From contig JAHCJW010000001.1 of the NCBI GenBank assembly GCA_026126125.1, positions 88,251 to 152,250 on the forward strand: a DNA stretch of 64,000 nt, written 5' to 3'. A program made the translations under genes and the position numbers. Below the pieces are notes generated by a model. It did no database searches. It saw only the letters and a list, made by a program, of their open reading frames with translations, and had not been told where the DNA came from. Within the stretch, counting starts at the first letter, position 1, and the number at the start of each line of letters is the position of its first letter. Below are positions 1 through 64,000 of the stretch, one piece after another. This DNA is from Devosia sp. Its GTDB lineage: Bacteria > Pseudomonadota > Alphaproteobacteria > Rhizobiales > Devosiaceae.

Positions 1-2094
1 CGGCGCGCCGGGCCGGATCGGGAAAACTGGCTGCTGATCAAGCATCGCGATCCTCACGCGCGCGACAAGGACACCCTTGCTTCCCGCTTTACCCGCTCGG
101 TGGCGAGCGGCCGGGATTTCGCCGGCATCGCTTCGGGGGGTAATCCTCGCAAGGAAACGGAAATGCCGGCCGACGCCGTCTGGCACTCCGATCCGGAACA
201 GGCCGAAAGAGCCGGCCACAAAACCTCCACCAGCGCCGCGGCGAAACCGGGCAGGACACCACTCTTTCAGCCCGTGCAACTGGCCACGCTGGTCGACAGC
301 GTCCCGGCCGGGGATGGCTGGCTGTTCGAAATGAAATATGACGGCTATCGTTGCCTTGCCGCCATCGATGGCGACGCCGTGCGGCTCTACACCCGCAACG
401 GGTTGGACTGGACGGAAAAATTCGGCGCCCTGGTCGAGCCGCTGCAAAGGCTCAAACTTCGCGCCGCCTTGATCGACGGGGAAATCTGCGCTTTCGATAG
501 CAAAGGCCGCACCGATTTCACCACGCTCAAAACCGTTCTCGCCCATGGCGGGCGGCTTGAATATTTCGCCTTCGACCTCCTGGAGCTCAATGGCGAGGAC
601 TGGAGCGCAAGGCCGCTTTTCGAGCGCAAGTCGGCGCTCGAGAAACTGCTCGCCGGGGCGGGGCGCACGGACCAGGTACACTATTCCTCCCACGTCGCCG
701 GGCATGGCCAGGAGGTGCTCGATGCCCTGGGCCGCGACGGTCATGAGGGCGTCATCGCCAAGCGCGCCGCCGATCCCTATCGCGGCGACCGCACCCGCAG
801 CTGGCTCAAGATCAAGCACCTCAAACGGCAGGAACTGGTCATTGGCGGCTGGTCGCCCTCGAAACGACGCAAGGGCTTCGCCTCGCTGCTCGTGGGCGCC
901 TGGGAGGGCGGTGATCTGGTTTATCGCGGCCGGGTGGGCACTGGCTTCACCCAGGAAGTCCTGGAAGAGATCGGCGAAAAACTGCAACGGCTCGAGCGGG
1001 CGACCAGCCCCTTCACCGATGCGCCGCAGGAGATCGCGAGCACCGCCCGCTGGGTGAGGCCCGAGCTCGTGGCCGAAATCGCCTTTGCCGAGCTGACGGG
1101 CGACGGTATGCTGCGTCATCCGAGCTTTATCGGCCTGCGCGAAGACAAACCCGCCGGGGAGGTCAGCATGGAAAAAGCCGCCAATCTCGATGATGGCGAA
1201 GCAGTCGCCGAACGCCTCGGCGTCAGGCTGACATCGCCCGGCCGGGTCGTCTATCCCGACCAGGGCATCACCAAGGCGCAATTGGTCGCCTATTACGAGG
1301 ATGTGGCGGCGGCGATGTTGCCCCATATCGAAAACCGGCCGCTCAGCCTTGTTCGCTGTCCGCAGGGACGGTCCCGGCAATGCTTTTTTCAAAAGCACGA
1401 CAGCGGCGGCTTTCCAGAGCAATTGCCGTCGCAACCGCTTGTCGAGAAGGACGGTGAGAAGCAGGACTATTTCTATCTGACCGACCTTGCCGGCCTCGTC
1501 GCGGGCACGCAGATGAACGTGCTGGAATGGCATATCTGGGGGTCGCGTTTCCCGGCCATCGAAACGCCCGACCGGCTGGTTTTCGACATCGATCCGGACG
1601 AAGGCCTCGATTTTTCCGCCATTACCAGTGCCGCCATCGACATTGCCGATCGGCTCGCGGCACTGGGCCTGGAAAGCTACCCTCTGGTTTCGGGGGGAAA
1701 GGGCATCCATGTGGTGGTGCCGCTCAAGCCCGACCGATCCTGGCCGGACATCAAGGCGTTCTGCAGCGCCTTCGCCCACCAATTGGCCGAGAAGGAGCCG
1801 CAGCGATTTACCGCCAATCTGTCGAAGGCGCAGCGCAAGGGCCGGATTTTCATCGACTATCTGCGCAATGAGCGCGGTTCGACGGCGATTTGCCCCTGGT
1901 CGGTCCGCTCCCGGCCCGGTGCCCCGGTGGCTGTGCCGGTGAGCTGGGACGAAGTGCCGAAGCTCAAGCAAGCCAACGGGTTTTCCCTGGCCGATGCGGC
2001 GGCGCGGGCCAAGGGCAAAGTCGCCTGGCCGGGCTATTTCGACCAGCGCCAGACCCTGACCGCCAAGATGCTCAAGGCGGTGGGAGGCGCTTGA
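1..2094 (+). CDS. ligD: ATP-dependent DNA ligase LigD, 3' portion (5' end outside window)
   Basis: The reading frame is open from base 1, so the gene starts upstream of the window; 697 codons are visible. LigD is the multidomain ligase/primase of bacterial non-homologous end joining and works with Ku at double-strand breaks. The first residues (ENWLLIKHRD) fit the end of the N-terminal 3'-phosphoesterase domain. The adenylation domain follows, with nucleotidyl lysine motif EMKYDGYR near visible residue 112. The C-terminal half is the polymerase/primase domain, beginning near LTSPGRVVYP and carrying the acidic VFDIDPDEG motif. The order phosphoesterase-ligase-polymerase is the usual one in rhizobia-like bacteria. 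No ku gene is in the window. A short repeat-containing gap separates it from pepT. Confidence 0.93.
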   Translation, partial: RRAGPDRENWLLIKHRDPHARDKDTLASRFTRSVASGRDFAGIASGGNPRKETEMPADAVWHSDPEQAERAGHKTSTSAAAKPGRTPLFQPVQLATLVDSVPAGDGWLFEMKYDGYRCLAAIDGDAVRLYTRNGLDWTEKFGALVEPLQRLKLRAALIDGEICAFDSKGRTDFTTLKTVLAHGGRLEYFAFDLLELNGEDWSARPLFERKSALEKLLAGAGRTDQVHYSSHVAGHGQEVLDALGRDGHEGVIAKRAADPYRGDRTRSWLKIKHLKRQELVIGGWSPSKRRKGFASLLVGAWEGGDLVYRGRVGTGFTQEVLEEIGEKLQRLERATSPFTDAPQEIASTARWVRPELVAEIAFAELTGDGMLRHPSFIGLREDKPAGEVSMEKAANLDDGEAVAERLGVRLTSPGRVVYPDQGITKAQLVAYYEDVAAAMLPHIENRPLSLVRCPQGRSRQCFFQKHDSGGFPEQLPSQPLVEKDGEKQDYFYLTDLAGLVAGTQMNVLEWHIWGSRFPAIETPDRLVFDIDPDEGLDFSAITSAAIDIADRLAALGLESYPLVSGGKGIHVVVPLKPDRSWPDIKAFCSAFAHQLAEKEPQRFTANLSKAQRKGRIFIDYLRNERGSTAICPWSVRSRPGAPVAVPVSWDEVPKLKQANGFSLADAAARAKGKVAWPGYFDQRQTLTAKMLKAVGGA

Positions 2095-2213
2095 AGCGTC
2101 ACTTGTTTTTTAGTGCCTGCCACCGCTGTGAAAACGGCACGGCTCACTTTGTCCTCGGAAGGCTGTGTCGGCAGGCCCGGGCTATATTTCCGCCTCGCAG
2201 CGGCGAAAGGCTT

Positions 2214-2253
2214 GAGCATGTCTTTCGAAAGCGGCCCCGGTTTCGGGATAAAG
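2214..2253. repeat. Partial copy of interspersed palindromic repeat
   Basis: This 40-base stretch matches the end module of the repeat seen in full at 7987-8089 and 25734-25837. It starts GAGCATGTCT and contains GGCCCCGGTTTCGGG. It lies in the 247-base gap between ligD and pepT. The flanking AAGCGCGACG may be a decayed remainder of the unit. I saw no gene in this gap. Confidence 0.6.
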
Positions 2254-2341
2254 AAGCGCGACGCCCTTTAAGAAAAGAGTTTCGTCGCGATGGCCCTGCG
2301 GCTAAGTCTTTCGCGTCTTTGTTTCTTTTGCGGATTGCCCC

Positions 2342-3574
2342 ATGACCGATACCGTTCTCGACCGTTTCCTGCGCTATGTGGTGATCGATACGCAATCGGA
2401 CGGCGCGTCGCCGACCCAGCCCTCGACGGCAAAGCAGAAGGATCTGGGCCATGTGCTGGTCGCCGAGCTTCTGGCCATGGGCCTTGACGATGCGGCCATG
2501 GACGAGAACGGCTATGTCTATGCCACCATCCCGGCCACGACCGACAAGGATGTGCCGGTCATCTGCTTTTGCGCCCATATGGATACCGCCCCCGATTTCA
2601 GCGGTACCGGCGTCAAGCCGCAGATCGTGCGCAATTACGCCGGTGGCGATATTGGCCTTGTCGGGGACAAGAGCCGGGTGATCCGGGTTGATGAGCATCC
2701 CGAACTGGCCAATCAGATCGGCAATGACATTGTCACCTCCGACGGTACGACGCTGCTTGGCGCCGATGACAAGGCCGGCGTGGCCGAGATCATGAGCGCG
2801 GCGCAGATCCTCGTCTCCGACCCATCCTTGCGCCACGGCACGATCAAACTCCTGTTCACTCCCGACGAGGAAATCGGTCGCGGCGTCGACAAGGTGGATC
2901 TCAACCGCCTAGGCGCGCGCTTCGCCTATACGATGGATGGAGAAACCGCCGGCACCATCGAGGACGAAACCTTTTCCGCCGATGGGATCGAGATCACCAT
3001 CACCGGCGCCGCCATGCATCCGGGCTTTGCCAAGGACCGCATGGAAAACGCCATCAAGATCGCCAGCCGCATCGTGGCTCAGCTTCCCCATGACGTCGCC
3101 CCCGAAGGCACCGAAGGCCGCGCGGGGTTCGTGCATCCGGTTGGCATTGCCGGGTCGATGGAACAGGCGGTGATCACCCTGATCGTGCGCGATTTCGCCG
3201 AAGCCGGGCTGGCCGAAAAGCATGCAATGGTGGAAGAGATTGCGCGGGGCGTCCTCGCCGACTATCCGCGGTCGCATTATCGCATCGCCATCAAGCAGCA
3301 GTATCGCAATATGAAGAAGGTGCTCGATCAACACCCGGAAATCGTCGACAATGCCGTCGAGGCGATCCGGCGGGCCGGCATGACCCCGGTGCGCGGCTCC
3401 ATTCGCGGCGGCACCGATGGATCGCGCCTCTCCTTCATGGGCCTGCCCTGCGCCAATATTTTCGCTGGCGGCCACGCCTTCCATTCGCCGCTCGAATGGG
3501 TGAGCCGACAGGATATGGAAAAGGCGGTCGCCACCATTGTCGAGCTGGCGCGGGTCTGGGAAGAGCGGACCTGA
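2342..3574 (+). CDS. pepT: Peptidase T (tripeptide aminopeptidase)
   Basis: A 410-residue M20B-family zinc aminopeptidase that removes the N-terminal residue of tripeptides in the cytoplasm. The metal-site motifs are in place: FCAHMDTAPD near residue 78, LLGADDKAGVAEI near 140, and TPDEEIGRG near 175, which contains the general-base glutamate. A later motif, GGTDGSRLSFMGLPCANIFAGG, would supply further ligands near 355. Length and order match E. coli PepT. The ATG is preceded by little Shine-Dalgarno sequence, but homology begins immediately (TDTVLDRFLRYVVIDTQSD). It is monocistronic on the plus strand; the next gene converges on it. Confidence 0.93.
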   Translation: MTDTVLDRFLRYVVIDTQSDGASPTQPSTAKQKDLGHVLVAELLAMGLDDAAMDENGYVYATIPATTDKDVPVICFCAHMDTAPDFSGTGVKPQIVRNYAGGDIGLVGDKSRVIRVDEHPELANQIGNDIVTSDGTTLLGADDKAGVAEIMSAAQILVSDPSLRHGTIKLLFTPDEEIGRGVDKVDLNRLGARFAYTMDGETAGTIEDETFSADGIEITITGAAMHPGFAKDRMENAIKIASRIVAQLPHDVAPEGTEGRAGFVHPVGIAGSMEQAVITLIVRDFAEAGLAEKHAMVEEIARGVLADYPRSHYRIAIKQQYRNMKKVLDQHPEIVDNAVEAIRRAGMTPVRGSIRGGTDGSRLSFMGLPCANIFAGGHAFHSPLEWVSRQDMEKAVATIVELARVWEERT

Positions 3575-3630
3575 TCTTTAGCGCATTCGCGGGCGCGGGC
3601 TTTCGGCAAGCGCTGCCGCTCGCCGGGCCG

Positions 3631-3990
3631 TCAGGGGGCGACGGTTTTTTCCAGCTGGCGCAATTCCTGGGCGCCGCTCTGGGCGTGCTGGGCGATGTCC
3701 TCGAACAGATGCGCCAGTTCGGAAAAGACGGTGCGGTCCATTTCCTGCCAGCCGATTTCCTCCAGCTCGGCCAAAAGTTCGACCAGGGCGGCGATGGCCG
3801 CCCGGTGCTGGCGCGAGGAGAGAAGATGCCGCCGCGTCTCGCGCTGCCGCTCCATCTTCACGAAACGCTCCAGCGCCTCGTTGACCCGGCTGCGGCAATC
3901 GCAATCGAGTGCGGCGCTGCCGACGATATAGCGGATGCGCTCGATCAGATCCTCGGGATCGGCCCGCTCGGCCGGCGCCTCCCGGCTCAT
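3631..3990 (-). CDS. Small helical protein of unknown function, last gene of the ubiTUV operon
   Basis: A 119-residue soluble, charged, apparently all-helical protein that I do not recognise. It begins MSREAPAERADPEDLIERIR and has one DCDC pair near residue 29. The rest is rich in Glu, Arg and Leu, with heptad-like helices through the centre (AALVELLAELEEIGWQEMDR). No signal peptide or membrane segment is seen. Its ATG overlaps the ubiV stop codon by four bases (ATGA), so it is almost surely co-translated with ubiV. This suggests a link to oxygen-independent ubiquinone synthesis or to anaerobic respiration. The size and helical look recall hemerythrin-like or sensor adaptors, but conserved His/Glu ligands are not obvious. 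Confidence 0.72.
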   Translation of the reverse strand: MSREAPAERADPEDLIERIRYIVGSAALDCDCRSRVNEALERFVKMERQRETRRHLLSSRQHRAAIAALVELLAELEEIGWQEMDRTVFSELAHLFEDIAQHAQSGAQELRQLEKTVAP

Positions 3991-4892
3991 GCCGCGACCC
4001 AGTCCATGCCGGGCCGGCCATGCAGGAACCCATTGGCGAAGCGAGCATGCGGATAGAGGATCGCCAATTGCCGTATGCCCTCTTCGGCGCTGACGAGCCC
4101 GTCGCGCACGTCGGCATAGAGCGCGGCGACCGCCACCATGTCGCAATCCTGAGGCGAGAGGCGCAGATGGGTGATGCCCATGCCGGGCAGCGACGGCAGT
4201 TCGGCCAGCAGAACCTGACAATGGCGCGACATGGTCTGCACGCCATTGACGGTGAGGAAAGGCTGGCCATCGAGCGTATCGACATCGAGGCCATCCGGTT
4301 CCTCGCCGCAGACGAACTGGCAATTGTCCTTGCTGTGGCCCTTGGCCCGGGCATGGGCGCAGCGGGCGGAAATGGCCAGCGGCAGGCGGCCGAAACCGAT
4401 CAGTTCATAGTCGAGCTCCGGCGCGCCGGCGGTGATCGCGGCGATGGAGGCGGCGGGCAGTTCCGGGCCGAGGCAGAGGCGGGTGGCGCCCTGGCGGGCG
4501 AGGAGCCGCGCCGTTGCGCCATTATAGACATTGACGAAGGGGCCGATCAGATGCGGGCGTCCGGCGAGGAGCCGCAGGGCGGAAAGGTCATTGGCCTCGA
4601 CCAGCGGCGCTTCGGCGGCGAGCCGGCGGGTGGCCTGGGCCTCGCGTTCCTGTGTCACCAGCGCCAGCGATGCCAGCGCGACCGATTTGCCGCTGCGCGT
4701 CAACCGCTCGACGACTTCGGGGAGGAAGGGCCGGGTGAAGTGGTCCCGCTTGGAACAGACCACCTCACCCAGCGTTACCGCATCAACATGCCCCGAATCA
4801 GCGATGCGGTAATAGAAATCGCGCCATTTTTCGCCCGGCCAGAGATAGGGGATGGGACCCATGGTGAGCTTGAGCCGGCCGGTCTTGGTCAT
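3987..4892 (-). CDS. ubiV: O2-independent ubiquinone hydroxylation protein UbiV (U32 family)
   Basis: A 301-residue member of the U32 peptidase-like family. With UbiU it forms a 4Fe-4S heterodimer that hydroxylates ubiquinone precursors without oxygen, using prephenate as the hydroxyl donor in E. coli. The four expected cysteines are present: one in GEVVCSKRDHF near residue 46 and three clustered in SARCAHARAKGHSKDNCQFV plus the next cysteine, near residues 176-197. The gene starts three bases after the ubiU stop and overlaps the small downstream gene by four bases. Order ubiT-ubiU-ubiV on one strand matches the usual operon. An NnrR-type box upstream of ubiT probably controls the set. Confidence 0.93.
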   Translation of the reverse strand: MTKTGRLKLTMGPIPYLWPGEKWRDFYYRIADSGHVDAVTLGEVVCSKRDHFTRPFLPEVVERLTRSGKSVALASLALVTQEREAQATRRLAAEAPLVEANDLSALRLLAGRPHLIGPFVNVYNGATARLLARQGATRLCLGPELPAASIAAITAGAPELDYELIGFGRLPLAISARCAHARAKGHSKDNCQFVCGEEPDGLDVDTLDGQPFLTVNGVQTMSRHCQVLLAELPSLPGMGITHLRLSPQDCDMVAVAALYADVRDGLVSAEEGIRQLAILYPHARFANGFLHGRPGMDWVAA

Positions 4893-4895
4893 GGG

Positions 4896-5873
4896 TCACC
4901 GCCACTTCTTTTCATAGGCGCCAGATGTGGTGCGCTGGCCTTCGCTGAGCCGGCGCAATTGCGCCAGTTGGGCCGGGCGCTCGGCGGGCGGGGCCGACAA
5001 GGCCTTGCGCAGGCGCGAGACGACTTCGGCGACATAGGCCTTGCCGCGCTGCCGCCCCTCGATCTTGAGCGCGCTGACCCCGGCGGCGCGCAAGGCCTCG
5101 AGATGGTCCATGACGTCGAGACTGACCGGGTCCTCGAACGCATAGGCGTCTTCCTCGGCAATGAGGAAGCGGCCCTTGCACAAGGTGGGGTAGCCGGCCG
5201 GCTCGTCGGCACCGAAACGGTTGATGGTGAAGCCGCCCAGTTCCGACACCATGTCGTGGCCCTCCTCCCGATAGCGCACATGACTGGCGGGCGAACACAC
5301 CCCGTTCATATTGGGTGATTGGCCGGTGATATAGGAGGAGAGCGAGCAGCGCCCTTCCGCCATGACGCAGAGGCCGCCAAAGGCGAAGACCTCGAGTTCG
5401 CAATCGACCTGCCGCGCCAGCGCGGCGATTTCGGCCACGGTCAGCACGCGCGGCAGCACCAGCCGTTTGGCAGCAAACGTGTCGACGAGGAAATTGACCG
5501 CGTCGGCATTGGCCGCCGAGGCCTGCACCGACACATGCAGGCGCTGGTCGGGATAGGTGGTGGCGACATAGTCCATCAGCGCCATATCGGCCAGGATCAG
5601 CGCGTCGGCGCCGAGCGCCACCGCGTCGTCGGCAGCGCGATACCAGACTTCCTCTTCGCCGGCGCGCATGAAGGTGTTGAGCGCCACAAAGGTCTGCACG
5701 CCGCGGGCGCGGCCATGGGCGATGGCGGTGCCCATCTCTTCGGTGGTGAAATTGAGGCCGGGGAAATTGCGGGCATTGGTGTCGTTGCGAAAGCCGCAAT
5801 AGACAGCGTCGGCGCCGGCCTCGACGGCTTCACGATAGGCGGCCGGGGTGCCGGCGGGACAGATCAGTTCCAT
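4896..5873 (-). CDS. ubiU: O2-independent ubiquinone hydroxylation protein UbiU (U32 family)
   Basis: A 325-residue U32-family partner of UbiV. The start MELICPAGTPAAYREAVEAG is the typical N-terminus of the family and lies just after the ubiT stop. Four cysteines suited to a 4Fe-4S cluster are seen in LCVMAEGRCSLSSY, NGVCSPASH and YPTLCKGR. The C-terminal part has the family segment ALKIEGRQRGKAYVAEVV. The frame stays open far upstream of this start into ubiT and ubiD, but that extension is a shadow of those genes. The gene works in the cytoplasm on ubiquinone precursors under anoxia. Confidence 0.93.
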   Translation of the reverse strand: MELICPAGTPAAYREAVEAGADAVYCGFRNDTNARNFPGLNFTTEEMGTAIAHGRARGVQTFVALNTFMRAGEEEVWYRAADDAVALGADALILADMALMDYVATTYPDQRLHVSVQASAANADAVNFLVDTFAAKRLVLPRVLTVAEIAALARQVDCELEVFAFGGLCVMAEGRCSLSSYITGQSPNMNGVCSPASHVRYREEGHDMVSELGGFTINRFGADEPAGYPTLCKGRFLIAEEDAYAFEDPVSLDVMDHLEALRAAGVSALKIEGRQRGKAYVAEVVSRLRKALSAPPAERPAQLAQLRRLSEGQRTTSGAYEKKWR

Positions 5874-5875
5874 GC

Positions 5876-6388
5876 CTACACCATTCCGGCAAGGGCGCGG
5901 GCGCGAATGGCTTCGGCGAGGCGCTGCAGGGGTGGAGCGAAGGGACCGGCCAGACCCGAGAGATCGCGCGGCAGGTCGAAGCCGCAATCGTCGAGCCCGT
6001 TGCGCAGCGCCAGCATTGCCTCCATATCGCCGCTGACCGAGAGGCTGCGCGAGAAAAACACCGCGTCCCCGTCGATCTGCCCTTCGAGCAGCGCAAGGAG
6101 CGTGACGAGGGGCCCCGAAACGGTGGCGGATGCCGGCGGAGCCTTGCCGGCGCGATAGACGGTGATGTCGGGGCCGGCGGGATAGACGACGAAGCTGAAG
6201 CCGAGATCGGTCGGGTCGAAGCGGAAACGGCGGTTCGCATAAGGCCCCAGCCGGTCGAACAGCCCCGGGTGCCGGGCCAGAACCTGGCGGAACACCAGCG
6301 CCACGGCGCGCTGCACCAGGGGCAGCGGCAGGCAGTTGATACTGGCGGCAAGGGGGCGTGGCAGCTGCATGGTGCGCTTCCGGTTCAT
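5876..6388 (-). CDS. ubiT: SCP2-domain lipid-binding accessory protein UbiT
   Basis: A 170-residue protein with an SCP2 sterol-carrier fold, the lipid-binding accessory factor of the oxygen-independent ubiquinone pathway. The SCP2 core runs from about residue 50 to 150, through DLGFSFVVYPAGPDITVYR and GQIDGDAVFFSRSLSVSGD. The second segment is typical of UbiT/YhbT (aspartate-rich turn, then FFSR.L...GD). It is the first gene of the minus-strand operon; ubiU starts three bases after its end. An alternative start six codons downstream, at 6370, has GGAAG eight bases ahead of it and may be the true start. The perfect TTGCG-N4-CGCAA palindrome lies about 40 bases upstream. Confidence 0.88.
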   Translation of the reverse strand: MNRKRTMQLPRPLAASINCLPLPLVQRAVALVFRQVLARHPGLFDRLGPYANRRFRFDPTDLGFSFVVYPAGPDITVYRAGKAPPASATVSGPLVTLLALLEGQIDGDAVFFSRSLSVSGDMEAMLALRNGLDDCGFDLPRDLSGLAGPFAPPLQRLAEAIRARALAGMV

Positions 6389-6428
6389 GGTCGTGGTGCA
6401 ACACTAGCCGGCCGCGGCGACCCGGCCT

Positions 6429-6442
6429 TTGCGATAGCGCAA
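6429..6442. promoter_or_regulatory. NnrR-type Crp/Fnr box between ubiT and ubiD
   Basis: TTGCGATAGCGCAA is a perfect TTGCG-N4-CGCAA dyad in the 88-base divergent ubiT/ubiD intergenic region. Known NnrR sites in denitrifying alphaproteobacteria follow TTGCG-N4-CACAA/CGCAA, whereas FNR prefers TTGAT-N4-ATCAA. A gene for an NnrR-like regulator lies 5 kb away (10747-11451). The site is placed to serve either direction: about 41 bases from the ubiT ATG and 34 from the ubiD ATG. Confidence 0.7.
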
Positions 6443-6476
6443 GGAAGCGCGATTTTGTCAGCGATAGGGTCGGCGC

Positions 6477-7988
6477 ATGTCGCCCACCCTGCTGCCGCCG
6501 CTTCGCACCCCCGTCGCCGAAACCCTTTCGGATTTTCTTGATCTGCTCGACGGACGGGGGCTGCTCAAGCGTCTTTCGGCGCCGATTTCGATCCGGCACG
6601 ATTTGACCGAAATCCACCGACGGGTGCTGGCGGCTGGTGGGCCGGCTCTGCTGGTCGAACGCCCCGTATTTGCCGATGGCGCGCCCTCGCCCATGCCCAT
6701 GGTGGTCAATCTTTTCGGCACGGTCGAGCGCGTGGCGCTGGGCATGGGGCTCGATACAGGTGACCTGCCGGCTTTGGGCGAGGCCATGGCCGATCTGCGC
6801 TCGCCCAGGCCCCCGCGCAGCCTTGCCGGCGCCTGGGCGCAGCGCGACCTGCTGAAGGCCGCGCTCAGCATGCGCACGCGCCCCATGCACCAGCCGCCCT
6901 GCCAGGCCGTGATCCGCCAAGGCGACGAGGTCGATCTTGGCACCCTGCCCATTCAATGGTGCTGGCCGGGCGAGCCGGCGCCGCTCATCACCTGGCCCCT
7001 GGTCATCACCGTGTCTCCGGACGATCCCGACGAGATCAATGTGGGGGTCTATCGCATGCAGGTGCTGGGACGAGACCGGGCGATCCTGCGCTGGCTGCCC
7101 AGTCGCGGCGGCGCGCGGCATCACCGGCTCTGGCGGGCGCGCGGCAAGGACATGCCGGTCGCCGTCGCCATTGGCGCCGATCCGGCGAGCATTCTGGCGG
7201 CTGTCATGCCGCTGCCCGATGGGGTCAGCGAATTGAGCTTTGCCGGGGTGCTGCGCCGCAAGGCGGGGCGCGTGGCGCGTGGGGTCAGTGTCGACCTGCC
7301 GGTTCCGGCCGAGGCCGAGATCGTACTCGAAGGCCTGGTTTCAGCCCGTGAAACCGCTCCCGAAGGGCCCTATGGCGACCATACCGGCTACTATAATGGG
7401 GTGGAGCCCTTTCCGGTGATGACGGTGTCCACCCTCACCACGCGCCGCAATCCGCTCTATCTCTCCACCTATACCGGCCGTCCGCCCGACGAGCCCTCGC
7501 GGCTGGGCGAAGCGATGACGCCGCTGTTCACGCCGCTGGCGCGGCGGCAATTCCCCGAAATCACCGATCTGTGGTTGCCGCCCGAGGCCTGCTCCTATCG
7601 CGCCATGGTGGTGGCCATCGACAAAACCTATCCCGGTCAGGCCAGACGGGTGATGATGGGTCTCTGGTCCATGCTGCCGCAATTTTCCATGACCAAGCTG
7701 ATCATCGCCGTCGATCCCGATATCGATGTGCGCAATTGGCAAGACGTGTTCTGGGCGCTCTCGACGCGTTTCGATGCGCCACGCGATCTGGTGGTCGTGG
7801 CCGATACGCCCATCGACTATCTCGATTTTGCCTCGGCCCATTCAGGTCTCGGCGGCAAGATGGGGCTCGACGCTACCAACAAGATCGGGCCCGAAACCAC
7901 CCGCGAATGGGGCAGGCCGCTGGCGATGGGTGCGGAGGTAACGGCGCGCGTCGATGCCATGTGGCAGTCTCTGGGTCTTCAACCCTAG
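6477..7988 (+). CDS. ubiD: UbiD-family prenylated-FMN decarboxylase
   Basis: A 503-residue UbiD decarboxylase, which uses prenylated FMN to remove the carboxylate of 3-polyprenyl-4-hydroxybenzoate. Family marks are visible: the N-terminal FLDLLDGRGLLKRL, the central PIQWCWPGEPAPLITWPLVIT, the segment PEGPYGDHTGYYNG with acidic and histidine catalytic residues near 300, and DLWLPPEACSYRAMVVAI. Length is right for UbiD. It is divergent from ubiTUV with only 88 bases between, which strongly suggests that it serves the same quinone pathway rather than aromatic degradation. The flavin prenyltransferase UbiX is not in the window. Its stop codon lies inside the first bases of an interspersed repeat. 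Confidence 0.93.
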   Translation: MSPTLLPPLRTPVAETLSDFLDLLDGRGLLKRLSAPISIRHDLTEIHRRVLAAGGPALLVERPVFADGAPSPMPMVVNLFGTVERVALGMGLDTGDLPALGEAMADLRSPRPPRSLAGAWAQRDLLKAALSMRTRPMHQPPCQAVIRQGDEVDLGTLPIQWCWPGEPAPLITWPLVITVSPDDPDEINVGVYRMQVLGRDRAILRWLPSRGGARHHRLWRARGKDMPVAVAIGADPASILAAVMPLPDGVSELSFAGVLRRKAGRVARGVSVDLPVPAEAEIVLEGLVSARETAPEGPYGDHTGYYNGVEPFPVMTVSTLTTRRNPLYLSTYTGRPPDEPSRLGEAMTPLFTPLARRQFPEITDLWLPPEACSYRAMVVAIDKTYPGQARRVMMGLWSMLPQFSMTKLIIAVDPDIDVRNWQDVFWALSTRFDAPRDLVVVADTPIDYLDFASAHSGLGGKMGLDATNKIGPETTREWGRPLAMGAEVTARVDAMWQSLGLQP

Positions 7989-8089
7989 AGCGCGTCGCGA
8001 TCTTTCAGATTCGCTCCCTGCGCTTTAACCCTTTGTTTTTCCGTATGTCTTTGTCCCGAAACCGGGGCCACTTTCGGGAGACATGCTCT
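7987..8089. repeat. Full copy of ~103-base interspersed palindromic repeat
   Basis: Begins AGAGCGCGTCGCGATC and ends GGGAGACATGCTCT, so the tips are inverted (AGAGC/GCTCT). An inner inverted pair, CCCGAAACCGGGGCCAC and CTTTCGGG, can fold. It is nearly identical over its length to 25734-25837, including TTCGCTCCCTGCGCTTTAAC in the middle. It sits directly on the ubiD stop codon. The unit looks like a non-coding REP/MITE-like element; such elements are common in Hyphomicrobiales. Confidence 0.8.
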
Positions 8090-8168
8090 GGCCAGGAGCA
8101 GCGCGTCATCTTCGCCATCACCGGCGCCTCGGGCGCCGATTGGCAGGGTTAACGGGCTCCCGCCCAGT

Positions 8169-8182
8169 TTGCGCCGCGACAA
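8169..8182. promoter_or_regulatory. Candidate NnrR-type box upstream of the DUF2249 operon
   Basis: TTGCGCCGCGACAA fits TTGCG-N4-CACAA with one mismatch in the right arm. It lies 93 bases before the first ATG of the 8275-10742 operon, within a 186-base stretch (after the repeat) that holds no gene. It resembles the perfect box at 6429-6442. The identification rests on position and pattern only. Confidence 0.5.
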
Positions 8183-8274
8183 AGTGCGCGCCAGCCAGCC
8201 GGCCTAGGATAACAGCATCCGGGCGCCTGGCCGCCGTCCGGTAGCTGTCTTCCTGAGCGGCCGGGACGAAACCG

Positions 8275-8526
8275 ATGACCGATCAATCCGCCGACCTCCC
8301 CTTCATCGACGTGCGCACCGTGCCGCCGCGTGATCGCCATCCGCGCATTTTCGCCATGGCCAATGCGCTGGCGGTGGGCGAGAGCTTCCTTATCGTCAAC
8401 GATCACGATCCGCGTCCCCTCCATTACCAGCTGCAGGCCGAATATCCGGGTCAGTTCTCCTGGGATTATGTCGAGGCGGGCCCGGATGTGTGGCGCGTGC
8501 AATTGGGGCGCGCCGTCGCGGCCTGA
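8275..8526 (+). CDS. DUF2249 domain protein
   Basis: An 83-residue single DUF2249 domain. The family hallmark is the opening D-x-R-x-x-x-P-x-x-R-H/E-P-x-I-F run (DVRTVPPRDRHPRIFAMANAL), followed by GESFLIVNDHDPRPLHYQLQ and the closing FSWDYVEAGPDVWRVQLGR. DUF2249 proteins are found beside denitrification, hemerythrin and NnrS genes and are suspected to handle redox or NO-related chemistry; no activity is established that I can name. It is the first gene of a four-gene plus-strand operon that also carries a double-DUF2249 protein. Confidence 0.9.
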   Translation: MTDQSADLPFIDVRTVPPRDRHPRIFAMANALAVGESFLIVNDHDPRPLHYQLQAEYPGQFSWDYVEAGPDVWRVQLGRAVAA

Positions 8527-8581
8527 GACACAAGAAGCCGGCGCCTCTGGCTGCCGGCTTTCTTCACAGAGGTTTTGAGCG

Positions 8582-9931
8582 ATGCAAATGGCCTGTATTT
8601 CGCGGTGGACCCTCGCTTTTTTCGGCTCGGCGCTCGGTGCGCTCGTTTTGGCGCTGGCTCTCTTGGCCCTGGGTATCGGCTATCCGTTGGGAAGCCTGGC
8701 CGCGCCGGCGACGCTGATCGTCGTGCATCTGGTCGCCATCGGCTGGCTGAGCCTGCTCATGCTGGGCGCGTTGTTGCAGTTCTTGCCTGTGCTGGTGGGA
8801 AAGCCCCTGCGTCTGGCAGGCTTGGCGCCATGGGCCCTCGTTCTGCTCCTCGTCGGCCTCGTGCTGCTGCTTGGCGGATTTGCCGGTCTTGAGGGCCTGT
8901 CCTTGCCCCTCGAATTGCTGCCGCTGGGCGGGCTGATGCTGGTATGTGGCTTTGCCCTTGCTGCCGTGATCCTGTTTTCAACCCTCTTTTCTGCCGGTTC
9001 CCTGCCATTTCCGGCCGGTTTCGTCGCCGTGGCGCTTGGCAGTCTCGTGATAACGGTGCTGTTGGGGGAAAGCCTGGCCAGCGCCCTGGCCGGGCTGCTG
9101 GGGGGCGATGCCGCAATCGCGCTGATCAATCACGGCGTCGGCCTGCATGCCGGCTTCGGCCTTGGCGGCTGGCTCACCTTGGCGGCCATGGGGGTCAGCT
9201 ATCGCCTGGTGTCGATGTTCCTCATTGCGCCCGAGCGCAAAGGTGTCGTGCCGCACATCGCCTTCTGGGGCGGATTTGCCGCGCTGGCGGCGCTGTGCCT
9301 GGCGCTCGGCGTCGTGCTGGTGATCGGCTTGCCTTCGGGACTGGCGCTGGTGGCGGCAGGGCTGGCGGCGCTGGTCTCGCTCGGCGCCTATGCAAGCGAT
9401 GTGGTCGCGCTTTATCGCTCGCGCCGCCGGCGGGAGCTGGAATTGCACACCCAGGCGGCGATCGCCGCCTTTGCCGCCCTCGGCGCTGGGGCGCTGATGT
9501 TGACCGGCGCCTTGTGGAGCGGCAGCGAGGGCGCCCTGGCCGGGGCGGTTTATCTTCTGGCCCTGGGCTGGCTGGGCGGTCTGGGCCTCGCCATGCTCTA
9601 CAAGATCGTTCCCTTCCTCACCTGGCTCGAATGCTTTGCCCCCGATATGGGGCGCCTGCCGACGCCAAGGGTGCAGGATCTCGTTCACGAGGCGCGCGCG
9701 CGGGTGTGGTTCTGGGCCTATTTTATCGCTACCGCCCTCACGGTTCTGGCCCTTATGCTCGATCTTGAACTGGTTTTTCGAGCCGGCGCCGCGCTCCAAC
9801 TTGTCGCGGTGCTTGGCCTGATCCGACATTTCTACCGGGCGCGGCGTCTCAGCGACATTTCCGCCCCCTGGCGCAATCAGTCCCCACCCCGGCTGTTCCT
9901 GCCGGCAAGCAGGCAAAGGAGCCTCTCATGA
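8582..9931 (+). CDS. Predicted 12-TM integral membrane protein of a denitrification-type operon
   Basis: A 449-residue, extremely hydrophobic protein with about twelve predicted membrane segments and almost no soluble domain. Histidines lie at the edge of segments in VVHLVAIGWLSLLMLGALLQ near residue 50 and INHGVGLHAGFGLGGWLTLA near 185. YKIVPFLTWLECFAPDMG lies near residue 345. The layout recalls NnrS or heme-copper-oxidase-subunit-I-like membrane proteins found with NO-response genes, but I cannot confirm either family by eye. The ATG has GAGG about eight bases upstream; a second ATG lies two codons in. It overlaps the next gene by four bases. A heme or copper role is inference. Confidence 0.72.
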   Translation: MQMACISRWTLAFFGSALGALVLALALLALGIGYPLGSLAAPATLIVVHLVAIGWLSLLMLGALLQFLPVLVGKPLRLAGLAPWALVLLLVGLVLLLGGFAGLEGLSLPLELLPLGGLMLVCGFALAAVILFSTLFSAGSLPFPAGFVAVALGSLVITVLLGESLASALAGLLGGDAAIALINHGVGLHAGFGLGGWLTLAAMGVSYRLVSMFLIAPERKGVVPHIAFWGGFAALAALCLALGVVLVIGLPSGLALVAAGLAALVSLGAYASDVVALYRSRRRRELELHTQAAIAAFAALGAGALMLTGALWSGSEGALAGAVYLLALGWLGGLGLAMLYKIVPFLTWLECFAPDMGRLPTPRVQDLVHEARARVWFWAYFIATALTVLALMLDLELVFRAGAALQLVAVLGLIRHFYRARRLSDISAPWRNQSPPRLFLPASRQRSLS

Positions 9932-10431
9932 CCGATCTCGAACTCGATGTTCGTCCGCTGCTGCGCAATGGCGGCGAGCCTTTCGGCGCCATCATGGCGG
10001 CGGTCCAGCGTCTCGAACGCGGCCAGCGTCTGCGGCTCTTCGCCACTTTCCGGCCCGAGCCCTTGTTCCGCGTCATGGAAAGCAAGGGGTTCGGCTATGA
10101 GGCGAGCGAGCTGGATGGGGGCGATTGGCAGGTGGTGTTCACCCCCAAGGCCAGTGCGGCGCCGGATGGCGTTTCCCAGGCGGACGATCCTGAAACCTGG
10201 GACGATCCGGCCCGCTATCTCGATTGCAGCGAGCTGGATCCGCCCGAGCCCATGGTACGCATCCTCGCCCAGCTCGAAACCATGCAGGAAGGCGAAGTGC
10301 TGTTTGCCCTGCTGGGGCGCGAGCCGATCTTTCTCTTTCCCGAATTGCAGGCACGCGGCCATGCCTTTGTCGGCGATTTCGATGAAACCGGCGCCAGCTA
10401 TCGGCTGATGGTGCGGGCGGGAGGACGATAA
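9928..10431 (+). CDS. Tandem DUF2249 protein
   Basis: A 167-residue protein that appears to hold two DUF2249-like domains. The first covers about residues 4-72, opening LELDVRPLLRNGGEPFGAIM. The second covers about 95-163, opening YLDCSELDPPEPMVRILAQL and closing GASYRLMVRAG. A short acidic linker joins them. The start ATG overlaps the stop of the membrane protein gene (ATGA), and its TAA overlaps the next ATG by one base, so translation is coupled. Role unknown; the context links it to anaerobic nitrogen-oxide metabolism. Confidence 0.83.
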   Translation: MTDLELDVRPLLRNGGEPFGAIMAAVQRLERGQRLRLFATFRPEPLFRVMESKGFGYEASELDGGDWQVVFTPKASAAPDGVSQADDPETWDDPARYLDCSELDPPEPMVRILAQLETMQEGEVLFALLGREPIFLFPELQARGHAFVGDFDETGASYRLMVRAGGR

Positions 10432-10742
10432 TGAGCGCTCCTGCGCCGGCGGAGCTGGAGGCCGATATCCGGGCGGCCCTGCGCGCCGTGATCGATCCGG
10501 AGCTCGGTCACAACATCGTCGATCTGGGCATGATCTACGATATCGCGGTCGACGAGGCCGGCGCGGTGGCGGTGCTGATGACGACGACCACGCGCTTCTG
10601 TCCGGCCAGCGCTTTTCTCGAGGAGGCGGTGCGCGAACGGCTGGCGGGGGTGGCTGGGGTCACCTCGGCGGTGGTGGAGCTGACCTATGACCCGCCCTGG
10701 ACGCCCGAGCGCATGGCTCCCGAGATTGCCCTGCGGTTCTGA
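10431..10742 (+). CDS. MIP18-family (DUF59) iron-sulfur assembly factor
   Basis: A 103-residue MIP18/DUF59 protein, related to SufT and PaaD, which help deliver Fe-S clusters to target enzymes. The family core is clear: IDPELGHNIVDLGMIYDIAV near residues 20-39, and the reactive cysteine in TTTTRFCPASAFLEE near 60. The C-terminus, VVELTYDPPWTPERMAPEI, has the characteristic DPPW segment. It is the last gene of the DUF2249 operon, starting on the last base of the preceding stop codon. In such operons it may mature a respiratory metalloenzyme encoded elsewhere; that is inference. Confidence 0.9.
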   Translation: MSAPAPAELEADIRAALRAVIDPELGHNIVDLGMIYDIAVDEAGAVAVLMTTTTRFCPASAFLEEAVRERLAGVAGVTSAVVELTYDPPWTPERMAPEIALRF

Positions 10743-10746
10743 AGGG

Positions 10747-11451
10747 TCAGCCGCGCTCGCCCGCCCCATCGGCCAAAGCGGCGAGGCGGACCTTGTCGCG
10801 CACCAGCAGTTTCTGGCGCCCGCCCTTGACGATGCCCTGGCTTTCCCAGGCGCTGAACAGGCGCGATACCGTGTGCAGCGTGGTGCCGGTCATTTCGGCG
10901 ACGTCCTGACGCGTCAGCGGAAAATCGATGCGCACCCCGCCATCCTCTGGCCGCCCGGCCTGCTCGACCAGCCGCAACACGGCGTGGGCGACGCGGCGCT
11001 CCACTTCCTGGGTCGACATTTCGCGAATGCGGGTATGGGCTTCCTGCAAGCGCTGGCCGATGGTGCGCATGGCATTGATCGCGGTGCAGGTTCTGCTCGA
11101 CCAGCGCCAAACCAGGGCCTCGTTGGGCCAGCTCATGACCAGGCTTTCGGCGGCGGCAGTTGGCGTGCCGGGATAGTCGTCGCGCTGCAAGGCCTGGGCA
11201 AAGCCGAACAGATCTCCCGGATGCACGACGCGCACGATGAGCTGTTGCCCCTCGGGCGTCACCTGCATCACCTTGAGCCGGCCATGCAGCAACAAAAAGA
11301 ACCTGGTCGCCTTGTCGCCCTGCTCGAACACGTTTTCGCCAATCACCACCCGGGGCCTGCGGGCGCGCGCCAGCAGCCGATCGAGATCGGTGTCGTTCAT
11401 ATTGGCGAAAAGCGGCAAGGCCCGCACCAGGCTGCGGTCGATATCGGCCAA
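10747..11451 (-). CDS. nnrR: Crp/Fnr-family regulator, NnrR-like
   Basis: A 234-residue Crp/Fnr regulator. The N-terminal cyclic-nucleotide-binding-like beta roll (residues 15-125) has no cysteine cluster, so it is not an oxygen-sensing FNR. The helix-turn-helix is LTRQDVAEMTGTTLHTVSRL near residues 180-199. The recognition helix has His where FNR has Glu (HTVSR for ETISR), which fits a non-FNR half-site such as TTGCG. This matches the NnrR/Dnr clade that senses NO and activates denitrification genes. The start codon is TTG, with GGAGGG eight bases upstream. It converges on the DUF2249 operon with only four bases between stops. Confidence 0.78.
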   Translation of the reverse strand: MADIDRSLVRALPLFANMNDTDLDRLLARARRPRVVIGENVFEQGDKATRFFLLLHGRLKVMQVTPEGQQLIVRVVHPGDLFGFAQALQRDDYPGTPTAAAESLVMSWPNEALVWRWSSRTCTAINAMRTIGQRLQEAHTRIREMSTQEVERRVAHAVLRLVEQAGRPEDGGVRIDFPLTRQDVAEMTGTTLHTVSRLFSAWESQGIVKGGRQKLLVRDKVRLAALADGAGERG

Positions 11452-11552
11452 TGGGAAACCCTCCGGCTTATGACGCAGCTCCCTTACATCATATCGACGC
11501 GTCAGGATACCGCCGTCGCTGTCGCAGGCCAGCTATCGGCAGGTGCGCGGCC

Positions 11553-13400
11553 TCAACGCCAAGCCGCGGCGCGCTCTTTGCGGCGGGGTGTCGCGGCGCG
11601 CGGTGTTGCCGCAAGCACGATATCGGCCATGTCGGCGAGATGGGAGGAACCGTCCGCCTCGGCGGCAAGCGTGATGACCACGACGTCATAGAGCTCGACC
11701 AGGGCCAGCAATAGAGTGCGCACCTGGCGCGCCGAGGCATAAAGCGTGTCCTGCCGCCCCCAGGGGATCAGGGCGGCTTCGTTTCGTCCGGTGCCGTGCA
11801 CGATGTCGGCGAAGCGGGCCTGGCCCATCGACAGGTCGCTGATGCCCGGCGCCGCGCCCCGCCTGCGGCTGGCGGCGTCGATCATCACCACGCGTCGTCC
11901 CTCTTGGGCATAGGCCTCCAACAGGTCGCGGGCCCAGGCGCGGGTGTCGGTGAGAGAACCGGTGGAGCGGATCGCGACGATACGGGCGCTGTCGAGCCCG
12001 TCGAGCGGGTCTGGCTGCCGAGGCGCAGGCGCAGGTGCGGCGCGCGGCTTGGCGGGCGGCTCGGTTTGCGTCGTCTGCACTATGGTGGCGGCATCCACCC
12101 ATTGCGCTTTGACCGCGACTTCGGGTGGGGCGCTGGTTGCGCCGAACCAGTTATGCGCGGGCGCAGCGGTGGGCGCGGGCACGGCAGCGGGAACGGTGGG
12201 CAGCGGCACCGGCTCGGGGATGGGGGCCGGGCGATGGGGCGGAGGCGCCATGTCCATGGGCTGGCCAAAATCAGGGTCCTGGGCCCCGAACAGGTCATCG
12301 AGCGGGTGAATGCGTCGAGGCTGGCGCCAGGCAATAAGACCGAGCTGGCCGAAAAAGGTGAGCCCGCCGGAGAGGGCGAGAGCCCAGGCGGCGCCGACCG
12401 GGCGCGGCAAGGCGCTGACTTCAGGCACAGGGGACACACCGATCGAACCGGTCAGCACAGTGTTGTCGATGGCGATGCTGGCCATTTGCGCGTCATATTC
12501 GGCCCGCAATCCCGCTTCGAGCCGCAAGGCGGCCTCGCTATCGGCGCGCACGGTGGCGGCCAGTTGCACGGCCTCTCGGCTGATCTCGGCGCTGGCCAGG
12601 GCGATCTGTTCGCTCAGCGTGCGCATGGCGGGATGGTTGGCCAGAAGCGTCACCGCCAGTTTTTCGTGCTCGGCCTCAAGGGCGGCGAGATCGTCTATCC
12701 GCCGTCCCAGCCCGGGCAGGCCCTCGGCCTGCAGGGCCAGGGCGGTAAAATTGCCGGCGGCGACCAGCGCGTCGATCCGCTCGGCCTTGTCCTCGAGCCG
12801 GACGCGGTTTTCCCAGGCCAGCGTCAGCCGCTGCTGCAAGAGGCGCGGATCGGCGCCGATCCGCGCCACGGACGGTTCGACTACCGCAAGCCTGGCCGGC
12901 TCGCTCTGCGGGGGAGCGGCGGCCGAGACCGGCAGCGGCTCGGGCAGGGTTTGGGTGTCGTTGGTGTAGCTGGCGGCCACGGCATTGACGATGGCCCCGG
13001 CATGGTCGGGCGCCGACGCGATCGCCTCGAGGCGCAGATGGGTTCCTTCCGGCGCCGGCGCCAAGGTCAGCTGGCGCCGCAGCAGCGCGGTGCTGTCGAG
13101 GGTTCCGCCGCCGCTGCGGCGCAGGTCCAGCACCGTCTGGTTGGGCAGGCGGGAGACGATATCGGCCAATTGGAGCGGGCTCAAAATCTGCTCGATGGCC
13201 ATTTCGGGCGCATTGTCGGGGGCCAGCGCAATGTCGAGGCGGGCGCGATATTGGGTGGGCAGCAATTGCAGCGCCAGGAAGCTCGCGGCCATGGCGAGAG
13301 CGGTGACGCCAACAATGCGCGGCAGGCGGGCGAGCGTGCGGGCGATGAATCCATCGGCCGGCCGGGACGGGCCGGAATGCTGCTCAAAAAACGTGTTCAT
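11553..13400 (-). CDS. Wzz/GumC-type polysaccharide co-polymerase with degenerate tyrosine-kinase domain
   Basis: A 615-residue inner-membrane protein. A Wzz-like N-terminus spans two membrane segments, near residues 30-48 and 325-345, around a helical periplasmic region. A Pro/Ala-rich linker (about 365-440) leads to a cytoplasmic P-loop-like domain. In active BY-kinases that domain has a Walker A lysine; here the equivalent is IRSTGSLTDTRAWARDLLEA, without GKS/T. Only the Walker A'-like VVMIDA and a late VVVITL strand remain. There is no Tyr-rich tail. It probably regulates chain length of a surface polysaccharide without kinase activity. It stands apart from the main polysaccharide locus at 34.7-54.7 kb. 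Confidence 0.8.
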   Translation of the reverse strand: MNTFFEQHSGPSRPADGFIARTLARLPRIVGVTALAMAASFLALQLLPTQYRARLDIALAPDNAPEMAIEQILSPLQLADIVSRLPNQTVLDLRRSGGGTLDSTALLRRQLTLAPAPEGTHLRLEAIASAPDHAGAIVNAVAASYTNDTQTLPEPLPVSAAAPPQSEPARLAVVEPSVARIGADPRLLQQRLTLAWENRVRLEDKAERIDALVAAGNFTALALQAEGLPGLGRRIDDLAALEAEHEKLAVTLLANHPAMRTLSEQIALASAEISREAVQLAATVRADSEAALRLEAGLRAEYDAQMASIAIDNTVLTGSIGVSPVPEVSALPRPVGAAWALALSGGLTFFGQLGLIAWRQPRRIHPLDDLFGAQDPDFGQPMDMAPPPHRPAPIPEPVPLPTVPAAVPAPTAAPAHNWFGATSAPPEVAVKAQWVDAATIVQTTQTEPPAKPRAAPAPAPRQPDPLDGLDSARIVAIRSTGSLTDTRAWARDLLEAYAQEGRRVVMIDAASRRRGAAPGISDLSMGQARFADIVHGTGRNEAALIPWGRQDTLYASARQVRTLLLALVELYDVVVITLAAEADGSSHLADMADIVLAATPRAATPRRKERAAAWR

Positions 13401-13452
13401 CGCCTGCCTCTTTCAGGCAGAAGGTGACAGAACGTGGTTAATTTTGTGCAAA

Positions 13453-13475
13453 CCGCCTCGCATTTTGCGAGGCGG
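13453..13475 (-). terminator. Probable terminator downstream of the PadR-family gene
   Basis: CCGCCTCGC and GCGAGGCGG form a nine-base perfect stem around a short AT loop. On the minus strand it is followed by TTTG and an AT-rich tract. It lies 14 bases past the PadR stop codon, in the 88-base gap before the co-polymerase gene. Confidence 0.65.
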
Positions 13476-13488
13476 AATGCTCACTGCG

Positions 13489-14202
13489 CTAGAGATCGAC
13501 GTCATCCTCGCCCAGGGCTTCCACCTCGGCGGCGGCACGACGCAGGATCTCGGCGGTGCGGGCCTGCTGCTCGTCGGAGCCATGGCGGGCCTTTTTGAGC
13601 GCCGCCTTCAGCGCCTTGCGGGCCGCGTCGAGTTCGGGCGTGGCGTCGTGCATCGGTCGATCATGGTCGTGGAAGTCGGCTCGCGGCGCTTCGGGGCGCA
13701 GATTGCCGTCCTCGGGATTGGGCCTGTCGCCAAAAGGCCAGTCGGCACGAACGAATTCGCGGAAGCGGTTGAACTGCTCGCCGGTGCGGGCAAGAAAATC
13801 CAGCGTCGCCGCGATCGCCTCGCGGTTTTCCGCCAGATGGGCGCGGCCGGTGTCGGTGATGGTATAAAGCTTCTTGTTGCCCTCGGCGCTGGAGGTAACG
13901 AAGCCTGCTTCCTCAAGATAGGTCAGGGCCGGATAGACGATACCGGGGCTGGGCGAATAGACGCCGTTGGATTGCTCCTCCACCGCCTTGATCAGGTCAT
14001 AGCCGTGGCGCGGCTGCTGCTCGATGAGATAGAGCGCCACCAGCCGCACATCGCCCGAGGCCAGCATGCGCCCGATGCGGAAATTGCCGCCCCATTGGCC
14101 GAATTCGTCATCGGCCATGTTCTGCACGCGCCCCCAACCTTTGCGCGCCATCTGCTCGAAGCGCCGCCAATTGGGTTCGCCGTTACGCCAATAAGAAGAC
14201 AT
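13489..14202 (-). CDS. PadR-family transcriptional regulator
   Basis: A 237-residue PadR protein. The winged-helix domain, about residues 45-125, contains RLVALYLIEQQPRHGYDLIK, GVYSPSPGIVYPALTYLEE and AEGNKKLYTITDTGRAHL, all typical of PadR. The C-terminal part is helical and ends in an acidic tail (ALGEDDVDL). The first 40 residues (YWRNGEPNWRRF...) are an added basic segment. The chosen ATG has GGAG eight bases upstream; an upstream in-frame ATG lacks a site. PadR proteins usually repress their own gene and a neighbouring transporter, but no transporter is adjacent here. The palindrome at 14263-14284 is a likely operator. Confidence 0.88.
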   Translation of the reverse strand: MSSYWRNGEPNWRRFEQMARKGWGRVQNMADDEFGQWGGNFRIGRMLASGDVRLVALYLIEQQPRHGYDLIKAVEEQSNGVYSPSPGIVYPALTYLEEAGFVTSSAEGNKKLYTITDTGRAHLAENREAIAATLDFLARTGEQFNRFREFVRADWPFGDRPNPEDGNLRPEAPRADFHDHDRPMHDATPELDAARKALKAALKKARHGSDEQQARTAEILRRAAAEVEALGEDDVDL

Positions 14203-14262
14203 TTGTGTATCTCCGATATGTTTTCGTGTCCGTGATATCGAGATCGGGGGGCGAAGCGGCGG

Positions 14263-14284
14263 TTTCAAGATATATCTTATGAAA
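14263..14284. promoter_or_regulatory. Palindrome upstream of the PadR-family gene, possible operator
   Basis: AAGATATATCTT (14267-14278) is a perfect 12-base palindrome, flanked by TTTC and GAAA. It lies about 65 bases upstream of the PadR ATG in an otherwise GC-rich region. PadR operators are often AT-rich dyads of this kind. Autoregulation is inferred. Confidence 0.45.
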
Positions 14285-14348
14285 GGATCGTGATGTGATC
14301 GGCGGAAATGGGTTTTCGTTTTCCGCCCCTCCCATCCAGGCGGCTGCC

Positions 14349-14377
14349 GAAAAACAAATCCCCGCTGGCGCGGGGAT
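14349..14377 (-). terminator. Rho-independent terminator of the FAD/Fe-S oxidoreductase gene
   Basis: ATCCCCGC and GCGGGGAT form an eight-base stem with a four-base loop. Read on the minus strand, the stem is followed by TTTGTTTTT. It begins 36 bases after the stop codon at 14414. A second weaker hairpin (GGCGGAAA/TTTCCGCC, 14301-14327) follows. Confidence 0.75.
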
Positions 14378-14413
14378 AAGATCGTATTCGCAATGGAGGG
14401 GAAGGGCGGGCCG

Positions 14414-17335
14414 TCAGCGCGGGCGAGAGGCCCATTCGAGCAGGCTGGCCAGGCTCACAAAGGGAATGGCGGCGTGTTCGGTCAGCCCCGAGGCGCAGGT
14501 GGATACCGTCGAGACGCCCAACTCGCACCCCTTGGGAATGTCGTTGCCGACGCGGCGCGTGGCGTGGGCATTCAGTTCAGGGATGAACAACCCCTTGTCC
14601 CCGGCATAGCCGCAACAGGTGATCGAGGACAATACCGCGATATCCTCGGCGCAGGCGCGCGCCACCGCCTCGGTTGCCGGCTGCTCGCCCAGACGCTGGG
14701 CCGAGCAGTTGTGGTGCACGGCGACGACCGGCAGTTTCTGCGTCAGCGCCAGGCGCGGCAGCACATGGGCGAGCAGGAATTGCGCGGAATCGGCCACCGC
14801 CGCCTCGCCGGGAAATTCCTTCAGATGCTTGGCGCAGGTCGAGGCATCGGTGACCACCTTCAGCCGCCCGGCGTCGGAGGAGGACGAGAGTTCGCGCTTG
14901 AGTTCGCCCCCGACCCGCGCCGCTTCCTCGGGAAAGCCCTTGGACTGGAATGGCTGGCCGCAGCATTGGCCGGTCAGATGCTCGGGCATGACGACGTCGT
15001 AGCCGGCGCGCTCGAGCAGGGCCAGCATGGCGTCAGGCGTCGAGAGCAGATCATGGTCGGTTTTCGGCGCGCCGAACATGCGGCTGGGGCAGGCGGGAAA
15101 ATAGACGATCTGCTCGCGCCCCGTCTGGGTAATGGGCACGGGAAAGCCGCTCTTGCGCGGGTCCTGGCGATTGTCGCGCAGCTTGGGTGCGCCGCTGCCG
15201 TGATGGAGGGCGCGGGACAGGCGCGGCACGCGCTTGCCGGTGGCGCGGCGCGCCGTTTCGGTGATGGCCTCGATGGCGGGGGCGGGGATGATGGTGCGGG
15301 CCGCATCGGCCAGCGCCACGCCACCGCGCATGAACCGCTCGAGACTGCCGCGATGGTCGGCGGCAAAGCGCGCCACCGAATGGGCGGTGGCGCCGCGGCG
15401 GCGAGCACGCTCGCCGATGATCATGGTGCCGGTCTCGATGCCCACCGGGCAGCGCAGCGAGCACAGATTGCAGGCGGCGCAGGTGTCGAGGCCAGCATAT
15501 TGGAAATCGGCCTCGAACCGGGCGAGGCGCGCCGGGTCCTCGCCGGTATGCCGGAGCCGGGCGCGTTCGCGGGTCACGGCGATGCGCTGGCGCGGGGTCA
15601 GCGTCATGTGGTGGCTGGGGCAGGCCGGCTCGCAGAAACCGCATTCGATGCACAGATCGACCAATTCGTCGGCCAGCGGCATCACCTTGAGGTTCTTGAC
15701 GTGAATTTTGGCGTCGTCATTGAGCAGCACGCCGGGATTGAGCAGGCGCTCGGGATCGAAAGCCGCCTTGATGGCGCGCATGATCGCATAGGCCTTGGCG
15801 CCCCATTCGGCCTCGACGAAGGGCGCGATGGCGCGTCCGGTGCCGTGCTCGGCCTTGAGCGAGCCGCCATAGCGCAGCGACACCAGCTGGCTCAGTTCCT
15901 GGTTGAAGACGTCGAATTTTTCCGCCGCGCCGGGCTTGGAAAAATCATCGCCCATCTGGAAATGCAGATTGCCGGCGAGGGCATGGCCAAAGATCACCGC
16001 ATCGGCATAGCCGTGATCGTCGAGCAAAGCCCGCAGGTCGATGACGAAATCGGCCAGGCGCTCGATGGGGGCGGCGACGTCCTCGGTGAGCATGATGCTG
16101 CCCTTGGGGCGGGCGGCCCCGGCCGAGGTGAAAAAGCCCTTGCGGATATCCCACAGGGCGTGGCTGCGGTGTTCGTCGGTGGAAAGCTCGACATGGGTAG
16201 CGCCATGGCGGGCGAGCAGCGCCGCGGTCTTTTCCACCTCGGCGGCCAGCGTCGCCGCGTCGGGCGCGGTCACGTCGATCAACACGGCCGGCGAATTGTC
16301 GGTGAGCCAGGGCAGGAGCGGGGCCATCGGCGCCAGATGCTCCACCGTCGCCAGCGCCCGGCGCTCGATATATTCGGCCGCCGTCACTCCGGTGGTCACC
16401 TGCACCCCGCCATTGGCCATTTCGATAATGGCGCGGCCGGCCGATTGCGGATCGGGGAAGGGGATGAGCCCGGTGGCCTTGAAGGGGTGTTCGGGCACGG
16501 TGTTGTAGGTCACCTCGGAGACGAAGCCGAGCGTGCCTTCCGAGCCGACCATCAGGTGGATGAGAATGTCGAGTGGGTCGTGGTAATCGACCAGGGCATT
16601 GAGCGAATAGCCGACCGTATTCTTGATCCTGTATTTGTGGCGGATGAGGGCGGTCAGCTCGGCGTCGGCCATGATGTCGTGGTGGAGGCGGTGGAGTTCC
16701 TCCAGCATGCCGGCGTGGCTGCGCCGGAAGGCAGCGCAGCTTTCCGCGTCGCCGCTGTCGAGCGTCGTGCCGTCGGTGAGCACGATGCGCAGCCGCGCCA
16801 TGGTGTGATAGGTGTTCTGGGCCACCCCGCAGCACATGCCGGACGAGTTGTTGTTGACCACGCCGCCGATCTTGCAGGTCGCCTGGCTGGCCGGATCGGG
16901 GCCGATCTTGCGGTTGTGCGGCTTGAGCGCGCGATTGGCTTCGGCGACGATGATCGCCGGCCCGAGGGTGATCCGGTCGGCGCCGGGATGGATATCGAGC
17001 TTGCGCCAGCCATCACCGAGGACGGCGAGGACGCCATCGGTTACCGCCTGGCCCGAAAGCGAGGTGCCGGCGGCGCGAAAAGTGACCGGCAGACCCTCGG
17101 CGCGGGCGGCCTTGAACACTGCGCGCACGTCCTCCTCGGAATTGACGAAGACCACCACAGCCGGGATCAGCCGGTAAGAACTGGCGTCCCCGCTCCAGGC
17201 ATAGGTCATCAGCGGATCGGTATGGATATTGCCGCGGATCTGGCCGCGCAGGCGCGCGGCAACGCGCTCGCCGGCGGCGAGGCGCTGAGAATCGGGGGCG
17301 GTCGGTTGAAGCGAGAAGAAAGGGGCGTGCTGCAT
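14414..17335 (-). CDS. D-lactate dehydrogenase-type FAD / iron-sulfur oxidoreductase
   Basis: A 973-residue fused flavoprotein. An FAD-binding PCMH domain (about residues 55-270) has FRAAGTSLSGQAV and GGVVNNNSSGMCCG. The FAD-linked oxidase C-terminal domain follows to about 540. Two 4Fe-4S motifs come next: CIECGFCEPACP near 560 and CAACNLCSLRCPVG near 622. Two CCG-type cysteine domains end the protein (CCGQPFQSKGFPEE near 791 and TCCGYAGDKG near 906). This is the architecture of large quinone-linked D-lactate or D-2-hydroxyacid dehydrogenases. It likely oxidises D-lactate at the membrane and passes electrons to quinone. The exact substrate cannot be read from sequence. Confidence 0.88.
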   Translation of the reverse strand: MQHAPFFSLQPTAPDSQRLAAGERVAARLRGQIRGNIHTDPLMTYAWSGDASSYRLIPAVVVFVNSEEDVRAVFKAARAEGLPVTFRAAGTSLSGQAVTDGVLAVLGDGWRKLDIHPGADRITLGPAIIVAEANRALKPHNRKIGPDPASQATCKIGGVVNNNSSGMCCGVAQNTYHTMARLRIVLTDGTTLDSGDAESCAAFRRSHAGMLEELHRLHHDIMADAELTALIRHKYRIKNTVGYSLNALVDYHDPLDILIHLMVGSEGTLGFVSEVTYNTVPEHPFKATGLIPFPDPQSAGRAIIEMANGGVQVTTGVTAAEYIERRALATVEHLAPMAPLLPWLTDNSPAVLIDVTAPDAATLAAEVEKTAALLARHGATHVELSTDEHRSHALWDIRKGFFTSAGAARPKGSIMLTEDVAAPIERLADFVIDLRALLDDHGYADAVIFGHALAGNLHFQMGDDFSKPGAAEKFDVFNQELSQLVSLRYGGSLKAEHGTGRAIAPFVEAEWGAKAYAIMRAIKAAFDPERLLNPGVLLNDDAKIHVKNLKVMPLADELVDLCIECGFCEPACPSHHMTLTPRQRIAVTRERARLRHTGEDPARLARFEADFQYAGLDTCAACNLCSLRCPVGIETGTMIIGERARRRGATAHSVARFAADHRGSLERFMRGGVALADAARTIIPAPAIEAITETARRATGKRVPRLSRALHHGSGAPKLRDNRQDPRKSGFPVPITQTGREQIVYFPACPSRMFGAPKTDHDLLSTPDAMLALLERAGYDVVMPEHLTGQCCGQPFQSKGFPEEAARVGGELKRELSSSSDAGRLKVVTDASTCAKHLKEFPGEAAVADSAQFLLAHVLPRLALTQKLPVVAVHHNCSAQRLGEQPATEAVARACAEDIAVLSSITCCGYAGDKGLFIPELNAHATRRVGNDIPKGCELGVSTVSTCASGLTEHAAIPFVSLASLLEWASRPR

Positions 17336-17404
17336 GGGGAGTGACTAACATGTTAGCTTGTCGAAGCGAAGCGCCGAGTTGCGGATGGGAGGGTGCGGGC
17401 GCGA

Positions 17405-18328
17405 TTATTTTGCTGGCGGAAAGGCGCGGGCGGCCGCTTGCCGGGTCCGCTCTATCAGCGGCTCGATCCGCTTCTCCCCGCGCCGCTCCTTGAGCACATG
17501 GATGCCGACGAGAAACTGCGTTGCCTCGTCCAGCACCTCCAATTGGCGCAGGCCGAGGGCTTCGAAATGTTCGCGCATGACGTGGGAGTGGGGAAGCACC
17601 GCCTCGGTGGCGAGGGTATAATCGACGCAGGCGGCCAGCGAGTTGGAGCCAAAGACAAAATCGGTCTGCTCAAACAGCGCCTTCATGCGCGAGCGCCAGC
17701 GATTGGGATCGAAAAACCGCTGGTGCCGGCTTTCCGGCGGCGTGCTGGTCACCATGGGGAAGTGCTCGATCTCCTCGCGCTGGCGCGGTTGGCCCAAAAG
17801 GGGATGGCCCGCGCGGACGAAATAGCCGTTATGCACCTCGGTGAGCGGAATGAAATCGGTCATGACGGCGGGATTGAGTTCCTTGGTTTCATGCCCGAGG
17901 AACAGGGCGATGTCGCCGGACAGCAATTGGTCGAGCAGGTGGAATTGATGCCCGAGGCTGATCTGGACCGGTGAGCCGGGAAATTCGCGCTGATAGTCAA
18001 GGACCATGTCCTTGAGGAACAGGCTCCACCACGAATAGCCCGTGCCGATGGCCAATCCCTGCTCCATGTCGCGCTTCTGGTCGGCGATGCTCGACAGGGT
18101 GTTGTCATAGAGCCGCTGCATCAGCCGCGCATTTTCATAGAGCGTTTCCCCGTAACGGGTGAGGCGCACCCCGCGCGAGGAGCGCTCGAACAGCGGCGCG
18201 CCGATACTCTCCTCGAGCTTGCGCATATTGATGGTCAAGGTGGGCTGGGTGATCAGCAGCGCCTTGGCGCCGCCGCTGAGCGTGCCGGCATCGGCAACGG
18301 CCAGAAATTGGGAAAGCAATTTGTCCAC
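17405..18328 (-). CDS. LysR-family transcriptional regulator
   Basis: A 307-residue LysR regulator. The N-terminal winged helix (residues 1-60) reads DKLLSQFLAVADAGTLSGGA then LLITQPTLTINMRKLEESIG and FERSSRGVRLTRYGE. The rest is a type-2 periplasmic-binding-like effector domain, about 90-295. It is divergent from the sugar ABC operon and lies 69 bases beyond the start of the D-lactate dehydrogenase-type gene on the same strand. It could therefore control either. The dyad TATAG-N7-CTATA just upstream of its start may be its binding site. Confidence 0.9.
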   Translation of the reverse strand: MDKLLSQFLAVADAGTLSGGAKALLITQPTLTINMRKLEESIGAPLFERSSRGVRLTRYGETLYENARLMQRLYDNTLSSIADQKRDMEQGLAIGTGYSWWSLFLKDMVLDYQREFPGSPVQISLGHQFHLLDQLLSGDIALFLGHETKELNPAVMTDFIPLTEVHNGYFVRAGHPLLGQPRQREEIEHFPMVTSTPPESRHQRFFDPNRWRSRMKALFEQTDFVFGSNSLAACVDYTLATEAVLPHSHVMREHFEALGLRQLEVLDEATQFLVGIHVLKERRGEKRIEPLIERTRQAAARAFPPAK

Positions 18329-18348
18329 GGCGCGGCCCGTTTTTGCCC

Positions 18349-18365
18349 TATAGGGAAAATCTATA
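18349..18365. promoter_or_regulatory. Inverted repeat upstream of the LysR-family gene
   Basis: TATAG-N7-CTATA is a perfect dyad, 20 bases upstream of the LysR start codon and inside the 433-base divergent region. LysR sites are often short AT-rich dyads near the regulator's own start, and this one contains T-N11-A spacings. Binding is inferred. Confidence 0.45.
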
Positions 18366-18542
18366 ATAGCGCGATGATTTCATAGTTTTCCAGACGAGAT
18401 TTTTGGGCCACTGTCTACTTTAGTCGAAAGATGGTTTCGGCGTGACGCTTGCCTGCGGGCGCGTCCGGGAAACACGAAAGAGCAAGGCATCGGGACGGAT
18501 CGAAACAGGGGAGCGAAGGGGCCAAATGTGGCTCTCAAGCTT

Positions 18543-18580
18543 CCATACAAGGCAGATTGCTCGCTTCCTGTCTTGTATGG
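18543..18580. other. Long hairpin in the LysR/ABC-operon intergenic region
   Basis: CCATACAAG (18543-18551) and CTTGTATGG (18572-18580) are perfect inverted arms. The next four base pairs inward continue the stem with one mismatch, giving a stem of about 13 bases around a 12-base loop. It is upstream of the likely -35 element of the ABC operon, so it is probably a protein-binding or folded DNA site rather than a leader structure. No ORF covers it. Confidence 0.5.
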
Positions 18581-18586
18581 TAAAGG

Positions 18587-18602
18587 GTAACCGGCTGGTT
18601 AT
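18587..18602. promoter_or_regulatory. Upstream TetR-type operator candidate (site 2) of the sugar ABC operon
   Basis: GTAACCGGCTGGTTAT contains the perfect dyad TAACC-N4-GGTTA. It matches 12 of 16 bases of the dyad GTAACTGATTGGTTAC found on the minus strand at 26966-26981. It lies 85 bases upstream of site 1 (18672-18687). Confidence 0.5.
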
Positions 18603-18642
18603 TTAGGCTACGAAGTGGCGCCGAAATTCAACAGAACTGACG

Positions 18643-18687
18643 TTGACAAGAGGGATCAATTTCGCAACTTAGTAACTGGTTGGTGAT
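18643..18687 (+). promoter_or_regulatory. Promoter and TetR-type operator (site 1) of the sugar ABC operon
   Basis: TTGACA at 18643-18648 is a consensus -35 element, with a weak -10 (AACTTA) 17 bases later. The operator-like GTAACTGGTTGGTGAT at 18672-18687 starts 29 bases after the -35. It matches 13 of 16 bases of the operator in front of the 27011 operon, which starts 30 bases after its own -35. The shared layout argues for one regulator acting on both promoters. The ABC operon's first ATG is 75 bases further on. Confidence 0.6.
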
Positions 18688-18761
18688 TTAGCGACGGGGA
18701 GGTCGCTCACTGCATTCCGAGCCGGATGTTCCGGAGCGGCCAAATTCATGGGAGGTTACAC

Positions 18762-20054
18762 ATGACATTTCGTATTGGACGCCGACAGTTCCTCATGGGC
18801 AGTTCGGCGCTTATGGCAGCCGGCGCTGTCGGAGCCGGCCCGGCCTGGGCCCAGGGCACCAATCTGCGCCTGATCTTCTGGGGCGGCCAGAACCGCGCCG
18901 ACCGCACCTATGGCGTCGCCGATCTTTACCAGGCCGCCTCGGGCAATAGCGTCGAAGGCGAATTCCTGGCCTGGAATGATTACTGGCCCAAGCTGGCCAC
19001 GCAGACCGCCGGCGGCAATGCGCCCGACATCATTCAGATGGACTATCGCTATATCGTCGAGTACGCCAAGCGCAACGCCATTGCGCCGCTCGATGAGTTC
19101 GTCGGTGGCGCGCTTAATCTCGATGGTTTCGATCAGGACCAGCTCGATGGCGGCAAGGTCGATGGCAAGCTCTATGGCATTTCGCTGGGCGCCAATTCGG
19201 TGGCGACCCTGATTAACACCGTCGCCTTCAGTGAAGCGGGCGTGGAGCCGCCGAACCGCGACTGGACCTATGAAGACATCCTGACCAAGGGCGAGGCTTT
19301 CTCCAAGGCCAATGTCCGCGGCGGCATGAAGATGATGTCGGACGCTTCGGGCACCGAGCCGATGCTCGACAACTGGCTGCGCCAGAAGGGTCTCTCGCTC
19401 TATACCGCCGATGGCAAACTCGGCTTCGGCGCCGACGAGATGACCGAGTGGTTCAAGATGTGGAACGACTTCCGCGCCGCCGGCGTGATCGTCGCGCCCG
19501 ACGCGCAGGCACTCGATACCGGCCCGCTCGAAACCACCATGCTCGTTGCCGGCAAGGCGGCCCTGATGCCGTCCAACTCCAACCAGCTCGTCGGCTTCCA
19601 GGCCCTGGTTCCCGATCGCCTCGACATGGTCGGCTATCCGCGTCTGGCTCCGGGCGTCGGCGGCGGTCACTATCGCAAGCCCTCGATGTTCTTCTCGGTG
19701 GGCGGCTCGTCCGCCAACAAGGAAGCTGCGGCCTCGTTCCTCAACTTCTTCATCTCCGATCCGGAAGCGGCCAAGATCCTGGGCGTCGAGCGCGGCATTC
19801 CGTGCCTGCCCGCCACCCGCGAGATCGTCGCTCCGACGCTCGACGAGGCCAATCAGATCGCGCTGAACTTCGTGGCCAATCTGGGTGACCTGCTCGGGCC
19901 GTTGCCGCCCTCCCCGCCGGCCGCTGCTGGCGAGATCGACATCTCGCTGCTGCGCACGCTGAGCCAGGAAGTGGCTTTCGGCGCCCGCTCGCCTGAAGAT
20001 GCCGGTCCGTATTTCGTCAACGAAGCCACCGCCATCCTCAACCGGGCCAGCTAA
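18762..20054 (+). CDS. Sugar ABC transporter, extracellular substrate-binding protein (Tat-exported)
   Basis: A 430-residue family-1 solute-binding protein, the periplasmic receptor of a carbohydrate ABC importer. The N-terminus has a twin-arginine signal, GRRQFLMGSSALMAAGAVGA, ending near AWA. It is therefore exported folded by the Tat pathway, which is unusual but known for such proteins in rhizobia. The mature protein shows the expected EFLAWNDYWPKLATQTAGG and DIIQMDYRYIVEYAK. The chosen ATG has GGGAGG eight bases upstream; an earlier in-frame ATG is less good. It begins a six-gene operon through 25055. The ligand is unknown; catabolic neighbours suggest a sugar or sugar derivative. Confidence 0.93.
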   Translation: MTFRIGRRQFLMGSSALMAAGAVGAGPAWAQGTNLRLIFWGGQNRADRTYGVADLYQAASGNSVEGEFLAWNDYWPKLATQTAGGNAPDIIQMDYRYIVEYAKRNAIAPLDEFVGGALNLDGFDQDQLDGGKVDGKLYGISLGANSVATLINTVAFSEAGVEPPNRDWTYEDILTKGEAFSKANVRGGMKMMSDASGTEPMLDNWLRQKGLSLYTADGKLGFGADEMTEWFKMWNDFRAAGVIVAPDAQALDTGPLETTMLVAGKAALMPSNSNQLVGFQALVPDRLDMVGYPRLAPGVGGGHYRKPSMFFSVGGSSANKEAAASFLNFFISDPEAAKILGVERGIPCLPATREIVAPTLDEANQIALNFVANLGDLLGPLPPSPPAAAGEIDISLLRTLSQEVAFGARSPEDAGPYFVNEATAILNRAS

Positions 20055-20056
20055 GC

Positions 20057-21004
20057 ATGACCGCGCGCTCCTTCGAAACCGGCACTCCCGCGGGGGAGCG
20101 CGCGGGCAGTCCTTCGCTCTGGTCCCGCATCTGGCAGCAGGATGCCCCCGGCTATCTGTTCCTGCTGCCCTGGTTCATCGGTTTTTTCGGCCTCACGCTG
20201 GGGCCGATGATCTCTTCGCTCTATCTCAGCTTCACCCATTTCGACCTGTTGACCGCGCCGCGCTGGGCCGGCCTCGACAATTATGTCCGCATGTTCACCA
20301 ATGATCCGAAGTTTTCCGCCTCGATGCGGGTGACCATGTTCTTCGTGATCTTCTCGGTGCCCTTGAAGCTCGCTTTCGCGCTCGGCGTCGCCCTGCTGCT
20401 CAATCGCGGCATGAAGGGGCTGCCGCTTTATCGCGCCCTGTTCTATCTGCCGAGCCTTTTGGGTGCTTCGGTCGCCATCGCCATTCTGTGGCGGCAGATC
20501 TTTGCCGGCGACGGCCTCGTGAACAAGTTCCTCGCTTTGTTCGGCATTATCGGCCCGAGCTGGATTTCCAACCCCAATTATTCGTTGTGGACGCTGATCG
20601 TGCTGTCGATCTGGCAGTTCGGCTCGCCGATGATCATCTTCCTTGCCGGTCTGAGGCAGATCCCGCAGGACATGTATGAGGCCGCCTCCCTCGATGGCGC
20701 CAGCAAGTGGCGGCAGTTCTGGAAGATCACCCTGCCGCTGTTGACCCCGGTCGTTTTCTTCAACGCCATCATCCAGACCATCGAGGCGTTCAAGAGCTTC
20801 ACCCCGGCCTTCATCATTTCGGGCGGCACCGGCAACCCGATCAACTCGACCCTGTTCTACACGCTCTATCTCTATCAGGAGGCCTTCGGCTTCTTCCGCA
20901 TGGGCTATGCCTCCGCCCTGGCCTGGGTGCTCCTGGCCCTCGTCGCCATCTTCACCGCCTTCTCGTTCCTCACCTCGAAATACTGGGTGCATTACGATGA
21001 CTGA
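20057..21004 (+). CDS. Sugar ABC transporter permease (MalF-type)
   Basis: A 315-residue inner-membrane permease with six predicted membrane segments, starting two bases after the binding-protein stop. The EAA loop that contacts the ATPase is visible as DMYEAASLDGASKWRQFWKI near residues 205-225. The N-terminus includes a hydrophobic LFLLPWFIGFFGLTLGPMIS segment typical of MalF/UgpA-like subunits. It pairs with the next gene, which it overlaps by eight bases. The system imports a sugar from the periplasm. Confidence 0.93.
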   Translation: MTARSFETGTPAGERAGSPSLWSRIWQQDAPGYLFLLPWFIGFFGLTLGPMISSLYLSFTHFDLLTAPRWAGLDNYVRMFTNDPKFSASMRVTMFFVIFSVPLKLAFALGVALLLNRGMKGLPLYRALFYLPSLLGASVAIAILWRQIFAGDGLVNKFLALFGIIGPSWISNPNYSLWTLIVLSIWQFGSPMIIFLAGLRQIPQDMYEAASLDGASKWRQFWKITLPLLTPVVFFNAIIQTIEAFKSFTPAFIISGGTGNPINSTLFYTLYLYQEAFGFFRMGYASALAWVLLALVAIFTAFSFLTSKYWVHYDD

Positions 21005-21881
21005 CGCGCCCATGAAACTGACCGTCGTCGGGGCGGAAACCCCGCTCTGGCGCAAGCGTGCGATTTCCATCCTCAGCCACGCGGCGCTGATCGGCGCCTC
21101 CATCCTGATGCTCTATCCGCTGTTGTGGATGCTGGCGGCCTCCTTCCGCCCGGAAAACGAGATCTTCACCTCGGCCAGCATCATTCCCTCGGAATGGAGC
21201 ATCGACGCCTATTTCCGCGGCTGGAACGGCTTGCGCACCAGCTTCGGGGTGTTCTTCACCAACAGCTTCATCATCTCGATCCTGTCGGTGGTCGGCAATG
21301 TGCTCGCCTGTTCGCTGGCGGCCTTCGCCTTCGCGCGGCTGGAATTTCGCGGGCGCAGACTGTGGTTCGCGCTGATGCTGATGACGCTGATGCTGCCCTA
21401 TCAGGTGACGCTGATCCCGCAATATGTGCTGTTCCGCCAGCTGGGCTGGGTCGATACCTTCCTGCCGCTGATCGTGCCGAAATTCCTCGCCGCCGATGCA
21501 TTCTTCATCTTCCTCATGGTGCAGTTCTTCCGCGGCATTCCGCGCGAGCTGGACGAGGCGGCGATGATGGACGGCGCCGGGCCGTGGCGCATCTACTGGA
21601 AGATCATGCTGCCCCTGTCGACACCGGTTCTGGCCACGGCCGCCATCTTCACCTTCATCTGGACCTGGGACGATTTCTTCGGCCCGCTGATCTATCTCAA
21701 CCAGATGCGCGACTACACGGTGATGCTCGGCCTTCGCACCTTCACCGACTCGACCGGTACCTCCGATTATGGTGGGCTGTTCGCCATGAGCGTGCTCAGC
21801 CTGGTGCCGATCTTCCTGTTCTTCCTCGTCTTCCAGCGCATGCTCATCGAGGGCATCGCCACCACCGGTATGAAACGCTAA
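20997..21881 (+). CDS. Sugar ABC transporter permease (MalG-type)
   Basis: A 294-residue partner permease with six predicted membrane segments. The EAA loop reads RELDEAAMMDGAGPWRIYWK near residues 186-205. The periplasmic segment FRPENEIFTSASIIPSEWSI near 52-71 is typical of MalG/UgpE subunits. The start at 20997 overlaps the preceding gene by eight bases; MKLTVVG fifteen bases later is an alternative. The stop is four bases before the next ATG. Confidence 0.93.
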   Translation: MTDAPMKLTVVGAETPLWRKRAISILSHAALIGASILMLYPLLWMLAASFRPENEIFTSASIIPSEWSIDAYFRGWNGLRTSFGVFFTNSFIISILSVVGNVLACSLAAFAFARLEFRGRRLWFALMLMTLMLPYQVTLIPQYVLFRQLGWVDTFLPLIVPKFLAADAFFIFLMVQFFRGIPRELDEAAMMDGAGPWRIYWKIMLPLSTPVLATAAIFTFIWTWDDFFGPLIYLNQMRDYTVMLGLRTFTDSTGTSDYGGLFAMSVLSLVPIFLFFLVFQRMLIEGIATTGMKR

Positions 21882-21885
21882 CATT

Positions 21886-22905
21886 ATGTCGCAATTGAAA
21901 TTTGCCGCCATCGGCATCAACCACGCTCACATCTATGGCCAGGTGGACTGCCTCAAGCGGGCCGGCGCCGAATTCGTCGCCTTCCACGCGGTGGAAGACG
22001 ACCTCGCCAAGGCGTTCTCGGAAAAATATCCGGAAGCGCGGCGGGTCAGCGATCCAAAGGCCATTCTCGAAGACGAGAGCATCGCCATCGTCACCACCGC
22101 CGCCATTCCGGGCGACCGGGCAGCGATCGCCCTTAGCGCCATGCGCCACGGCAAGGATGTGCTCACCGACAAGCCGGGCATGACCACCTTCGCCCAGCTC
22201 GACGAGATCAAAAAGGTGCAGAAGGAAACCGGCCGTATCTTCTCGGTGCTGTATTCCGAGCATTTCGAGGTGCCGGCGGCGGTCGAAGCGGGCAATCTCA
22301 TCGCCCAGGGCGCCATTGGCGAGGTGGTCAACACCGTCGGCCTCGGCCCCCATTCGCTGCGCCTCAACAACCGGCCCGACTGGTTTTTCACCCGCAATCG
22401 CTATGGCGGTATCCTGTGCGATATCGCCAGTCACCAGTTCGAGCAATTCCTGTTCTTTTCCAATGCCATGGATGGCGAGGTGGTGTCGGCGAGCGTGTTC
22501 AACCGCAACCATCCCCACCGCCCGGGCCTGCAGGATGTCGGCGATGCCCATATGCGCACCGACAGGACCACGGGCTATATCCGCGTCGATTGGTTCACGC
22601 CCGAGGGCCTGCCGACCTGGGGCGACGGGCGCCTGACCATTCTGGGCACCGAGGGCTATATCGAGCTCAGGAAATATGTCGATATCGCCGGGCGTCCGGG
22701 AGAAAATCACCTGTTCCTCGTCGACAGGAAGGGCACCCGGCATATCGATTGCGCCAAGGTCGAGCTGCCCTTTGGCCGGCAATTTCTCGACGATGTGCGC
22801 AACCGCACCGAGACGGCCATGCCGCAGGAGCGGTGCTACAATGCCATGAAACTGGCGCTGACCGCGCAGTCCATGGCCGAACAGGGTACGGAGTGGGCAC
22901 AATGA
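21886..22905 (+). CDS. Gfo/Idh/MocA-family oxidoreductase (first of the ABC operon)
   Basis: A 339-residue NAD(P)-dependent oxidoreductase. The N-terminal Rossmann domain starts LKFAAIGINHAHIYGQVDCL; the glycine-rich turn is atypical (GINHAH). The C-terminal Gfo/Idh/MocA alpha/beta domain follows from about residue 130. The lysine usually used in catalysis appears in VLTDKPGMTTF near residue 96, and a late acidic/His patch in CDIASHQFEQFLF near 178-190. Such enzymes oxidise a sugar or polyol hydroxyl. It overlaps the next Gfo/Idh/MocA gene by four bases, suggesting sequential steps or two subunits in one pathway. Substrate not predictable. Confidence 0.9.
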   Translation: MSQLKFAAIGINHAHIYGQVDCLKRAGAEFVAFHAVEDDLAKAFSEKYPEARRVSDPKAILEDESIAIVTTAAIPGDRAAIALSAMRHGKDVLTDKPGMTTFAQLDEIKKVQKETGRIFSVLYSEHFEVPAAVEAGNLIAQGAIGEVVNTVGLGPHSLRLNNRPDWFFTRNRYGGILCDIASHQFEQFLFFSNAMDGEVVSASVFNRNHPHRPGLQDVGDAHMRTDRTTGYIRVDWFTPEGLPTWGDGRLTILGTEGYIELRKYVDIAGRPGENHLFLVDRKGTRHIDCAKVELPFGRQFLDDVRNRTETAMPQERCYNAMKLALTAQSMAEQGTEWAQ

Positions 22906-23987
22906 ACCGGATCTACAACGTCGCTGTTGTCGGCGGCGGCATCGGCCGCAGCCATATTGTCGAGGGCTATCTGCCCAATGCCGACAAATTCAAGGTTCTG
23001 GCGGTTTGCGATCTCAATCCCGAGCGTCTGGAAACGCTGGGTGAGGAGTTCGGTGTCGAGCGGCGGGTGGCCGATTTCGACGATCTGCTGGCCATGGACG
23101 ACATCGACGTCATCGATGTGTGCACCCCGCCGGGCGTGCATTTCTCCATGATCATGGCGGCGCTCAAGGCCGGCAAGCATGTGGTGTGCGAGAAGCCGCT
23201 GGTCGGGTCACTGCGCGATGTCGACGCGGTCATGGCGCAGGAAAAGCTCTCCGCCGGCAAGCTGATGCCGGTGTTTCAATACCGCTTCGGCGACGGCATC
23301 GAGCAGGCCAAGGCCATCATCGATGCCGGCATAGCCGGCAAGCCCTTTGTCGGCACGGTGGAAACCATGTGGCGGCGGGAAGCGCCCTATTACGCCGTGC
23401 CCTGGCGCGGCAAGTGGGCGAGCGAACTGGGCGGCGTGCTGATGGGGCATGCCATCCATCCGCACGATATCTTCACCTATCTGATGGGCGATATCTCGCG
23501 CGTTTTCGGCCGTGTCGCCACCCGGGTCAATCCGATCGAGGTGGAAGACACCATCACCGCATCGCTGGAGATGAAGAGCGGCGCCCTGGCCAGTTTCACC
23601 GCCACGCTGGGCTCGTCGGATGAAATCAGCCGTATCCGGCTCTCATTTGAAAACGTCACCTTCGAAAGCGATCACGCGCCCTATAATCCGGGCAACAAGC
23701 CCTGGAAGATCCTGCCGCGCAATGACGAGACGGCGCACAAGATCGACAAGCTGCTGGCAAACTGGACGCATGTGCCGTCGCGCTTCCAGACCCAGATGGC
23801 GCGGTTTTACGATGCGCTCGAAGGCGACGCGCCGCTGCCCGTCACCAGCGCTGATTCGCGCCGCTCGCTCGAATTGGTGACCGCCTTCTATCATTCCTCG
23901 TCCACCCATGAGGACGTTGCCCTTCCGCTCGGACCGGACCATCCGCTCTATGAGAGCTGGGTGCCCGCCGCCTTCCGACAGAGCTAG
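22902..23987 (+). CDS. Gfo/Idh/MocA-family oxidoreductase (second of the ABC operon)
   Basis: A 361-residue NAD(P)-dependent dehydrogenase. The Rossmann motif is VAVVGGGIGRSHIVEG, followed by VLAVCDLNPERLE. The catalytic EKP motif is HVVCEKPLVGSL near residues 94-105. Further on, GGVLMGHAIHPHDIFTYLMG near 180-199 carries the conserved histidine region. It starts on the ATGA overlap with its paralog; the long open frame upstream of this ATG is a shadow of that gene. It is one of three family members in this 12-kb sugar region. Confidence 0.92.
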   Translation: MNRIYNVAVVGGGIGRSHIVEGYLPNADKFKVLAVCDLNPERLETLGEEFGVERRVADFDDLLAMDDIDVIDVCTPPGVHFSMIMAALKAGKHVVCEKPLVGSLRDVDAVMAQEKLSAGKLMPVFQYRFGDGIEQAKAIIDAGIAGKPFVGTVETMWRREAPYYAVPWRGKWASELGGVLMGHAIHPHDIFTYLMGDISRVFGRVATRVNPIEVEDTITASLEMKSGALASFTATLGSSDEISRIRLSFENVTFESDHAPYNPGNKPWKILPRNDETAHKIDKLLANWTHVPSRFQTQMARFYDALEGDAPLPVTSADSRRSLELVTAFYHSSSTHEDVALPLGPDHPLYESWVPAAFRQS

Positions 23988-23999
23988 GAGATCCCGACC

Positions 24000-25055
<1,056 letters not shown>

Positions 25056-25137
25056 GAGCTTCCCCAATAAAGGGAGAATGAGCAATTGTGATCCTTCGCT
25101 CGCTATGCTTTGCAGGGCGTCGAGCGGAGGATTGTTC

Positions 25138-25701
25138 GTGTTTCAGATCATTTCGGGCGATGGTGCGGTCATTGACTATCAGCGGGTCGGCAGCGGTCCT
25201 CTCGCCATTGTCGTTGCCTCGATGAAGCCCGACACGGTGGCGGCCCTGACGCGGGCGCTGCTGCGCGGGTTTTCGGTCCTGCTCTATAATCCCGGCGGTC
25301 GTGACGATGCCGGGATCCTCGCCGATATCGCCGCGCTGGTCGCGGCGGAGGGCGGCGCGGCGTTTATCTTTGCCGCAGACGCCGCCAGCGTGCCGGCGCT
25401 GGAAGCCGCCGCCGCCCTGCCGCGAAACATTCGCGCGCTGGCGCTCTACCAGCCCCGGATCGATCCTCTCCGGCGCGCCGAAGCTCCGCCCCTCCATTGG
25501 CAGAACGCCATCATGCCGGTCTTGGTGCTCGATGGCGAAAAGGGGCCGGGAGATGGCGCGGCGCAAGCGGACTGGATGGCGGCAAGCCTGCACAATGGCG
25601 AACGGATTACCCTCGCCGATCAGGGCGTCGACTTCGATCCACAAATCATGGCGCCGCTGCTGACGGTGTTTTTCGAGATGGGCACGGTGCAGGTGCACTG
25701 A
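25138..25701 (+). CDS. Small alpha/beta-hydrolase-like protein lacking a nucleophile motif
   Basis: A 187-residue protein starting with GTG, preceded by GGAGG at seven bases. The beginning, GDGAVIDYQRVGSGPLAIVV, is the usual strand-turn entry of alpha/beta hydrolases. VLVLDGEKGPGDG near 125-137 resembles the late Asp strand. The nucleophile elbow (G-x-S-x-G) is missing; FAADAASVPALEAAAALP stands in its place, so a classic hydrolase activity is unlikely. An ATG at 25078 with a poorly spaced site would add 20 residues. It follows the ABC operon and precedes a repeat and the convergent TetR gene. Function unknown. Confidence 0.7.
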   Translation: MFQIISGDGAVIDYQRVGSGPLAIVVASMKPDTVAALTRALLRGFSVLLYNPGGRDDAGILADIAALVAAEGGAAFIFAADAASVPALEAAAALPRNIRALALYQPRIDPLRRAEAPPLHWQNAIMPVLVLDGEKGPGDGAAQADWMAASLHNGERITLADQGVDFDPQIMAPLLTVFFEMGTVQVH

Positions 25702-25733
25702 GGGTCAGGGGGGCGGTATCAATTGTGACGCTT

Positions 25734-25837
25734 AAAGCGCGTCGCGTTTCTTTCAGGTTCGCTCCCTGCGCTTTAACCCTTTGTTTTTCCGCATGTCTTT
25801 GTCCCGAAACCGGCGCCATTTTCGGCAGACACGCTCT
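25734..25837. repeat. Second full copy of ~104-base interspersed palindromic repeat
   Basis: Nearly identical to 7987-8089: AAAGCGCGTCGCG at one tip, the middle TTCGCTCCCTGCGCTTTAAC, and CGGCAGACACGCTCT at the other tip. It fills the space between two converging stop codons (25701 and 25844). The inner part CCCGAAACCGG...TTTTCGG can pair. Differences are single bases scattered along the unit, as for an old dispersed element. Confidence 0.8.
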
Positions 25838-25843
25838 AGCCTC

Positions 25844-26536
25844 TCACCCGATCGGCTTGGTCTTGAGATAGTCGAGCACCATCTGCACCGCGTGGGCTTC
25901 GCGTTCCTGCACCATGCTGACACTGGTCAGGTCGCGCTCGAAGATCACCGAGAGCGTGGCGGTATTGGAGACGTAGAAAAAGCCGAGCGCCGCCACCGAG
26001 ATATAGAGTTGCACCGGGTCGACATCGCGACGAAAAATCCCGGCGGCATTGCCCCGCTCGATAATGGCGGCGATCTGCCCGACCAGGGGCGAGTGCAGCG
26101 CCTTGATGTCGGGCAAGGTTTTCAAAAACCGCGCATTTTCGATGTTTTCCGTGCCCAGAAGGCGGGGAAACCAGGGATTGGCGAGAAAATGCCGGAAGGT
26201 GAAGCGCACCAGCCGGTCCATGGCCTGTGCCGGGTCATATTGGTCGAGGCTCAGCGCCCGCTCACCCTGGCGGATCTCCTGGTAGGCGTCGAGCAATACG
26301 GCGCGGTAGAGATCCTCCTTGTTGCCGAAATAATGGTAGAGCAGGCGCTTATTGGCGCCGGCCCGCTCGGCGATGGCGTCGACCCGCGCGCCTTCGAAAC
26401 CGCGATCGGCGAATTCCACCCGTCCTGCCGCCAGAATCGAGGCTTTGGTCTTGGCCGAGTTGCGAGGCCGCCTTGCCGCTGCGGCGTCAGCCGCGCGTTT
26501 CGGCGCCGCCACCACGGGTGAAGAGGGCTCTGACAC
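25844..26536 (-). CDS. TetR-family transcriptional regulator, probable regulator of the sugar operons
   Basis: A 230-residue TetR repressor. The HTH lies at about residues 28-72: AKTKASILAAGRVEFADRGF, then VDAIAERAGANKRLLYHYFG. The rest is a helical ligand domain. The start codon is GTG at 26536 with only a weak ribosome site; the first 25 residues are Ala/Arg-rich and may be partly untranslated. The gene lies between the ABC operon and the catabolic operon. Both promoters hold related GTAAC...GTTAC dyads just after the -10, typical of TetR operators, so it probably represses both until a pathway sugar binds. It overlaps a decayed tctA fragment at its 5' end. Confidence 0.9.
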   Translation of the reverse strand: MSEPSSPVVAAPKRAADAAAARRPRNSAKTKASILAAGRVEFADRGFEGARVDAIAERAGANKRLLYHYFGNKEDLYRAVLLDAYQEIRQGERALSLDQYDPAQAMDRLVRFTFRHFLANPWFPRLLGTENIENARFLKTLPDIKALHSPLVGQIAAIIERGNAAGIFRRDVDPVQLYISVAALGFFYVSNTATLSVIFERDLTSVSMVQEREAHAVQMVLDYLKTKPIG

Positions 26537-26690
26537 GTTTCGATACCGCCGGACTGAAGATGAGGATGGTGAGGGTGTTCACGAGGCAGATAACAGCACT
26601 GATCGGCCGGGTAAAGAACGGGGGCGGGTCGACATGGTTGAAGGCCAGCCCGCGCCGCCGGGTGCGATAGAGCCCATGGCCTGGACGGTC
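26487..26690 (-). pseudogene. C-terminal remnant of a TctA-type tripartite tricarboxylate transporter permease
   Basis: One minus-strand frame reads RRRGLAFNHVDPPPFFTRPI, then SAVICLVNTLTILIFSPAVS and KRVR. From memory of the family, RR-x-LA-x-S-x-GDP-x-x-FFTRPISAVLL followed by a hydrophobic segment is the usual C-terminal end of TctA permeases. Nothing else of the ~500-residue protein is present. It overlaps the first 50 bases of the TetR gene. Upstream on the same strand a GGGAGG ribosome-site-like sequence (26707-26712) and a TTGACA box remain, as though the body of the gene was deleted. An expressed 74-residue peptide is possible but unlikely. Confidence 0.5.
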
Positions 26691-26774
26691 CCCAGGTTCT
26701 GCATCGGCCATCCTCCCAAAAAACTGGTTCCGGCCCGCTCTCCTGGCCCCTTATCGATGAGCTTGCGATTGGGC

Positions 26775-26811
26775 TGACAGGGTGTCAAGTCAGAAGTAAC
26801 CATGTGGTGAG
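26775..26811 (-). promoter_or_regulatory. Possible promoter and weak operator upstream of the TetR gene
   Basis: On the minus strand TTGACA (26788-26783) is a consensus -35 element. The dyad TGACA-GGG-TGTCA covers 26775-26787. GTAACCATGTGGTGAG at 26796-26811 matches 11 of 16 bases of the operator at 18672-18687. Together they could form an autoregulated TetR promoter. The -10 element is not obvious. The rest of 26537-27010 holds only the tctA remnant and no other gene I can support. Confidence 0.35.
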
Positions 26812-26935
26812 CATGGACGGCTCCCCCGATGGCGGACAAACCCCGATTGCTGCCGCGGCTTTCGCCGAGAATCTTTCCCTGTTGCGGCGCGATAGGTGTG
26901 GCTTCGGGCCTGTCCCAAATCTCTTTTCCGCCCGC

Positions 26936-26981
26936 TTGACGGGGTCGATTGGATATGTGTAGTAAGTAACCAATCAGTTAC
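26936..26981 (+). promoter_or_regulatory. Promoter and TetR-type operator of the sugar catabolic operon
   Basis: TTGACG (26936-26941) is the -35 element, with TAGTAA 18 bases later as a weak -10. GTAACCAATCAGTTAC (26966-26981) is a perfect GTAAC-N6-GTTAC dyad placed over the likely start of transcription. It starts 30 bases after the -35, as in the ABC-operon promoter (29 bases). The first ATG is 30 bases downstream. Confidence 0.7.
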
Positions 26982-27010
26982 AATGTTGCGCGGCCCTGGG
27001 AGGATTGAAA

Positions 27011-28162
27011 ATGGCGGAACAACGGATTGGCATCATCATGCACGGTGTCACCGGCCGCATGGGGTATAATCAGCACCTGGTGCGCTCGATCCTGGCCATT
27101 CGCGATCAGGGGGGCATTGCCCTGGCCAATGGCGACCGGCTGGTGGTCGATCCGATCATCGTCGGCCGCGACCGCGACAAGATCGAGCGGCTGGCCAAAA
27201 GGCATAATATCGCGCGCTGGGGCACCGATCTCGACGTCGCTCTCGCCAATCCCGATGACGCGATCTTTTTCGATGCCGGCACGACGCTGATGCGCGCCGG
27301 CCTGCTGGAAAAGGCCCTGGCCGCCGGCAAGCATGTCTATTGCGAAAAGCCGACCTCCGACGATCTCGAGATCGCGGTAAACCTGGCGAAAACCGCTCGC
27401 GCCTCCGGCCTCAAGCACGGCGTGGTGCAGGACAAGCTGTTCCTGCCGGGCCTGTTGAAGCTCAAAATGCTGCGCGACAGCGGCTTTTTCGGCGACATCC
27501 TCTCGGTGCGCGGCGAATTCGGCTATTGGGTATTCGAGGGCGACTGGCAGAAAGCGCAGCGCCCGAGCTGGAACTATCGCAAGGGCGATGGCGGCGGCAT
27601 CATTCTCGATATGCTGTGTCACTGGCGCTATGTGCTCGACAATCTCTTCGGCGAGGTCAAGGCGGTGTCGTGCCTCGGCGCCACCCATATCCCCAGCCGC
27701 GTCGATGAAAACGGCCAGCGCTACACGGCCGATACGGACGATGCCGCCTATGCCACTTTCGAGCTGGAAGGCGGGGTGATCGCCCAGATCAATTCGAGCT
27801 GGACGACCCGCGTCCGCCGCGACGATCTCGTCACCTTCCATGTCGATGGCACGCATGGCTCGGCCGTGGCGGGCCTGCACAAATGCTGGACCCAGCATCG
27901 GGTCAACACGCCCAAGCCGGTGTGGAACCCCGACCAGCCGCAGACCATGAATTTCTTCAATGACTGGGAAGAGGTGCCGGACAATTGGCCGGCCGATAAC
28001 GGCTTCAAGGTGCAGTGGGAAATGTTCCTGCGCCATGTGGCCGAAGATGCCGCCTGGCCTTATGGCCTCGAAGCGGGCGCCAAGGGCGTGCAATTGGCCG
28101 AACTGGGTCTCAAGAGCTGGGCCGAGCGCCGCTGGCTCGACGTGCCGAAGCTCGAATTTTGA
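27011..28162 (+). CDS. Gfo/Idh/MocA-family oxidoreductase (catabolic operon)
   Basis: A 383-residue dehydrogenase. The nucleotide fold starts RIGIIMHGVTGRMGYNQHLV, with an unusual GVTGRMG loop. The catalytic region is HVYCEKPTSDDLEIAV near residue 110. GDGGGIILDMLCHWRYVLDN near 193-212 has the conserved His/Asp area. The ATG has GGGAGG seven bases upstream; a TTG two codons earlier is less likely. It heads a three-gene operon (dehydrogenase, DUF993 protein, isomerase/epimerase) under the best TetR-type dyad in the region. It probably oxidises the imported sugar before an aldol or elimination step. Confidence 0.92.
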   Translation: MAEQRIGIIMHGVTGRMGYNQHLVRSILAIRDQGGIALANGDRLVVDPIIVGRDRDKIERLAKRHNIARWGTDLDVALANPDDAIFFDAGTTLMRAGLLEKALAAGKHVYCEKPTSDDLEIAVNLAKTARASGLKHGVVQDKLFLPGLLKLKMLRDSGFFGDILSVRGEFGYWVFEGDWQKAQRPSWNYRKGDGGGIILDMLCHWRYVLDNLFGEVKAVSCLGATHIPSRVDENGQRYTADTDDAAYATFELEGGVIAQINSSWTTRVRRDDLVTFHVDGTHGSAVAGLHKCWTQHRVNTPKPVWNPDQPQTMNFFNDWEEVPDNWPADNGFKVQWEMFLRHVAEDAAWPYGLEAGAKGVQLAELGLKSWAERRWLDVPKLEF

Positions 28163-28168
28163 TCAAAA

Positions 28169-28270
28169 GTCCCCCTCTCCCAAGAGGAGAGGGGGACACC
28201 GCGTTTTGAGGCGCTCGATGCTCCCTTCTCCTCGCGTGGGAGAAGGTGGCGCACAGCGCCGGATGAGGGG
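28169..28270. repeat. Triple-hairpin extragenic repeat inside the catabolic operon
   Basis: Three inverted pairs follow each other: GTCCCCCTCTCC with GGAGAGGGGGAC (12-base perfect stem, loop CAAGA), CCTTCTCC with GGAGAAGG, and GGCGC with GCGCC. The last run, GGATGAGGGG, supplies GAGGGG nine bases before the DUF993 ATG and so may act as its ribosome site. REP-like sequences of this kind are common in alpha- and gammaproteobacteria. It may lower or stabilise expression between the operon's first two genes. Confidence 0.75.
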
Positions 28271-28279
28271 TGCCCTTAA

Positions 28280-29449
28280 ATGCCGACCATCAACCTGCCC
28301 AATCCCGACCGCTCCATCAGCCCCTATACGCTGACCGGCGATCCCATTCCCTTCGTCAAGTTCAAGTCGACGGATTTTCCGCGCATCGCCTTTGCCGCCG
28401 CCCATGTCGTGGCCGATCCGCTGGCGGACAATGATCCCTGGCTCACCCCGGCCATCGACTGGGACAAGACCCTGGCCTTCCGGCACCGGCTGTGGGATCT
28501 GGGTCTCGGCGTCGCCGAAGCCATGGATACCGCCCAGCGCGGCATGGGGCTCACCTGGGAGGACGCCAAGGAACTGATCCGCCGCGCCCAGGTTGAAGCG
28601 CGCACGCGCGACGACAGCCTTATCGCCTATGGCGCCGGCACCGACCATCTCGCCCCCGGGCCCGAGGTGACGATCGACCAGATCATCGCCGCCTATGAGG
28701 AGCAGGTCGGCTTCGTCGAGGGCCAGGGCGGCCGCGTCATCCTCATGGCCAGCCGCGCCCTGGCCGCCGCCGCCAAAAGCCCGGACGACTATGCCCGCGT
28801 CTATGGCCGTATCCTCTCGCAGGTGCGGCAACCGGTCATCCTGCACTGGCTGGGTGAAATGTTCGATCCGGCCCTGCAAGGCTATTGGGGCAATATCGAC
28901 CACGACGTGGCCATGGATGTGTGCCTCGACGTCATCGCCGCCAATGCCGACAAGGTGGATGGCATCAAGATTTCCCTGCTCTCGGCGGAAAAGGAAATCG
29001 CCATGCGCCGCCGCCTGCCGGAATCGGTGAAAATGTATACCGGAGACGACTTCAACTATGCCGAGTTGATCGCCGGCGACGACAAGGGCTATTCGCACGC
29101 GCTGCTGGGTATTTTCGACGCCATCGCTCCGGCGGCCTCGGCCGGTCTGGCTGCGCTCGGGCGCGGCAATAGCAACGCATTCTTTGACCTGCTCGAGCCC
29201 ACCGTGCCGCTGAGCCGGCACATCTTTGCCGCCCCGACGCGCTTCTACAAGACCGGCGTGGTCTTCCTCGCCTATCTCAACGGGTTGCAGGATCATTTCG
29301 CCATGATTGGCGGCCAGCAATCGACCCGCTCGCTCCAGCATTTGAGCGAACTCTTCCGCCTCGCCGACAAGGCGCGCGTGCTGGCCGATCCGGATCTGGC
29401 GACGCAAAGGATGCAGGCGGTTCTGGCCGTGCATGGAGTATGGGCATGA
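28280..29449 (+). CDS. DUF993 protein (dihydrodipicolinate-synthase-like aldolase fold)
   Basis: A 389-residue DUF993 protein, a TIM-barrel family distantly related to DapA/N-acetylneuraminate lyase aldolases. Seen in the sequence: PFVKFKSTDFPRIAFAAAHV at residues 25-44, LIAYGAGTDHLAPG near 115, VILHWLGEMFDPAL near 195, VDGIKISLLSAEKEIAMRR near 230 with a lysine in the position expected for the Schiff base (GIKIS), and MYTGDDFNY. It likely cleaves or rearranges a keto-sugar acid. The stop overlaps the next gene by four bases. No reaction has been assigned to this family that I can state with certainty. Confidence 0.85.
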   Translation: MPTINLPNPDRSISPYTLTGDPIPFVKFKSTDFPRIAFAAAHVVADPLADNDPWLTPAIDWDKTLAFRHRLWDLGLGVAEAMDTAQRGMGLTWEDAKELIRRAQVEARTRDDSLIAYGAGTDHLAPGPEVTIDQIIAAYEEQVGFVEGQGGRVILMASRALAAAAKSPDDYARVYGRILSQVRQPVILHWLGEMFDPALQGYWGNIDHDVAMDVCLDVIAANADKVDGIKISLLSAEKEIAMRRRLPESVKMYTGDDFNYAELIAGDDKGYSHALLGIFDAIAPAASAGLAALGRGNSNAFFDLLEPTVPLSRHIFAAPTRFYKTGVVFLAYLNGLQDHFAMIGGQQSTRSLQHLSELFRLADKARVLADPDLATQRMQAVLAVHGVWA

Positions 29450-30270
29450 CGGCGCGCGGTATCTCGCTCAATCTCGCCACTACCCGCCAGCAATGGGGCT
29501 TTGCCGAAGCGGTCGATGGGTGCCTGCGCGCCGGCATCACCGCCATTTCGCCCTGGCGCGACCAGATTGCCGCCATCGGGCTCGATGAGGCGGCGCGCAT
29601 TGTGCGCGCGAATGGATTGCAGGTCACCGGCGTCTGTCGCGGCGGCATGTTTCCGGCCGACAGCGCCGAAGGCCGGCAAAAGGCCATCGACGACAATCTG
29701 CGCGCCATCGACGAGGCCGCCGCGCTCAAGGCCGATTGCCTGGTGCTGGTGGTGGGCGGCCTGCCGGGCGGCTCGAAGGATATCGTCGGCGCCCGCCATA
29801 TGGTGAGCGAGGGGATTGCCGCCATGCTGCCGCATGCGCGGGCCTCGGGCGTCAAAATCGCCATCGAGCCGCTGCATCCGATGTATGCCGCCGACCGCGC
29901 CTGCGTGAACACCATCGATCAGGCGCTCGACATCTGTGAAATGCTGGGTGAAACGGTCGGCGTCGCCATCGACGTCTATCACGTCTGGTGGGACCCCAAT
30001 CTGGCCGGGGCCATCGCCCGCGCCGGCCGGATGAAGCGCATCTTCGCCCACCATATCTGCGACTGGCTGGTGCCGACCAGGGACATGCTGCTCGATCGCG
30101 GCATGATGGGCGATGGGGTGATCGACCTGCCCGGCATTCGCAGACAAATCGAGGACGCCGGCTTTTTCGGCCCGCAGGAGGTCGAGATCTTTTCGCAGGA
30201 CAATTGGTGGAAGCGGCCCGGCGACGAGGTGCTCGCCACCATCAAGGAGCGGGTGGCAACCGTCTGCTGA
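29446..30270 (+). CDS. Sugar phosphate isomerase/epimerase family protein
   Basis: A 274-residue AP-endonuclease-2-like TIM barrel, the xylose-isomerase-type fold. Metal-binding motifs are visible: VKIAIEPLHPMYAADRACVN near residue 140-160 (Glu, His), VGVAIDVYHVWWDPNL near 172 (Asp, His), IFAHHICDWLVPTRDM near 202 (His), and PQEVEIFSQDNWW near 243 (Glu). It begins on an ATGA overlap with GGAG seven bases ahead. Relatives isomerise sugars or carry out eliminations and hydrations of 3-keto-sugars next to Gfo/Idh/MocA dehydrogenases. It is the last gene of the operon and is followed by a strong terminator. Confidence 0.9.
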   Translation: MTARGISLNLATTRQQWGFAEAVDGCLRAGITAISPWRDQIAAIGLDEAARIVRANGLQVTGVCRGGMFPADSAEGRQKAIDDNLRAIDEAAALKADCLVLVVGGLPGGSKDIVGARHMVSEGIAAMLPHARASGVKIAIEPLHPMYAADRACVNTIDQALDICEMLGETVGVAIDVYHVWWDPNLAGAIARAGRMKRIFAHHICDWLVPTRDMLLDRGMMGDGVIDLPGIRRQIEDAGFFGPQEVEIFSQDNWWKRPGDEVLATIKERVATVC

Positions 30271-30271
30271 C

Positions 30272-30304
30272 AAAAAAGCCCCGGACCGGCGTCCGGGGCT
30301 TTTT
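30272..30304. terminator. Bidirectional rho-independent terminator
   Basis: AGCCCCGGAC and GTCCGGGGCT form a ten-base stem with loop CGGC, flanked by AAAAAA on the left and TTTTT on the right. It therefore serves both the catabolic operon (+) and the converging DUF2147 gene (-), whose stop is 13 bases further on. Confidence 0.93.
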
Positions 30305-30316
30305 GCGCCGTCCCGC

Positions 30317-30703
30317 TTACGAGATGCGCTCATAGGTCAGGGTCTGGCACAAAATGCCGCCACGACAGCCGGTAATGGTGATGGTGTCGGGATCGACCTG
30401 CTTGACGATGGCCTTGGCCGAGCCGCCGCTCATGGCAATCTGGCCTTCCCAATGCGAGGGGGCCACCTGTTCGGCCGTTACCACCTGGTGATCGACGAAA
30501 GCGAGATTTTCCTCGGTGCGGGAATTGCCCTGCACGTCGTTGAGCACACCACACAGCTGGGTGCCGTCCCCGCAGGTGGAAAAGGTGAAGGTGGTGCCCC
30601 ATTGGTCCTGCCAGACCCCGTCCGGGCCATTGGCCGACTGCGCCAATACCGGCGCTGCCAGGAAAGCAAGAGCGATGGAGGCAGCCGCAACTGTCTTGAA
30701 CAT
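30317..30703 (-). CDS. Secreted DUF2147-like protein
   Basis: A 128-residue exported protein. Signal peptide MFKTVAAASIALAFLAAPVL ends near AQS. The mature part, GVWQDQWGTTFTFSTCGDGT and LCGVLNDVQGNS, is a small beta-rich domain of the DUF2147 type (G-x-W-x-D-x-x-G-x-x-F/I-x-I-x-x-C-G-x-x-L-C-G). Four cysteines remain after cleavage, enough for two disulfides. Function is unknown. It stands alone on the minus strand. Confidence 0.8.
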   Translation of the reverse strand: MFKTVAAASIALAFLAAPVLAQSANGPDGVWQDQWGTTFTFSTCGDGTQLCGVLNDVQGNSRTEENLAFVDHQVVTAEQVAPSHWEGQIAMSGGSAKAIVKQVDPDTITITGCRGGILCQTLTYERIS

Positions 30704-30732
30704 GATGCTTCTCCAAAAAAGAATTTAAGGGC

Positions 30733-30748
30733 GCGCAACGCGTTGCGC
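30733..30748. other. 16-base perfect palindrome GCGCAACGCGTTGCGC
   Basis: A perfect 16-base dyad 30 bases upstream of the DUF2147 start, in the 215-base gap before the RNA methyltransferase stop. Its position in the promoter region suggests an operator, but the binding protein is unknown. It lacks the N4 spacer of Crp/Fnr sites. Confidence 0.4.
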
Positions 30749-30918
30749 AGCGCAATCGGTGCGGTTGTGGAGGAGAAACGTGGCGAGGATGGGGAAGGTT
30801 TCCCGCCTGCGACAAATGTGACCAAGCGCGGGTGAGCCCCGAAAAACACCATGGCGACAATCGGGCGGAGGTAAATTATGTCCCGATCGGGGCGCCCACA
30901 GGGCTATGGCGCGAGGGT

Positions 30919-32112
30919 TCAGCGCGAAAACGTCGCCGCGATTTCGATATGGGACGAAAAGACGAACTGGTCGATTGCCACGAGATCGCTCAGCGCAAAT
31001 CCGGCCGCGACCAGCAGGGCCGCGTCGCGGGCGAAGCTGCGGGCGTCGCAGGCCACCATCACCACTTTCTTCACTTTCGAAAGCGCGATTTCCTTCACCT
31101 GCGCTTCGGCGCCGGCCCGGGGCGGGTCGAGCACCACCGTGTCGAAATCGAGCTCGAACCGGGTCAGCGGATCGCGGAACAGATCGCGGGCCTTGGCGGT
31201 GATGGTCTTGAGGCCCTTGGCGTGGCGGGCGCCCTTGTCCAGCGCCAGAATGGCCGGGCGGTCGCTGTCGGCGGCATAGACCGGCGCGGTTTCGGCCAGC
31301 CGCAGCGCGAAGGGGCCGAGGCCGCAGAACAGATCGGCGACCGCTTTCGACTTGCCCACGGCGCCGATCACATAATCGGCCAGCGCGGCTTCGGCCGCCG
31401 CCGTCGCCTGCAGGAAACTGCCGATGGGCAGGTCGACCTGCGCCCGGCCCATGGCGATATTGGGCACCTGGCGCTGAAACGCCATTTCGCCGTTCAGCGC
31501 CAGTCGCGCCAGGGGCAGTTGTGCGGCGAGTGCCACCAGTTGTTCCGCCCGGAGGCCCTTGCGCTTGCTTTTGATGCCGACATCGATTCCGGCGTCGCTG
31601 GCGGTAAAGCTGACGTCGCATTCGCCGATTTCGGCGCCGATGGCGCGCGCCATGTCCGGGGCCCGGCCCAGCGCCGGCACCAGGATGGGGCAGGCGTCGA
31701 GATCGAGCAGGTCATGGCTTTTGATCCGCATATAGCCGGCGGCGTCCCGGCGCGCATGCAGCGTCGCCCGTCGCCGCCCGATGCCCCCCGCATCGACGAA
31801 GCGCGCGACCCGAGCGTCGATACCGGCGTGGCGCAGCGGGGTTTCGACCAGCCCGGTCTTGAAATCCACATAAGCAGCGCGCCCCAGATGCTGCAGCTGG
31901 CAGCCGCCGCAATTGTCGAAATGCGGACAAAACGGCGTTTCGCGGTCGGGCGAGGGCGTCAGAACCTCGACCAGCGTGCCCCGCTCGCCCTCATGGGTGA
32001 TGCGCACCGTTTCGCCGGGCAGCGCGAAAGGCACGAAGACGCGGGTGTCTCCGACAAGGGCGACGCCCTCGCCCTTGTGGCCGAGATGGGAAATCGTGGT
32101 GGTGAGGGTCAT
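30919..32112 (-). CDS. 23S rRNA/tRNA (uracil-C5) methyltransferase, RlmD/TrmA family
   Basis: A 397-residue class I SAM-dependent RNA methyltransferase. The N-terminus has a TRAM-like domain (GEGVALVGDTRVFVPFALPG). Cysteines CPHFDNCGGCQ near residue 62 plus LDACPILVP near 138 could bind the 4Fe-4S cluster seen in RlmD. The SAM site is VADLFCGLGPFALRLAE near 255, and the catalytic part includes VVLDPPRAG and VACDARSFARD, where the cysteine forms the covalent uracil adduct. Which uridine it modifies (23S U1939, U747 or a tRNA site) cannot be told from sequence. Confidence 0.9.
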   Translation of the reverse strand: MTLTTTISHLGHKGEGVALVGDTRVFVPFALPGETVRITHEGERGTLVEVLTPSPDRETPFCPHFDNCGGCQLQHLGRAAYVDFKTGLVETPLRHAGIDARVARFVDAGGIGRRRATLHARRDAAGYMRIKSHDLLDLDACPILVPALGRAPDMARAIGAEIGECDVSFTASDAGIDVGIKSKRKGLRAEQLVALAAQLPLARLALNGEMAFQRQVPNIAMGRAQVDLPIGSFLQATAAAEAALADYVIGAVGKSKAVADLFCGLGPFALRLAETAPVYAADSDRPAILALDKGARHAKGLKTITAKARDLFRDPLTRFELDFDTVVLDPPRAGAEAQVKEIALSKVKKVVMVACDARSFARDAALLVAAGFALSDLVAIDQFVFSSHIEIAATFSR

Positions 32113-32182
32113 GGCGATCCGGGGCTTGCTGTCCCGGACCTATTCCATTGCCGGCAAAAGTGCAAAGCGCTTTTGCCCGGCC

Positions 32183-33169
32183 TCAGATGACGACGCCGTC
32201 ATGGTCGGGGCGGTCGAACTGCCCGTGCTTGCGGAAGCGCCACATATAGCTGGGCAGGATCGTGTCCATCGAGGTCGGGGTGATGCCGAAGGCGGCAAGG
32301 GTGCGCTTGTCCTTGATCGCCTCATCGGACACCACATTGTCCTGGCCCAGAAGCTCGACCTGGTCGGCGGTGATCAGGGGCTTGAAGGGCAGAATGGCGA
32401 AAGGCAGGGCAAAGAGCTTGGCGATGCCGGCCGGCAAGGGCAGCAGCGGCCGCTTGCGCGCCGCTTCGCGCAGGATGCGCTCGAGCAGCGCCTTGTGCGT
32501 TTCGACATCGGGGCCGCCCAGCTCGTAGATGCGGCCGGTCTTGACCTCGCCATCGGCCGCCTTGGCGATGGCCTCGGCGACATCGCCGACATAGACCGGC
32601 TGGAAGCGCGATTGCCCGCCGATTAGCGGCATTATCGGGAAAAGACGCGCCAGCGTGCCCATCAGGTTGAAATAGCCATCGCCCTGGCCGAACATCAGCG
32701 AGGGGCGCAGGATCACCGCCTGCGGATAGGCTTCGAGCACGGCGGCTTCGCCTTCGAGCTTGCTCCTGGCGTAGTTGCTGACCCCGGCGGCCGTGTCGAC
32801 GCCGAGCGCCGAGACATGCACCAGCGCCTTGGCCCCGGCCGCCTGGGCGGCGCGGGCGACATTGGCGGCGCCTTCGCTGTTGACGGCATCAAAGCTCTGC
32901 TTGGCCTTTTCAAAGCCGACACCGACGAGGTTGATGACGATATCGGCGCCGGCCACCGCCCGCGCGACCGAGGCGGGATTGCGCAGATTGGCCTGGATCG
33001 GCACGATCTGGCCGACATTGCCCAGCATCTTGGCGCGGCCGGCCAGGTCGGGACGGCGCACCGCCACCCGCACGCGATAACCGCGCCGGGCCAGCAATTG
33101 CACCAGATGCGTGCCCAAAAATCCCGAACCGCCGAATACGGTGACGAGTTTGGGGGAAAAGCGATCCAT
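32183..33169 (-). CDS. NDUFA9-like atypical short-chain NAD(P)-dependent epimerase
   Basis: A 328-residue extended short-chain dehydrogenase of the complex-I NDUFA9 type. The start MDRFSPKLVTVFGGSGFLGT has the nucleotide-binding GGSGFLG turn. The motif YARSKLEGE near residue 140 retains Tyr and Lys. Downstream, GQSRFQPVYVGDVAEAIAKA near 195 is the family's usual signature. Alphaproteobacterial members are related to the complex I accessory subunit but are encoded away from nuo genes; the actual role is uncertain. An upstream ATG would add 35 Arg/Pro-rich residues, which look untranslated. Confidence 0.88.
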   Translation of the reverse strand: MDRFSPKLVTVFGGSGFLGTHLVQLLARRGYRVRVAVRRPDLAGRAKMLGNVGQIVPIQANLRNPASVARAVAGADIVINLVGVGFEKAKQSFDAVNSEGAANVARAAQAAGAKALVHVSALGVDTAAGVSNYARSKLEGEAAVLEAYPQAVILRPSLMFGQGDGYFNLMGTLARLFPIMPLIGGQSRFQPVYVGDVAEAIAKAADGEVKTGRIYELGGPDVETHKALLERILREAARKRPLLPLPAGIAKLFALPFAILPFKPLITADQVELLGQDNVVSDEAIKDKRTLAAFGITPTSMDTILPSYMWRFRKHGQFDRPDHDGVVI

Positions 33170-33330
33170 GGCAGGGCTCCGGCGGGGCAAGTGAGGCACG
33201 GGTTTCGCTCCGCTTCTAGCGCAGCCGGGCCGCCGCTGTCGAGGGCGAGCGGGCCGAACGGCGTGATCGGGCACCCCCTTGACTCGGTGGATATTTTGTT
33301 CTGTTTTTGTTCAACAAAGGAGATCAGCTC

Positions 33331-33693
33331 ATGAGTACAGCGCGCGATTACGCCGGACAATGCCATTGCGGCGCCGTCCGTTATACGGTCCATACCGATC
33401 TGTCGGGGCTGGGCGACTGCAATTGTTCGCGCTGCCGGCGGCTGGGCTGGGTGATGCAGTCGGTGCCGGCCAGCGATTTTACCCTGCTTGCGGGCGAAGA
33501 GGCGCTCACCCGCTATGGTTTCAACACTGACAAGATCGACCATCTGTTCTGCCGGGTCTGCGGCATCGAATCCTTTGCCCGCGGCACCGACGGGCAGGGA
33601 AATATGCTTTACATGGTCAATGTGAACTGTCTCGAAGGCGTGCCGCCGATCGATCGCAGCGCGATCAAACACTGGGACGGTGCAAACTTTTAA
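33331..33693 (+). CDS. GFA-family zinc protein (Mss4-like)
   Basis: A 120-residue member of the glutathione-dependent formaldehyde-activating (GFA) family. The zinc ligands are in GQCHCGAVRY, CNCSRCRRLG and LFCRVCGIESFARG, the conserved pattern of two zinc sites. AAGGAG lies eight bases ahead of the chosen ATG. Members bind glutathione adducts, but specific activity is rarely proven. It stands alone just before a tRNA gene. Confidence 0.9.
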   Translation: MSTARDYAGQCHCGAVRYTVHTDLSGLGDCNCSRCRRLGWVMQSVPASDFTLLAGEEALTRYGFNTDKIDHLFCRVCGIESFARGTDGQGNMLYMVNVNCLEGVPPIDRSAIKHWDGANF

Positions 33694-33750
33694 AAACGTT
33701 CACAATGGCGATTGACATTGCCCCATGGGGGCCCTAGTTACACCCCCGTC

Positions 33751-33835
33751 GCCCAGATGGCGGAATTGGTAGACGCGCACGGTTCAGGTCCGTGTGCCGC
33801 AAGGCGTGAAGGTTCGAGTCCTTTTCTGGGCACCA
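33751..33835 (+). tRNA. tRNA-Leu (anticodon CAG)
   Basis: The acceptor stem GCCCAGA pairs with TCTGGGC (33825-33831), followed by discriminator A and an encoded CCA. The anticodon arm CACGG-TTCAGGT-CCGTG gives anticodon CAG, reading CUG. The long variable arm after it and the T arm GGTTCGAGTCC are normal for tRNA-Leu. An 85-base gene with the GG-TAGAC D-arm pattern of leucine tRNAs. Confidence 0.96.
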
Positions 33836-33844
33836 ATTTCCTGC

Positions 33845-33888
33845 AAAAGCCGTGTAACCTCAAAAGGTTGCACGGCTTTTGCTTTTTC
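33845..33888 (+). terminator. Terminator after tRNA-Leu
   Basis: AAAGCCGTGTAACCT pairs with AGGTTGCACGGCTTT across a CAAA loop (one internal mismatch), followed by GCTTTTTC. It starts ten bases after the tRNA CCA. The run of A on the other side may also serve the converging YigZ gene. Confidence 0.85.
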
Positions 33889-33936
33889 GGCCGTCCGTCC
33901 TCGCTCGCTGTTCTGGTCCCGGTTGGCTCTGGCCGT

Positions 33937-34536
33937 TCAAGGCTCATCGAATTTGAGGGTCGAGCGTCCGCTGGTCAGATCGGTGACCATCCTGGCGAGG
34001 GTGTCGGCTGTGGTTTTGGGCAGCGTAATCGCCAGCGTGACGCCCTGGGCATGAAAGAGCGGCGCCGCCAGCTCGACGCCGGCCACGGCGCCGAGGCGGG
34101 ATTGCAGCAAGGTCAATTCGCCGAAGCCGCATTCGAGCCGGGCCGCAACCGTTTCGATCAGCGGCAGGGTTTCGGCGCCGCGCAGGCCGAGCGCGGCGGT
34201 GCCGCCATAGGCGCGGATCAAGCCGCCGCTGCCCAAGAGCGTGCCCCCGAACCAGCGCGAAACGAGGACGGCCACGCGGTCGAGCGCCTGTCCGTCGATG
34301 GCCTGTAGAATCGGCTTGCCGGCCGTGCCGCCCGGTTCGCCATCGTCGCTGAAGCGATAGTTTTGCCCGATTCGCCAGGCCCAGCAATTGTGCCCGGCCG
34401 TGGCGTCGGCATGGCTGGCGATGAAGGCTTTGGCCTCCGCTTCGCTGCCGACCGGCCCGGCATGGGCGAGGAACCGGCTTTTCTTGATTTCCTGTCGGGC
34501 CTCGACCGGGGCGCGCAATGTGCTGAAACGGCTCAT
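33937..34536 (-). CDS. IMPACT/YigZ family protein
   Basis: A 199-residue YigZ/IMPACT protein. The conserved core is KKSRFLAHAGPVGSEAEAKA, then HNCWAWRIG, FSDDGEPGGTAGKPILQAI and VSRWFGGTLLGSGGLIRAYG near residues 90-125. The C-terminal part is a ferredoxin-like DUF1949 domain. In eukaryotes IMPACT tunes translational control; in bacteria the function is unclear. The open frame upstream of the chosen ATG runs over repeat-like sequence and lacks family similarity. ATG at 34554 is an alternative. Confidence 0.88.
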   Translation of the reverse strand: MSRFSTLRAPVEARQEIKKSRFLAHAGPVGSEAEAKAFIASHADATAGHNCWAWRIGQNYRFSDDGEPGGTAGKPILQAIDGQALDRVAVLVSRWFGGTLLGSGGLIRAYGGTAALGLRGAETLPLIETVAARLECGFGELTLLQSRLGAVAGVELAAPLFHAQGVTLAITLPKTTADTLARMVTDLTSGRSTLKFDEP

Positions 34537-34548
34537 GCCGTCCCCATA

Positions 34549-34632
34549 GAGCATGTCTGCCGCAAGGGGGAACCGGTTTTTGGGAAAAAGCCAGGCGGGG
34601 AGCTGATCGGAAAGAAACGCGACGCGGTTGCA
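34549..34632. repeat. Diverged interspersed repeat copy
   Basis: GAGCATGTCTGCCGCAAGGG, then GAACCGGTTTTTGGGAAAAAG and, further right, AAACGCGACGCGGTT. The start is shared with the repeats at 2214, 63921 and the tip of 7987-8089; the middle differs. It lies between two minus-strand genes (YigZ and the polysaccharide phosphotransferase). It may be a related subfamily. Confidence 0.4.
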
Positions 34633-34664
34633 GGCGAGCGGGCCAAAGGGGCAGGCCCGCTGCC

Positions 34665-36080
34665 TCAATGCGCGTTCTGGCGGGTGCGCGGGGAGAAGAT
34701 GGTCAGCAGGATGATCCAGCAATCGAGCAGCAGCGACCAGTTCTCGGTGTAATAGAGATCGTGCAGCGTGCGCCCCTCGATCTTGTCCTGGGTCGAGGTG
34801 TCGCCGCGAGAGCCATTGACCTGGGCCCAGCCGGTAATGCCGGGCTTGATGCGCTGGCGCTGGGCGTAGAGCTCGAACTTGCCCGACAATTCATCGTCAT
34901 GGGAAATGGCGTGCGGGCGGGGGCCGACAAGGCTCATCTCGCCGCGCAGTACATTGATCAGCTGCGGCAGTTCGTCGATGCTGGTGCGGCGGATGAACCG
35001 GCCGATCGCGGTGATGCGCGGATCGTTTTCCTGCGCCTGGCGCATGGCGCGGCCATCTTCCATCACCCGCATCGAGCGGAATTTGTAGATGTAGAAATTC
35101 CTCCCGTTAAAGCCCCGGCGCTCCTGGCGATAGAGGGCCGGCCCGGAGCTGGTGAGGCGGATGGCGAGGGCGACGGCCAGCAGCAGCGGCGAGAGCGCCA
35201 GAAGGCCGAGCGAAGCGAGGACGACATCGAAACTGCGCTTGAGGAAGCGGCCGGTGTCGTTGAGCGGCGTGCTCAGCACCCGCAGCGAGTTCACCGATCC
35301 GAGCGGCACGATATCGACCATGTTGATGGCGCGATCCTGTACGACGGATCTTGGATAGAGCAGCACGTTGAGGGCGAAGGGCCGGCAGGGCGCGACGATT
35401 TCGCTCACCGCCTCGAGATTGTCGAGATCGCCGACCAGCAGCACGTGCTGGCAGTTCTTGTCGATGCAGCTGCGGGCGAAATTGGCGATGATCTCGGGCG
35501 AAGGCAGATGGCCGGCAATGCCATCGGGCAGGGTGAGGCTGGTGACCACCTGCCCGCCCTGCTGCCAGATGCGCGGATCGACGCGCAGCCCGTTTACCGC
35601 CGATTGATCGCCGATGACGCCGAAGCGTTCGACCTGCAGCTGGCCCTGCGCCAGCATTTTTGCCAGCTGGCGATAAAGGGCGACGCGCAGCGCGGTCAGC
35701 AGGGCGGGGGTGATGAACAGCCAGACCCAGAAGGTGCGGCCCCAGACCAGGTTCCAGCGCGACGCGGCCAGCGCCACGAGAAAGGCGAGGGCCGCCGCCA
35801 CCGGCCAGCTGAACACGGCATGCAGCGCATAAGGCTGGCGCAAATCGGCGTAGGCGAGGAATTTGCGGGCCGCGCGCGCCGAGGCAATCCCATAGACGAG
35901 CCCCGCCGTCGCGGCCACGGCCAGCACGACCAGCGGTTCGTGGGCGTAGGACAGCATCAGGCTCAGCAGCGCCGCGGCAAGTCCCTCGAACGCTCCGAGG
36001 CCGTTGCTCAGCGTCGCGCGGCTCGGCATTTGAAAACGCCGTCGCCGCCGGGCTTCTGCCTGTGCCACTGGAAGTGTCAT
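34665..36080 (-). CDS. Undecaprenyl-phosphate sugar phosphotransferase (polyprenyl glycosylphosphotransferase)
   Basis: A 471-residue WcaJ/PssA-like enzyme that starts exopolysaccharide repeat units by moving a sugar-1-phosphate onto undecaprenyl phosphate at the inner membrane. Four N-terminal membrane segments (about residues 25-135) precede a CoA-binding-like domain ([18 protein letters not shown]). The catalytic bacterial sugar transferase domain starts [20 protein letters not shown] near 280 and carries [43 protein letters not shown] and [16 protein letters not shown]. It opens the large polysaccharide locus on the opposite strand from the following genes. The start codon choice (36080 or 36149) is uncertain. 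Confidence 0.9.
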
Positions 36081-36200
36081 CGATTGTTTGCCAAAATTCA
36101 GGTGCCGCTCGCTATCAGAATTAGCATTGCTTCGCCCTCGCGCGGGCAAAAAGCTGGCGTTGCGGTTAATATCCTCATCTTGCCGAGAATTTTAAGGTTG

Positions 36201-36929
36201 ATGCGAGGTTTTTCGACGCTTTTTGTTCGCCGGTGCTATTGCAGGGCGGAAAGATTTCGTGGGGGAAGGCATTTGTATTCTTCTCAGGATTTGCATCCAT
36301 TTTTATCTATTTCCATTCTGGCCGGCCCGGGCGTGCTGGTGCCGCGTCCTGAGACGGAGCTGCTGGGCCGTACGGCCATTGATCTCATCGCCGGGCGCGA
36401 TATGCCCGTGGTCATCGACATGTGCTGCGGCTCGGGCAATCTCGGGCTTGCCATTGCCCATGCCCGTCCCGATGCCGAGGTTTATCTCAGCGATCTGACC
36501 GACGAGACGGTGGCGCAGGCGCGCGCCAATGCCGAGCGGCTCGCTCTGGCCGGGCGGGTGCAGGTGGGCCAAGGCGACCTCTTCGCCGGGGTGGCGCCGC
36601 TGCTCGGCGGGCGTCGGGCCGATCTCGTCGTGTGCAATCCGCCCTATATCTCGAGCGGGAAGCTCGCCGCCGAATCCGCCCATCTTCTCGACAACGAACC
36701 GCGTGAAGCCTTCGATGGCGGCGCCTATGGCATCGCCATCCACCAACGCCTGATCGCCGAAGCGCCCGATCATCTGCGCCCGGGCGGCTGGCTGACCTGC
36801 GAGTTCGGCCTGGGCCAGGATCGGCAGATGGCGCTGCTTCTCAAGCGCAGCGGCCGTTATGACGCGGTCGAATTCGTCAATGACGATTTGGGTCAACCGC
36901 GCGTCGTTCAGGCGCGCGTGCACGCATAA
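36201..36929 (+). CDS. HemK/PrmC-like class I SAM methyltransferase
   Basis: A 242-residue methyltransferase. VLVPRPETELLGRTAIDLI near residue 46, the SAM loop VIDMCCGSGNLGLAIAHARP near 70-90, and NPPYISSGKL near 140 are PrmC/HemK marks. NPPY is used for glutamine-N5 or other amide/nitrogen methylation. The typical PrmC N-terminal helical domain is missing, so a release-factor role is doubtful. It sits between the phosphotransferase and the flippase in the polysaccharide locus, which suggests a dedicated substrate. The start is provisional: ATG with AAGG three bases before its spacer. Confidence 0.78.
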   Translation: MRGFSTLFVRRCYCRAERFRGGRHLYSSQDLHPFLSISILAGPGVLVPRPETELLGRTAIDLIAGRDMPVVIDMCCGSGNLGLAIAHARPDAEVYLSDLTDETVAQARANAERLALAGRVQVGQGDLFAGVAPLLGGRRADLVVCNPPYISSGKLAAESAHLLDNEPREAFDGGAYGIAIHQRLIAEAPDHLRPGGWLTCEFGLGQDRQMALLLKRSGRYDAVEFVNDDLGQPRVVQARVHA

Positions 36930-37023
36930 CCCTGAAAAGCGCGCGTTAACGCCGTTTCGGACTTGCAGGACCACTGGCAGCCCGATTGTGGCATAAGCGC
37001 CCTCAGTCCGCTGTAAATTGGCG

Positions 37024-38334
37024 ATGTCCATGCCCGTCCTGTCGCGTTTGCGCAAATTACTGCCTTTGGGCCTTTCCTATCTGGCATCGGGCGGCAGCCT
37101 CATGGTGTCCAGCGCCGCGCAATTGCTGACATTCGCCATTCTGGCGCGCGCGCTCGGGGTCGAGGAGTTCAGCCTTTTCATCGCGGTGACGGCGGTGACC
37201 GCCGTGGCGATCCAGATCTGCGGTCTTGGCGCCCAGGAGGCCCTGGTGCGCCGGGTGGCGCGCGAGCGCCATCTCTATCCCGTCTTTTTGAGCCATAATC
37301 TTCTGCTCTCGGGGATCAGCGGCGCGCTGCTCATGCTTTTGGGCCTGTTGATCCTGCCGGTCCTTCTGCCGCTTTCCCCCGAACCCGCGATCAATCTTGG
37401 ACTTTTCGCCCTGCTGCTGGGCGCCAATATCGTGCTGGCGCGCATCGTGCTTCTGGCCGAGCAGATCTTTATCGCCCACTCCAATTTCGCCGCCGCCAAT
37501 CGTAATGTCGTGCTGTTTGCCCTCGGGCGGCTGGCAGCGGCGGTTCTGGCCTGCCTGGTGTTCGGTGCCGACACTCTTGCCGAATGGATCATCTGGTCGT
37601 TCGGCGCCCATGTGGTGATCGCGCTGTTCAGCGTGCGTTCGGTCCTGCCGCTGGGCCTGCCGCATTTTGCCGTCCGCTGGGAAGAGGTGAAGAACGGCTT
37701 GCTCTTCTCCACGCCGTTCATCCTCAGAGCGCTCCGGCAAAACGTCGATCTGCTGCTGTTGACGGCGTTGACCAGTGCCGAAATCGTCGCCAGCTACGCG
37801 CTGGCCCGGCGCATCATCGATAGCGGCTTTTTGTCCGTGGAAGCGCTCAATCGCCTGCTCTATCCCGGCTCGGCCGCGGCGACGCGCAGCGGGCTGCACC
37901 TGGCCATGCCCCGGTTTGGCAAAATGCTCGGCGCCGTCATCGTCATCGCCCTGTGCGCCGCCATCGTCATCATTGCCGCGGCGCCTCTGCTGCCGGTGCT
38001 GTTCGGGGCGGAATATGTTTCGCTGCGCGGCTTTGCCCAGGTGCTGGCGCCCACCATCGTGCTGATGGCGATCTGGGTTACGGCGCAGGAGGCACTGGGG
38101 TCGAGCGGCCATCACGTCCATCGGGCGGCGCTGTTCAATGGCACGGTGATCCTGGGCGGGGCGCTGGTCGCTCTGGCCACCTGGGCCTATGGGGTCAACG
38201 GCACGTTCATCGCCACCTATGCCACCGAGTTCGCCACCGGCCTTGCCTCCTGGTTTGTGTTGCTGCGCCTCGCCGACCGCGACCGGCGCGACTTGTCCCC
38301 CTCCCATTCCCCAGCATCGGTGCAGGCCAGATGA
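37024..38334 (+). CDS. Polysaccharide flippase (Wzx/MATE-like oligosaccharide transporter)
   Basis: A 436-residue membrane protein with twelve or more predicted segments and short loops, as in Wzx-type flippases that move lipid-linked repeat units across the inner membrane. Segments include SAAQLLTFAILARALGVEEF near the N-terminus, a hallmark style for RfbX-like proteins (LAR.LG.EEF). The C-terminus overlaps the next ATG by four bases. It starts the plus-strand operon flippase-glycosyltransferase-glycoside hydrolase. Confidence 0.85.
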   Translation: MSMPVLSRLRKLLPLGLSYLASGGSLMVSSAAQLLTFAILARALGVEEFSLFIAVTAVTAVAIQICGLGAQEALVRRVARERHLYPVFLSHNLLLSGISGALLMLLGLLILPVLLPLSPEPAINLGLFALLLGANIVLARIVLLAEQIFIAHSNFAAANRNVVLFALGRLAAAVLACLVFGADTLAEWIIWSFGAHVVIALFSVRSVLPLGLPHFAVRWEEVKNGLLFSTPFILRALRQNVDLLLLTALTSAEIVASYALARRIIDSGFLSVEALNRLLYPGSAAATRSGLHLAMPRFGKMLGAVIVIALCAAIVIIAAAPLLPVLFGAEYVSLRGFAQVLAPTIVLMAIWVTAQEALGSSGHHVHRAALFNGTVILGGALVALATWAYGVNGTFIATYATEFATGLASWFVLLRLADRDRRDLSPSHSPASVQAR

Positions 38335-39329
38335 GAGTTTCGATACTGATCAAGACGCTCAACGAGGCCGCCAATATCGCGGCCACCATCGAAAGCGTGC
38401 TTGCCGTGATCGGCCCGCAGGACGAGATCATCATTGCCGATAGCGGCTCGCGCGACGGCACCACCGAAATCGCCGCCCGCTACCCGGTCAAGGTGGTCCA
38501 GATCGCGCCGAGCGAGGCGCCCAGCTGTGGCCTCGGCCCGCAACTGGGTTTCCAATACAGCAAGGGCGAATATCTCTGTCTGATGGATGGCGATATGCTT
38601 CTCGATGCCGGCTTTCTGCCCAGGGCCATCGCCTTTCTCGAACAGAACCCGGCGGTGGCGGGCGTCGGTGGTCATGTCGAGGAAATGAATCTCGAAAATC
38701 TCGAATTTGCCCGGCGCAAATCGCGCGGTGGCAGCGACTATGCCTCCGGTCCCGTCGACCGGCTCAATGGCGGCGGACTATACCGTCGCGCGGCGGTTGA
38801 AAGCGTGGGCTATCTGTCGGATCGAAATCTGCATGGCTATGAGGAGTTCGACCTCAGCGTGCGCCTGCGATCGCGCGGGTGGCAGTTGCACCGGCTCGAC
38901 ACCCCTTTCGTGCAGCATTTCGGCTACAGCATGAATGCCTATGCCTTGCTGTTGCGGCGCTGGCGCAGCAAATATCTGCGCGGCGTGGGCGAGGTGCTCC
39001 GCGCCGGCTGGGGCAAGGACCACTGGTCCTCTCTTTTGCACGACATTCGCGAGCTGCGGCTGTGGGGCGCGGTATATGTCGGTATCCTGGCGCTGCTTCT
39101 GGTGCTGCTGCTGGTGCCCGACAAGCTCCTCGCCCTGGCCATTTGCGCGGTGGCACTGCTCGGCGTCGTCGCGGCGATGAGCGTCAAGCATCGCAGCCTG
39201 TCATTGGGCTCTTATGCCGTTACGGTATGGCTGTTCATGGCGGCGGCTTTGCCTTTGGGCTTTTTTGCCCGGCGCCGGGATCCGGTCGCCTGGATCGACA
39301 GCCGCATCGTGCATGGCGCCGATGCTTAG
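38331..39329 (+). CDS. Family 2 glycosyltransferase with membrane anchor
   Basis: A 332-residue GT2 enzyme. The GT-A fold begins VSILIKTLNEAANIAATIES, with donor-binding DEIIIADSGSRDGT and the metal-binding DxD-like MDGDMLLD near residue 86. A conserved late ED-like motif is HGYEEFDLSVRLRSRGW near 166. About two membrane segments close the protein (LLLVLLLVPDKLLALAICAV and later). It adds one sugar to the repeat unit on the cytoplasmic face. It overlaps the flippase by four bases and the next gene by eight. Confidence 0.9.
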   Translation: MRVSILIKTLNEAANIAATIESVLAVIGPQDEIIIADSGSRDGTTEIAARYPVKVVQIAPSEAPSCGLGPQLGFQYSKGEYLCLMDGDMLLDAGFLPRAIAFLEQNPAVAGVGGHVEEMNLENLEFARRKSRGGSDYASGPVDRLNGGGLYRRAAVESVGYLSDRNLHGYEEFDLSVRLRSRGWQLHRLDTPFVQHFGYSMNAYALLLRRWRSKYLRGVGEVLRAGWGKDHWSSLLHDIRELRLWGAVYVGILALLLVLLLVPDKLLALAICAVALLGVVAAMSVKHRSLSLGSYAVTVWLFMAAALPLGFFARRRDPVAWIDSRIVHGADA

Positions 39330-41481
39330 CCGGCGCGCCCGGATAGCGCTGGTATCGATGCTGTTGTCGATCCAGGGCGTCTGGGCGCAGGATTGGCCGG
39401 CATTGCGCGAAACCAGTCTCGAGATCGACGCCGGCAGTCCGCTGGATTTCTCCGTGATCCTGCCCAACGGCGCCATCGATGCGCAGCGCCACCTGACGCT
39501 GGCCGATGGCCGCTTTGCTTTCAGCGATACTCCCGGGGTTTCGGCTTCGCTGCATTGCGCCTCGCTTGCCTGGAGCCCGGCCTCGGGCGGCTTTCCCGAT
39601 CACGCGAGTGCCGATCGATACGTCACGCAATTGGTCCGGCATGGCTATAATCTGGCGCGGTTTCACTATGTCGAGGCGGCCCTGATGCTGGGCAGCAGCG
39701 CCGATTTTGCCTTTGATCCGGAAACCCTCGATCGCTTTCACTATCTTCTGGCGGCGCTGAAGCGCGCGGGCATTTCCTGGGTCATGGACGGGCTCACCTC
39801 CAATCGCGGTGGCCTGGCCGGTTATGATGACGATCGCGGCGACGTGGTCGGGCCGCTCAAGCAGGAAATCCTGCTCAGCGCGGAAGGCATGGCGCATTGG
39901 CGGCGCCTGCAGGATCTGATCCTTGGCACGGTCAATCCCTATACCGGTCTGGCGCCGATTGCCGATCCGGCGCTGGCGCTGGTGGTGCTGGTCAATGAGG
40001 GCGCTCTCGAATTTGACGGGATTGTCGCCGAAGGGCGGGGCGAGCCGGCCTATTCCGAGCTGGTGCGCAGCCGCTTCAACGCTTTTCTGCGCTCGCGATA
40101 TGTCGATAGCGCCGCCCTCGCGGCGGCCTGGGGTGGGCTTGGCCCCGATGAAAGCCTCGAGGCGGGCACGATTGCCATGCCAACCAATCGCTGGGGCCGC
40201 GATCCGCGCTTTGTCGATCTGCAGCTGTTCTTCACCCAGGTGGAACAGGCCGGCACCCAGACCATGAGCGCTCATCTGCGCGCCATGGGCTATCATGGCG
40301 CCATCAGCAATTACAATAACTGGCCGACGCTGCAGATCTCGCGCAGCCGCGCCGGGCTCGACGTGGTGACGATGAACACCTATTTCGATTGGGTCGGGGG
40401 GTATCAGCCCGGCACGCGCATCGAACAGGGCAGCTCCATCAGCCGCGAGCTCGACTATCTGCGCCTCGCCGCATCCACGCGCTTTCTCGGCAAGCCGTTC
40501 GTGCTGACCGAATATGACCATCTGTTCTGGAACCGTCATCGCTATGAGGCAGGCCTCGCCGTGCCTGCCTTTGCCGCGTTTCAGGGGTGGGACGCCATCT
40601 GCCGGCATGGCCACGGTCCCCTCATCCTGCGCTATGGCGAGGATTTTCCGCACAAACGGCAGATGCTGCCCTATGCCATCGCGCTCGATCCGGTGGCGCG
40701 GGCTGGCGAAACGCTGGCCGCCTTGTTGTTTCGCCGCGGCGATGTGAAGGCCTCGGGCGTGCAAATCGCTTTTCCCCTTGACCTTGCGGCCCGGCCCGGC
40801 CCGGCGATCAATCAACGTGAGCCCGAAGCGGCGACGGCGCTGAGCATTTTCGGCGCTATCGGGCTGACCGGGAATGCCGATCGGGCCGCCACTGCCCTGC
40901 CGGTTTCGCGCGATGGGCTCGGCATGGACGCGCTTGCGGCGCCGATGCTGGCGGCGGGCCTTATCTCCGACAGCCAATGGGCGCTGGCGGGGCGCGGCAT
41001 CTATCGCAGCGATACCGGGGAGCTCACCGTTGTGCCGGGCGCGGCGTTGATCGAGGTCGAAACGCCGCGCACCGTCGCCGCCGCCTTTTCGCGGCTGGAC
41101 CAGCCTTTGCAATTGGGGCCGGTGACCATCGCCGATCCTTCCGGCCCCTCCCTCGTGGCGCTGTCCGCGCTCGATGGGGCGCTGCTCGGGCAAAGCCGGC
41201 GCATCCTCGTCATCTTTGCCAGCGATGCGCATAACACCGATATGCGGTTTGCCGATCTGGGGGAGCGCGAGATCGTGGATTTCGGCCGCCTGCCGGTGCG
41301 CGTCCGGCCGGCCAGCCTGTCCCTGCAACTGGCGGGAGAGGGGATGTGGACGCTCTCGCCGGTCGGGCTGGACGGCGTCGTTCATCCGCCGGTCGGCGCG
41401 GGAGAGGGCGCCCTTGTCTGGCGGCTCGATAATATTGCCCCCTCCGGGCCGACCACCTATTTCGTGATCGAGCGCGGCTGA
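39322..41481 (+). CDS. Exported clan-GH-A-like glycoside hydrolase
   Basis: A 719-residue protein with an N-terminal signal peptide (RRARIALVSMLLSIQGVWAQ). A long (beta/alpha)8-like domain follows: HGYNLARFHYVEAAL, VLVNEGALEFDG near residue 218 (Asn-Glu as in clan GH-A acid/base), and PFVLTEYDHLFWN near 396 (possible nucleophile Glu). The C-terminal third is beta-rich. The overall scheme fits a GH5/GH42-like hydrolase. It likely trims the polysaccharide in the periplasm. The 3' end overlaps the converging glycosyltransferase gene by 25 bases. Confidence 0.75.
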   Translation: MLSRRARIALVSMLLSIQGVWAQDWPALRETSLEIDAGSPLDFSVILPNGAIDAQRHLTLADGRFAFSDTPGVSASLHCASLAWSPASGGFPDHASADRYVTQLVRHGYNLARFHYVEAALMLGSSADFAFDPETLDRFHYLLAALKRAGISWVMDGLTSNRGGLAGYDDDRGDVVGPLKQEILLSAEGMAHWRRLQDLILGTVNPYTGLAPIADPALALVVLVNEGALEFDGIVAEGRGEPAYSELVRSRFNAFLRSRYVDSAALAAAWGGLGPDESLEAGTIAMPTNRWGRDPRFVDLQLFFTQVEQAGTQTMSAHLRAMGYHGAISNYNNWPTLQISRSRAGLDVVTMNTYFDWVGGYQPGTRIEQGSSISRELDYLRLAASTRFLGKPFVLTEYDHLFWNRHRYEAGLAVPAFAAFQGWDAICRHGHGPLILRYGEDFPHKRQMLPYAIALDPVARAGETLAALLFRRGDVKASGVQIAFPLDLAARPGPAINQREPEAATALSIFGAIGLTGNADRAATALPVSRDGLGMDALAAPMLAAGLISDSQWALAGRGIYRSDTGELTVVPGAALIEVETPRTVAAAFSRLDQPLQLGPVTIADPSGPSLVALSALDGALLGQSRRILVIFASDAHNTDMRFADLGEREIVDFGRLPVRVRPASLSLQLAGEGMWTLSPVGLDGVVHPPVGAGEGALVWRLDNIAPSGPTTYFVIERG

Positions 41482-42644
41482 GGCGTGCGGATGCGCAAGG
41501 GCTGGTTGCTGGTGCTGCGCCGCATCAGCGACGCATAAAGCGCGCTGAGGCTGTCGGCGACCCCGTCCCAGGCAAAGCGCTGTCGTACCATGTCGATCTG
41601 CGCCTGTTTTTGCGCTGCGCTCATCGGTGCGGTCATGGCCTGGGCGATGCGCTCGGCCAGTTGTCCGGTGTTTCCCAGGGCAAAGTAGCGGTCGGTGTCG
41701 AGCCCCACCCCCAGATTGGCGGCGATGTCGCTGGCCAGAACCGGCAGGCCATGGCTCAATCCTTCGAGCAGGGCGATGGGCATGCCTTCATGGCTCGATG
41801 GCAGCACGAACAGGCCCGCATGGGCAAACAGGTCGTTGAGCGCGGCTCCGCTCTGATAGCCGGTCATCACCACACCGGGCACCTGAGCGGCGGCGGCGCG
41901 CAGATCGGCTTCATAGCCGGAGCGGTGGTCCGCCGCGCCGACAAGGACCAGCTTGAAATCGGGATTGGCCAATCGCCCATAGGCGGCGACCAGATCCAGC
42001 TGGCGTTTTTCCGGCACCAGCCGCGAGACGTTGAGCACGTAGCGCCCGGGCGTGAGGGCAAAGCGCTCGATGACGTCCGAGCCCAGCGGGCCATTGGGCA
42101 TGAAGACGCCGTTGGGCAGGAAATTGACCGGCCGCCCATAGCGGGCCTGCATGTCGCGGGCGACATTGTCGGCGACGGCCACGGCGCTGTCTGCCCATCG
42201 CATGCCCATGTTTTCGCCCAGGCGCAGCACTTCGCGGGCCACGCGCCCCCATTTGTCCCGGTCATAGTCATAGCCGTGATGGGTGACGAGCGTCTTCAGC
42301 CCCGCCAGCCGCGCCGCCGGCGTCAGCAGCGCCGGGCCGATGGCATGGATATGCACGATGTCGGGGCGGCGAAGCGCCGCGATCGCGACGCCAAGACCGG
42401 TATGAACCAGCGCCTCGAACCGGGCGTTGCGGGGCGACCAGATCGGCTCGACGCCGACGCCTTTGAAGGTCTGCGGTCCGCCCGGCATATAGGGTTTGCG
42501 CGCCAGCACATCGATGGCCCAGCCGCGCTCGACAAGCAGCGGGGCAAGGGCGCCGACATGGGTTTCGACGCCGCCCTGCGGTCCATTGATGCCGCGCAGG
42601 CCCAACATGGTCACCGAGCTGCGTTTTTGTCGCCGTTCCATCAT
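41457..42644 (-). CDS. Family 4 glycosyltransferase
   Basis: A 395-residue GT-B, GT4-type enzyme. Acceptor domain: LRGINGPQGGVETHVGALAP, then PDIVHIHAIGPALL. Donor domain: VLNVSRLVPEKRQLDLVAAY near residue 200 and the EX7E-like LFVLPSSHEGMPIALLEGLS near 275-294, where the retained glutamates bind the nucleotide sugar. It overlaps the next minus-strand GT4 gene by four bases and the glycoside hydrolase gene by 25 bases. Confidence 0.92.
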   Translation of the reverse strand: MMERRQKRSSVTMLGLRGINGPQGGVETHVGALAPLLVERGWAIDVLARKPYMPGGPQTFKGVGVEPIWSPRNARFEALVHTGLGVAIAALRRPDIVHIHAIGPALLTPAARLAGLKTLVTHHGYDYDRDKWGRVAREVLRLGENMGMRWADSAVAVADNVARDMQARYGRPVNFLPNGVFMPNGPLGSDVIERFALTPGRYVLNVSRLVPEKRQLDLVAAYGRLANPDFKLVLVGAADHRSGYEADLRAAAAQVPGVVMTGYQSGAALNDLFAHAGLFVLPSSHEGMPIALLEGLSHGLPVLASDIAANLGVGLDTDRYFALGNTGQLAERIAQAMTAPMSAAQKQAQIDMVRQRFAWDGVADSLSALYASLMRRSTSNQPLRIRTPQPRSITK

Positions 42645-43879
42645 CGTCTTCCCAGCTTGGCATAAAGCGCCTGCATCCGTTCGCGATAGGCTGCGGCGGA
42701 AAAATTGCTGCCGACCCAGTTTTTGCCGGCCGCTCCCAGGGCACTCCGGCCGCTGGGGCCCAACGCCTCCATTTGGCCCAGCGCGGCGGCGAGGCTTTCG
42801 GCGTCGCCCATACGGGCGATCAGCCCGGTTTGCCCGGCCTCGATCAGCTCGGGAATGCCGCCGATATCGGTGCCGATCACCGGACGTCCCATGCCATAGG
42901 CCTCGAGCAGGCTCACCGGGGCGTTTTCATACCATTGCGATGGCAGCACCAGGGCCCGCGCCGCGCCGATCAGGCGGTGCAGTTCCGTACCGCTTTTGTG
43001 GCCGACAAAGACGATATCGGCGCCGCTCCGCGCCGCCTGCGCCCGCAGGGCGGCGTCGTCGGGGCCGGTGCCGGCCACCACCAGCCGCACCTTGCTCATG
43101 GCGACGGCGTCAATCAGCGTCGCGATGCCCTTTTCCGGCGCCAGCCGCCCGGCAAACAGATAATAGTCGCCTTCGGCCTGCCGTTCCGCGGCAAGAAAGC
43201 TTGGGTCGACGAAATTGGGAATGTGCTCCAGCAGCTCGGCCGGCCATCCCCATTCGATGAATTTGTCCCGATAGAAGCGGCTCGGCACCACGATACGGTC
43301 AAGCGTTTTGCGGTAAAGGCCGAGCAGGCGATGCACGGCGCTTTCCACCATCAGCAGGCCACTGAGCGCCACGGAATCCTTGGCGCAGCGATTGAGCAGC
43401 ACCTGGGTGATGTTGCCATTGCGGCATTTCTCGCAAATCTTGCCATGCGACAACATCTTGTAGGAGGGGCAGGCGATCTTGAGATCGTGCGCCGTCATCA
43501 CCGTGGGCACGCCCGCGTCCTTGAGGGTCTTGAAGATGGATGGCGAGAGGTGATGATAGACATTGTGCGCATGGGCGATGTCGGGCTGGAAGGCCTCGAT
43601 CAGCGCCGATATGCCGTGCTGCGCCTCGCGCGAATAGATGATCTTGCCGGCGTGGCTGAGCTTGGTCCGCAAGCCCGGCTGCTGGCCGAATTCGATCTCG
43701 GAGACGAAATATCTCGACCAGGGCGAGGCGAGGTTCTTATCCGATTGCATGGCGAAGGGCGCCACGTCCCAGCCCGCGTCCTCGAACAGGCTCATATGGT
43801 CGAGAAACACCGCCTCGGCGCCGCCGCGCCGATAGAAATAATTGTTGATGGCCAGGAGCCGTCCGGGCGCTGCGCTCAT
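42641..43879 (-). CDS. Family 4 glycosyltransferase
   Basis: A 412-residue GT4 enzyme. The N-terminal domain reads LLAINNYFYRRGGAEAVFLD then PDIAHAHNVYHHLSPSIFK and VMTAHDLKIACPSYKMLSHG; a cysteine-rich stretch (KICEKCRNGN, then a further Cys) follows. The donor domain has YLFAGRLAPEKGIATLIDAV and LVLPSQWYENAPVSLLEAYG, the EX7E element. This variant with the NYFYRRGG start and cysteine insert is frequent in rhizobial exopolysaccharide clusters. It overlaps the deacetylase gene by four bases. Confidence 0.92.
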   Translation of the reverse strand: MSAAPGRLLAINNYFYRRGGAEAVFLDHMSLFEDAGWDVAPFAMQSDKNLASPWSRYFVSEIEFGQQPGLRTKLSHAGKIIYSREAQHGISALIEAFQPDIAHAHNVYHHLSPSIFKTLKDAGVPTVMTAHDLKIACPSYKMLSHGKICEKCRNGNITQVLLNRCAKDSVALSGLLMVESAVHRLLGLYRKTLDRIVVPSRFYRDKFIEWGWPAELLEHIPNFVDPSFLAAERQAEGDYYLFAGRLAPEKGIATLIDAVAMSKVRLVVAGTGPDDAALRAQAARSGADIVFVGHKSGTELHRLIGAARALVLPSQWYENAPVSLLEAYGMGRPVIGTDIGGIPELIEAGQTGLIARMGDAESLAAALGQMEALGPSGRSALGAAGKNWVGSNFSAAAYRERMQALYAKLGRR

Positions 43880-44625
43880 GGCTGGGCCTCGAAGCGGTCG
43901 AGCGCCTGGTCCACCGTCAACAGCGCACATCCTTTGGCCCTGGCATAGGCCACCAGCGTCTCGAAACTTTCTGCCGTGCAGCCGTAAGGGGTCGGGCGGG
44001 GGGCCAGGTCATGGCCAAAGAAGATCAGCCAGCCGGGGGCGGCCACCAGCTCGTCGATCTTGCCCTGCAGGGCGGCAACGCTCGCCTCGGGTTGCTGCAG
44101 GCCGAAGCTGCGCAAGAAACTGCGGTCGGTGACGCCGCGATTGATGCCGCTCATGCCACCACGCGCGGAGCGAAAGCGGCGCGACAGTTCGGCGCGATGG
44201 CGGAAAGCGCCCGCATTATAGGGAAAGGCAAAATTGCGTGGCCTCAATCCGGGCACGATTGCCGCCAGCGCCGCGCCATTGCGGTCGAGATCGGCGCGCA
44301 GCGCGGCGCGGCCGCTGTGCTGCAGGCTTTTGTGCGAAAAAGTGTGGCAGCCCAGTTCATGCCCCCGTGCCGCCAGCTCGGCGCATCCGTCCGCGCTGAT
44401 CAGCTTGCGCTGTTCCTCCTGCCGCCCCAGCAGGCCTGCTGCGATATAGAAGGTGCCACGTCCCCCATGCGCCTCGAGAATGGCGGCGCCGGCGCTCAGC
44501 GCCGTCTCGGGAACGTCGTCAAAGGTGAAGCTGACCACCGGCATATCGGTCTTGACGGTTATGGAAGGGCCGGGAAGACGGGTCAGCAACTGGTTGGTCA
44601 GGCGACCGGCGAAGGCGTCAAGCAT
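43876..44625 (-). CDS. NodB-type polysaccharide deacetylase
   Basis: A 249-residue carbohydrate esterase family 4 domain. Catalytic motifs: VSFTFDDVPETALSAGAAIL (TFDD, base Asp and metal Asp) near residue 31, ELGCHTFSHKSLQHSG near 90 (two His zinc ligands), and NFAFPYNAGAF near 130. No clear signal peptide is seen, so it could act on lipid-linked or cytoplasmic intermediates, or use a non-standard route. It overlaps both neighbours in the minus-strand operon (eight bases with the ligase gene, four with the GT4 gene). Confidence 0.9.
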   Translation of the reverse strand: MLDAFAGRLTNQLLTRLPGPSITVKTDMPVVSFTFDDVPETALSAGAAILEAHGGRGTFYIAAGLLGRQEEQRKLISADGCAELAARGHELGCHTFSHKSLQHSGRAALRADLDRNGAALAAIVPGLRPRNFAFPYNAGAFRHRAELSRRFRSARGGMSGINRGVTDRSFLRSFGLQQPEASVAALQGKIDELVAAPGWLIFFGHDLAPRPTPYGCTAESFETLVAYARAKGCALLTVDQALDRFEAQP

Positions 44626-45955
44626 ATCCGACCACCATTGTCTGAGCCGGGGAGGCGGCGCGGGTGGGAACCAGCCGCGCCGAGCCCTGCAGCCTCAACC
44701 CGAAGATCGAGAACAGCAGGCAGAACCACAGCGCGCCGCCTCCCTGATAAAAGGTGCTTTCGAGGCAGGTCAGCACGAGCGTATAGAGCCAGACCCGGGT
44801 GAACAGGCGGGTCATGGCCGGGCTGTTATCGAATTTCTGCGCCCGGCCAAGATCGCGAATGGGCAGGATGACCAGCCAGATCACGGTCAGGATCAGTCCG
44901 GGAACGCCCATGTCGATCATCGTGTCGATATAGCCATTATGCCCGTTATAGGCCACGGCCGCCCAGGTCTCGAGGGTGCTGCCGCTATAGACCAGCGCAT
45001 CGGTCTGCCAGAAGGACTGGAAGCCGTGGCCCAGGATGGGCCGGTCGGAAATCGCCTCGAAGGCAAAACGCCAGATGTCGGAGCGATTGGTGAAGGTCGC
45101 GTCGATGCCAAGACTGCTGATGAACTCGCGCAAAGGCTCGGAGACCGAAGCGCCCACGGCGACGACATTGAACGCGATGAGCCCGCCCAGGATCAGCGGC
45201 AGGCGCGTCCAGGCAAAGCGTTCGATCACCCAGCCCAGAACCAGAATGGCGGGCAGGATCAGCGCCGCCGATTTGCCGCCGGTGCGCGACAGAAAGAACG
45301 CCGCCAGGATGACCATGGTCCAGCCCACGAGACGCGAGCGCACCCGGGCGATGAACAAGCCGAAAAACACCGCCAGCACCATGGCGGCGGCGGCGCTGTT
45401 CTTATGGGCGAAGATGCCGCGCCAGAGGCCGGCATTCATCGGCTCGAGAATTTCGCTGGCCTGGTGAATGGCCAAGGTTGGCCGAAACACGATGCCAAAA
45501 TAGCTCATCGCCAGAACCGCCCCGATGACCAGGGCCGAAAGCCGGGCAAAATCCGCCTCCGTGCGGGGCAGAACCAGCACGATGCCGGCATTGCAGATGA
45601 TCATGCCAATCAGGATGAGGCGTTTGATCGCCAGATCGGGATGCAGCGCCGTCGCCGATGTAACAAGGGCCCAGCTCAGCAACAGGGTCAGCAGCCACGC
45701 GGGGCCGAAAACGCGTACACCCCGGCGCTGGATGAGGAAAAACAGTAAAAGCCCGCCGAACAGCGCCAACGCCACCAACTGGTTCAGCGCGTTGGAATTG
45801 CCCGCCACCGGATCGACCACGGCTGCGCCGGTGAGGTCGACGAACGGGGTCAGGGTTATCCAGTAAAAGGCGAATACGGCCAGGAAGAGCCCATGGCCGA
45901 GCATGCCCAGCGGATCGGCGGCGCGTTTCGGGGCCACCTCAGGCGGCGCCCGCAT
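44618..45955 (-). CDS. O-antigen ligase / polysaccharide polymerase family protein
   Basis: A 445-residue membrane protein with about ten to twelve predicted segments. It carries the Wzy_C/O-antigen-ligase loop AYNGHNGYIDTMIDMGVPG near residues 340-358, where H-N-x-Y is the family signature, and the preceding DRPILGHGFQSFWQ. It probably polymerises the repeat units or ligates them. The start MRAPPEV is chosen because the longer frame overlaps the upstream gene deeply; even so it overlaps by 17 bases. Confidence 0.88.
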   Translation of the reverse strand: MRAPPEVAPKRAADPLGMLGHGLFLAVFAFYWITLTPFVDLTGAAVVDPVAGNSNALNQLVALALFGGLLLFFLIQRRGVRVFGPAWLLTLLLSWALVTSATALHPDLAIKRLILIGMIICNAGIVLVLPRTEADFARLSALVIGAVLAMSYFGIVFRPTLAIHQASEILEPMNAGLWRGIFAHKNSAAAAMVLAVFFGLFIARVRSRLVGWTMVILAAFFLSRTGGKSAALILPAILVLGWVIERFAWTRLPLILGGLIAFNVVAVGASVSEPLREFISSLGIDATFTNRSDIWRFAFEAISDRPILGHGFQSFWQTDALVYSGSTLETWAAVAYNGHNGYIDTMIDMGVPGLILTVIWLVILPIRDLGRAQKFDNSPAMTRLFTRVWLYTLVLTCLESTFYQGGGALWFCLLFSIFGLRLQGSARLVPTRAASPAQTMVVGYA

Positions 45956-47414
45956 CGCGCTGACGATAGAGCCGGACCAGCCCGAGGCTGAAGGCAATAC
46001 CGATGCCGAGCCCGAGCCCGCCGATGAGGCCGACGATGATCAGCAGCATGGTCCTGGGCGGATAGCTGCGGCTGATCGGAGCGATGGCCGGCGAAATCAC
46101 CCGCACATTGTTGGTGCTCAATTCGCTTCGTTCGGCGATCTGTTGGGCGCGCTCGAGATAGGCTTCATAGATGGCCACCTTGGAGGCGGCGGCGCGTTCG
46201 AGCTGGCGCAGTTCCAGCTGGGCCTGACCGTCGGAGAACACGGCGCCCATCTGTTGGGTCGCCGCCTGGGTCAGCTGGTCGACGACCGAGCGGGCGCGGT
46301 CGAGATCGCGGCGCGCCGTCGCCACGATGCGGGCGATTTCGCGGTCGATTTCCTCCTGCAGGCCGGCGAGCTGCGCGCGCGCGGTGGCCAGGCTCGGGTG
46401 GCGCGGACCCAGCGTGACGGAGAGCGAATCCACTTCCTGCCGTGTCGTTGCATATTGCGTGCGCATATTGGTCAGCGCCGGCGATTCCTGGATGGCGGTG
46501 GCCATGGCACCGTCCCCGCCAGCGCTCAGGCTGGCATAACGCGCCTCGGCGTCGATCAGGCTTTCGCGGGCGGCGTCGATCTGGCTGTTCAACTGCACGG
46601 CGGACTGGGTGCTGAGCTGGTCGCTGCCCACGATCTGCAAGCCGTTTTCCCGGCGATAATGCACGACGGCCGCTTCCGCCTGTTCGGCGTCGGCGCGCAG
46701 CTCGTCAAGGCGCAGGGTGAGGGCGGCCGAGGCGTTGCGGGCGCCATCGGCTTCGGCCTGCGCCAGCTCGGCGAGAAATGCGGCAACCAGCGCATCGGTC
46801 AGTATGGCGGAACGCTCCGGCGTTCTGGCCCAGACCGAGGCGGTGACGATATAGGAGCGCTCCTCGCGGCGCACACGCACGCGTTCCGAGAGGGCACGCA
46901 TCGCCGCGGTGGCGCCATCCTCGCTGACGCCATCGGAGGGGAAGATATTGGCCAGCAATGGGAATTCAGGGTCCATCAGGTCCGGGTCGGTGTCGAGGCC
47001 AAGCTCGCGCACGACGCGGCCCAGCACATTGGCCGAGCCCAACAGCCGCATGCGGCTCTCGACCTCCAGCAGTTGCGCATCACCTTGAATATTGCTGGTA
47101 TAAAGGTCATCCGCGACGATGCGCAGACTGATCGGATCGAGCAGAATATCGGAATAGCTGGTGTAGCGCGGCTTGATCAGCGTGCCGGCGCCAAGCCCGA
47201 CCACGGCGCCGATCATGGCCGCCACCACAATGCCCAGCCAGAAGCGGGCCAGCCAGCTCAACAGCACGGCGGGGGTCAAGCTCTCCAGCAGGCCGACCGC
47301 AATGGCGGGTTCCTGGCGCTGTTCCGGCGCGCCATAGCCGCGCGCGCCCAGCGCATGAAGATGCGGGCTGTTCGCGGGGGCCGTGCGGCTGGGAGACTGG
47401 AGGGGTTGATACAT
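45939..47414 (-). CDS. Wzz/GumC-type chain-length protein
   Basis: A 491-residue polysaccharide co-polymerase with membrane segments near residues 58-78 and 460-480 around a long coiled-coil periplasmic domain (about 200-400, Arg/Glu/Ala heptads). The Wzz start DILLDPISLRIVADDLYTSN and the late proline-rich VISPAIAPISRSYPPRTM before the second segment are typical. There is no C-terminal kinase domain. It sits at the end of the minus-strand operon and is divergent from the GNAT-like genes. Confidence 0.9.
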   Translation of the reverse strand: MYQPLQSPSRTAPANSPHLHALGARGYGAPEQRQEPAIAVGLLESLTPAVLLSWLARFWLGIVVAAMIGAVVGLGAGTLIKPRYTSYSDILLDPISLRIVADDLYTSNIQGDAQLLEVESRMRLLGSANVLGRVVRELGLDTDPDLMDPEFPLLANIFPSDGVSEDGATAAMRALSERVRVRREERSYIVTASVWARTPERSAILTDALVAAFLAELAQAEADGARNASAALTLRLDELRADAEQAEAAVVHYRRENGLQIVGSDQLSTQSAVQLNSQIDAARESLIDAEARYASLSAGGDGAMATAIQESPALTNMRTQYATTRQEVDSLSVTLGPRHPSLATARAQLAGLQEEIDREIARIVATARRDLDRARSVVDQLTQAATQQMGAVFSDGQAQLELRQLERAAASKVAIYEAYLERAQQIAERSELSTNNVRVISPAIAPISRSYPPRTMLLIIVGLIGGLGLGIGIAFSLGLVRLYRQRDAGAA

Positions 47415-47549
47415 GCGACACTGCTGGTTCGGGCTTTGATATTCAATATAGAATAGGCCGAACCTGAACTCAGTGCCTTTCGGCCAAGGTAGTTAAAAGG
47501 ATCTTTGTTAACCGCTCCAAGCAAAGGTTGGAAACACCGAGACCCCATC

Positions 47550-48698
47550 ATGGTATTGAGCGGGGTGCGTATAACCGGCAATCTGGAAAAAATGCTGTCA
47601 GAACAGGTGCCCAGTGCTGGCGTCACGGACACGGATCCCGTGGCTCAGCGGCATTTGCGGGCGATGACATCGGCAGACCTTCCCCATATCGAGCGGCTGT
47701 TCTTCGACGTTTTCCGCGCGGGCGGGCAGAACCGGGCCGGTTTTTCCCAATATTTCCGACGTCTGTTTCTCGAAGGGCCGAATGTGGGCGGCGGTCTGGT
47801 CAGCGATGACGACCAGAACAGGATCGCGGCTGCTTTCGCCTATCTGCCGGTGCGCTACAAGATCTATGACCAAACCGTCACGGCGAAGCTGGCCTGTTCC
47901 TTCATGTCCGACAGGCGCTCGCCCATGGCGGCAGCGCGCCTCGTGATGTCGATGCGGTCGCGCACGCAGGATCTGGTGTTTACCGACAGCGTTTCCCATG
48001 CTGGGGTCGGTCATCTGATGGCTGCGGGAGCGGCGGTGCTGCCGGTCCAGAGCCTTGACTGGATCTGCCGGTTCAAGCCGGTGAGCGCCCTGGCGCGGCG
48101 GGCCCGCCTGCCCGCCCTGTTCGATGGCGCCGCTGGCCTGGCCGATCGCGTGGTGACGCGCCTGCGCCCGAGGCCCGTGCCGGAAGCCAGGCTCGCCATC
48201 ACCGAAACCGATCTGCATGCCTTTGCCGAAGCGGTGCCCTTGATGCTGGCGCAATTTGCCGTGCGGCCGGACTGGACCGACGCGGAATTGCGCTGGCTGC
48301 TCGGCCTCGCATCGGAAAACACCGCTCTGGGGCAATTGCGCTTCTTTGCCTTTCACGACCGCTCCGGCGAGCGTGTGGGGTGCCTCGCCGCCTATTTCGA
48401 CGGGCGCAAGCGGGTGCGGGTGCTCGATGTCATGGCCTTGCCGGGCAATGAAAACCACGTCGTCGAGACCATGCTCGCCTTTTTGCGCGGGCTGGGGACC
48501 AGCGAGGCGTTTGGCCCGAGCCATCCGCATCTGTTGCTGGCCCTGGCGCCGCATCGCGGTGTGATGTTTCGGCATCGAAGTTTTACCTGCGTGCTGACCC
48601 GCTTTGACCAGGTCAAAAAATCGATCCATCACAACGAGATCTATATGGGCGGGCTCGCTGGGGAGAGCTGGAGCCGACTGATGACGGATTTTTTCTGA
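47550..48698 (+). CDS. GNAT-fold-like protein, first of a tandem pair
   Basis: A 382-residue protein with an N-acetyltransferase-like start, HLRAMTSADLPHIERLFFDV, near residue 35. It is clearly homologous to the next gene: both have a S-L-D-W motif mid-way (VQSLDWICRF), an R/G-x-MFRH segment near the end (HRGVMFRHRSF), and a closing GE-x-WSRL (AGESWSRLMTDFF). Acetyl-CoA binding residues are not obvious, so substrate and donor are unknown. Start is uncertain: ATG 47550, a later ATG 47592, or TTG 47505 with AAGG five bases ahead. Part of the polysaccharide locus. Confidence 0.78.
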   Translation: MVLSGVRITGNLEKMLSEQVPSAGVTDTDPVAQRHLRAMTSADLPHIERLFFDVFRAGGQNRAGFSQYFRRLFLEGPNVGGGLVSDDDQNRIAAAFAYLPVRYKIYDQTVTAKLACSFMSDRRSPMAAARLVMSMRSRTQDLVFTDSVSHAGVGHLMAAGAAVLPVQSLDWICRFKPVSALARRARLPALFDGAAGLADRVVTRLRPRPVPEARLAITETDLHAFAEAVPLMLAQFAVRPDWTDAELRWLLGLASENTALGQLRFFAFHDRSGERVGCLAAYFDGRKRVRVLDVMALPGNENHVVETMLAFLRGLGTSEAFGPSHPHLLLALAPHRGVMFRHRSFTCVLTRFDQVKKSIHHNEIYMGGLAGESWSRLMTDFF

Positions 48699-48700
48699 AC

Positions 48701-49825
48701 ATGACCAATGCGGCGCATATTCGCCCCCTGGCAGCGGCCGACATCGCTGCGGTTGCCCACCTGTTCCAGCGGCAGCTGCGCCGTTCGCAGCGGGTGCCGC
48801 CGCCGGCGCTGTCACGCTATCTCGAACAGCTGTTTGTTTCCGGCCCCTTTGCCAGCGCCGCCATGCCCTCCCTCGTCTATGAGCGCGAGACGGGCATTGC
48901 CGGCTTTATCGGCGTCACCTCCCAGCCCATGCAGGTGGAGGGGCGCGATCTGAAGGTGGCGGTGTGCGGCGCGCTGATGGTCGAGGGCTATCAAGCCGAT
49001 CCGATGGCGGGCGCGCGCCTGCTCAAGGCGTTCCTGTCGGGAGAGCAGGATATTGCGCTGAGCGAGACGGCGGGCGATGCGACCCTGACCATGTGGCGCC
49101 AGCTCGGCGGCGAGGTGTTGTCGCGGCATAGTCTTGACTGGCTGCGCATCGTCCGGCCGGGCGGTTTCGCCGTGGAGACGCTGGAGCGACGCGTGCCCGG
49201 CGCGCGGCTTGTTTCCCCGCTCGCCCACCTGGCGGATCGGATCATGCGCGGCTCTTCGGCGCGGCGCAGCGATTTGCGCTGGGCCTCGCTGCCCGACGAT
49301 CTCAAGACTGCCGCCAATCTCGATGTGGAAATCATCTCGCCCGACCAGTATCTGGACGAGGTGCGCCAGTTTACCGATGGTTTCGCCATCCGGCGGCAAT
49401 GGTCGGAGCCGGCGCTGGCTCAGCTGGGAGAGGATCTGGCCCACAAATCCGAGCATGGGCAATTGCGCATTGGCCTGTTGCGGGCCAAAGGCGGGCGGCG
49501 CCTGGGCAGTTTCGTCTATTACTGGCGCAAGGGCGCGACGGCGCGGGTGCTCGATGTGCTGGCCCGGCCCGCGCAGGCGGGCATGGTCATCGACGCGCTG
49601 CTGGGTGATGCGGCGCGGCTGGGGGCGGTGGCGGTACGCGGGCGCACCAGCCCGGCGCTGTTCGATGCGCTGCTCGAGCGGCGCTGTCTGATGTTTCGAC
49701 ACGGCGCCAGCGTGATTTCGGGCCGCGACAAGGCCGTGGTCGACAGGTTCAAGCAAGGCGACGCCGCCTTTAATGGCGTGGTTGGCGAGCGCTGGTCCCG
49801 ACTGCTGGGCGATGACTTCGCTTAA
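48701..49825 (+). CDS. GNAT-fold-like protein, second of a tandem pair
   Basis: A 374-residue paralog of the preceding gene, starting two bases after its stop. N-terminus HIRPLAAADIAAVAHLFQRQ gives the GNAT-like fold; SLDWLRIVRPGG, ERRCLMFRHGASV and VGERWSRLLGDDFA match the pair's shared motifs. Overall the two proteins are strongly diverged, so the duplication is old. Both are followed by the amidotransferase operon. They may acylate two sugars or act together; FemAB-like peptidyl transfer is also possible. Confidence 0.8.
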   Translation: MTNAAHIRPLAAADIAAVAHLFQRQLRRSQRVPPPALSRYLEQLFVSGPFASAAMPSLVYERETGIAGFIGVTSQPMQVEGRDLKVAVCGALMVEGYQADPMAGARLLKAFLSGEQDIALSETAGDATLTMWRQLGGEVLSRHSLDWLRIVRPGGFAVETLERRVPGARLVSPLAHLADRIMRGSSARRSDLRWASLPDDLKTAANLDVEIISPDQYLDEVRQFTDGFAIRRQWSEPALAQLGEDLAHKSEHGQLRIGLLRAKGGRRLGSFVYYWRKGATARVLDVLARPAQAGMVIDALLGDAARLGAVAVRGRTSPALFDALLERRCLMFRHGASVISGRDKAVVDRFKQGDAAFNGVVGERWSRLLGDDFA

Positions 49826-49942
49826 CCCTAATCGTTAACAATATTTGCGGAATCGTGGGCCGTTATTGCAGTTCTCTCACGGTTCCGCGCCTCTTGCGCG
49901 TTAGACTTGCGTAAGAGAATGACTGGCAATCGAGAGGCCTTC

Positions 49943-51886
49943 ATGTGCGGGTTTGCAGGGTATAGCGCCACTGGCCTTGCCCCCGAAATGGGGCAGGTGC
50001 TGCTGCGCGCCATGACGGAGAGCATCGCCCATCGCGGGCCGGATGCGAGCGGGGTGTGGGCTGGCCCGGGCGTCGGGCTTGGCCATCGGCGCCTGTCGAT
50101 TGTCGGGCTTGAAGATGGGCAGCAGCCCATGGGGCTGGACGATCTGGTGCTGGCCTATAATGGCGAGATCTTCAATTTCGTCGAATTGCGCGCCGAACTC
50201 GAGGCAAAGGGCCGAAAATTCCGCACCGGCAGCGACACCGAAGTCATTCTCCATCTCTATCGGGAGCTGGGCACGGCGGCGCTGGACAAGCTCAATGGCG
50301 ATTTCGCCTTCGCGCTCTGGGATGGCGGCAGGAAGCGCCTGTTCCTGGCGCGGGATCGCGTCGGGGTGCGGCCGCTCTTTTATACCGAGCGTCCCGACGG
50401 GTTCTATTTCGCGTCCGAGATCAAGGCGCTGCTCGAGGTGCCCGGCGTCGAGGCCGAACTCGATCCGTTTGCGCTCGATGAGATTTTTACCCTCTGGGCG
50501 CCGCTGGCCCCGCGCAGCGGCTTCAAGGGCATCGCCGAATTGCCGCCCGGCCATTTCATGCTGGTCGAAAACGGCCATTGCCGCATCGAGCGCTATTGGG
50601 ATTTCGATTTTCCCGACCTTGCAGATGGCTATGACAGCCGCTCCGAGGCCGTGCTGGCCGAAGACGTGCTGGCGCTGCTCGATGATGCGACGCGCATCCG
50701 CATGCGCGCCGATGTGCCGGTCGGAGCCTATCTTTCGGGCGGGCTCGACAGCTCCATCACCGCCGCGCTGGCCACAAGGCATACGCCGCATCGGCTGGCA
50801 ACCTTCTCGGTCGGCTTTGAGAGCGCCGAGCATGACGAGACCGCCTATCAGGCCTTGATGGCCGAGGCCCTGGGCACCGACCATGTCGCGGTCACCTGCC
50901 GCAATGCCGATATCGCTTCGGTCTTCCCCCAGGTCATCGCCCATACCGAGCGCCCGATCGTGCGCACGGCGCCAGCGCCGCTGTTCCTGCTCTCGGGTCT
51001 CGTGCGCGACAATGCCATCAAGGTGGTGCTGACCGGGGAGGGGGCCGACGAGGTGTTCGCCGGCTATGATCTGTTCAAGGAAGACAAGGTCCGGCGCTTT
51101 GCGGCCCGCCAGCCGGGTTCGGCGCGTCGCCCGCTGCTGTTCAAGCGGCTCTATCCCTATCTGCCCAATCTGCAGAACCAGTCGGCCGATTATCTCACCG
51201 CCTTTTTTGGCGTCACGCCGGATCTACTCTCCGATCCCCTGGCCTCGCATCGCCCGCGCTTCCGCTCGACTTCGGCGGCCAAGCTGTTCTTTTCGGGCGA
51301 TCTGCGCTCGACGCTGGCCGGCTATGATGCCGCCGCCGCCCTTGCCGATACGCTTCCGGCGCGCTTTGCCCGCTGGCATCCCCAGCATCAGGCGCAATAT
51401 CTCGAAAGCCGCTTCCTTCTGCCCGGCTATATCCTGTCCTCGCAGGGCGACCGCATGGCCATGGCGCATGGGGTCGAGGGGCGCTTCCCCTTCCTCGATC
51501 ACCGCCTGATGGCGCTGGCCGCGCGCCTGCCGCCGCGGCTGACGCTCAAGGGACTGGTGGAAAAGCACATTCTGCGTCAGGCGACGCGCCATCTCCTGCC
51601 CGAGAGCATCGGCTCGCGCACCAAGCAGCCCTATCGCGCGCCCGACAGCCAGGTCTTCGCCGCATCCGCCGAGGCGTCTTATGTCGGCGAGGTGCTGGCC
51701 CCGGACGCGATTGCCGAAACCGGCCTGTTCAATCCTCAGGCGGTGTCGCGTCTGGTGGCCAAGGCCGGGGTGACCGGCGTCGAAGGCTTCCGCGACAACA
51801 CCGCCTATGTGGGCATTTTGTCCACCCAGCTTTGGCACCGGACCTTTGCCCGGAGCCGCCGGACCGCGACGATCGCGGCCGAATGA
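49943..51886 (+). CDS. Asparagine synthase-type glutamine-hydrolysing amidotransferase
   Basis: A 647-residue AsnB-family enzyme. The N-terminal glutaminase starts MCGFAGY with the catalytic Cys2, and contains HRGPDASGVW and LAYNGEIFNF. The C-terminal ATP-pyrophosphatase domain has YLSGGLDSSITAAL near residue 268, and VVLTGEGADEVFAGYD near 372. Members in polysaccharide and exosortase-A clusters amidate a sugar acid or a peptide-like carboxylate rather than free aspartate. An ATG 12 codons upstream is excluded because Cys2 must be at the N-terminus after Met removal. It opens a four-gene operon with an ACP, an AMP ligase and a NAD-synthetase-like protein. Confidence 0.92.
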   Translation: MCGFAGYSATGLAPEMGQVLLRAMTESIAHRGPDASGVWAGPGVGLGHRRLSIVGLEDGQQPMGLDDLVLAYNGEIFNFVELRAELEAKGRKFRTGSDTEVILHLYRELGTAALDKLNGDFAFALWDGGRKRLFLARDRVGVRPLFYTERPDGFYFASEIKALLEVPGVEAELDPFALDEIFTLWAPLAPRSGFKGIAELPPGHFMLVENGHCRIERYWDFDFPDLADGYDSRSEAVLAEDVLALLDDATRIRMRADVPVGAYLSGGLDSSITAALATRHTPHRLATFSVGFESAEHDETAYQALMAEALGTDHVAVTCRNADIASVFPQVIAHTERPIVRTAPAPLFLLSGLVRDNAIKVVLTGEGADEVFAGYDLFKEDKVRRFAARQPGSARRPLLFKRLYPYLPNLQNQSADYLTAFFGVTPDLLSDPLASHRPRFRSTSAAKLFFSGDLRSTLAGYDAAAALADTLPARFARWHPQHQAQYLESRFLLPGYILSSQGDRMAMAHGVEGRFPFLDHRLMALAARLPPRLTLKGLVEKHILRQATRHLLPESIGSRTKQPYRAPDSQVFAASAEASYVGEVLAPDAIAETGLFNPQAVSRLVAKAGVTGVEGFRDNTAYVGILSTQLWHRTFARSRRTATIAAE

Positions 51887-51911
51887 TTTTCATCTGAAAA
51901 GGAACAACCTC

Positions 51912-52175
51912 ATGAGCGACCATATCAAGGCCAATATTCGCGGCTTCATCATCGAGAACTTCCTGTTCGGCGACACCAGCCAGGTCATCGAGGACACCAC
52001 TTCGCTGATCGATAATGGCTATGTCGATTCGACCGGCGTGCTCGAGCTGGTGTTCCACATCGAGCAGAGCTTCGGCATCAAGGTCGCCGACAGCGATATC
52101 GTGCCGGCCAATCTCGACAGTGTCGGCGCCATCGCCGCCTATGTCGAAGCCAAGCAGCGCAGCGCGGCCGCCTGA
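51912..52175 (+). CDS. Acyl carrier protein
   Basis: An 87-residue carrier protein. The phosphopantetheine site is NGYVDSTGVLELVFHIEQSF (Ser in DSTG) near residue 39, with helices typical of ACPs before and after. It differs from fatty-acid ACP by DST instead of DSL. Immediately upstream of an AMP-dependent ligase that could load it. It likely carries an acyl or aminoacyl group for transfer onto the polysaccharide or a precursor. Confidence 0.9.
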   Translation: MSDHIKANIRGFIIENFLFGDTSQVIEDTTSLIDNGYVDSTGVLELVFHIEQSFGIKVADSDIVPANLDSVGAIAAYVEAKQRSAAA

Positions 52176-52190
52176 GGCGGGAGCCCGATC

Positions 52191-53726
52191 ATGCGCGTCG
52201 AGAACTTCCTCACCCACAGCGCCGCCCGCCTGCCGCAGAAGACGGCGCTGGTGGTCGGCGAGCGGCGGCTGAGCTTTGCCGAGCTGGACGATCTCAGCTC
52301 CCGCCTCGCCGCGGGGCTGGTGGCGCAGGGCGTCGGCCGCGACGATCGCGTGCTGGTGTTTCTCGACAATGGCTGGGAAGCGGCGGTGGCGATTTTCGCC
52401 GTGCTCAAGGCCGGCGCCACGTTCAGCCCGATCAATCCTTCGACCAAGCCCGACAAGCTGGCCTATATCGCCGACAACTGCCAGGGAAGGGTGATCATCA
52501 CCCAGGCGCGGCTCCTGCCCATGGTGGCCGAGGCGCGAAAGGAAGGCGCAGAGTTCCGAGCGGTGATTTCCGCCGGACAAAGCGCTGCAGTGCCCGATGC
52601 CGTGCCGCTCGAGGGTTTGCTGGCCAATCCTGCTGCTGCGCCGGTTCATGGCGGCATCGACAGCGATCTGGCCATGCTCATCTACACCTCCGGCTCGACC
52701 GGCCGCCCCAAGGGCGTGATGATGAGCCATCGCAATATCGAGGCGGCCTCGCTCTCGATCCTCACCTATCTCGAAAACACCGAAGACGACATCATTCTCA
52801 ACGTCTTGCCGCTGGCCTTCGACTATGGGCTCTATCAATTGCTGATGGCGGTGCGGCTCGGGGCGACGCTGGTGCTGGAAAAGTCCTTCGCCTTCCCCGC
52901 CGCGATTTTCGAATTGATGCGCAAGGAAAAGGTCACCGGCCTGCCGCTGGTGCCGACCATGGCGGCGCTGATCCTCAATATGCAGGATCTCGAACCCGGC
53001 TCCTTCCCCACCCTGCGCTATATCACCAATACCGCCGCCGCGCTGCCGCCCGCCCATATCGAGCGCTTGCAGACGCTGTTGCCGGGCACCACCATTTTTT
53101 CGATGTATGGCCTGACCGAATGCAAGCGCTGCACCTATCTGCCGCCGGCGCGCCTCAAGGACAAGGCCGGCTCGGTCGGCATCGCCATCCCCAATACCGA
53201 GGCTTTCGTGCTCGACGATGAAGGCAACCGGGTGGCGCCGGGCGAAATCGGCCAGCTGGTCATTCGCGGTCCCCATGTCATGCAGGGCTATTGGGCCAAT
53301 GCAGAGGCCACGGCGAAATCGCTGCGCCCCGGCCTCAAGCCGTGGGAAAGGCTGCTCTATACCGGCGATCTGTTCTATGCCGATGCGGAGGGTTTCCTCT
53401 ATTTCGTCGGCCGCACCGACGACATCATCAAGACGCGCGGCGAAAAGGTCGCGCCCAAGGAAGTCGAGGCGGTGCTCGTCGCTTGTCCGGGCGTCGTCGA
53501 GGTGGTGGTGGTGGGCAAGCAGGATCCGGTGCTCGGCCATGCCATCCACGCCATCGTGGTCAAGAACGATCCGGCGCTGAGCGAGCGCGACATCATCCGT
53601 CACTGCGCCAAAAGTCTCGAAGACTTCATGGTGCCCAAATCGGTCGAGTTCCGCGACAGCCTGCCCAAGACCGATACCGGCAAGGTGAGCCGTCGCCTTG
53701 CCGCCGAAAGCCTGGAGAACACCTGA
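52191..53726 (+). CDS. Acyl-AMP ligase (ANL superfamily), ACP-loading type
   Basis: A 511-residue adenylate-forming enzyme that activates a carboxylate with ATP and hands it to a thiol (CoA or the ACP encoded upstream). Core motifs: MLIYTSGSTGRPKGVMMSHR near residue 163, MYGLTECKRCTY near 305 and YTGDLFYADAEGFLYFVGRT near 388-407. The final lysine is in SLPKTDTGKVSRRLAAE. This subgroup occurs in exosortase-A clusters. Substrate unknown. Stop lies one base before the next ATG. Confidence 0.93.
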   Translation: MRVENFLTHSAARLPQKTALVVGERRLSFAELDDLSSRLAAGLVAQGVGRDDRVLVFLDNGWEAAVAIFAVLKAGATFSPINPSTKPDKLAYIADNCQGRVIITQARLLPMVAEARKEGAEFRAVISAGQSAAVPDAVPLEGLLANPAAAPVHGGIDSDLAMLIYTSGSTGRPKGVMMSHRNIEAASLSILTYLENTEDDIILNVLPLAFDYGLYQLLMAVRLGATLVLEKSFAFPAAIFELMRKEKVTGLPLVPTMAALILNMQDLEPGSFPTLRYITNTAAALPPAHIERLQTLLPGTTIFSMYGLTECKRCTYLPPARLKDKAGSVGIAIPNTEAFVLDDEGNRVAPGEIGQLVIRGPHVMQGYWANAEATAKSLRPGLKPWERLLYTGDLFYADAEGFLYFVGRTDDIIKTRGEKVAPKEVEAVLVACPGVVEVVVVGKQDPVLGHAIHAIVVKNDPALSERDIIRHCAKSLEDFMVPKSVEFRDSLPKTDTGKVSRRLAAESLENT

Positions 53727-53727
53727 T

Positions 53728-54693
53728 ATGAGCGGATTTTCCCGCGACACGCTGGTCATCGACGCCGACGCCGAAGTGGCGCGCATCACCGCCGCCATGC
53801 GCAACCAGTTGCGCGGCGAGCTCAAGCGCCGGGGTCTGGTGCTCGGCCTGTCGGGCGGCATCGATTCGAGCGTCTGCGCCGCGCTGGCGGTCAAGGCGGT
53901 TGGCCCCGAGCGCGTCTTTGGCCTCTTCATGCCGGAAAACGACTCCGATCCCGAAAGCCTGTCGCTGGGCCGCTCGGTGGCGGAAACCTTCGGCTTTGCC
54001 GCCGAGGTCGAGGATATCGGTCCGGCGCTCGCCGCCATGGGCTGCTATCGCCGTCGCGACGACTTCATCCGCACGCTCGTGCCCGACTATGGCACCGGCT
54101 GGGCCTGCAAGGTGGTCATCGCCGATCCGCTGGCCGGGGCCGGCTTTGCCGTCTCCTCGCTGGTGGTGCAGTCTCCCCTGGGCGAAACGCAGAAGATCCG
54201 CCTCACCGCCGAGGCCTATCAGGGCATCATCGCTGCCACCAATATGAAGCAGCGCACCCGCAAGCAGATGGAATATTATCACGCCGACCGGCTCAACTAT
54301 GCCGTCATAGGAACCCCGAACCGGCTCGAATACGACCAGGGCTTCTTCGTCAAGAACGGCGATGGCGCGGCGGATCTGAAGCCGATCGCCCATCTTTACA
54401 AATCGCAGGTCTATCAGCTTGCCGCGCATCTGGGCGTGCCGGCCGATATCTGCCGCCGCCCGCCCACCACCGACACCTGGTCGATGGCGCAGAGCCAGGA
54501 GGAGTTTTACTTTTCCCTGCCCTATGACCGGATGGATCTGTGTCTTTACGGCCTCAACCACGATCTGCCGCGCGAGGCGGTGGCCGAGGCGGCCGGGCTG
54601 ACGCTCGACCAGCTCGACACGGTCTGGGCCGATATCGCCCGCAAGCGCGTTGCCACCCGCTATCTCAGCCTGCCGCCGCTCTTGGTGGCGTGA
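53728..54693 (+). CDS. NAD-synthetase-like ATP-pyrophosphatase (NadE family) of the polysaccharide locus
   Basis: A 321-residue NadE-like protein without a glutaminase domain. The PP-loop is VLGLSGGIDSSVCAALAVKA near residue 41. Conserved NadE parts: FFVKNGDGAADLKPIAHLYK near 217 and an amide-forming region RPPTTDTWSMAQSQEEFYFS near 251, where usual NadE has a PSA-type motif. It is longer than housekeeping NadE (~275 residues). In this operon it may activate and amidate a carboxylate with ammonia; NAD synthesis itself cannot be excluded. It converges on hemN with three bases between stops. Confidence 0.82.
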   Translation: MSGFSRDTLVIDADAEVARITAAMRNQLRGELKRRGLVLGLSGGIDSSVCAALAVKAVGPERVFGLFMPENDSDPESLSLGRSVAETFGFAAEVEDIGPALAAMGCYRRRDDFIRTLVPDYGTGWACKVVIADPLAGAGFAVSSLVVQSPLGETQKIRLTAEAYQGIIAATNMKQRTRKQMEYYHADRLNYAVIGTPNRLEYDQGFFVKNGDGAADLKPIAHLYKSQVYQLAAHLGVPADICRRPPTTDTWSMAQSQEEFYFSLPYDRMDLCLYGLNHDLPREAVAEAAGLTLDQLDTVWADIARKRVATRYLSLPPLLVA

Positions 54694-54696
54694 ACC

Positions 54697-56049
54697 TCAC
54701 ACCGCCAGCGAGTGCCGCGCCGCGCCGGCGGCGAGATAGGTGTCGAACTGGGCGGCGATGGTGCGCACGAAGGGGCGGCCTGCGTCGGTCACGGTGAAGC
54801 TGTCGCCCTCCATCCGCACCAGCCCGTCGGTGTCGGTCAGCGCCAGGGTGCGCGCCTCCTCCATCAGCGCTTTGCCCGTCGCGCCGAAGCCGGACAGATC
54901 GCGCGGGCTCAGCGCAAAGCGGCAGAGCAGGGTTGCGATGGCATGGGCGCGCAGGCGGTCGTCCGGGGTCAGGACGAAGCCGCGGGCGATGGCGACGCCA
55001 TCGGCCAGCACGGCGCGCGAATATTCGCCGGTGGCGGTGATGTTCTGCACATAGCCCTGCGGCATCTGCCCGATGGACGAGGCGCCCAGCCCGATCAGCG
55101 CATCGGCGGCGTCGTCGGTATAGCCCTGGAAATTGCGCTTGAGCTTGCCGGTCCGCGCCGCTACGGCCAGGCTGTCCTCGGGCCTGGCGAAATGGTCGAA
55201 GCCGATGGGCTCGAGGCCGCCCTCGACCAGCAGTCCCGCCGCCAGCGTTGCCTGGGCGAAGCGCTCGAACTTATTGGGCAGCGCATCCTCGGGGATCATC
55301 TTTTGATGCGTCTTCATCCAGGGGACATGGGCATAGCCGAACAGGGCGGCGCGATCCGGGTCGAGCGAGAGCGCGGCGGCGATGGTGCGGCTCAGTCCCG
55401 CTTCGGTCTGGAAGGGCAGGCCGTAGAGCAGGTCGAGATTGACCGAGCGCACGCCGCGCGAGCGCATTGCCTCGACCACTTCGCGCGTCTGCTCGAAGCT
55501 TTGCAGGCGGTTGATGGCCTTTTGCACCCTGGGGTCGAAATCCTGCACGCCGATGCTGGCGCGGGTCAGCCCGAATTCCGCCATGGCGTCATAGCGGCCG
55601 TCATTGAGATCATTGGGGTCGATCTCGATGCTGATTTCGGCGTTGGCGGCGATGGTGAACCGCTCGGCCAGCCGCGCCTTGAGCGCCAGCAGATCTTCGG
55701 GGGTCAACAGGGTCGGCGAGCCGCCGCCCAGGTGAATGGCGGTGACGATGCCGCGCCCCTCGAGCTGGGCCGAGACCCAGTCGATTTCGGCGTAGAGCGC
55801 CAGAAGGTAATCTGCGATCGGCTCATAGCGCAGCGTATGCTTGGTGTGGCAGCCGCAGAACCAGCACAGCCGGTCGCAATAGGGAATGTGCAGATAGAGC
55901 GAGATGGTGGCATTGGCCGGCAGGCGCTTGAGCCAGCCGGCATAGACGGTGCTGGTGACGCCGGGGTGGAAATGGGGCGCGGTGGGATAGCTGGTATAGC
56001 GTGGAACCGGCGTCGAATAACGCTCGATCAGATCGTCCGTGGGGGTCAA
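54697..56049 (-). CDS. hemN: Oxygen-independent coproporphyrinogen III dehydrogenase HemN
   Basis: A 450-residue radical-SAM enzyme of anaerobic heme synthesis. The cluster motif is CDRLCWFCGC near residue 45. The start is YSTPVPRYTSYPTAPHFHPG, typical of HemN, followed by AIHLGGGSPTLLTPEDL and SIGVQDFDPRVQKAINRLQS. C-terminal GFGATGKAL fits the HemN tail. The TTG at 56049 overlaps the stop of the upstream hemerythrin-like gene (TTGA) and gives the normal length; an ATG at 56106 would add 19 residues from inside that gene. The FNR box at 56564-56577 serves both genes. Confidence 0.93.
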   Translation of the reverse strand: MTPTDDLIERYSTPVPRYTSYPTAPHFHPGVTSTVYAGWLKRLPANATISLYLHIPYCDRLCWFCGCHTKHTLRYEPIADYLLALYAEIDWVSAQLEGRGIVTAIHLGGGSPTLLTPEDLLALKARLAERFTIAANAEISIEIDPNDLNDGRYDAMAEFGLTRASIGVQDFDPRVQKAINRLQSFEQTREVVEAMRSRGVRSVNLDLLYGLPFQTEAGLSRTIAAALSLDPDRAALFGYAHVPWMKTHQKMIPEDALPNKFERFAQATLAAGLLVEGGLEPIGFDHFARPEDSLAVAARTGKLKRNFQGYTDDAADALIGLGASSIGQMPQGYVQNITATGEYSRAVLADGVAIARGFVLTPDDRLRAHAIATLLCRFALSPRDLSGFGATGKALMEEARTLALTDTDGLVRMEGDSFTVTDAGRPFVRTIAAQFDTYLAAGAARHSLAV

Positions 56050-56501
56050 TTGAGTGTCTTTCCAGGAGGGGGCGCGCCCAGGGCTTGCGTGCCCAGATGC
56101 AGCCATTCGGTTTCGGTGGCCACATGCCGGCGCATGCCGTCGAAAAAGGCGCGCAACAAATAGCCGAGGGCGTCGGGAGTGGGGCGGCGGTCGCCGCGCA
56201 GCAGGCCATTAAGGGCGTCGGCCACTTCCGAAGCGGCGGCCGCGTCGGCGATATGGGCCTTTTGCCGCCGGGCGATGGCGCCGGGGTCGCTGCGCAGCAG
56301 CAGCAGGGGAAACAATTCGTCCACTTCCGCCTGTTGCAGGCGCTGCAACGTGGCTTCGAGATGCTCGGCGATCTCGTAGCAGGGACGCGCGTCGATATGC
56401 TCGGGCAAGGCGTCGGCAATGGCTTCGAGCCCATCGCACAACGTCAAAATATCTCGATAGGCCGCTTCCAGGGCGCCGGTCAGTCGCGACGGCTTGGCCA
56501 T
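56046..56501 (-). CDS. Hemerythrin-like protein
   Basis: A 151-residue helical protein that fits a hemerythrin-type four-helix bundle. The likely iron ligands are HLEATLQRLQQAEVDELFPL near residue 47 (H-x-x-x...E-x-x-x-LFP), HIADAAAASEVADALNG near 82, and DGMRRHVATETEWLHLG near 122 (H-x-x-x-E). Hemerythrin-like proteins near hemN bind O2, NO or iron under low oxygen. It is the first gene of the operon with hemN and lies 62 bases after a perfect FNR box. Assignment is by pattern; ligand set not proved. Confidence 0.7.
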   Translation of the reverse strand: MAKPSRLTGALEAAYRDILTLCDGLEAIADALPEHIDARPCYEIAEHLEATLQRLQQAEVDELFPLLLLRSDPGAIARRQKAHIADAAAASEVADALNGLLRGDRRPTPDALGYLLRAFFDGMRRHVATETEWLHLGTQALGAPPPGKTLN

Positions 56502-56563
56502 GCATGGGCTCCGAAACAGAGGTCATCAGGCTTCGGTGCTAGCACTTTCGCGAGGGGGGCTTT

Positions 56564-56577
56564 TTGATAAGGATCAA
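56564..56577. promoter_or_regulatory. FNR box upstream of the hemerythrin-hemN operon
   Basis: TTGATAAGGATCAA matches the FNR/Anr consensus TTGAT-N4-ATCAA perfectly. Its centre lies 69 bases upstream of the hemerythrin-like ATG, where an FNR activator site would sit near -41 from a start about 28 bases before the ATG. It is the only perfect FNR box I noticed. It differs from the NnrR-type boxes near 6.4 and 8.2 kb. The surrounding 126-base gap holds no gene. Confidence 0.85.
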
Positions 56578-56627
56578 GCGGCCGTGAGTTGCGTTCCTAC
56601 CCGGAAAAGGGTGTTTTCGCGTGCTTC

Positions 56628-57002
56628 CTATTCGGCCAGCGCGCTGGGAAAGTACAGCCGCAACGGCCTGATTTCATAGGATCCGACGCCCGGATTGGCC
56701 ACGGCGAGATCCTTGGCAAAGGCCAGCGCCTCGTCCATGGTCTGGCAATCGGCGACGTAAAACCCCAGAAATTGTTCCTTGGTTTCGGCGAAGGGACCGT
56801 CCAAGACCACCGGCTCGCCATTGGTCTTGCGCAGCGTCTTGGCCTCGCTGGTGTTGTGCAGCCGCACCACCGGACCGAGCCGCCCCTCCTGGCGCAGGCC
56901 ATCCTGCACCTGCCCCAGCCGCACCATGCAGGCGTCGTCCTCTTCCTGGGTCCAGGTGGACACGACATTTTCTTCATTATAGCACAAAATGGCATAGAGC
57001 AT
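56628..57002 (-). CDS. YCII/DGPF-domain protein
   Basis: A 124-residue YCII-related protein. Starts MLYAILCYNEENVVSTWTQE and contains VVLDGPFAETKEQFLGFYVA (the DGPF motif) near residue 66 and EIRPLRLYFPS at the end. The ATG has GGAGG five bases ahead, which separates it from the long open frame upstream. Family members are often found near RNA polymerase sigma factors; no partner is next to it here. Function uncertain. Confidence 0.9.
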   Translation of the reverse strand: MLYAILCYNEENVVSTWTQEEDDACMVRLGQVQDGLRQEGRLGPVVRLHNTSEAKTLRKTNGEPVVLDGPFAETKEQFLGFYVADCQTMDEALAFAKDLAVANPGVGSYEIRPLRLYFPSALAE

Positions 57003-57064
57003 GGACACCTCCACTGCGTCGGGGAGGGCCATTATGCCGCAAGCGCGGGCAAAAATCAGCCTTT

Positions 57065-57925
57065 TCAGGGCGCGGCCTTGGGTCGGGCAATGGTGGCGGT
57101 GGCCCCGATCGAGGCCAGGATGACGGCGCCCATGCCGCTCAATTGCTGCACGCTCAGCACTTCCCCGAGGATCACAAATCCCGCCAGCGCGGCAAAGGCG
57201 GGGTGCCCGCTCATCAAAATGCCGAACAGGCGCGCCGGGATCTGCGGCAGGGACAGGGTGTCGAGGGCATAGGGAATGGCGCTTGAGAGCAGCGCCACGC
57301 CCAGCGCCAGCGGCAGGATGGCGGGATCGAACATGCGGGTTCCCGCTTCGGCCAGCCCGAAGGGCAGGGCGATCACCGCCGCCACCGCCACCCCGAGCGC
57401 GGCGATATGGGGGCCGCCGCCGACGCTGGCCCGCTGCCCGAAGACGATATAGGCGGCCCAGCAGGCCCCGGTGCAGAGGGCCAGAATCACGCCCAGAACC
57501 GACACATCGCCATCGAATCCGCCCCAGGGCAGCAACAGGGCGAAGCCGGCCAGGGCCAGCACGATCCAGAAAAAGTCGAGTTTTCGCCTGGCCCCGAACA
57601 GCGCCACGGCGAGCGGGCCGGTAAATTCGAGGGCCACCGCCAGCCCGAGCGGAATCAGGGTGAGCGAGGCGTAGAACAACAGGTTCATGGCGCCGATGGC
57701 CGCGCCATAGAGCAGCACCGCGCGCCACTGCCGCCGGTCGAGCGCATAGCGCCAGGGTCTGAGCACCAGCAGCATGACGATGGCGGCAAGGCTGATGCGC
57801 ATTGCGGTGGCGCCGGCTGCCCCGACCAGTGGAAACAGCATTTTGGCAAAGCTGGCGCCGGTCTGGGTCAGGACCATGCTCAGCGTCACCAGCGCGACGG
57901 GAAGGATCAGGGCATGCGGCCGCAA
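57065..57925 (-). CDS. EamA/RhtA-type exporter
   Basis: A 286-residue membrane protein with ten predicted segments in two EamA halves (about residues 10-130 and 145-275). The RhtA-like features are FYASLTLIPLGLAVALEFTG in segment four and SLPQIPARLFGILMSGHPAF before the final segments. RhtA exports threonine and homoserine; the substrate here is not known. The region upstream (57926-58205) holds no gene I can support, only GC-rich sequence. Confidence 0.88.
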   Translation of the reverse strand: MRPHALILPVALVTLSMVLTQTGASFAKMLFPLVGAAGATAMRISLAAIVMLLVLRPWRYALDRRQWRAVLLYGAAIGAMNLLFYASLTLIPLGLAVALEFTGPLAVALFGARRKLDFFWIVLALAGFALLLPWGGFDGDVSVLGVILALCTGACWAAYIVFGQRASVGGGPHIAALGVAVAAVIALPFGLAEAGTRMFDPAILPLALGVALLSSAIPYALDTLSLPQIPARLFGILMSGHPAFAALAGFVILGEVLSVQQLSGMGAVILASIGATATIARPKAAP

Positions 57926-58205
57926 GAGAGGGGGCTTTCAAAAGGTCGCGGCGGTGTAGCAGGCTTTTGCCGGGGCGTCATCCCGAACATCGGTTCGCGC
58001 TCACCCTCCCCTTTGCGGCGAGGGCAAGCAAAGTTTTGCTCCGTCAGGATCTTAGCGGCGTTCGGGAGGGGGCATTGGGGACACTTCTGCGCCCAGACCG
58101 AAGGCACCGGCAAGCGCCGTTTCCATCATCCGCGCCCAAAGCCGATTGACCCCAATCGCAATGCGCTTTAGCCCTGTTGCACCCGGAACAAAGGAGGAAT
58201 GCCCG

Positions 58206-59267
58206 ATGGAGTATCGCTATCTTGGCCGCTCGGGCCTGAAAGTGTCGGTGCTGACCATGGGCACGATGACTTTTGGCGGCAGTGAGCGGATCGGCCACAC
58301 CGATCTCCCGGGCGCGGCGCGCCAGGTCGATCTCTGTCTCGAGGCCGGAATCAACCTCTACGATACCGCCAATGTCTACAATCGCGGGGCTTCCGAAGAG
58401 ATTTTGGGCGCGGTTCTCAAGGACAATGGCCGGCGGCAAAAGGCGCTGGTCGCCACCAAGGTGCGGTTCAAGATGGGCGAGGGGCCCAATGAGATCGGCC
58501 TGTCGCGCCACCACATCATCGCCGAGGCCGAAGCGAGCCTTCGCCGGCTCCAGACCGATGTCATCGACCTTTACCAGGTGCATGAATGGGACGGGATGAC
58601 GCCGATCGAGGAGACGATGGAGGCGCTCGATACGCTCGTTCGCCAGGGCAAGGTGCGCTATATCGGCTGTTCCAACTATTCGGGCTGGCACATCATGAAG
58701 GCGCTGATGGCCGCCGACAAACGCCATGGCCAGCGCTTCGTCTCCCAGCAGATCCACTATTCGCTCCACAGCCGCGACGCCGAATATGAGCTGGTGCCGG
58801 TGGGACAGGACCAGGGGCTGGGTGTGCTGATCTGGTCGCCGCTGGCCGGAGGCCTGCTTTCGGGCAAATATCGCCGCGACAGCAGCCCCGAAACCGGCCG
58901 CCATGTTGGTGGCTTCCGCGAGCCGCCGGTCTATGATTGGGAAAAGCTCTATTCCATCATCGATGTCATCGTGGGGATCGCCGAGGCGCGCGGCGTTTCG
59001 GGGGCGCAGGTGGCGCTGGCCTGGCTGCTCGGGCGGCCCGGGGTCACCTCGGCCATTATCGGCGGGCGCAACGAGGCCCAGTTCTGCGACAATATCGCGG
59101 CGGCCGCTCTCGTTCTCAGCGCCGAGGAGCGCGGGCGGCTCGACGCGGCCAGCCGGCCGCCGCTGCTCTATCCCTATTGGCACCAGTCCTTCACGGCGCA
59201 GGACCGGCTCGGCCCCGCCGATCGCGACCTCATCTCGCCCTATGCGGAGGAATTCAAGCGTGGCTGA
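58206..59267 (+). CDS. Aldo/keto reductase
   Basis: A 353-residue aldo/keto reductase, a cytoplasmic NADPH-linked carbonyl reductase with a TIM barrel. Catalytic tetrad: Asp and Tyr in NLYDTANVYNRG near residue 56-61, Lys in ALVATKVRF near 86, His in LYQVHEWDGM near 127. Cofactor part: LIWSPLAGGLLSGKY and SAIIGGRNEAQFCDN. GGAGG precedes the chosen ATG; 20 upstream codons are rejected. It overlaps the next gene by eight bases. Confidence 0.93.
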   Translation: MEYRYLGRSGLKVSVLTMGTMTFGGSERIGHTDLPGAARQVDLCLEAGINLYDTANVYNRGASEEILGAVLKDNGRRQKALVATKVRFKMGEGPNEIGLSRHHIIAEAEASLRRLQTDVIDLYQVHEWDGMTPIEETMEALDTLVRQGKVRYIGCSNYSGWHIMKALMAADKRHGQRFVSQQIHYSLHSRDAEYELVPVGQDQGLGVLIWSPLAGGLLSGKYRRDSSPETGRHVGGFREPPVYDWEKLYSIIDVIVGIAEARGVSGAQVALAWLLGRPGVTSAIIGGRNEAQFCDNIAAAALVLSAEERGRLDAASRPPLLYPYWHQSFTAQDRLGPADRDLISPYAEEFKRG

Positions 59268-59943
59268 TCTGGTCTTTGCCGCTCCCCCCATCGTCACCAT
59301 TCCGGTGACCGGGGGCGGGTTGTTTCCCGTTCGTCGCGTCTTCTGCGTCGGCCGCAACTATCCCGAGCATGTTCGCGAGATGGGCAATGACGAGCGCGAT
59401 CCGCCGTTCTTCTTCACCAAGCCGGCCGATGCGGTGGTGAGCGGCGGCAAAGATATCCCCTACCCCCCGGGCACAAGCGATCTTCAGCACGAGATCGAGC
59501 TGGTGGTCGCCATCGGCAGGGGCGGCCGCGATATCGCCCTCGAAGCCGCGCCCGAGCATATTTTCGGCTATGCCGCCGGCATCGACATGACGCGGCGCGA
59601 TCTGCAGAGCCTGGCCAAAAAGGCCGGCCGCCCCTGGGACATGGCCAAGGGGTTCGATTTTTCTGCTCCCATCGGCGATATCGCCCCGGTTGCCGGCATC
59701 GCTCATCCCCCCGATGGCGCGATTGCGCTCGACGTCAATGGCGTTGGCAAACAGCGCGGAATGCTGTCGGAAATGATCTGGGATGTTCACAGTGTGTTAA
59801 CATATCTGTCCCGTTTGGTGGCGCTGGCGCCGGGCGATCTGATCATGACCGGCACCCCCGCCGGCGTGGGGGCGGTCGAGCGCGGCGATCTGCTCGAAGG
59901 CCGGGTCGAAGGCGTCGGCTCGGTCCGGACGAGGATCGTCTGA
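59260..59943 (+). CDS. Fumarylacetoacetate hydrolase-family protein
   Basis: A 227-residue FAH-family protein beginning with GTG, with GGAGG about nine bases upstream, overlapping the reductase stop by eight bases. Motifs: VFCVGRNYPEHVREM, LQHEIELVVAIGRGGRDIAL (metal Glu pair) and AAGIDMTRRDLQ (metal Asp). Closing region DLIMTGTPAGVGAVERGD is characteristic. Members hydrolyse or decarboxylate 2-keto acids. The longer frame that starts inside the reductase gene is a shadow. Confidence 0.9.
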   Translation: MADLVFAAPPIVTIPVTGGGLFPVRRVFCVGRNYPEHVREMGNDERDPPFFFTKPADAVVSGGKDIPYPPGTSDLQHEIELVVAIGRGGRDIALEAAPEHIFGYAAGIDMTRRDLQSLAKKAGRPWDMAKGFDFSAPIGDIAPVAGIAHPPDGAIALDVNGVGKQRGMLSEMIWDVHSVLTYLSRLVALAPGDLIMTGTPAGVGAVERGDLLEGRVEGVGSVRTRIV

Positions 59944-61031
59944 TGCCGGTCTGGTCGACCCAACAGGACGCGGCGCTGGTCGCGGTGTCCAAATGGCTCA
60001 AGGACCGCAACGGTCCACAGGTTTTTCGGCTATTCGGTTGGGCCGGCACGGGAAAATCCACTTTGGCCGTGCATCTGGCGCAGGATATCCGCACCGTCAA
60101 ATATGCGGCCTTCACCGGTAAGGCGGCGCTGGTGATGCGCAAGCGCGGCTGCAAGGGCGCCCAGACCATCCACTCGCTGATCTATACGCTGGTCTCGGAA
60201 AAAGAGGGCGAGCCGCGTTTCGTGCTCGATCCCGAAAGCCCGGCGGCCGATGCCGACCTTATCGTCATCGACGAAGTTTCCATGGTCGACGAACAGCTCG
60301 GCGCCGATCTTTTATCCTTTGGTGTCAAGGTGTTGGTGTTGGGTGACCCGTTCCAGCTTCCCCCCGTTCAGGGCGCCGGTTTCTTCACCGCCGACGAGCC
60401 CGACATCATGCTCACCGAGATCCATCGCCAGGCCGCCGACAACCCGATCATCCAGCTCTCCATGGCGGTGCGCGAAGGCGGGCTTCTCGAGCATGGCCGC
60501 TATGGCGAAAGCCTCGTCGTCAGTCGCTCGGAAGTGGACAGGGGCGCGGTGCTCGAAGCCGACCAAGTCCTTGTCGGGCGTAACAAAACTCGGCTGACCT
60601 ATAATGATCGCCTGCGCGAATTGAAGGGGCTTCCCTTCCACGAGCCGGTGGTGGGCGACCGCATGGTATGCCTCAGGAACAACCCCAGAAAACGCCTGTT
60701 GAACGGGCAGATCTGGATCGTCACCGAGGCGCTGAGGCGCAGCAATGGCAAATGGTCGCTGATGCTTGCCGACGACGAAGGCAAGGGTGAGGCCAAGGTG
60801 TTGACGCACAAGGCCTTTTTGTCGGGTGAAGAAGATTCGATGAGCTGGCCCGAGCGCCGGCAATTCGATGAATTCACCTTCGGTTATTGCCTCACCGTCC
60901 ACAAGGCGCAGGGCAGCCAATGGGACAATGTCTATCTGTTCGACGAGAGTTTCGTTTTCCGCGAGGAGCGGGCGCGCTGGCTCTATACCGGCATTACCCG
61001 GGCGGCCGAGCGCATCACCATCGTCAGTTGA
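59943..61031 (+). CDS. ATP-dependent RecD/Dda-like DNA helicase
   Basis: A 362-residue superfamily 1 helicase. Walker A is FGWAGTGKSTLAVHLA near residue 32; motif Ia AFTGKAALVMRKRG; Walker B LIVIDEVSMVDEQLG near 110; motif III VLVLGDPFQLPPVQG near 131; the UvrD-C2-type end FGYCLTVHKAQGSQWDNVYL near 316-335 and LYTGITRAAERI. It is short, with no RecD N-terminal domain, like phage Dda or the stand-alone RecD-like helicases. It starts on the last base of the FAH stop codon. Confidence 0.9.
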   Translation: MPVWSTQQDAALVAVSKWLKDRNGPQVFRLFGWAGTGKSTLAVHLAQDIRTVKYAAFTGKAALVMRKRGCKGAQTIHSLIYTLVSEKEGEPRFVLDPESPAADADLIVIDEVSMVDEQLGADLLSFGVKVLVLGDPFQLPPVQGAGFFTADEPDIMLTEIHRQAADNPIIQLSMAVREGGLLEHGRYGESLVVSRSEVDRGAVLEADQVLVGRNKTRLTYNDRLRELKGLPFHEPVVGDRMVCLRNNPRKRLLNGQIWIVTEALRRSNGKWSLMLADDEGKGEAKVLTHKAFLSGEEDSMSWPERRQFDEFTFGYCLTVHKAQGSQWDNVYLFDESFVFREERARWLYTGITRAAERITIVS

Positions 61032-61182
61032 CGCCACGATTGCGCCAAACTTGACCTTCTCACTGGAGATGCATCGCCGGGTCCCGGTAAATCCTTGATG
61101 TTGCAAGCCCTTGGCGCTTGCGCGGGGCGCTTCGATGCCACATCATCAGTCCCAGAACGCCCTTGCGGGCCGGAGCGCCGCC

Positions 61183-63459
61183 ATGCACCAAGACACAAGC
61201 CTGATCATGACGATCGTCGCCGGTCTGGTGCTCGCCTATATGCTGGGCATGCTCGCCAACCGACTGCGGCTGCCGCCGCTCCTGGGCTATCTCCTTGCCG
61301 GCATTGTCGTCGGCCCGCACACATTGGGCTTTACCACCGATGCGGGCCTCGGTGCGCAATTGGCCGAGCTGGGTGTGATCCTTCTGATGTTCGGCGTCGG
61401 ATTGCGCTTTTTGCTCAAGGACTTGATGAGTGCGCGGGCGCTGGCCATCTCCGGCGCTGTGGTACAAATCGGCTTTACTACCCTGCTTGGCGCCGGGCTT
61501 GGCTTGCTGCTGGGCTGGGATCTGGGCGGCGCGCTGCTGTTCGGCCTCGCCCTCTCCATCGCTTCAAGTGTGGTGCTGTTCCGAGCCGTGCAGGACCGGC
61601 ACACCGCCGCCGCTTGGCTGAGTGTCGAAGCTCTGGTCGTGGTGCTCGCCATGGTGCTGCTCCCGGCCCTCGCCAGTCTTTCGGGCACCAATACCGGCAT
61701 TCACGATCCCTTCGTGTCCTTCGCCGAACGCCTGATTGGCGCGGAACTGGGCTTTTGGGCCATATTGGCCCTGACCGCTATCAAGATGGCCGCCTTTGTC
61801 GGATTCATGCTGATCGCCGGGCGGCGTTTTATCCCCTGGATGCTGCAGATCACCGCCCATGCGGGCAGCCGGGAACTGTTTCGGCTGGCGTTGCTGGCCA
61901 TCGCGCTCGGCGTGGCGCTGGGCTCCGCGGTGCTGTTCGGCGTCCCGCTGGCGCTGGGCGCGTTCTTCGCCGGCATGATGCTTGCGGAAAACGAGCCCGC
62001 CCGCCGCGCGGCCCATGAGACGCTGCCGCTGCGCGAGGCCTTTGCCGTGGTGTTTTTCGTCGCCATCGGCATGCTGCTCGATCCTATGATCTTGATGAGC
62101 CAGCCGCTGGCGGTTCTTGCCACAATCCTCATCATCGTCATCGGAAAGTGGCTGGCAGCCTTCGCGATGCTGCTGCTGTTCCGCCGGCCGGTCGCGAGCG
62201 CGCTGACCGTTGCCGCCAGCCTCGCGCAAATTGGCGAATTTTCCTTCATCCTTGCCGGCATGGGCGTCGCCCTGGCCATTCTGCCGCCGCAGGGACTGGA
62301 TCTGATCCTGGTCGGCATAACGATCTCCATCCTATTGAACCCGCTGGTTTTCTGGGGCGTGGCGCTCTTTCGGCCCAGATTCGAAGCCCGGTTCGACAGG
62401 CAAACTGCGCGCGGAAGCGCTGCCCGGGTCGAGCCCGGGGTCTCGGCGCCGGCGGCTGCCGATCTTCCCAGTCAGGCAGCGGGGGCGCCGGGCGCCGATG
62501 ACGATGAAGCCATGCCTGCACGCCGGGTGGGACACACCGTGCTTGTCGGTTATGGCGAGGCGGGGCGGATCGTCGCCGAAGGGCTCAAGGCCGATGGCGT
62601 CGACCTGGTCGTGATCGAGGATGATGATCATGCCCTCGCCCTGGCGCGCGCGGCCGGCCTCGCGGTTATTCCCGGCAATGCCGCCCATGCTGATGTCTTG
62701 AAGCTCGCCCATCCGGCTACGGCGAAAACCCTGCTGGCTACTATCTCCAACGCCTTCGAGGCGGGTGCGGTGTGCAAAAGCGCCCGCAAGCTCAATCCCG
62801 GCATGGCGATTGTGGCGCGCGCCGCTTCGGCCGAGGAAGAAGAAGTGTTGCGCGATCTGGGGGCCTCGACGGTCATTCGTGACGCGCGCGAGGTGGGCAA
62901 GGGCATGCTCGCCCATTTGCGGGCCGATGGTTCCAGCGCCGCCGAAATTCTGCCCGAGCCGGCGACAAAACTGCCCGTTGTGGAAAATATTCTGGCCCAG
63001 GCGGCAGGCGGCGCGGTCGCCAGCGTCGCCGTGGTGGATATGCCCGAACGGGTAGAGGTCGAAGCCGAGACCGCGGTGGAGGCGGCGCCGGTCGCTGAAA
63101 TCGATGTCGCGGCGCTGCCGGTCATCGAGGCCGTGGTTGATGAGGCGCCGGCGCCCGTGGCCCCCGAAATTGCCGAGGATATCGAGCTGCCCGAAGCGGA
63201 ACTGGTCGCGCTCGAGCCGGTGCCATCGCTTGGGGACGCGCCGGCCCAGATCGACGAGGTTCTGCCCTGGTCCGAACCGGAGCCGGCGGTGACGAGCGTA
63301 GGCGAGGCGCCGGTTGAGCCGCCGGCAGAGCCCGTGAACGACGCCGAAACTTCCGAGCCAGCCGGCCCGGATGATGAGACCGAGGCGGACGAGAACAAGA
63401 CTGACGAGAACAAGACTGAGGCGGATGTGCCGCCGGTCATGCCCGAGCCCAAGCCCTGA
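61183..63459 (+). CDS. Kef-type potassium/proton antiporter with TrkA-N domain and acidic tail
   Basis: A 758-residue CPA2 antiporter. About twelve membrane segments (residues 5-410) include NRLRLPPLLGYLLAGIVVGP and GVPLALGAFFAGMMLAENEP. The regulatory TrkA-N domain follows a linker: VLVGYGEAGRIVAEGLKADG near residue 452 with NAD-binding glycines. The last ~130 residues are Glu/Pro/Ala-rich and probably disordered. It resembles YbaL/RosB. GGAG lies seven bases before the start; a longer frame from 61111 lacks support. It probably exports K+ under stress, gated by nucleotide. Confidence 0.9.
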   Translation: MHQDTSLIMTIVAGLVLAYMLGMLANRLRLPPLLGYLLAGIVVGPHTLGFTTDAGLGAQLAELGVILLMFGVGLRFLLKDLMSARALAISGAVVQIGFTTLLGAGLGLLLGWDLGGALLFGLALSIASSVVLFRAVQDRHTAAAWLSVEALVVVLAMVLLPALASLSGTNTGIHDPFVSFAERLIGAELGFWAILALTAIKMAAFVGFMLIAGRRFIPWMLQITAHAGSRELFRLALLAIALGVALGSAVLFGVPLALGAFFAGMMLAENEPARRAAHETLPLREAFAVVFFVAIGMLLDPMILMSQPLAVLATILIIVIGKWLAAFAMLLLFRRPVASALTVAASLAQIGEFSFILAGMGVALAILPPQGLDLILVGITISILLNPLVFWGVALFRPRFEARFDRQTARGSAARVEPGVSAPAAADLPSQAAGAPGADDDEAMPARRVGHTVLVGYGEAGRIVAEGLKADGVDLVVIEDDDHALALARAAGLAVIPGNAAHADVLKLAHPATAKTLLATISNAFEAGAVCKSARKLNPGMAIVARAASAEEEEVLRDLGASTVIRDAREVGKGMLAHLRADGSSAAEILPEPATKLPVVENILAQAAGGAVASVAVVDMPERVEVEAETAVEAAPVAEIDVAALPVIEAVVDEAPAPVAPEIAEDIELPEAELVALEPVPSLGDAPAQIDEVLPWSEPEPAVTSVGEAPVEPPAEPVNDAETSEPAGPDDETEADENKTDENKTEADVPPVMPEPKP

Positions 63460-63489
63460 GGGGCGGGCGGCGGGATGGTGTGAGGACCG

Positions 63490-63918
63490 ATGATTTCGCA
63501 AAAGGCCAAATATGCGCTGCGCGCCCTGGTGTCCCTGGCCAGGGCGGGGCAGGGGGAAAGCCGGATGATCGGCGAGATTTCCAAGGATCAGGCCATCCCG
63601 AAGAAATTTCTCGAGCAGATCCTGCTCGAGCTCAAACGGGCCGGTTATGTGTCGAGCCGACGCGGGCGAATGGGGGGCTATGAGCTGATCAAGGCGCCCG
63701 AGCAGATCATGTATGGGGAAGTGCTGCGGCTGATCGATGGCCCGATCGCGCCGCTGCCGTGCCTGTCAAAAATCGCCTATCGCAAATGCGAGGACTGCCA
63801 GGACGAGGCGGCGTGCGAAATCCGCCATGTCTTTGAGCGGGTGACCCTGGCGACGCGGGCTGTGCTCGACCAGACCAGCCTGGCGGATTCGCTCCGGCTC
63901 GAAGATCTTGCGGTTTAA
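63490..63918 (+). CDS. Rrf2-family transcriptional regulator
   Basis: A 142-residue Rrf2 protein. Winged helix: SQKAKYALRALVSLARAGQG, then KFLEQILLELKRAGYVSSRR and GRMGGYELIKAPEQI. Three to four cysteines (PCLSKIAYRKCEDCQDEAAC near residues 91-110) could hold an Fe-S cluster as in IscR/NsrR, though spacing differs from both. It lies 30 bases after the antiporter gene and may be co-transcribed with it. Fe-S sensing is inferred. Confidence 0.92.
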   Translation: MISQKAKYALRALVSLARAGQGESRMIGEISKDQAIPKKFLEQILLELKRAGYVSSRRGRMGGYELIKAPEQIMYGEVLRLIDGPIAPLPCLSKIAYRKCEDCQDEAACEIRHVFERVTLATRAVLDQTSLADSLRLEDLAV

Positions 63919-63920
63919 AC

Positions 63921-63962
63921 CATGTCTGCCGAAAGTGGCCCCGGTTTCGGGAGACAGGCTTT
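63921..63962. repeat. Partial interspersed repeat at the window end
   Basis: CATGTCTGCCGAAAGTGGCC followed by CCGGTTTCGGGAGACAGGCT matches the tip module of the 7987-8089 repeat in reverse complement. It lies five bases after the Rrf2 gene, and the rest of the window to 64000 shows no gene. Confidence 0.65.
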
Positions 63963-64000
63963 ATAGCGGCGTGCGTTCTGTCGAACGCAAATTGCCGCTC

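Follow-up and report, generated by a model that had tools for sequence, protein, structure and literature searches.

Gene content of the locus

The window, which is the whole stretch of 64,000 nucleotides of Devosia sp. DNA that was analysed, comprises an exopolysaccharide (EPS) locus with the following genes:

34665..36029, minus strand: sugar (hexose-1-phosphate) transferase of the TIGR03025 family (363 bits, cut-off 295.55); start codon uncertain, reading frame open to 36149
36201..36929, plus strand: HemK/PrmC-like methyltransferase (TIGR00536, 143.7 bits, cut-off 115.5); start uncertain
37024..38334, plus strand: Wzx-type flippase (PF01943, 48.2 bits, over cut-off)
38331..39329, plus strand: glycosyltransferase family 2 (PF00535, 72.8 bits)
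39313..41481, plus strand: conserved protein without Pfam match, possibly (a guess) a glycosidase; family found in 10 loci
41457..42644, minus strand: glycosyltransferase family 4, score under every curated cut-off
42641..43879, minus strand: glycosyltransferase family 4, score under every curated cut-off
43876..44625, minus strand: polysaccharide deacetylase, nearest to the HfsH/NodB type (PF01522, 64.1 bits, over cut-off)
44618..45937, minus strand: Wzy-type polymerase / O-antigen ligase family (PF04932, 53.8 bits, over cut-off)
45939..47414, minus strand: Wzc/GumC-type chain-length protein (TIGR01005, 122.7 bits, under the cut-off of 411.7)
47565..48698, plus strand: GNAT1, same family as GNAT2
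48701..49825, plus strand: GNAT2, predicted tandem GNAT-fold acyltransferase (AlphaFold and Foldseek)
49943..51886, plus strand: AsnB-type glutamine amidotransferase (TIGR01536, 495 bits, cut-off 267.1)
51912..52175, plus strand: stand-alone acyl/peptidyl carrier protein (ACP) with DST site (PF00550, 25.3 bits, cut-off 20.8)
52191..53726, plus strand: predicted VinN-type adenylating ligase (ANL), pocket residues D, Y, T, K, R
53728..54693, plus strand: NadE-like PP-loop amide-forming enzyme (NF002048, 513.8 bits, cut-off 313)

Every gene named for this locus in the earlier note was thus recovered at its place. The common direction and tight spacing described there apply to the genes from GNAT1 to the NadE-like enzyme, which all lie on the plus strand with intergenic gaps of 2, 117, 25, 15 and 1 bases (depending on the chosen start codons), but not to the EPS genes, which are split over both strands. 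The AlphaFold model of the conserved protein at 39313..41481 was poor (pLDDT 56), and the deacetylase scored 165.6 bits against the HfsH holdfast model NF050820, below its cut-off of 400. A gene of the HemK/PrmC family also adjoins a GNAT2 relative in one other locus.

GNAT1 and GNAT2 share 27% identity and belong to one family, for which no Pfam or NCBIfam match was obtained at E 0.001. The AlphaFold model of GNAT2 (pLDDT 93.3) showed a tandem GNAT fold with 4my3 as best Foldseek match (E 1.2e-11, TM 0.56), followed among others by Eis and N-myristoyltransferases, and a strong case can be made from this predicted structure that GNAT2 belongs to the GNAT superfamily.

The AsnB-type protein retains the catalytic residues of both halves, with the glutaminase (Cys) and synthetase sites intact, and scored 370.6 bits against the NAGGN amidotransferase model TIGR03104, below the cut-off of 570.1. 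In the ACP, the D-S of the DST site was found in 98/98 rows and the T in 97/98, and the best solved relative was a peptidyl carrier protein (2my5). The NadE-like protein falls into the NAD synthase family not only by NF002048 but also by TIGR00552 (153.4 bits, cut-off 63.65); its PP-loop catalytic residues are kept, as are the NadE motifs in 98 to 100 of 100 rows. Since the genome encodes a longer NadE (576 codons) elsewhere, the NadE-like gene is a second copy and a housekeeping role was set aside. NF002048 was also matched over cut-off in Methanosarcina acetivorans, and therefore this family may also occur without the other genes.

Conservation and setting of the quartet

The quartet of AsnB, ACP, ligase and NadE-like enzyme is shared by many soil bacteria. 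It was complete in 84 of 87 loci, two of the three exceptions being cut contigs, and in all of 11 deeper loci, with several gene orders among them all. The conservation over the 87 loci excludes a chance association, and the sequences strongly argue for the quartet being a unit. From this count, two loci were dropped as their genomes were already represented by other loci, and two further ones, each with a complete quartet, were dropped as well. Three stretches from other Devosia genomes, in which the other three genes are absent, remained uncounted because their weaker NadE matches (42-44%) are proteins of about 280 codons of another kind. In D. crocina, AsnB, ACP and NadE are retained and the module ligase is lost; a decarboxylase set lies 18 kb away in this genome. 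No paper on the whole quartet was found in the open-licence PMC literature, as judged from search listings.

GNAT2 was present in 72/87 loci, in 61 of them within 1.5 kb of the quartet, and GNAT1 in 37/87, of which 36 contain EPS genes. The 15 loci missing GNAT2 include two cut contigs and two Azospirillum loci with another GNAT, whose relationship to GNAT2 is distant at best (hhalign 34%). The 11 deeper loci yielded no GNAT2 relative, and in some of them the neighbouring gene encodes, in place of a GNAT, a thioesterase or an adenylation-thioesterase protein; a profile search of 20 stretches returned a single relative, in one of the 14 module stretches among them.

Within the stretches examined, Wzc was found in 48, a polymerase in 41 and a deacetylase in 36 of 84 loci. 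Many Rhizobiales have the quartet next to a Wzx/Wzy locus that includes a deacetylase, and Azospirillum shows the same proximity in its own gene order, together with a GNAT. In Shinella, Nitratireductor and Mesorhizobium the quartet occurs without EPS genes, and in 8 of the 17 genomes whose quartet stands apart from EPS genes no match to an EPS polymerase was obtained. For this reason the quartet product cannot generally be destined for the polymer, while at the Devosia locus the polymer is a plausible candidate.

The ligase pocket

Over the pocket, the closest solved relative of the ligase was VinN with 100 bits, the next one reaching 54. At VinN positions 230, 231, 299, 330 and 331 the window ligase carries D, Y, T, K and R, so that all five positions are identical or similar to those of the VinN type (Asp230, bulky residues at 231 and 299, Lys330 and Arg331), and with the ACP, 15 bases upstream, the stand-alone carrier protein of this type is present as well. 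The equivalent of Arg331 was found in 99/99 module ligases, 6/6 exosortase-A-type ligases and 1/10 paralogues, that of Asp230 in 73/99, 5/6 and 0/10, respectively; one of the 11 control stretches in this comparison yielded no ORF under the motif filter. Altogether, the residues strongly indicate a ligase of the VinN type. For VinN, binding of the amino group of the substrate by Asp230 and of its alpha-carboxyl by Ser299/Arg331 has been proposed (PMC7756342), and AfcQ, of the same type, is reported to activate L-Asp (PMC12186527). Since Asp230 is replaced in 25/99 module ligases, the acid used by these may carry no amino group.

EPS neighbours were counted in 39/63 loci with Asp230 and in 2/22 others (Fisher p 1.4e-5; 85 loci with ligase, the 22 including one contig-cut locus without residue 230). 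The association was nevertheless judged not significant and was not used as evidence, because the residue changes only five times on the tree and there are no more than three independent pairs.

A decarboxylase of the TIGR03099 kind was located near 7 of 9 other VinN-type ligase stretches compared to none of the 102 module stretches, window included (tblastn with five decarboxylase queries). The Devosia genome itself gave no TIGR03099 match over cut-off, and the PLP decarboxylase of the VinN/VinO pathway was accordingly not found there. Related ligases of Rahnella, Gemmobacter and Tritonibacter sit in natural-product-like clusters.

Comparison with known systems

The earlier note had compared AsnB, ACP and ligase with genes of exosortase-A clusters. 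This likeness holds for AsnB (430.6 bits against TIGR03108, cut-off 816.9) and for the ligase (473.2 bits against TIGR03098, cut-off 592.35), in both cases below the cut-off, but not for the ACP, which matched no exosortase-named family. The observation that no exosortase or PEP-CTERM gene is visible could be extended to the genome (91% complete), where neither exosortase TIGR02602 nor PEP-CTERM TIGR02595 was matched over cut-off (best E for the latter 0.95). The proposed survey of the quartet with and without exosortase gave an exosortase in 1 of 36 module genomes tested, while the positive control, the same search in six genomes with related ligases, gave three that contain one. The exosortase reading was therefore rejected for the Devosia locus on account of the missing exosortase and PEP-CTERM genes and the scores under cut-off. 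Module ligases and exosortase-A ligases group together, apart from paralogues. Three exosortase-A-type ligases adjoin a TIGR03099 decarboxylase with an exosortase 10-17 kb away in the genome, and one such stretch has an AsnB-like gene nearby. The module thus differs from the exosortase-A system (TIGR03098/TIGR03099/TIGR03108) by the added NadE-like enzyme, by its sub-cut-off scores and by stretches without exosortase, PEP-CTERM match or TIGR03099.

With VinN/VinL/VinO of vicenistatin, and likewise AfcQ and BolO, the quartet shares the ligase pocket, the stand-alone carrier and, probably, a dicarboxylic amino acid that is anchored through the carboxyl left free. In contrast, it contains AsnB and the NadE-like enzyme where those systems have a PLP decarboxylase, its loci contain a GNAT compared to an acyltransferase feeding a polyketide synthase, and its setting is an EPS locus or stand-alone. 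In D-alanylation by DltA/DltC, a carrier protein is charged with an amino acid destined for a surface polymer. The loading logic is the same, but the ACP scored only 21.9 bits against the DltC model (cut-off 68) and the ligase is of another type. NodB, NodF and NodA of the Nod factors combine a deacetylase, a carrier protein and an N-acyltransferase. This logic is similar as well, whereas the deacetylase reached 33.9 bits against the NodB model (cut-off 240) and the quartet adds an amino-acid-type ligase and amidating enzymes.

Judged by description and replicon, the SMb20650/SMb20651 operon on pSymB of S. meliloti is the same operon as the quartet. The identity of the locus tags was inferred, as the plasmid records carry other tags or none; each matching S. 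meliloti plasmid record contains one ligase place at E 1e-100. In strain RCAM1115, the EPS part near the operon is shortened, unlike in Devosia. According to PMC7232532, the holo-SMb20651 ACP is acylated by the SMb20650 ligase in E. coli, whereas neither in S. meliloti nor in E. coli can this ligase take over from FadD.

Proposed function and alternative explanations

A carrier-bound acid that is subsequently amidated is well supported by the predicted VinN-type pocket, the constant presence of AsnB and the NadE-like enzyme, and the acylation described for the ACP from S. meliloti. Experiments have been reported for one step, in which the S. meliloti orthologue of the ligase charges its ACP (PMC7232532); we infer the identity of the substrate, amidation on the ACP, the role of the NadE-like enzyme and the acceptor. 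In the proposed sequence, the ligase would adenylate a small dicarboxylic acid, for which L-aspartate, activated at its side-chain carboxyl, is the most likely candidate, and load it on the ACP, so that the alpha-carboxyl stays free. This carboxyl, which the vicenistatin and exosortase-A systems remove by a PLP decarboxylase, would be amidated by AsnB with glutamine. The NadE-like enzyme could either carry out this amidation with AsnB-derived ammonia or perform a second, similar step. GNAT2, perhaps together with GNAT1, would move the ACP-bound acyl group, once amidated, onto an amine, at the Devosia locus probably an EPS amino sugar freed by the HfsH/NodB-type deacetylase. For such a building-block cassette, in which an acid is loaded, amidated and GNAT-transferred, here maybe to an EPS amino sugar, we see an even chance. 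Points that weigh against it are the genomes without a match to the EPS polymerase, the loci missing GNAT2, the module ligases with a replaced Asp230, the NF002048 match in M. acetivorans and the loss of the module ligase in D. crocina. The earlier suggestion that the module builds a carrier-bound acyl or amide group and places it on the polymer is thus well supported as to the building, while the placement is plausible only, and not as a general target.

The product could also be a small, diffusible compound (an amide, an osmolyte or a small nonribosomal peptide), with the EPS proximity being incidental or regulatory. The EPS-free loci in Shinella, Nitratireductor and Mesorhizobium, the thioesterase-type neighbours replacing the GNAT in some deeper relatives and the natural-product-like clusters around the Rahnella, Gemmobacter and Tritonibacter ligases would fit this explanation, but the frequency of Wzc (48/84) and polymerase (41/84) in the stretches examined and the separate EPS arrangement in Azospirillum speak against it, making it rather unlikely but worth considering. 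That the acid loaded by the ligase is a long-chain fatty acid, with which the GNAT acylates an amino sugar in a NodA/NodF-like manner, appears improbable. Such a role agrees with the ACP loading by the S. meliloti ligase and the N-myristoyltransferases among the Foldseek matches of GNAT2, but not with the VinN-type pocket and its invariant Arg, and it leaves two amide-forming enzymes unexplained. Together with the pocket, the failure of SMb20650 to replace FadD (PMC7232532) led us to set this reading aside, although that test concerns CoA and not ACP as acceptor.

The carboxylate that NadE normally amidates is carried by a nucleotide diphosphate. Based on this usual nucleotide-linked substrate and the well-kept motifs (98 to 100 of 100 rows), the NadE-like enzyme and AsnB might act elsewhere, for instance by converting a nucleotide-linked uronic acid to a uronamide, with ligase, ACP and GNAT as a separate acylation line; as the four genes co-occur in several arrangements, including EPS-free ones, there is little reason to expect this. 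A role of the two enzymes in ordinary metabolism, as surplus copies of NAD synthetase and asparagine synthetase, would agree with the generic family models matched over cut-off, but the longer NadE elsewhere in the genome and the linkage with ACP and ligase make this explanation hardly credible.

Our tentative and rather doubtful generalisation of the cassette reading is that a surface polysaccharide of Rhizobiales and relatives may bear an aspartate-type residue, amidated or amidinated, which is made on a carrier protein in the manner of nonribosomal peptides by a movable cassette with tandem amide-forming enzymes in the decarboxylase's stead and an exchangeable offloader (GNAT, thioesterase or NRPS). 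For the S. meliloti operon, whose carrier protein and ligase have been regarded as orphans, the analysis proposes a concrete substrate and reaction order, and it puts the customary annotations as NAD synthase, asparagine synthase and long-chain acyl-CoA ligase in question. Furthermore, it ties EPS loci to the beta-amino-acid loading logic of natural-product pathways and suggests that ligase, ACP and decarboxylase of the exosortase-A system may perform the same loading, followed by decarboxylation.

Gene arrangement of the locus

Gene calls were based on ORF lists, codon-usage scoring and profile searches, and gave the following arrangement in the window:

33751: tRNA-Leu, just before the exopolysaccharide (EPS) locus
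34665-47414, both strands: EPS locus of the Wzx/Wzy kind (sugar transferase, methyltransferase, flippase, GT2, unassigned conserved protein, two GT4, deacetylase, polymerase, Wzc-like protein)
47565-48698, + strand: GNAT1
48701-49825, + strand: GNAT2
49943-54693, + strand: quartet of AsnB, ACP, ANL ligase and NadE-like protein
54697-56049, - strand: hemN, the next gene after the NadE-like gene

The genes from GNAT1 to the NadE-like protein directly follow the EPS locus, all on the + strand with intergenic gaps of 2, 117, 25, 15 and 1 bases, as the earlier note had claimed in describing them as co-directional and tightly spaced. Since hemN has a different function, the edge of the locus was set there. 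The closest named relatives by NadE-like protein identity are Devosia (91, 88, 84 and 83% among the best-listed matches). The unassigned conserved protein (39313-41481, about 720 residues, without Pfam match) belongs to the EPS locus in 10 loci; it may be a glycosidase, and its predicted model was poor.

Conservation of the quartet

A search with the NadE-like protein found relatives encoded in 151 stretches of the genome collection. The best 80 of these 151, nearly all titled Rhizobiales, five plasmid loci and two further loci formed, with duplicates removed, a set of 87 loci. All four genes occurred together in 84 of them, the exceptions being two contigs cut short (L048, L049) and D. crocina (L041), which lacks the ligase. 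Across the phylum, the NadE-like family exceeded its cut-off in 15 of 398 sampled genomes, the own genome included; 11 of the 14 other carriers were fetched, and in all 11 the three remaining genes were found within about 7 kb. In both sets, the quartet is a unit. The 11 deeper quartets showed 35-67% identity and three gene orders, the Azospirillum quartet having a fourth. Among 14 control genomes, Methanosarcina acetivorans also encoded the family over cut-off. A close NadE-like protein was present in 20/297 genomes of the order and 3/37 of the genus (own included), a pattern that marks the quartet as an accessory cassette. Elsewhere, the own genome encodes a further, longer NadE.

The functional residues are conserved in the alignments: the AsnB catalytic Cys in 97/98 (one gap) and Glu, Asp and Lys in 98/98, the ACP D-S in 98/98, and the NadE PP-loop residues in 100/100.

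Several other Devosia genomes (L009-L017) encode a different NadE-like protein, in most cases about 280 codons long, and 37-42% identical over the C-terminal part; in three of these (L038-L040), no other quartet gene was found near it. Quartets close to the alphaproteobacterial ones also occurred under the titles Bacillus subtilis SK6B4 (L050), Armatimonadetes MAG (L119) and Roseateles sp. XES5 (L190), which may reflect wrong titles or mixed assemblies.

Substrate pocket of the ligase

For the pocket of the window ligase, the closest solved relatives were the entries 3wv4 and 3wvn of VinN, the adenylating ligase of vicenistatin beta-amino-acid loading, with 100 bits (next 54); in the whole-protein search VinN ranks after multi-domain peptide synthetases, which accumulate their scores over several domains. 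With the VinN numbering checked on the printed alignment, the pocket comprises Asp230, Tyr231 (Phe in VinN), Thr299 (Ser in VinN), Lys330 and Arg331. Passages on VinN name F231, S299, K330 and R331 as key features for beta-amino acids and D230 as the residue that coordinates the amino group (review, PMC11253843), and propose recognition of the amino group by Asp230 and of the alpha-carboxyl group by Ser299/Arg331 (PMC7756342). A passage on the VinN-type AfcQ, which activates L-Asp, models its Arg311 (equivalent to Arg331) on the alpha-carboxylate (PMC12186527).

Arg331 was found in all 99 distinct module ligases, while position 230 varied (D 73, G 13, N 5, T 3, S 2, A 2, gap 1). Among six exosortase-A-type ligases, of which four exceed the TIGR03098 cut-off and two fall below it (L140, L160), Arg331 occurred in 6/6 and Asp230 in 5/6. 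For ten ligase paralogues from two module genomes, the counts were 1/10 for Arg331, the sole Arg lying in a gapped loop, and 0/10 for Asp230. In a FastTree tree, module and exosortase-A-type ligases were set apart from the paralogues with a support of 99. The exosortase-A-type ligases formed one group and the deep module ligases L162-L164 branched outside, so that the module ligases do not form a single clade on this tree, a grouping to be read with care because the branches are long. Altogether, the window ligase is very probably a VinN-type enzyme for a dicarboxylic acid.

Amide-forming enzymes at the position of a decarboxylase

In the vicenistatin pathway, the free carboxyl group of the ACP-loaded amino acid is removed by VinO, as stated in a passage of PMC11284099. 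A decarboxylase over the TIGR03099 cut-off directly adjoins the ligase in L135, L136 and L137, with an exosortase 10-17 kb away in these three genomes; in three other genomes with related ligases (G468, G357, G423) no exosortase was found. Decarboxylases below the cut-off of 478.45 bits adjoin the ligase in L160, the second set of D. crocina (390.7 bits), and in L187 of Rahnella HX2 (373.4 bits). With these five decarboxylases as tblastn queries, relatives were detected in 7/9 stretches with other VinN-type ligases, including Gemmobacter (L188) and Tritonibacter (L189) and excepting L138 and L140, and in 0/102 module stretches, window included, most of which span 10 kb on each side. The own Devosia genome showed no TIGR03099 protein over cut-off. 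This distribution indicates that AsnB and the NadE-like protein stand where related systems decarboxylate. The most economical reading would be that the cassette amidates the free carboxyl group of the ACP-loaded acid; speculatively, one enzyme might serve the other, or the two might work one after the other, perhaps as far as an amidine.

The Rahnella aquatilis HX2 plasmid (L187, 8745-13825) combines a VinN-type ligase (pocket D, Y, T, H, R), a carrier protein and the TIGR03099-like decarboxylase in a natural-product-like cluster, with similar genes in L188 and L189. In D. crocina, the module ligase is gone from between ACP and NadE (L041, 7678-10957), and the only ligase of the genome matching at 1e-40 sits with an ACP and the TIGR03099-like decarboxylase (L160, 6138-9215) at the far end of the same EPS locus, the decarboxylase 18 kb from the quartet. 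One ligase may therefore serve two lines here.

The earlier note had seen no exosortase or PEP-CTERM gene, and this holds for the own genome, with none over cut-off. Of the more than 80 module genomes, 36 were tested, and an exosortase over cut-off was found in 1 of these 36, namely an Ahrensia MAG with quartet locus L096 (G492:C11:1570-2274).

Transfer enzymes and acceptor

GNAT2 is the usual fifth gene (72/87 loci, in 61 at most 1.5 kb from the quartet). According to its predicted model (pLDDT 93.3), GNAT2 has a tandem GNAT fold, with a Kribbella GNAT, Eis proteins and N-myristoyltransferases as the nearest structures (TM about 0.5). GNAT1 was present in 37/87 loci, of which 36 had two or more of five EPS genes; the 45 loci below this number had GNAT1 in 1 and GNAT2 in 34. 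GNAT1 thus goes with the EPS genes. Among deeper relatives, the quartet is adjoined by another GNAT (L163, Azospirillum), a thioesterase (L165, L168, L170) or a neighbour without Pfam match (L161, L164). In two such loci of the same order (L167, 2962-5115; L171, 10459-13107), an NRPS-like adenylation-thioesterase protein adjoins a NadE-AsnB-ligase-ACP quartet. With such different enzymes beside a constant quartet, the transfer enzyme looks exchangeable.

Among 84 loci, the stretches contained Wzc in 48, the polymerase in 41, the flippase in 40 and the deacetylase in 36. Azospirillum shows the order sugar transferase, polymerase, glycosyltransferases, deacetylase, ACP, ligase, AsnB, NadE, GNAT. 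The quartet is thus often, though not always, tied to exopolysaccharide: in Shinella and Nitratireductor, GNAT2-AsnB-ACP-ligase-NadE forms a free five-gene run. Of 17 genomes with fewer than two EPS genes in reach of the quartet, 8 gave no hit at 1e-20 with the Devosia EPS polymerase, and a match of at least 38% identity was present in only 3; three control genomes with EPS genes beside the quartet all had one (47-53%). For the window locus, the best reading would be placement of the group on the EPS via an amine freed by the deacetylase; the EPS as acceptor here is a tentative assignment, a little short of an even chance. The full reading, a carrier-loaded acid, its amidation and GNAT transfer, here perhaps to an EPS amino sugar, we consider evenly balanced.

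Relation to Sinorhizobium meliloti and published work

In S. meliloti, the quartet lies on a pSymB-type replicon, once per record; in strain RCAM1115 (L121, 32413-33530) the GNAT1 match is split in two and the EPS part near the quartet shortened. From replicon, order and description, we infer that SMb20650 and SMb20651 are quartet genes. According to passages of PMC7232532, SMb20650 and the ACP SMb20651 are cotranscribed; SMb20650 expressed in E. coli acylates holo-SMb20651, and it does not replace FadD. A passage of a transcriptome paper (PMC10315480) lists smb20650 among down-regulated fatty-acid genes, and the relevant passages of PMC9386255 and PMC9542644 only cite the SMb20651 ACP. A word search of the 2006 exosortase paper (PMC1569441) for ligase, amidotransferase, acyl carrier, asparagine synth and decarboxylase gave no hit, and searches of the open-licence PMC literature listed no paper describing the whole quartet.

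Altogether, the cassette is real and conserved, a variant of the VinN-type carrier-protein loading logic with amide-forming enzymes in place of the decarboxylase. Since quartets occur without EPS genes and in genomes without a polymerase match, it supplies a group usable for more than one acceptor.
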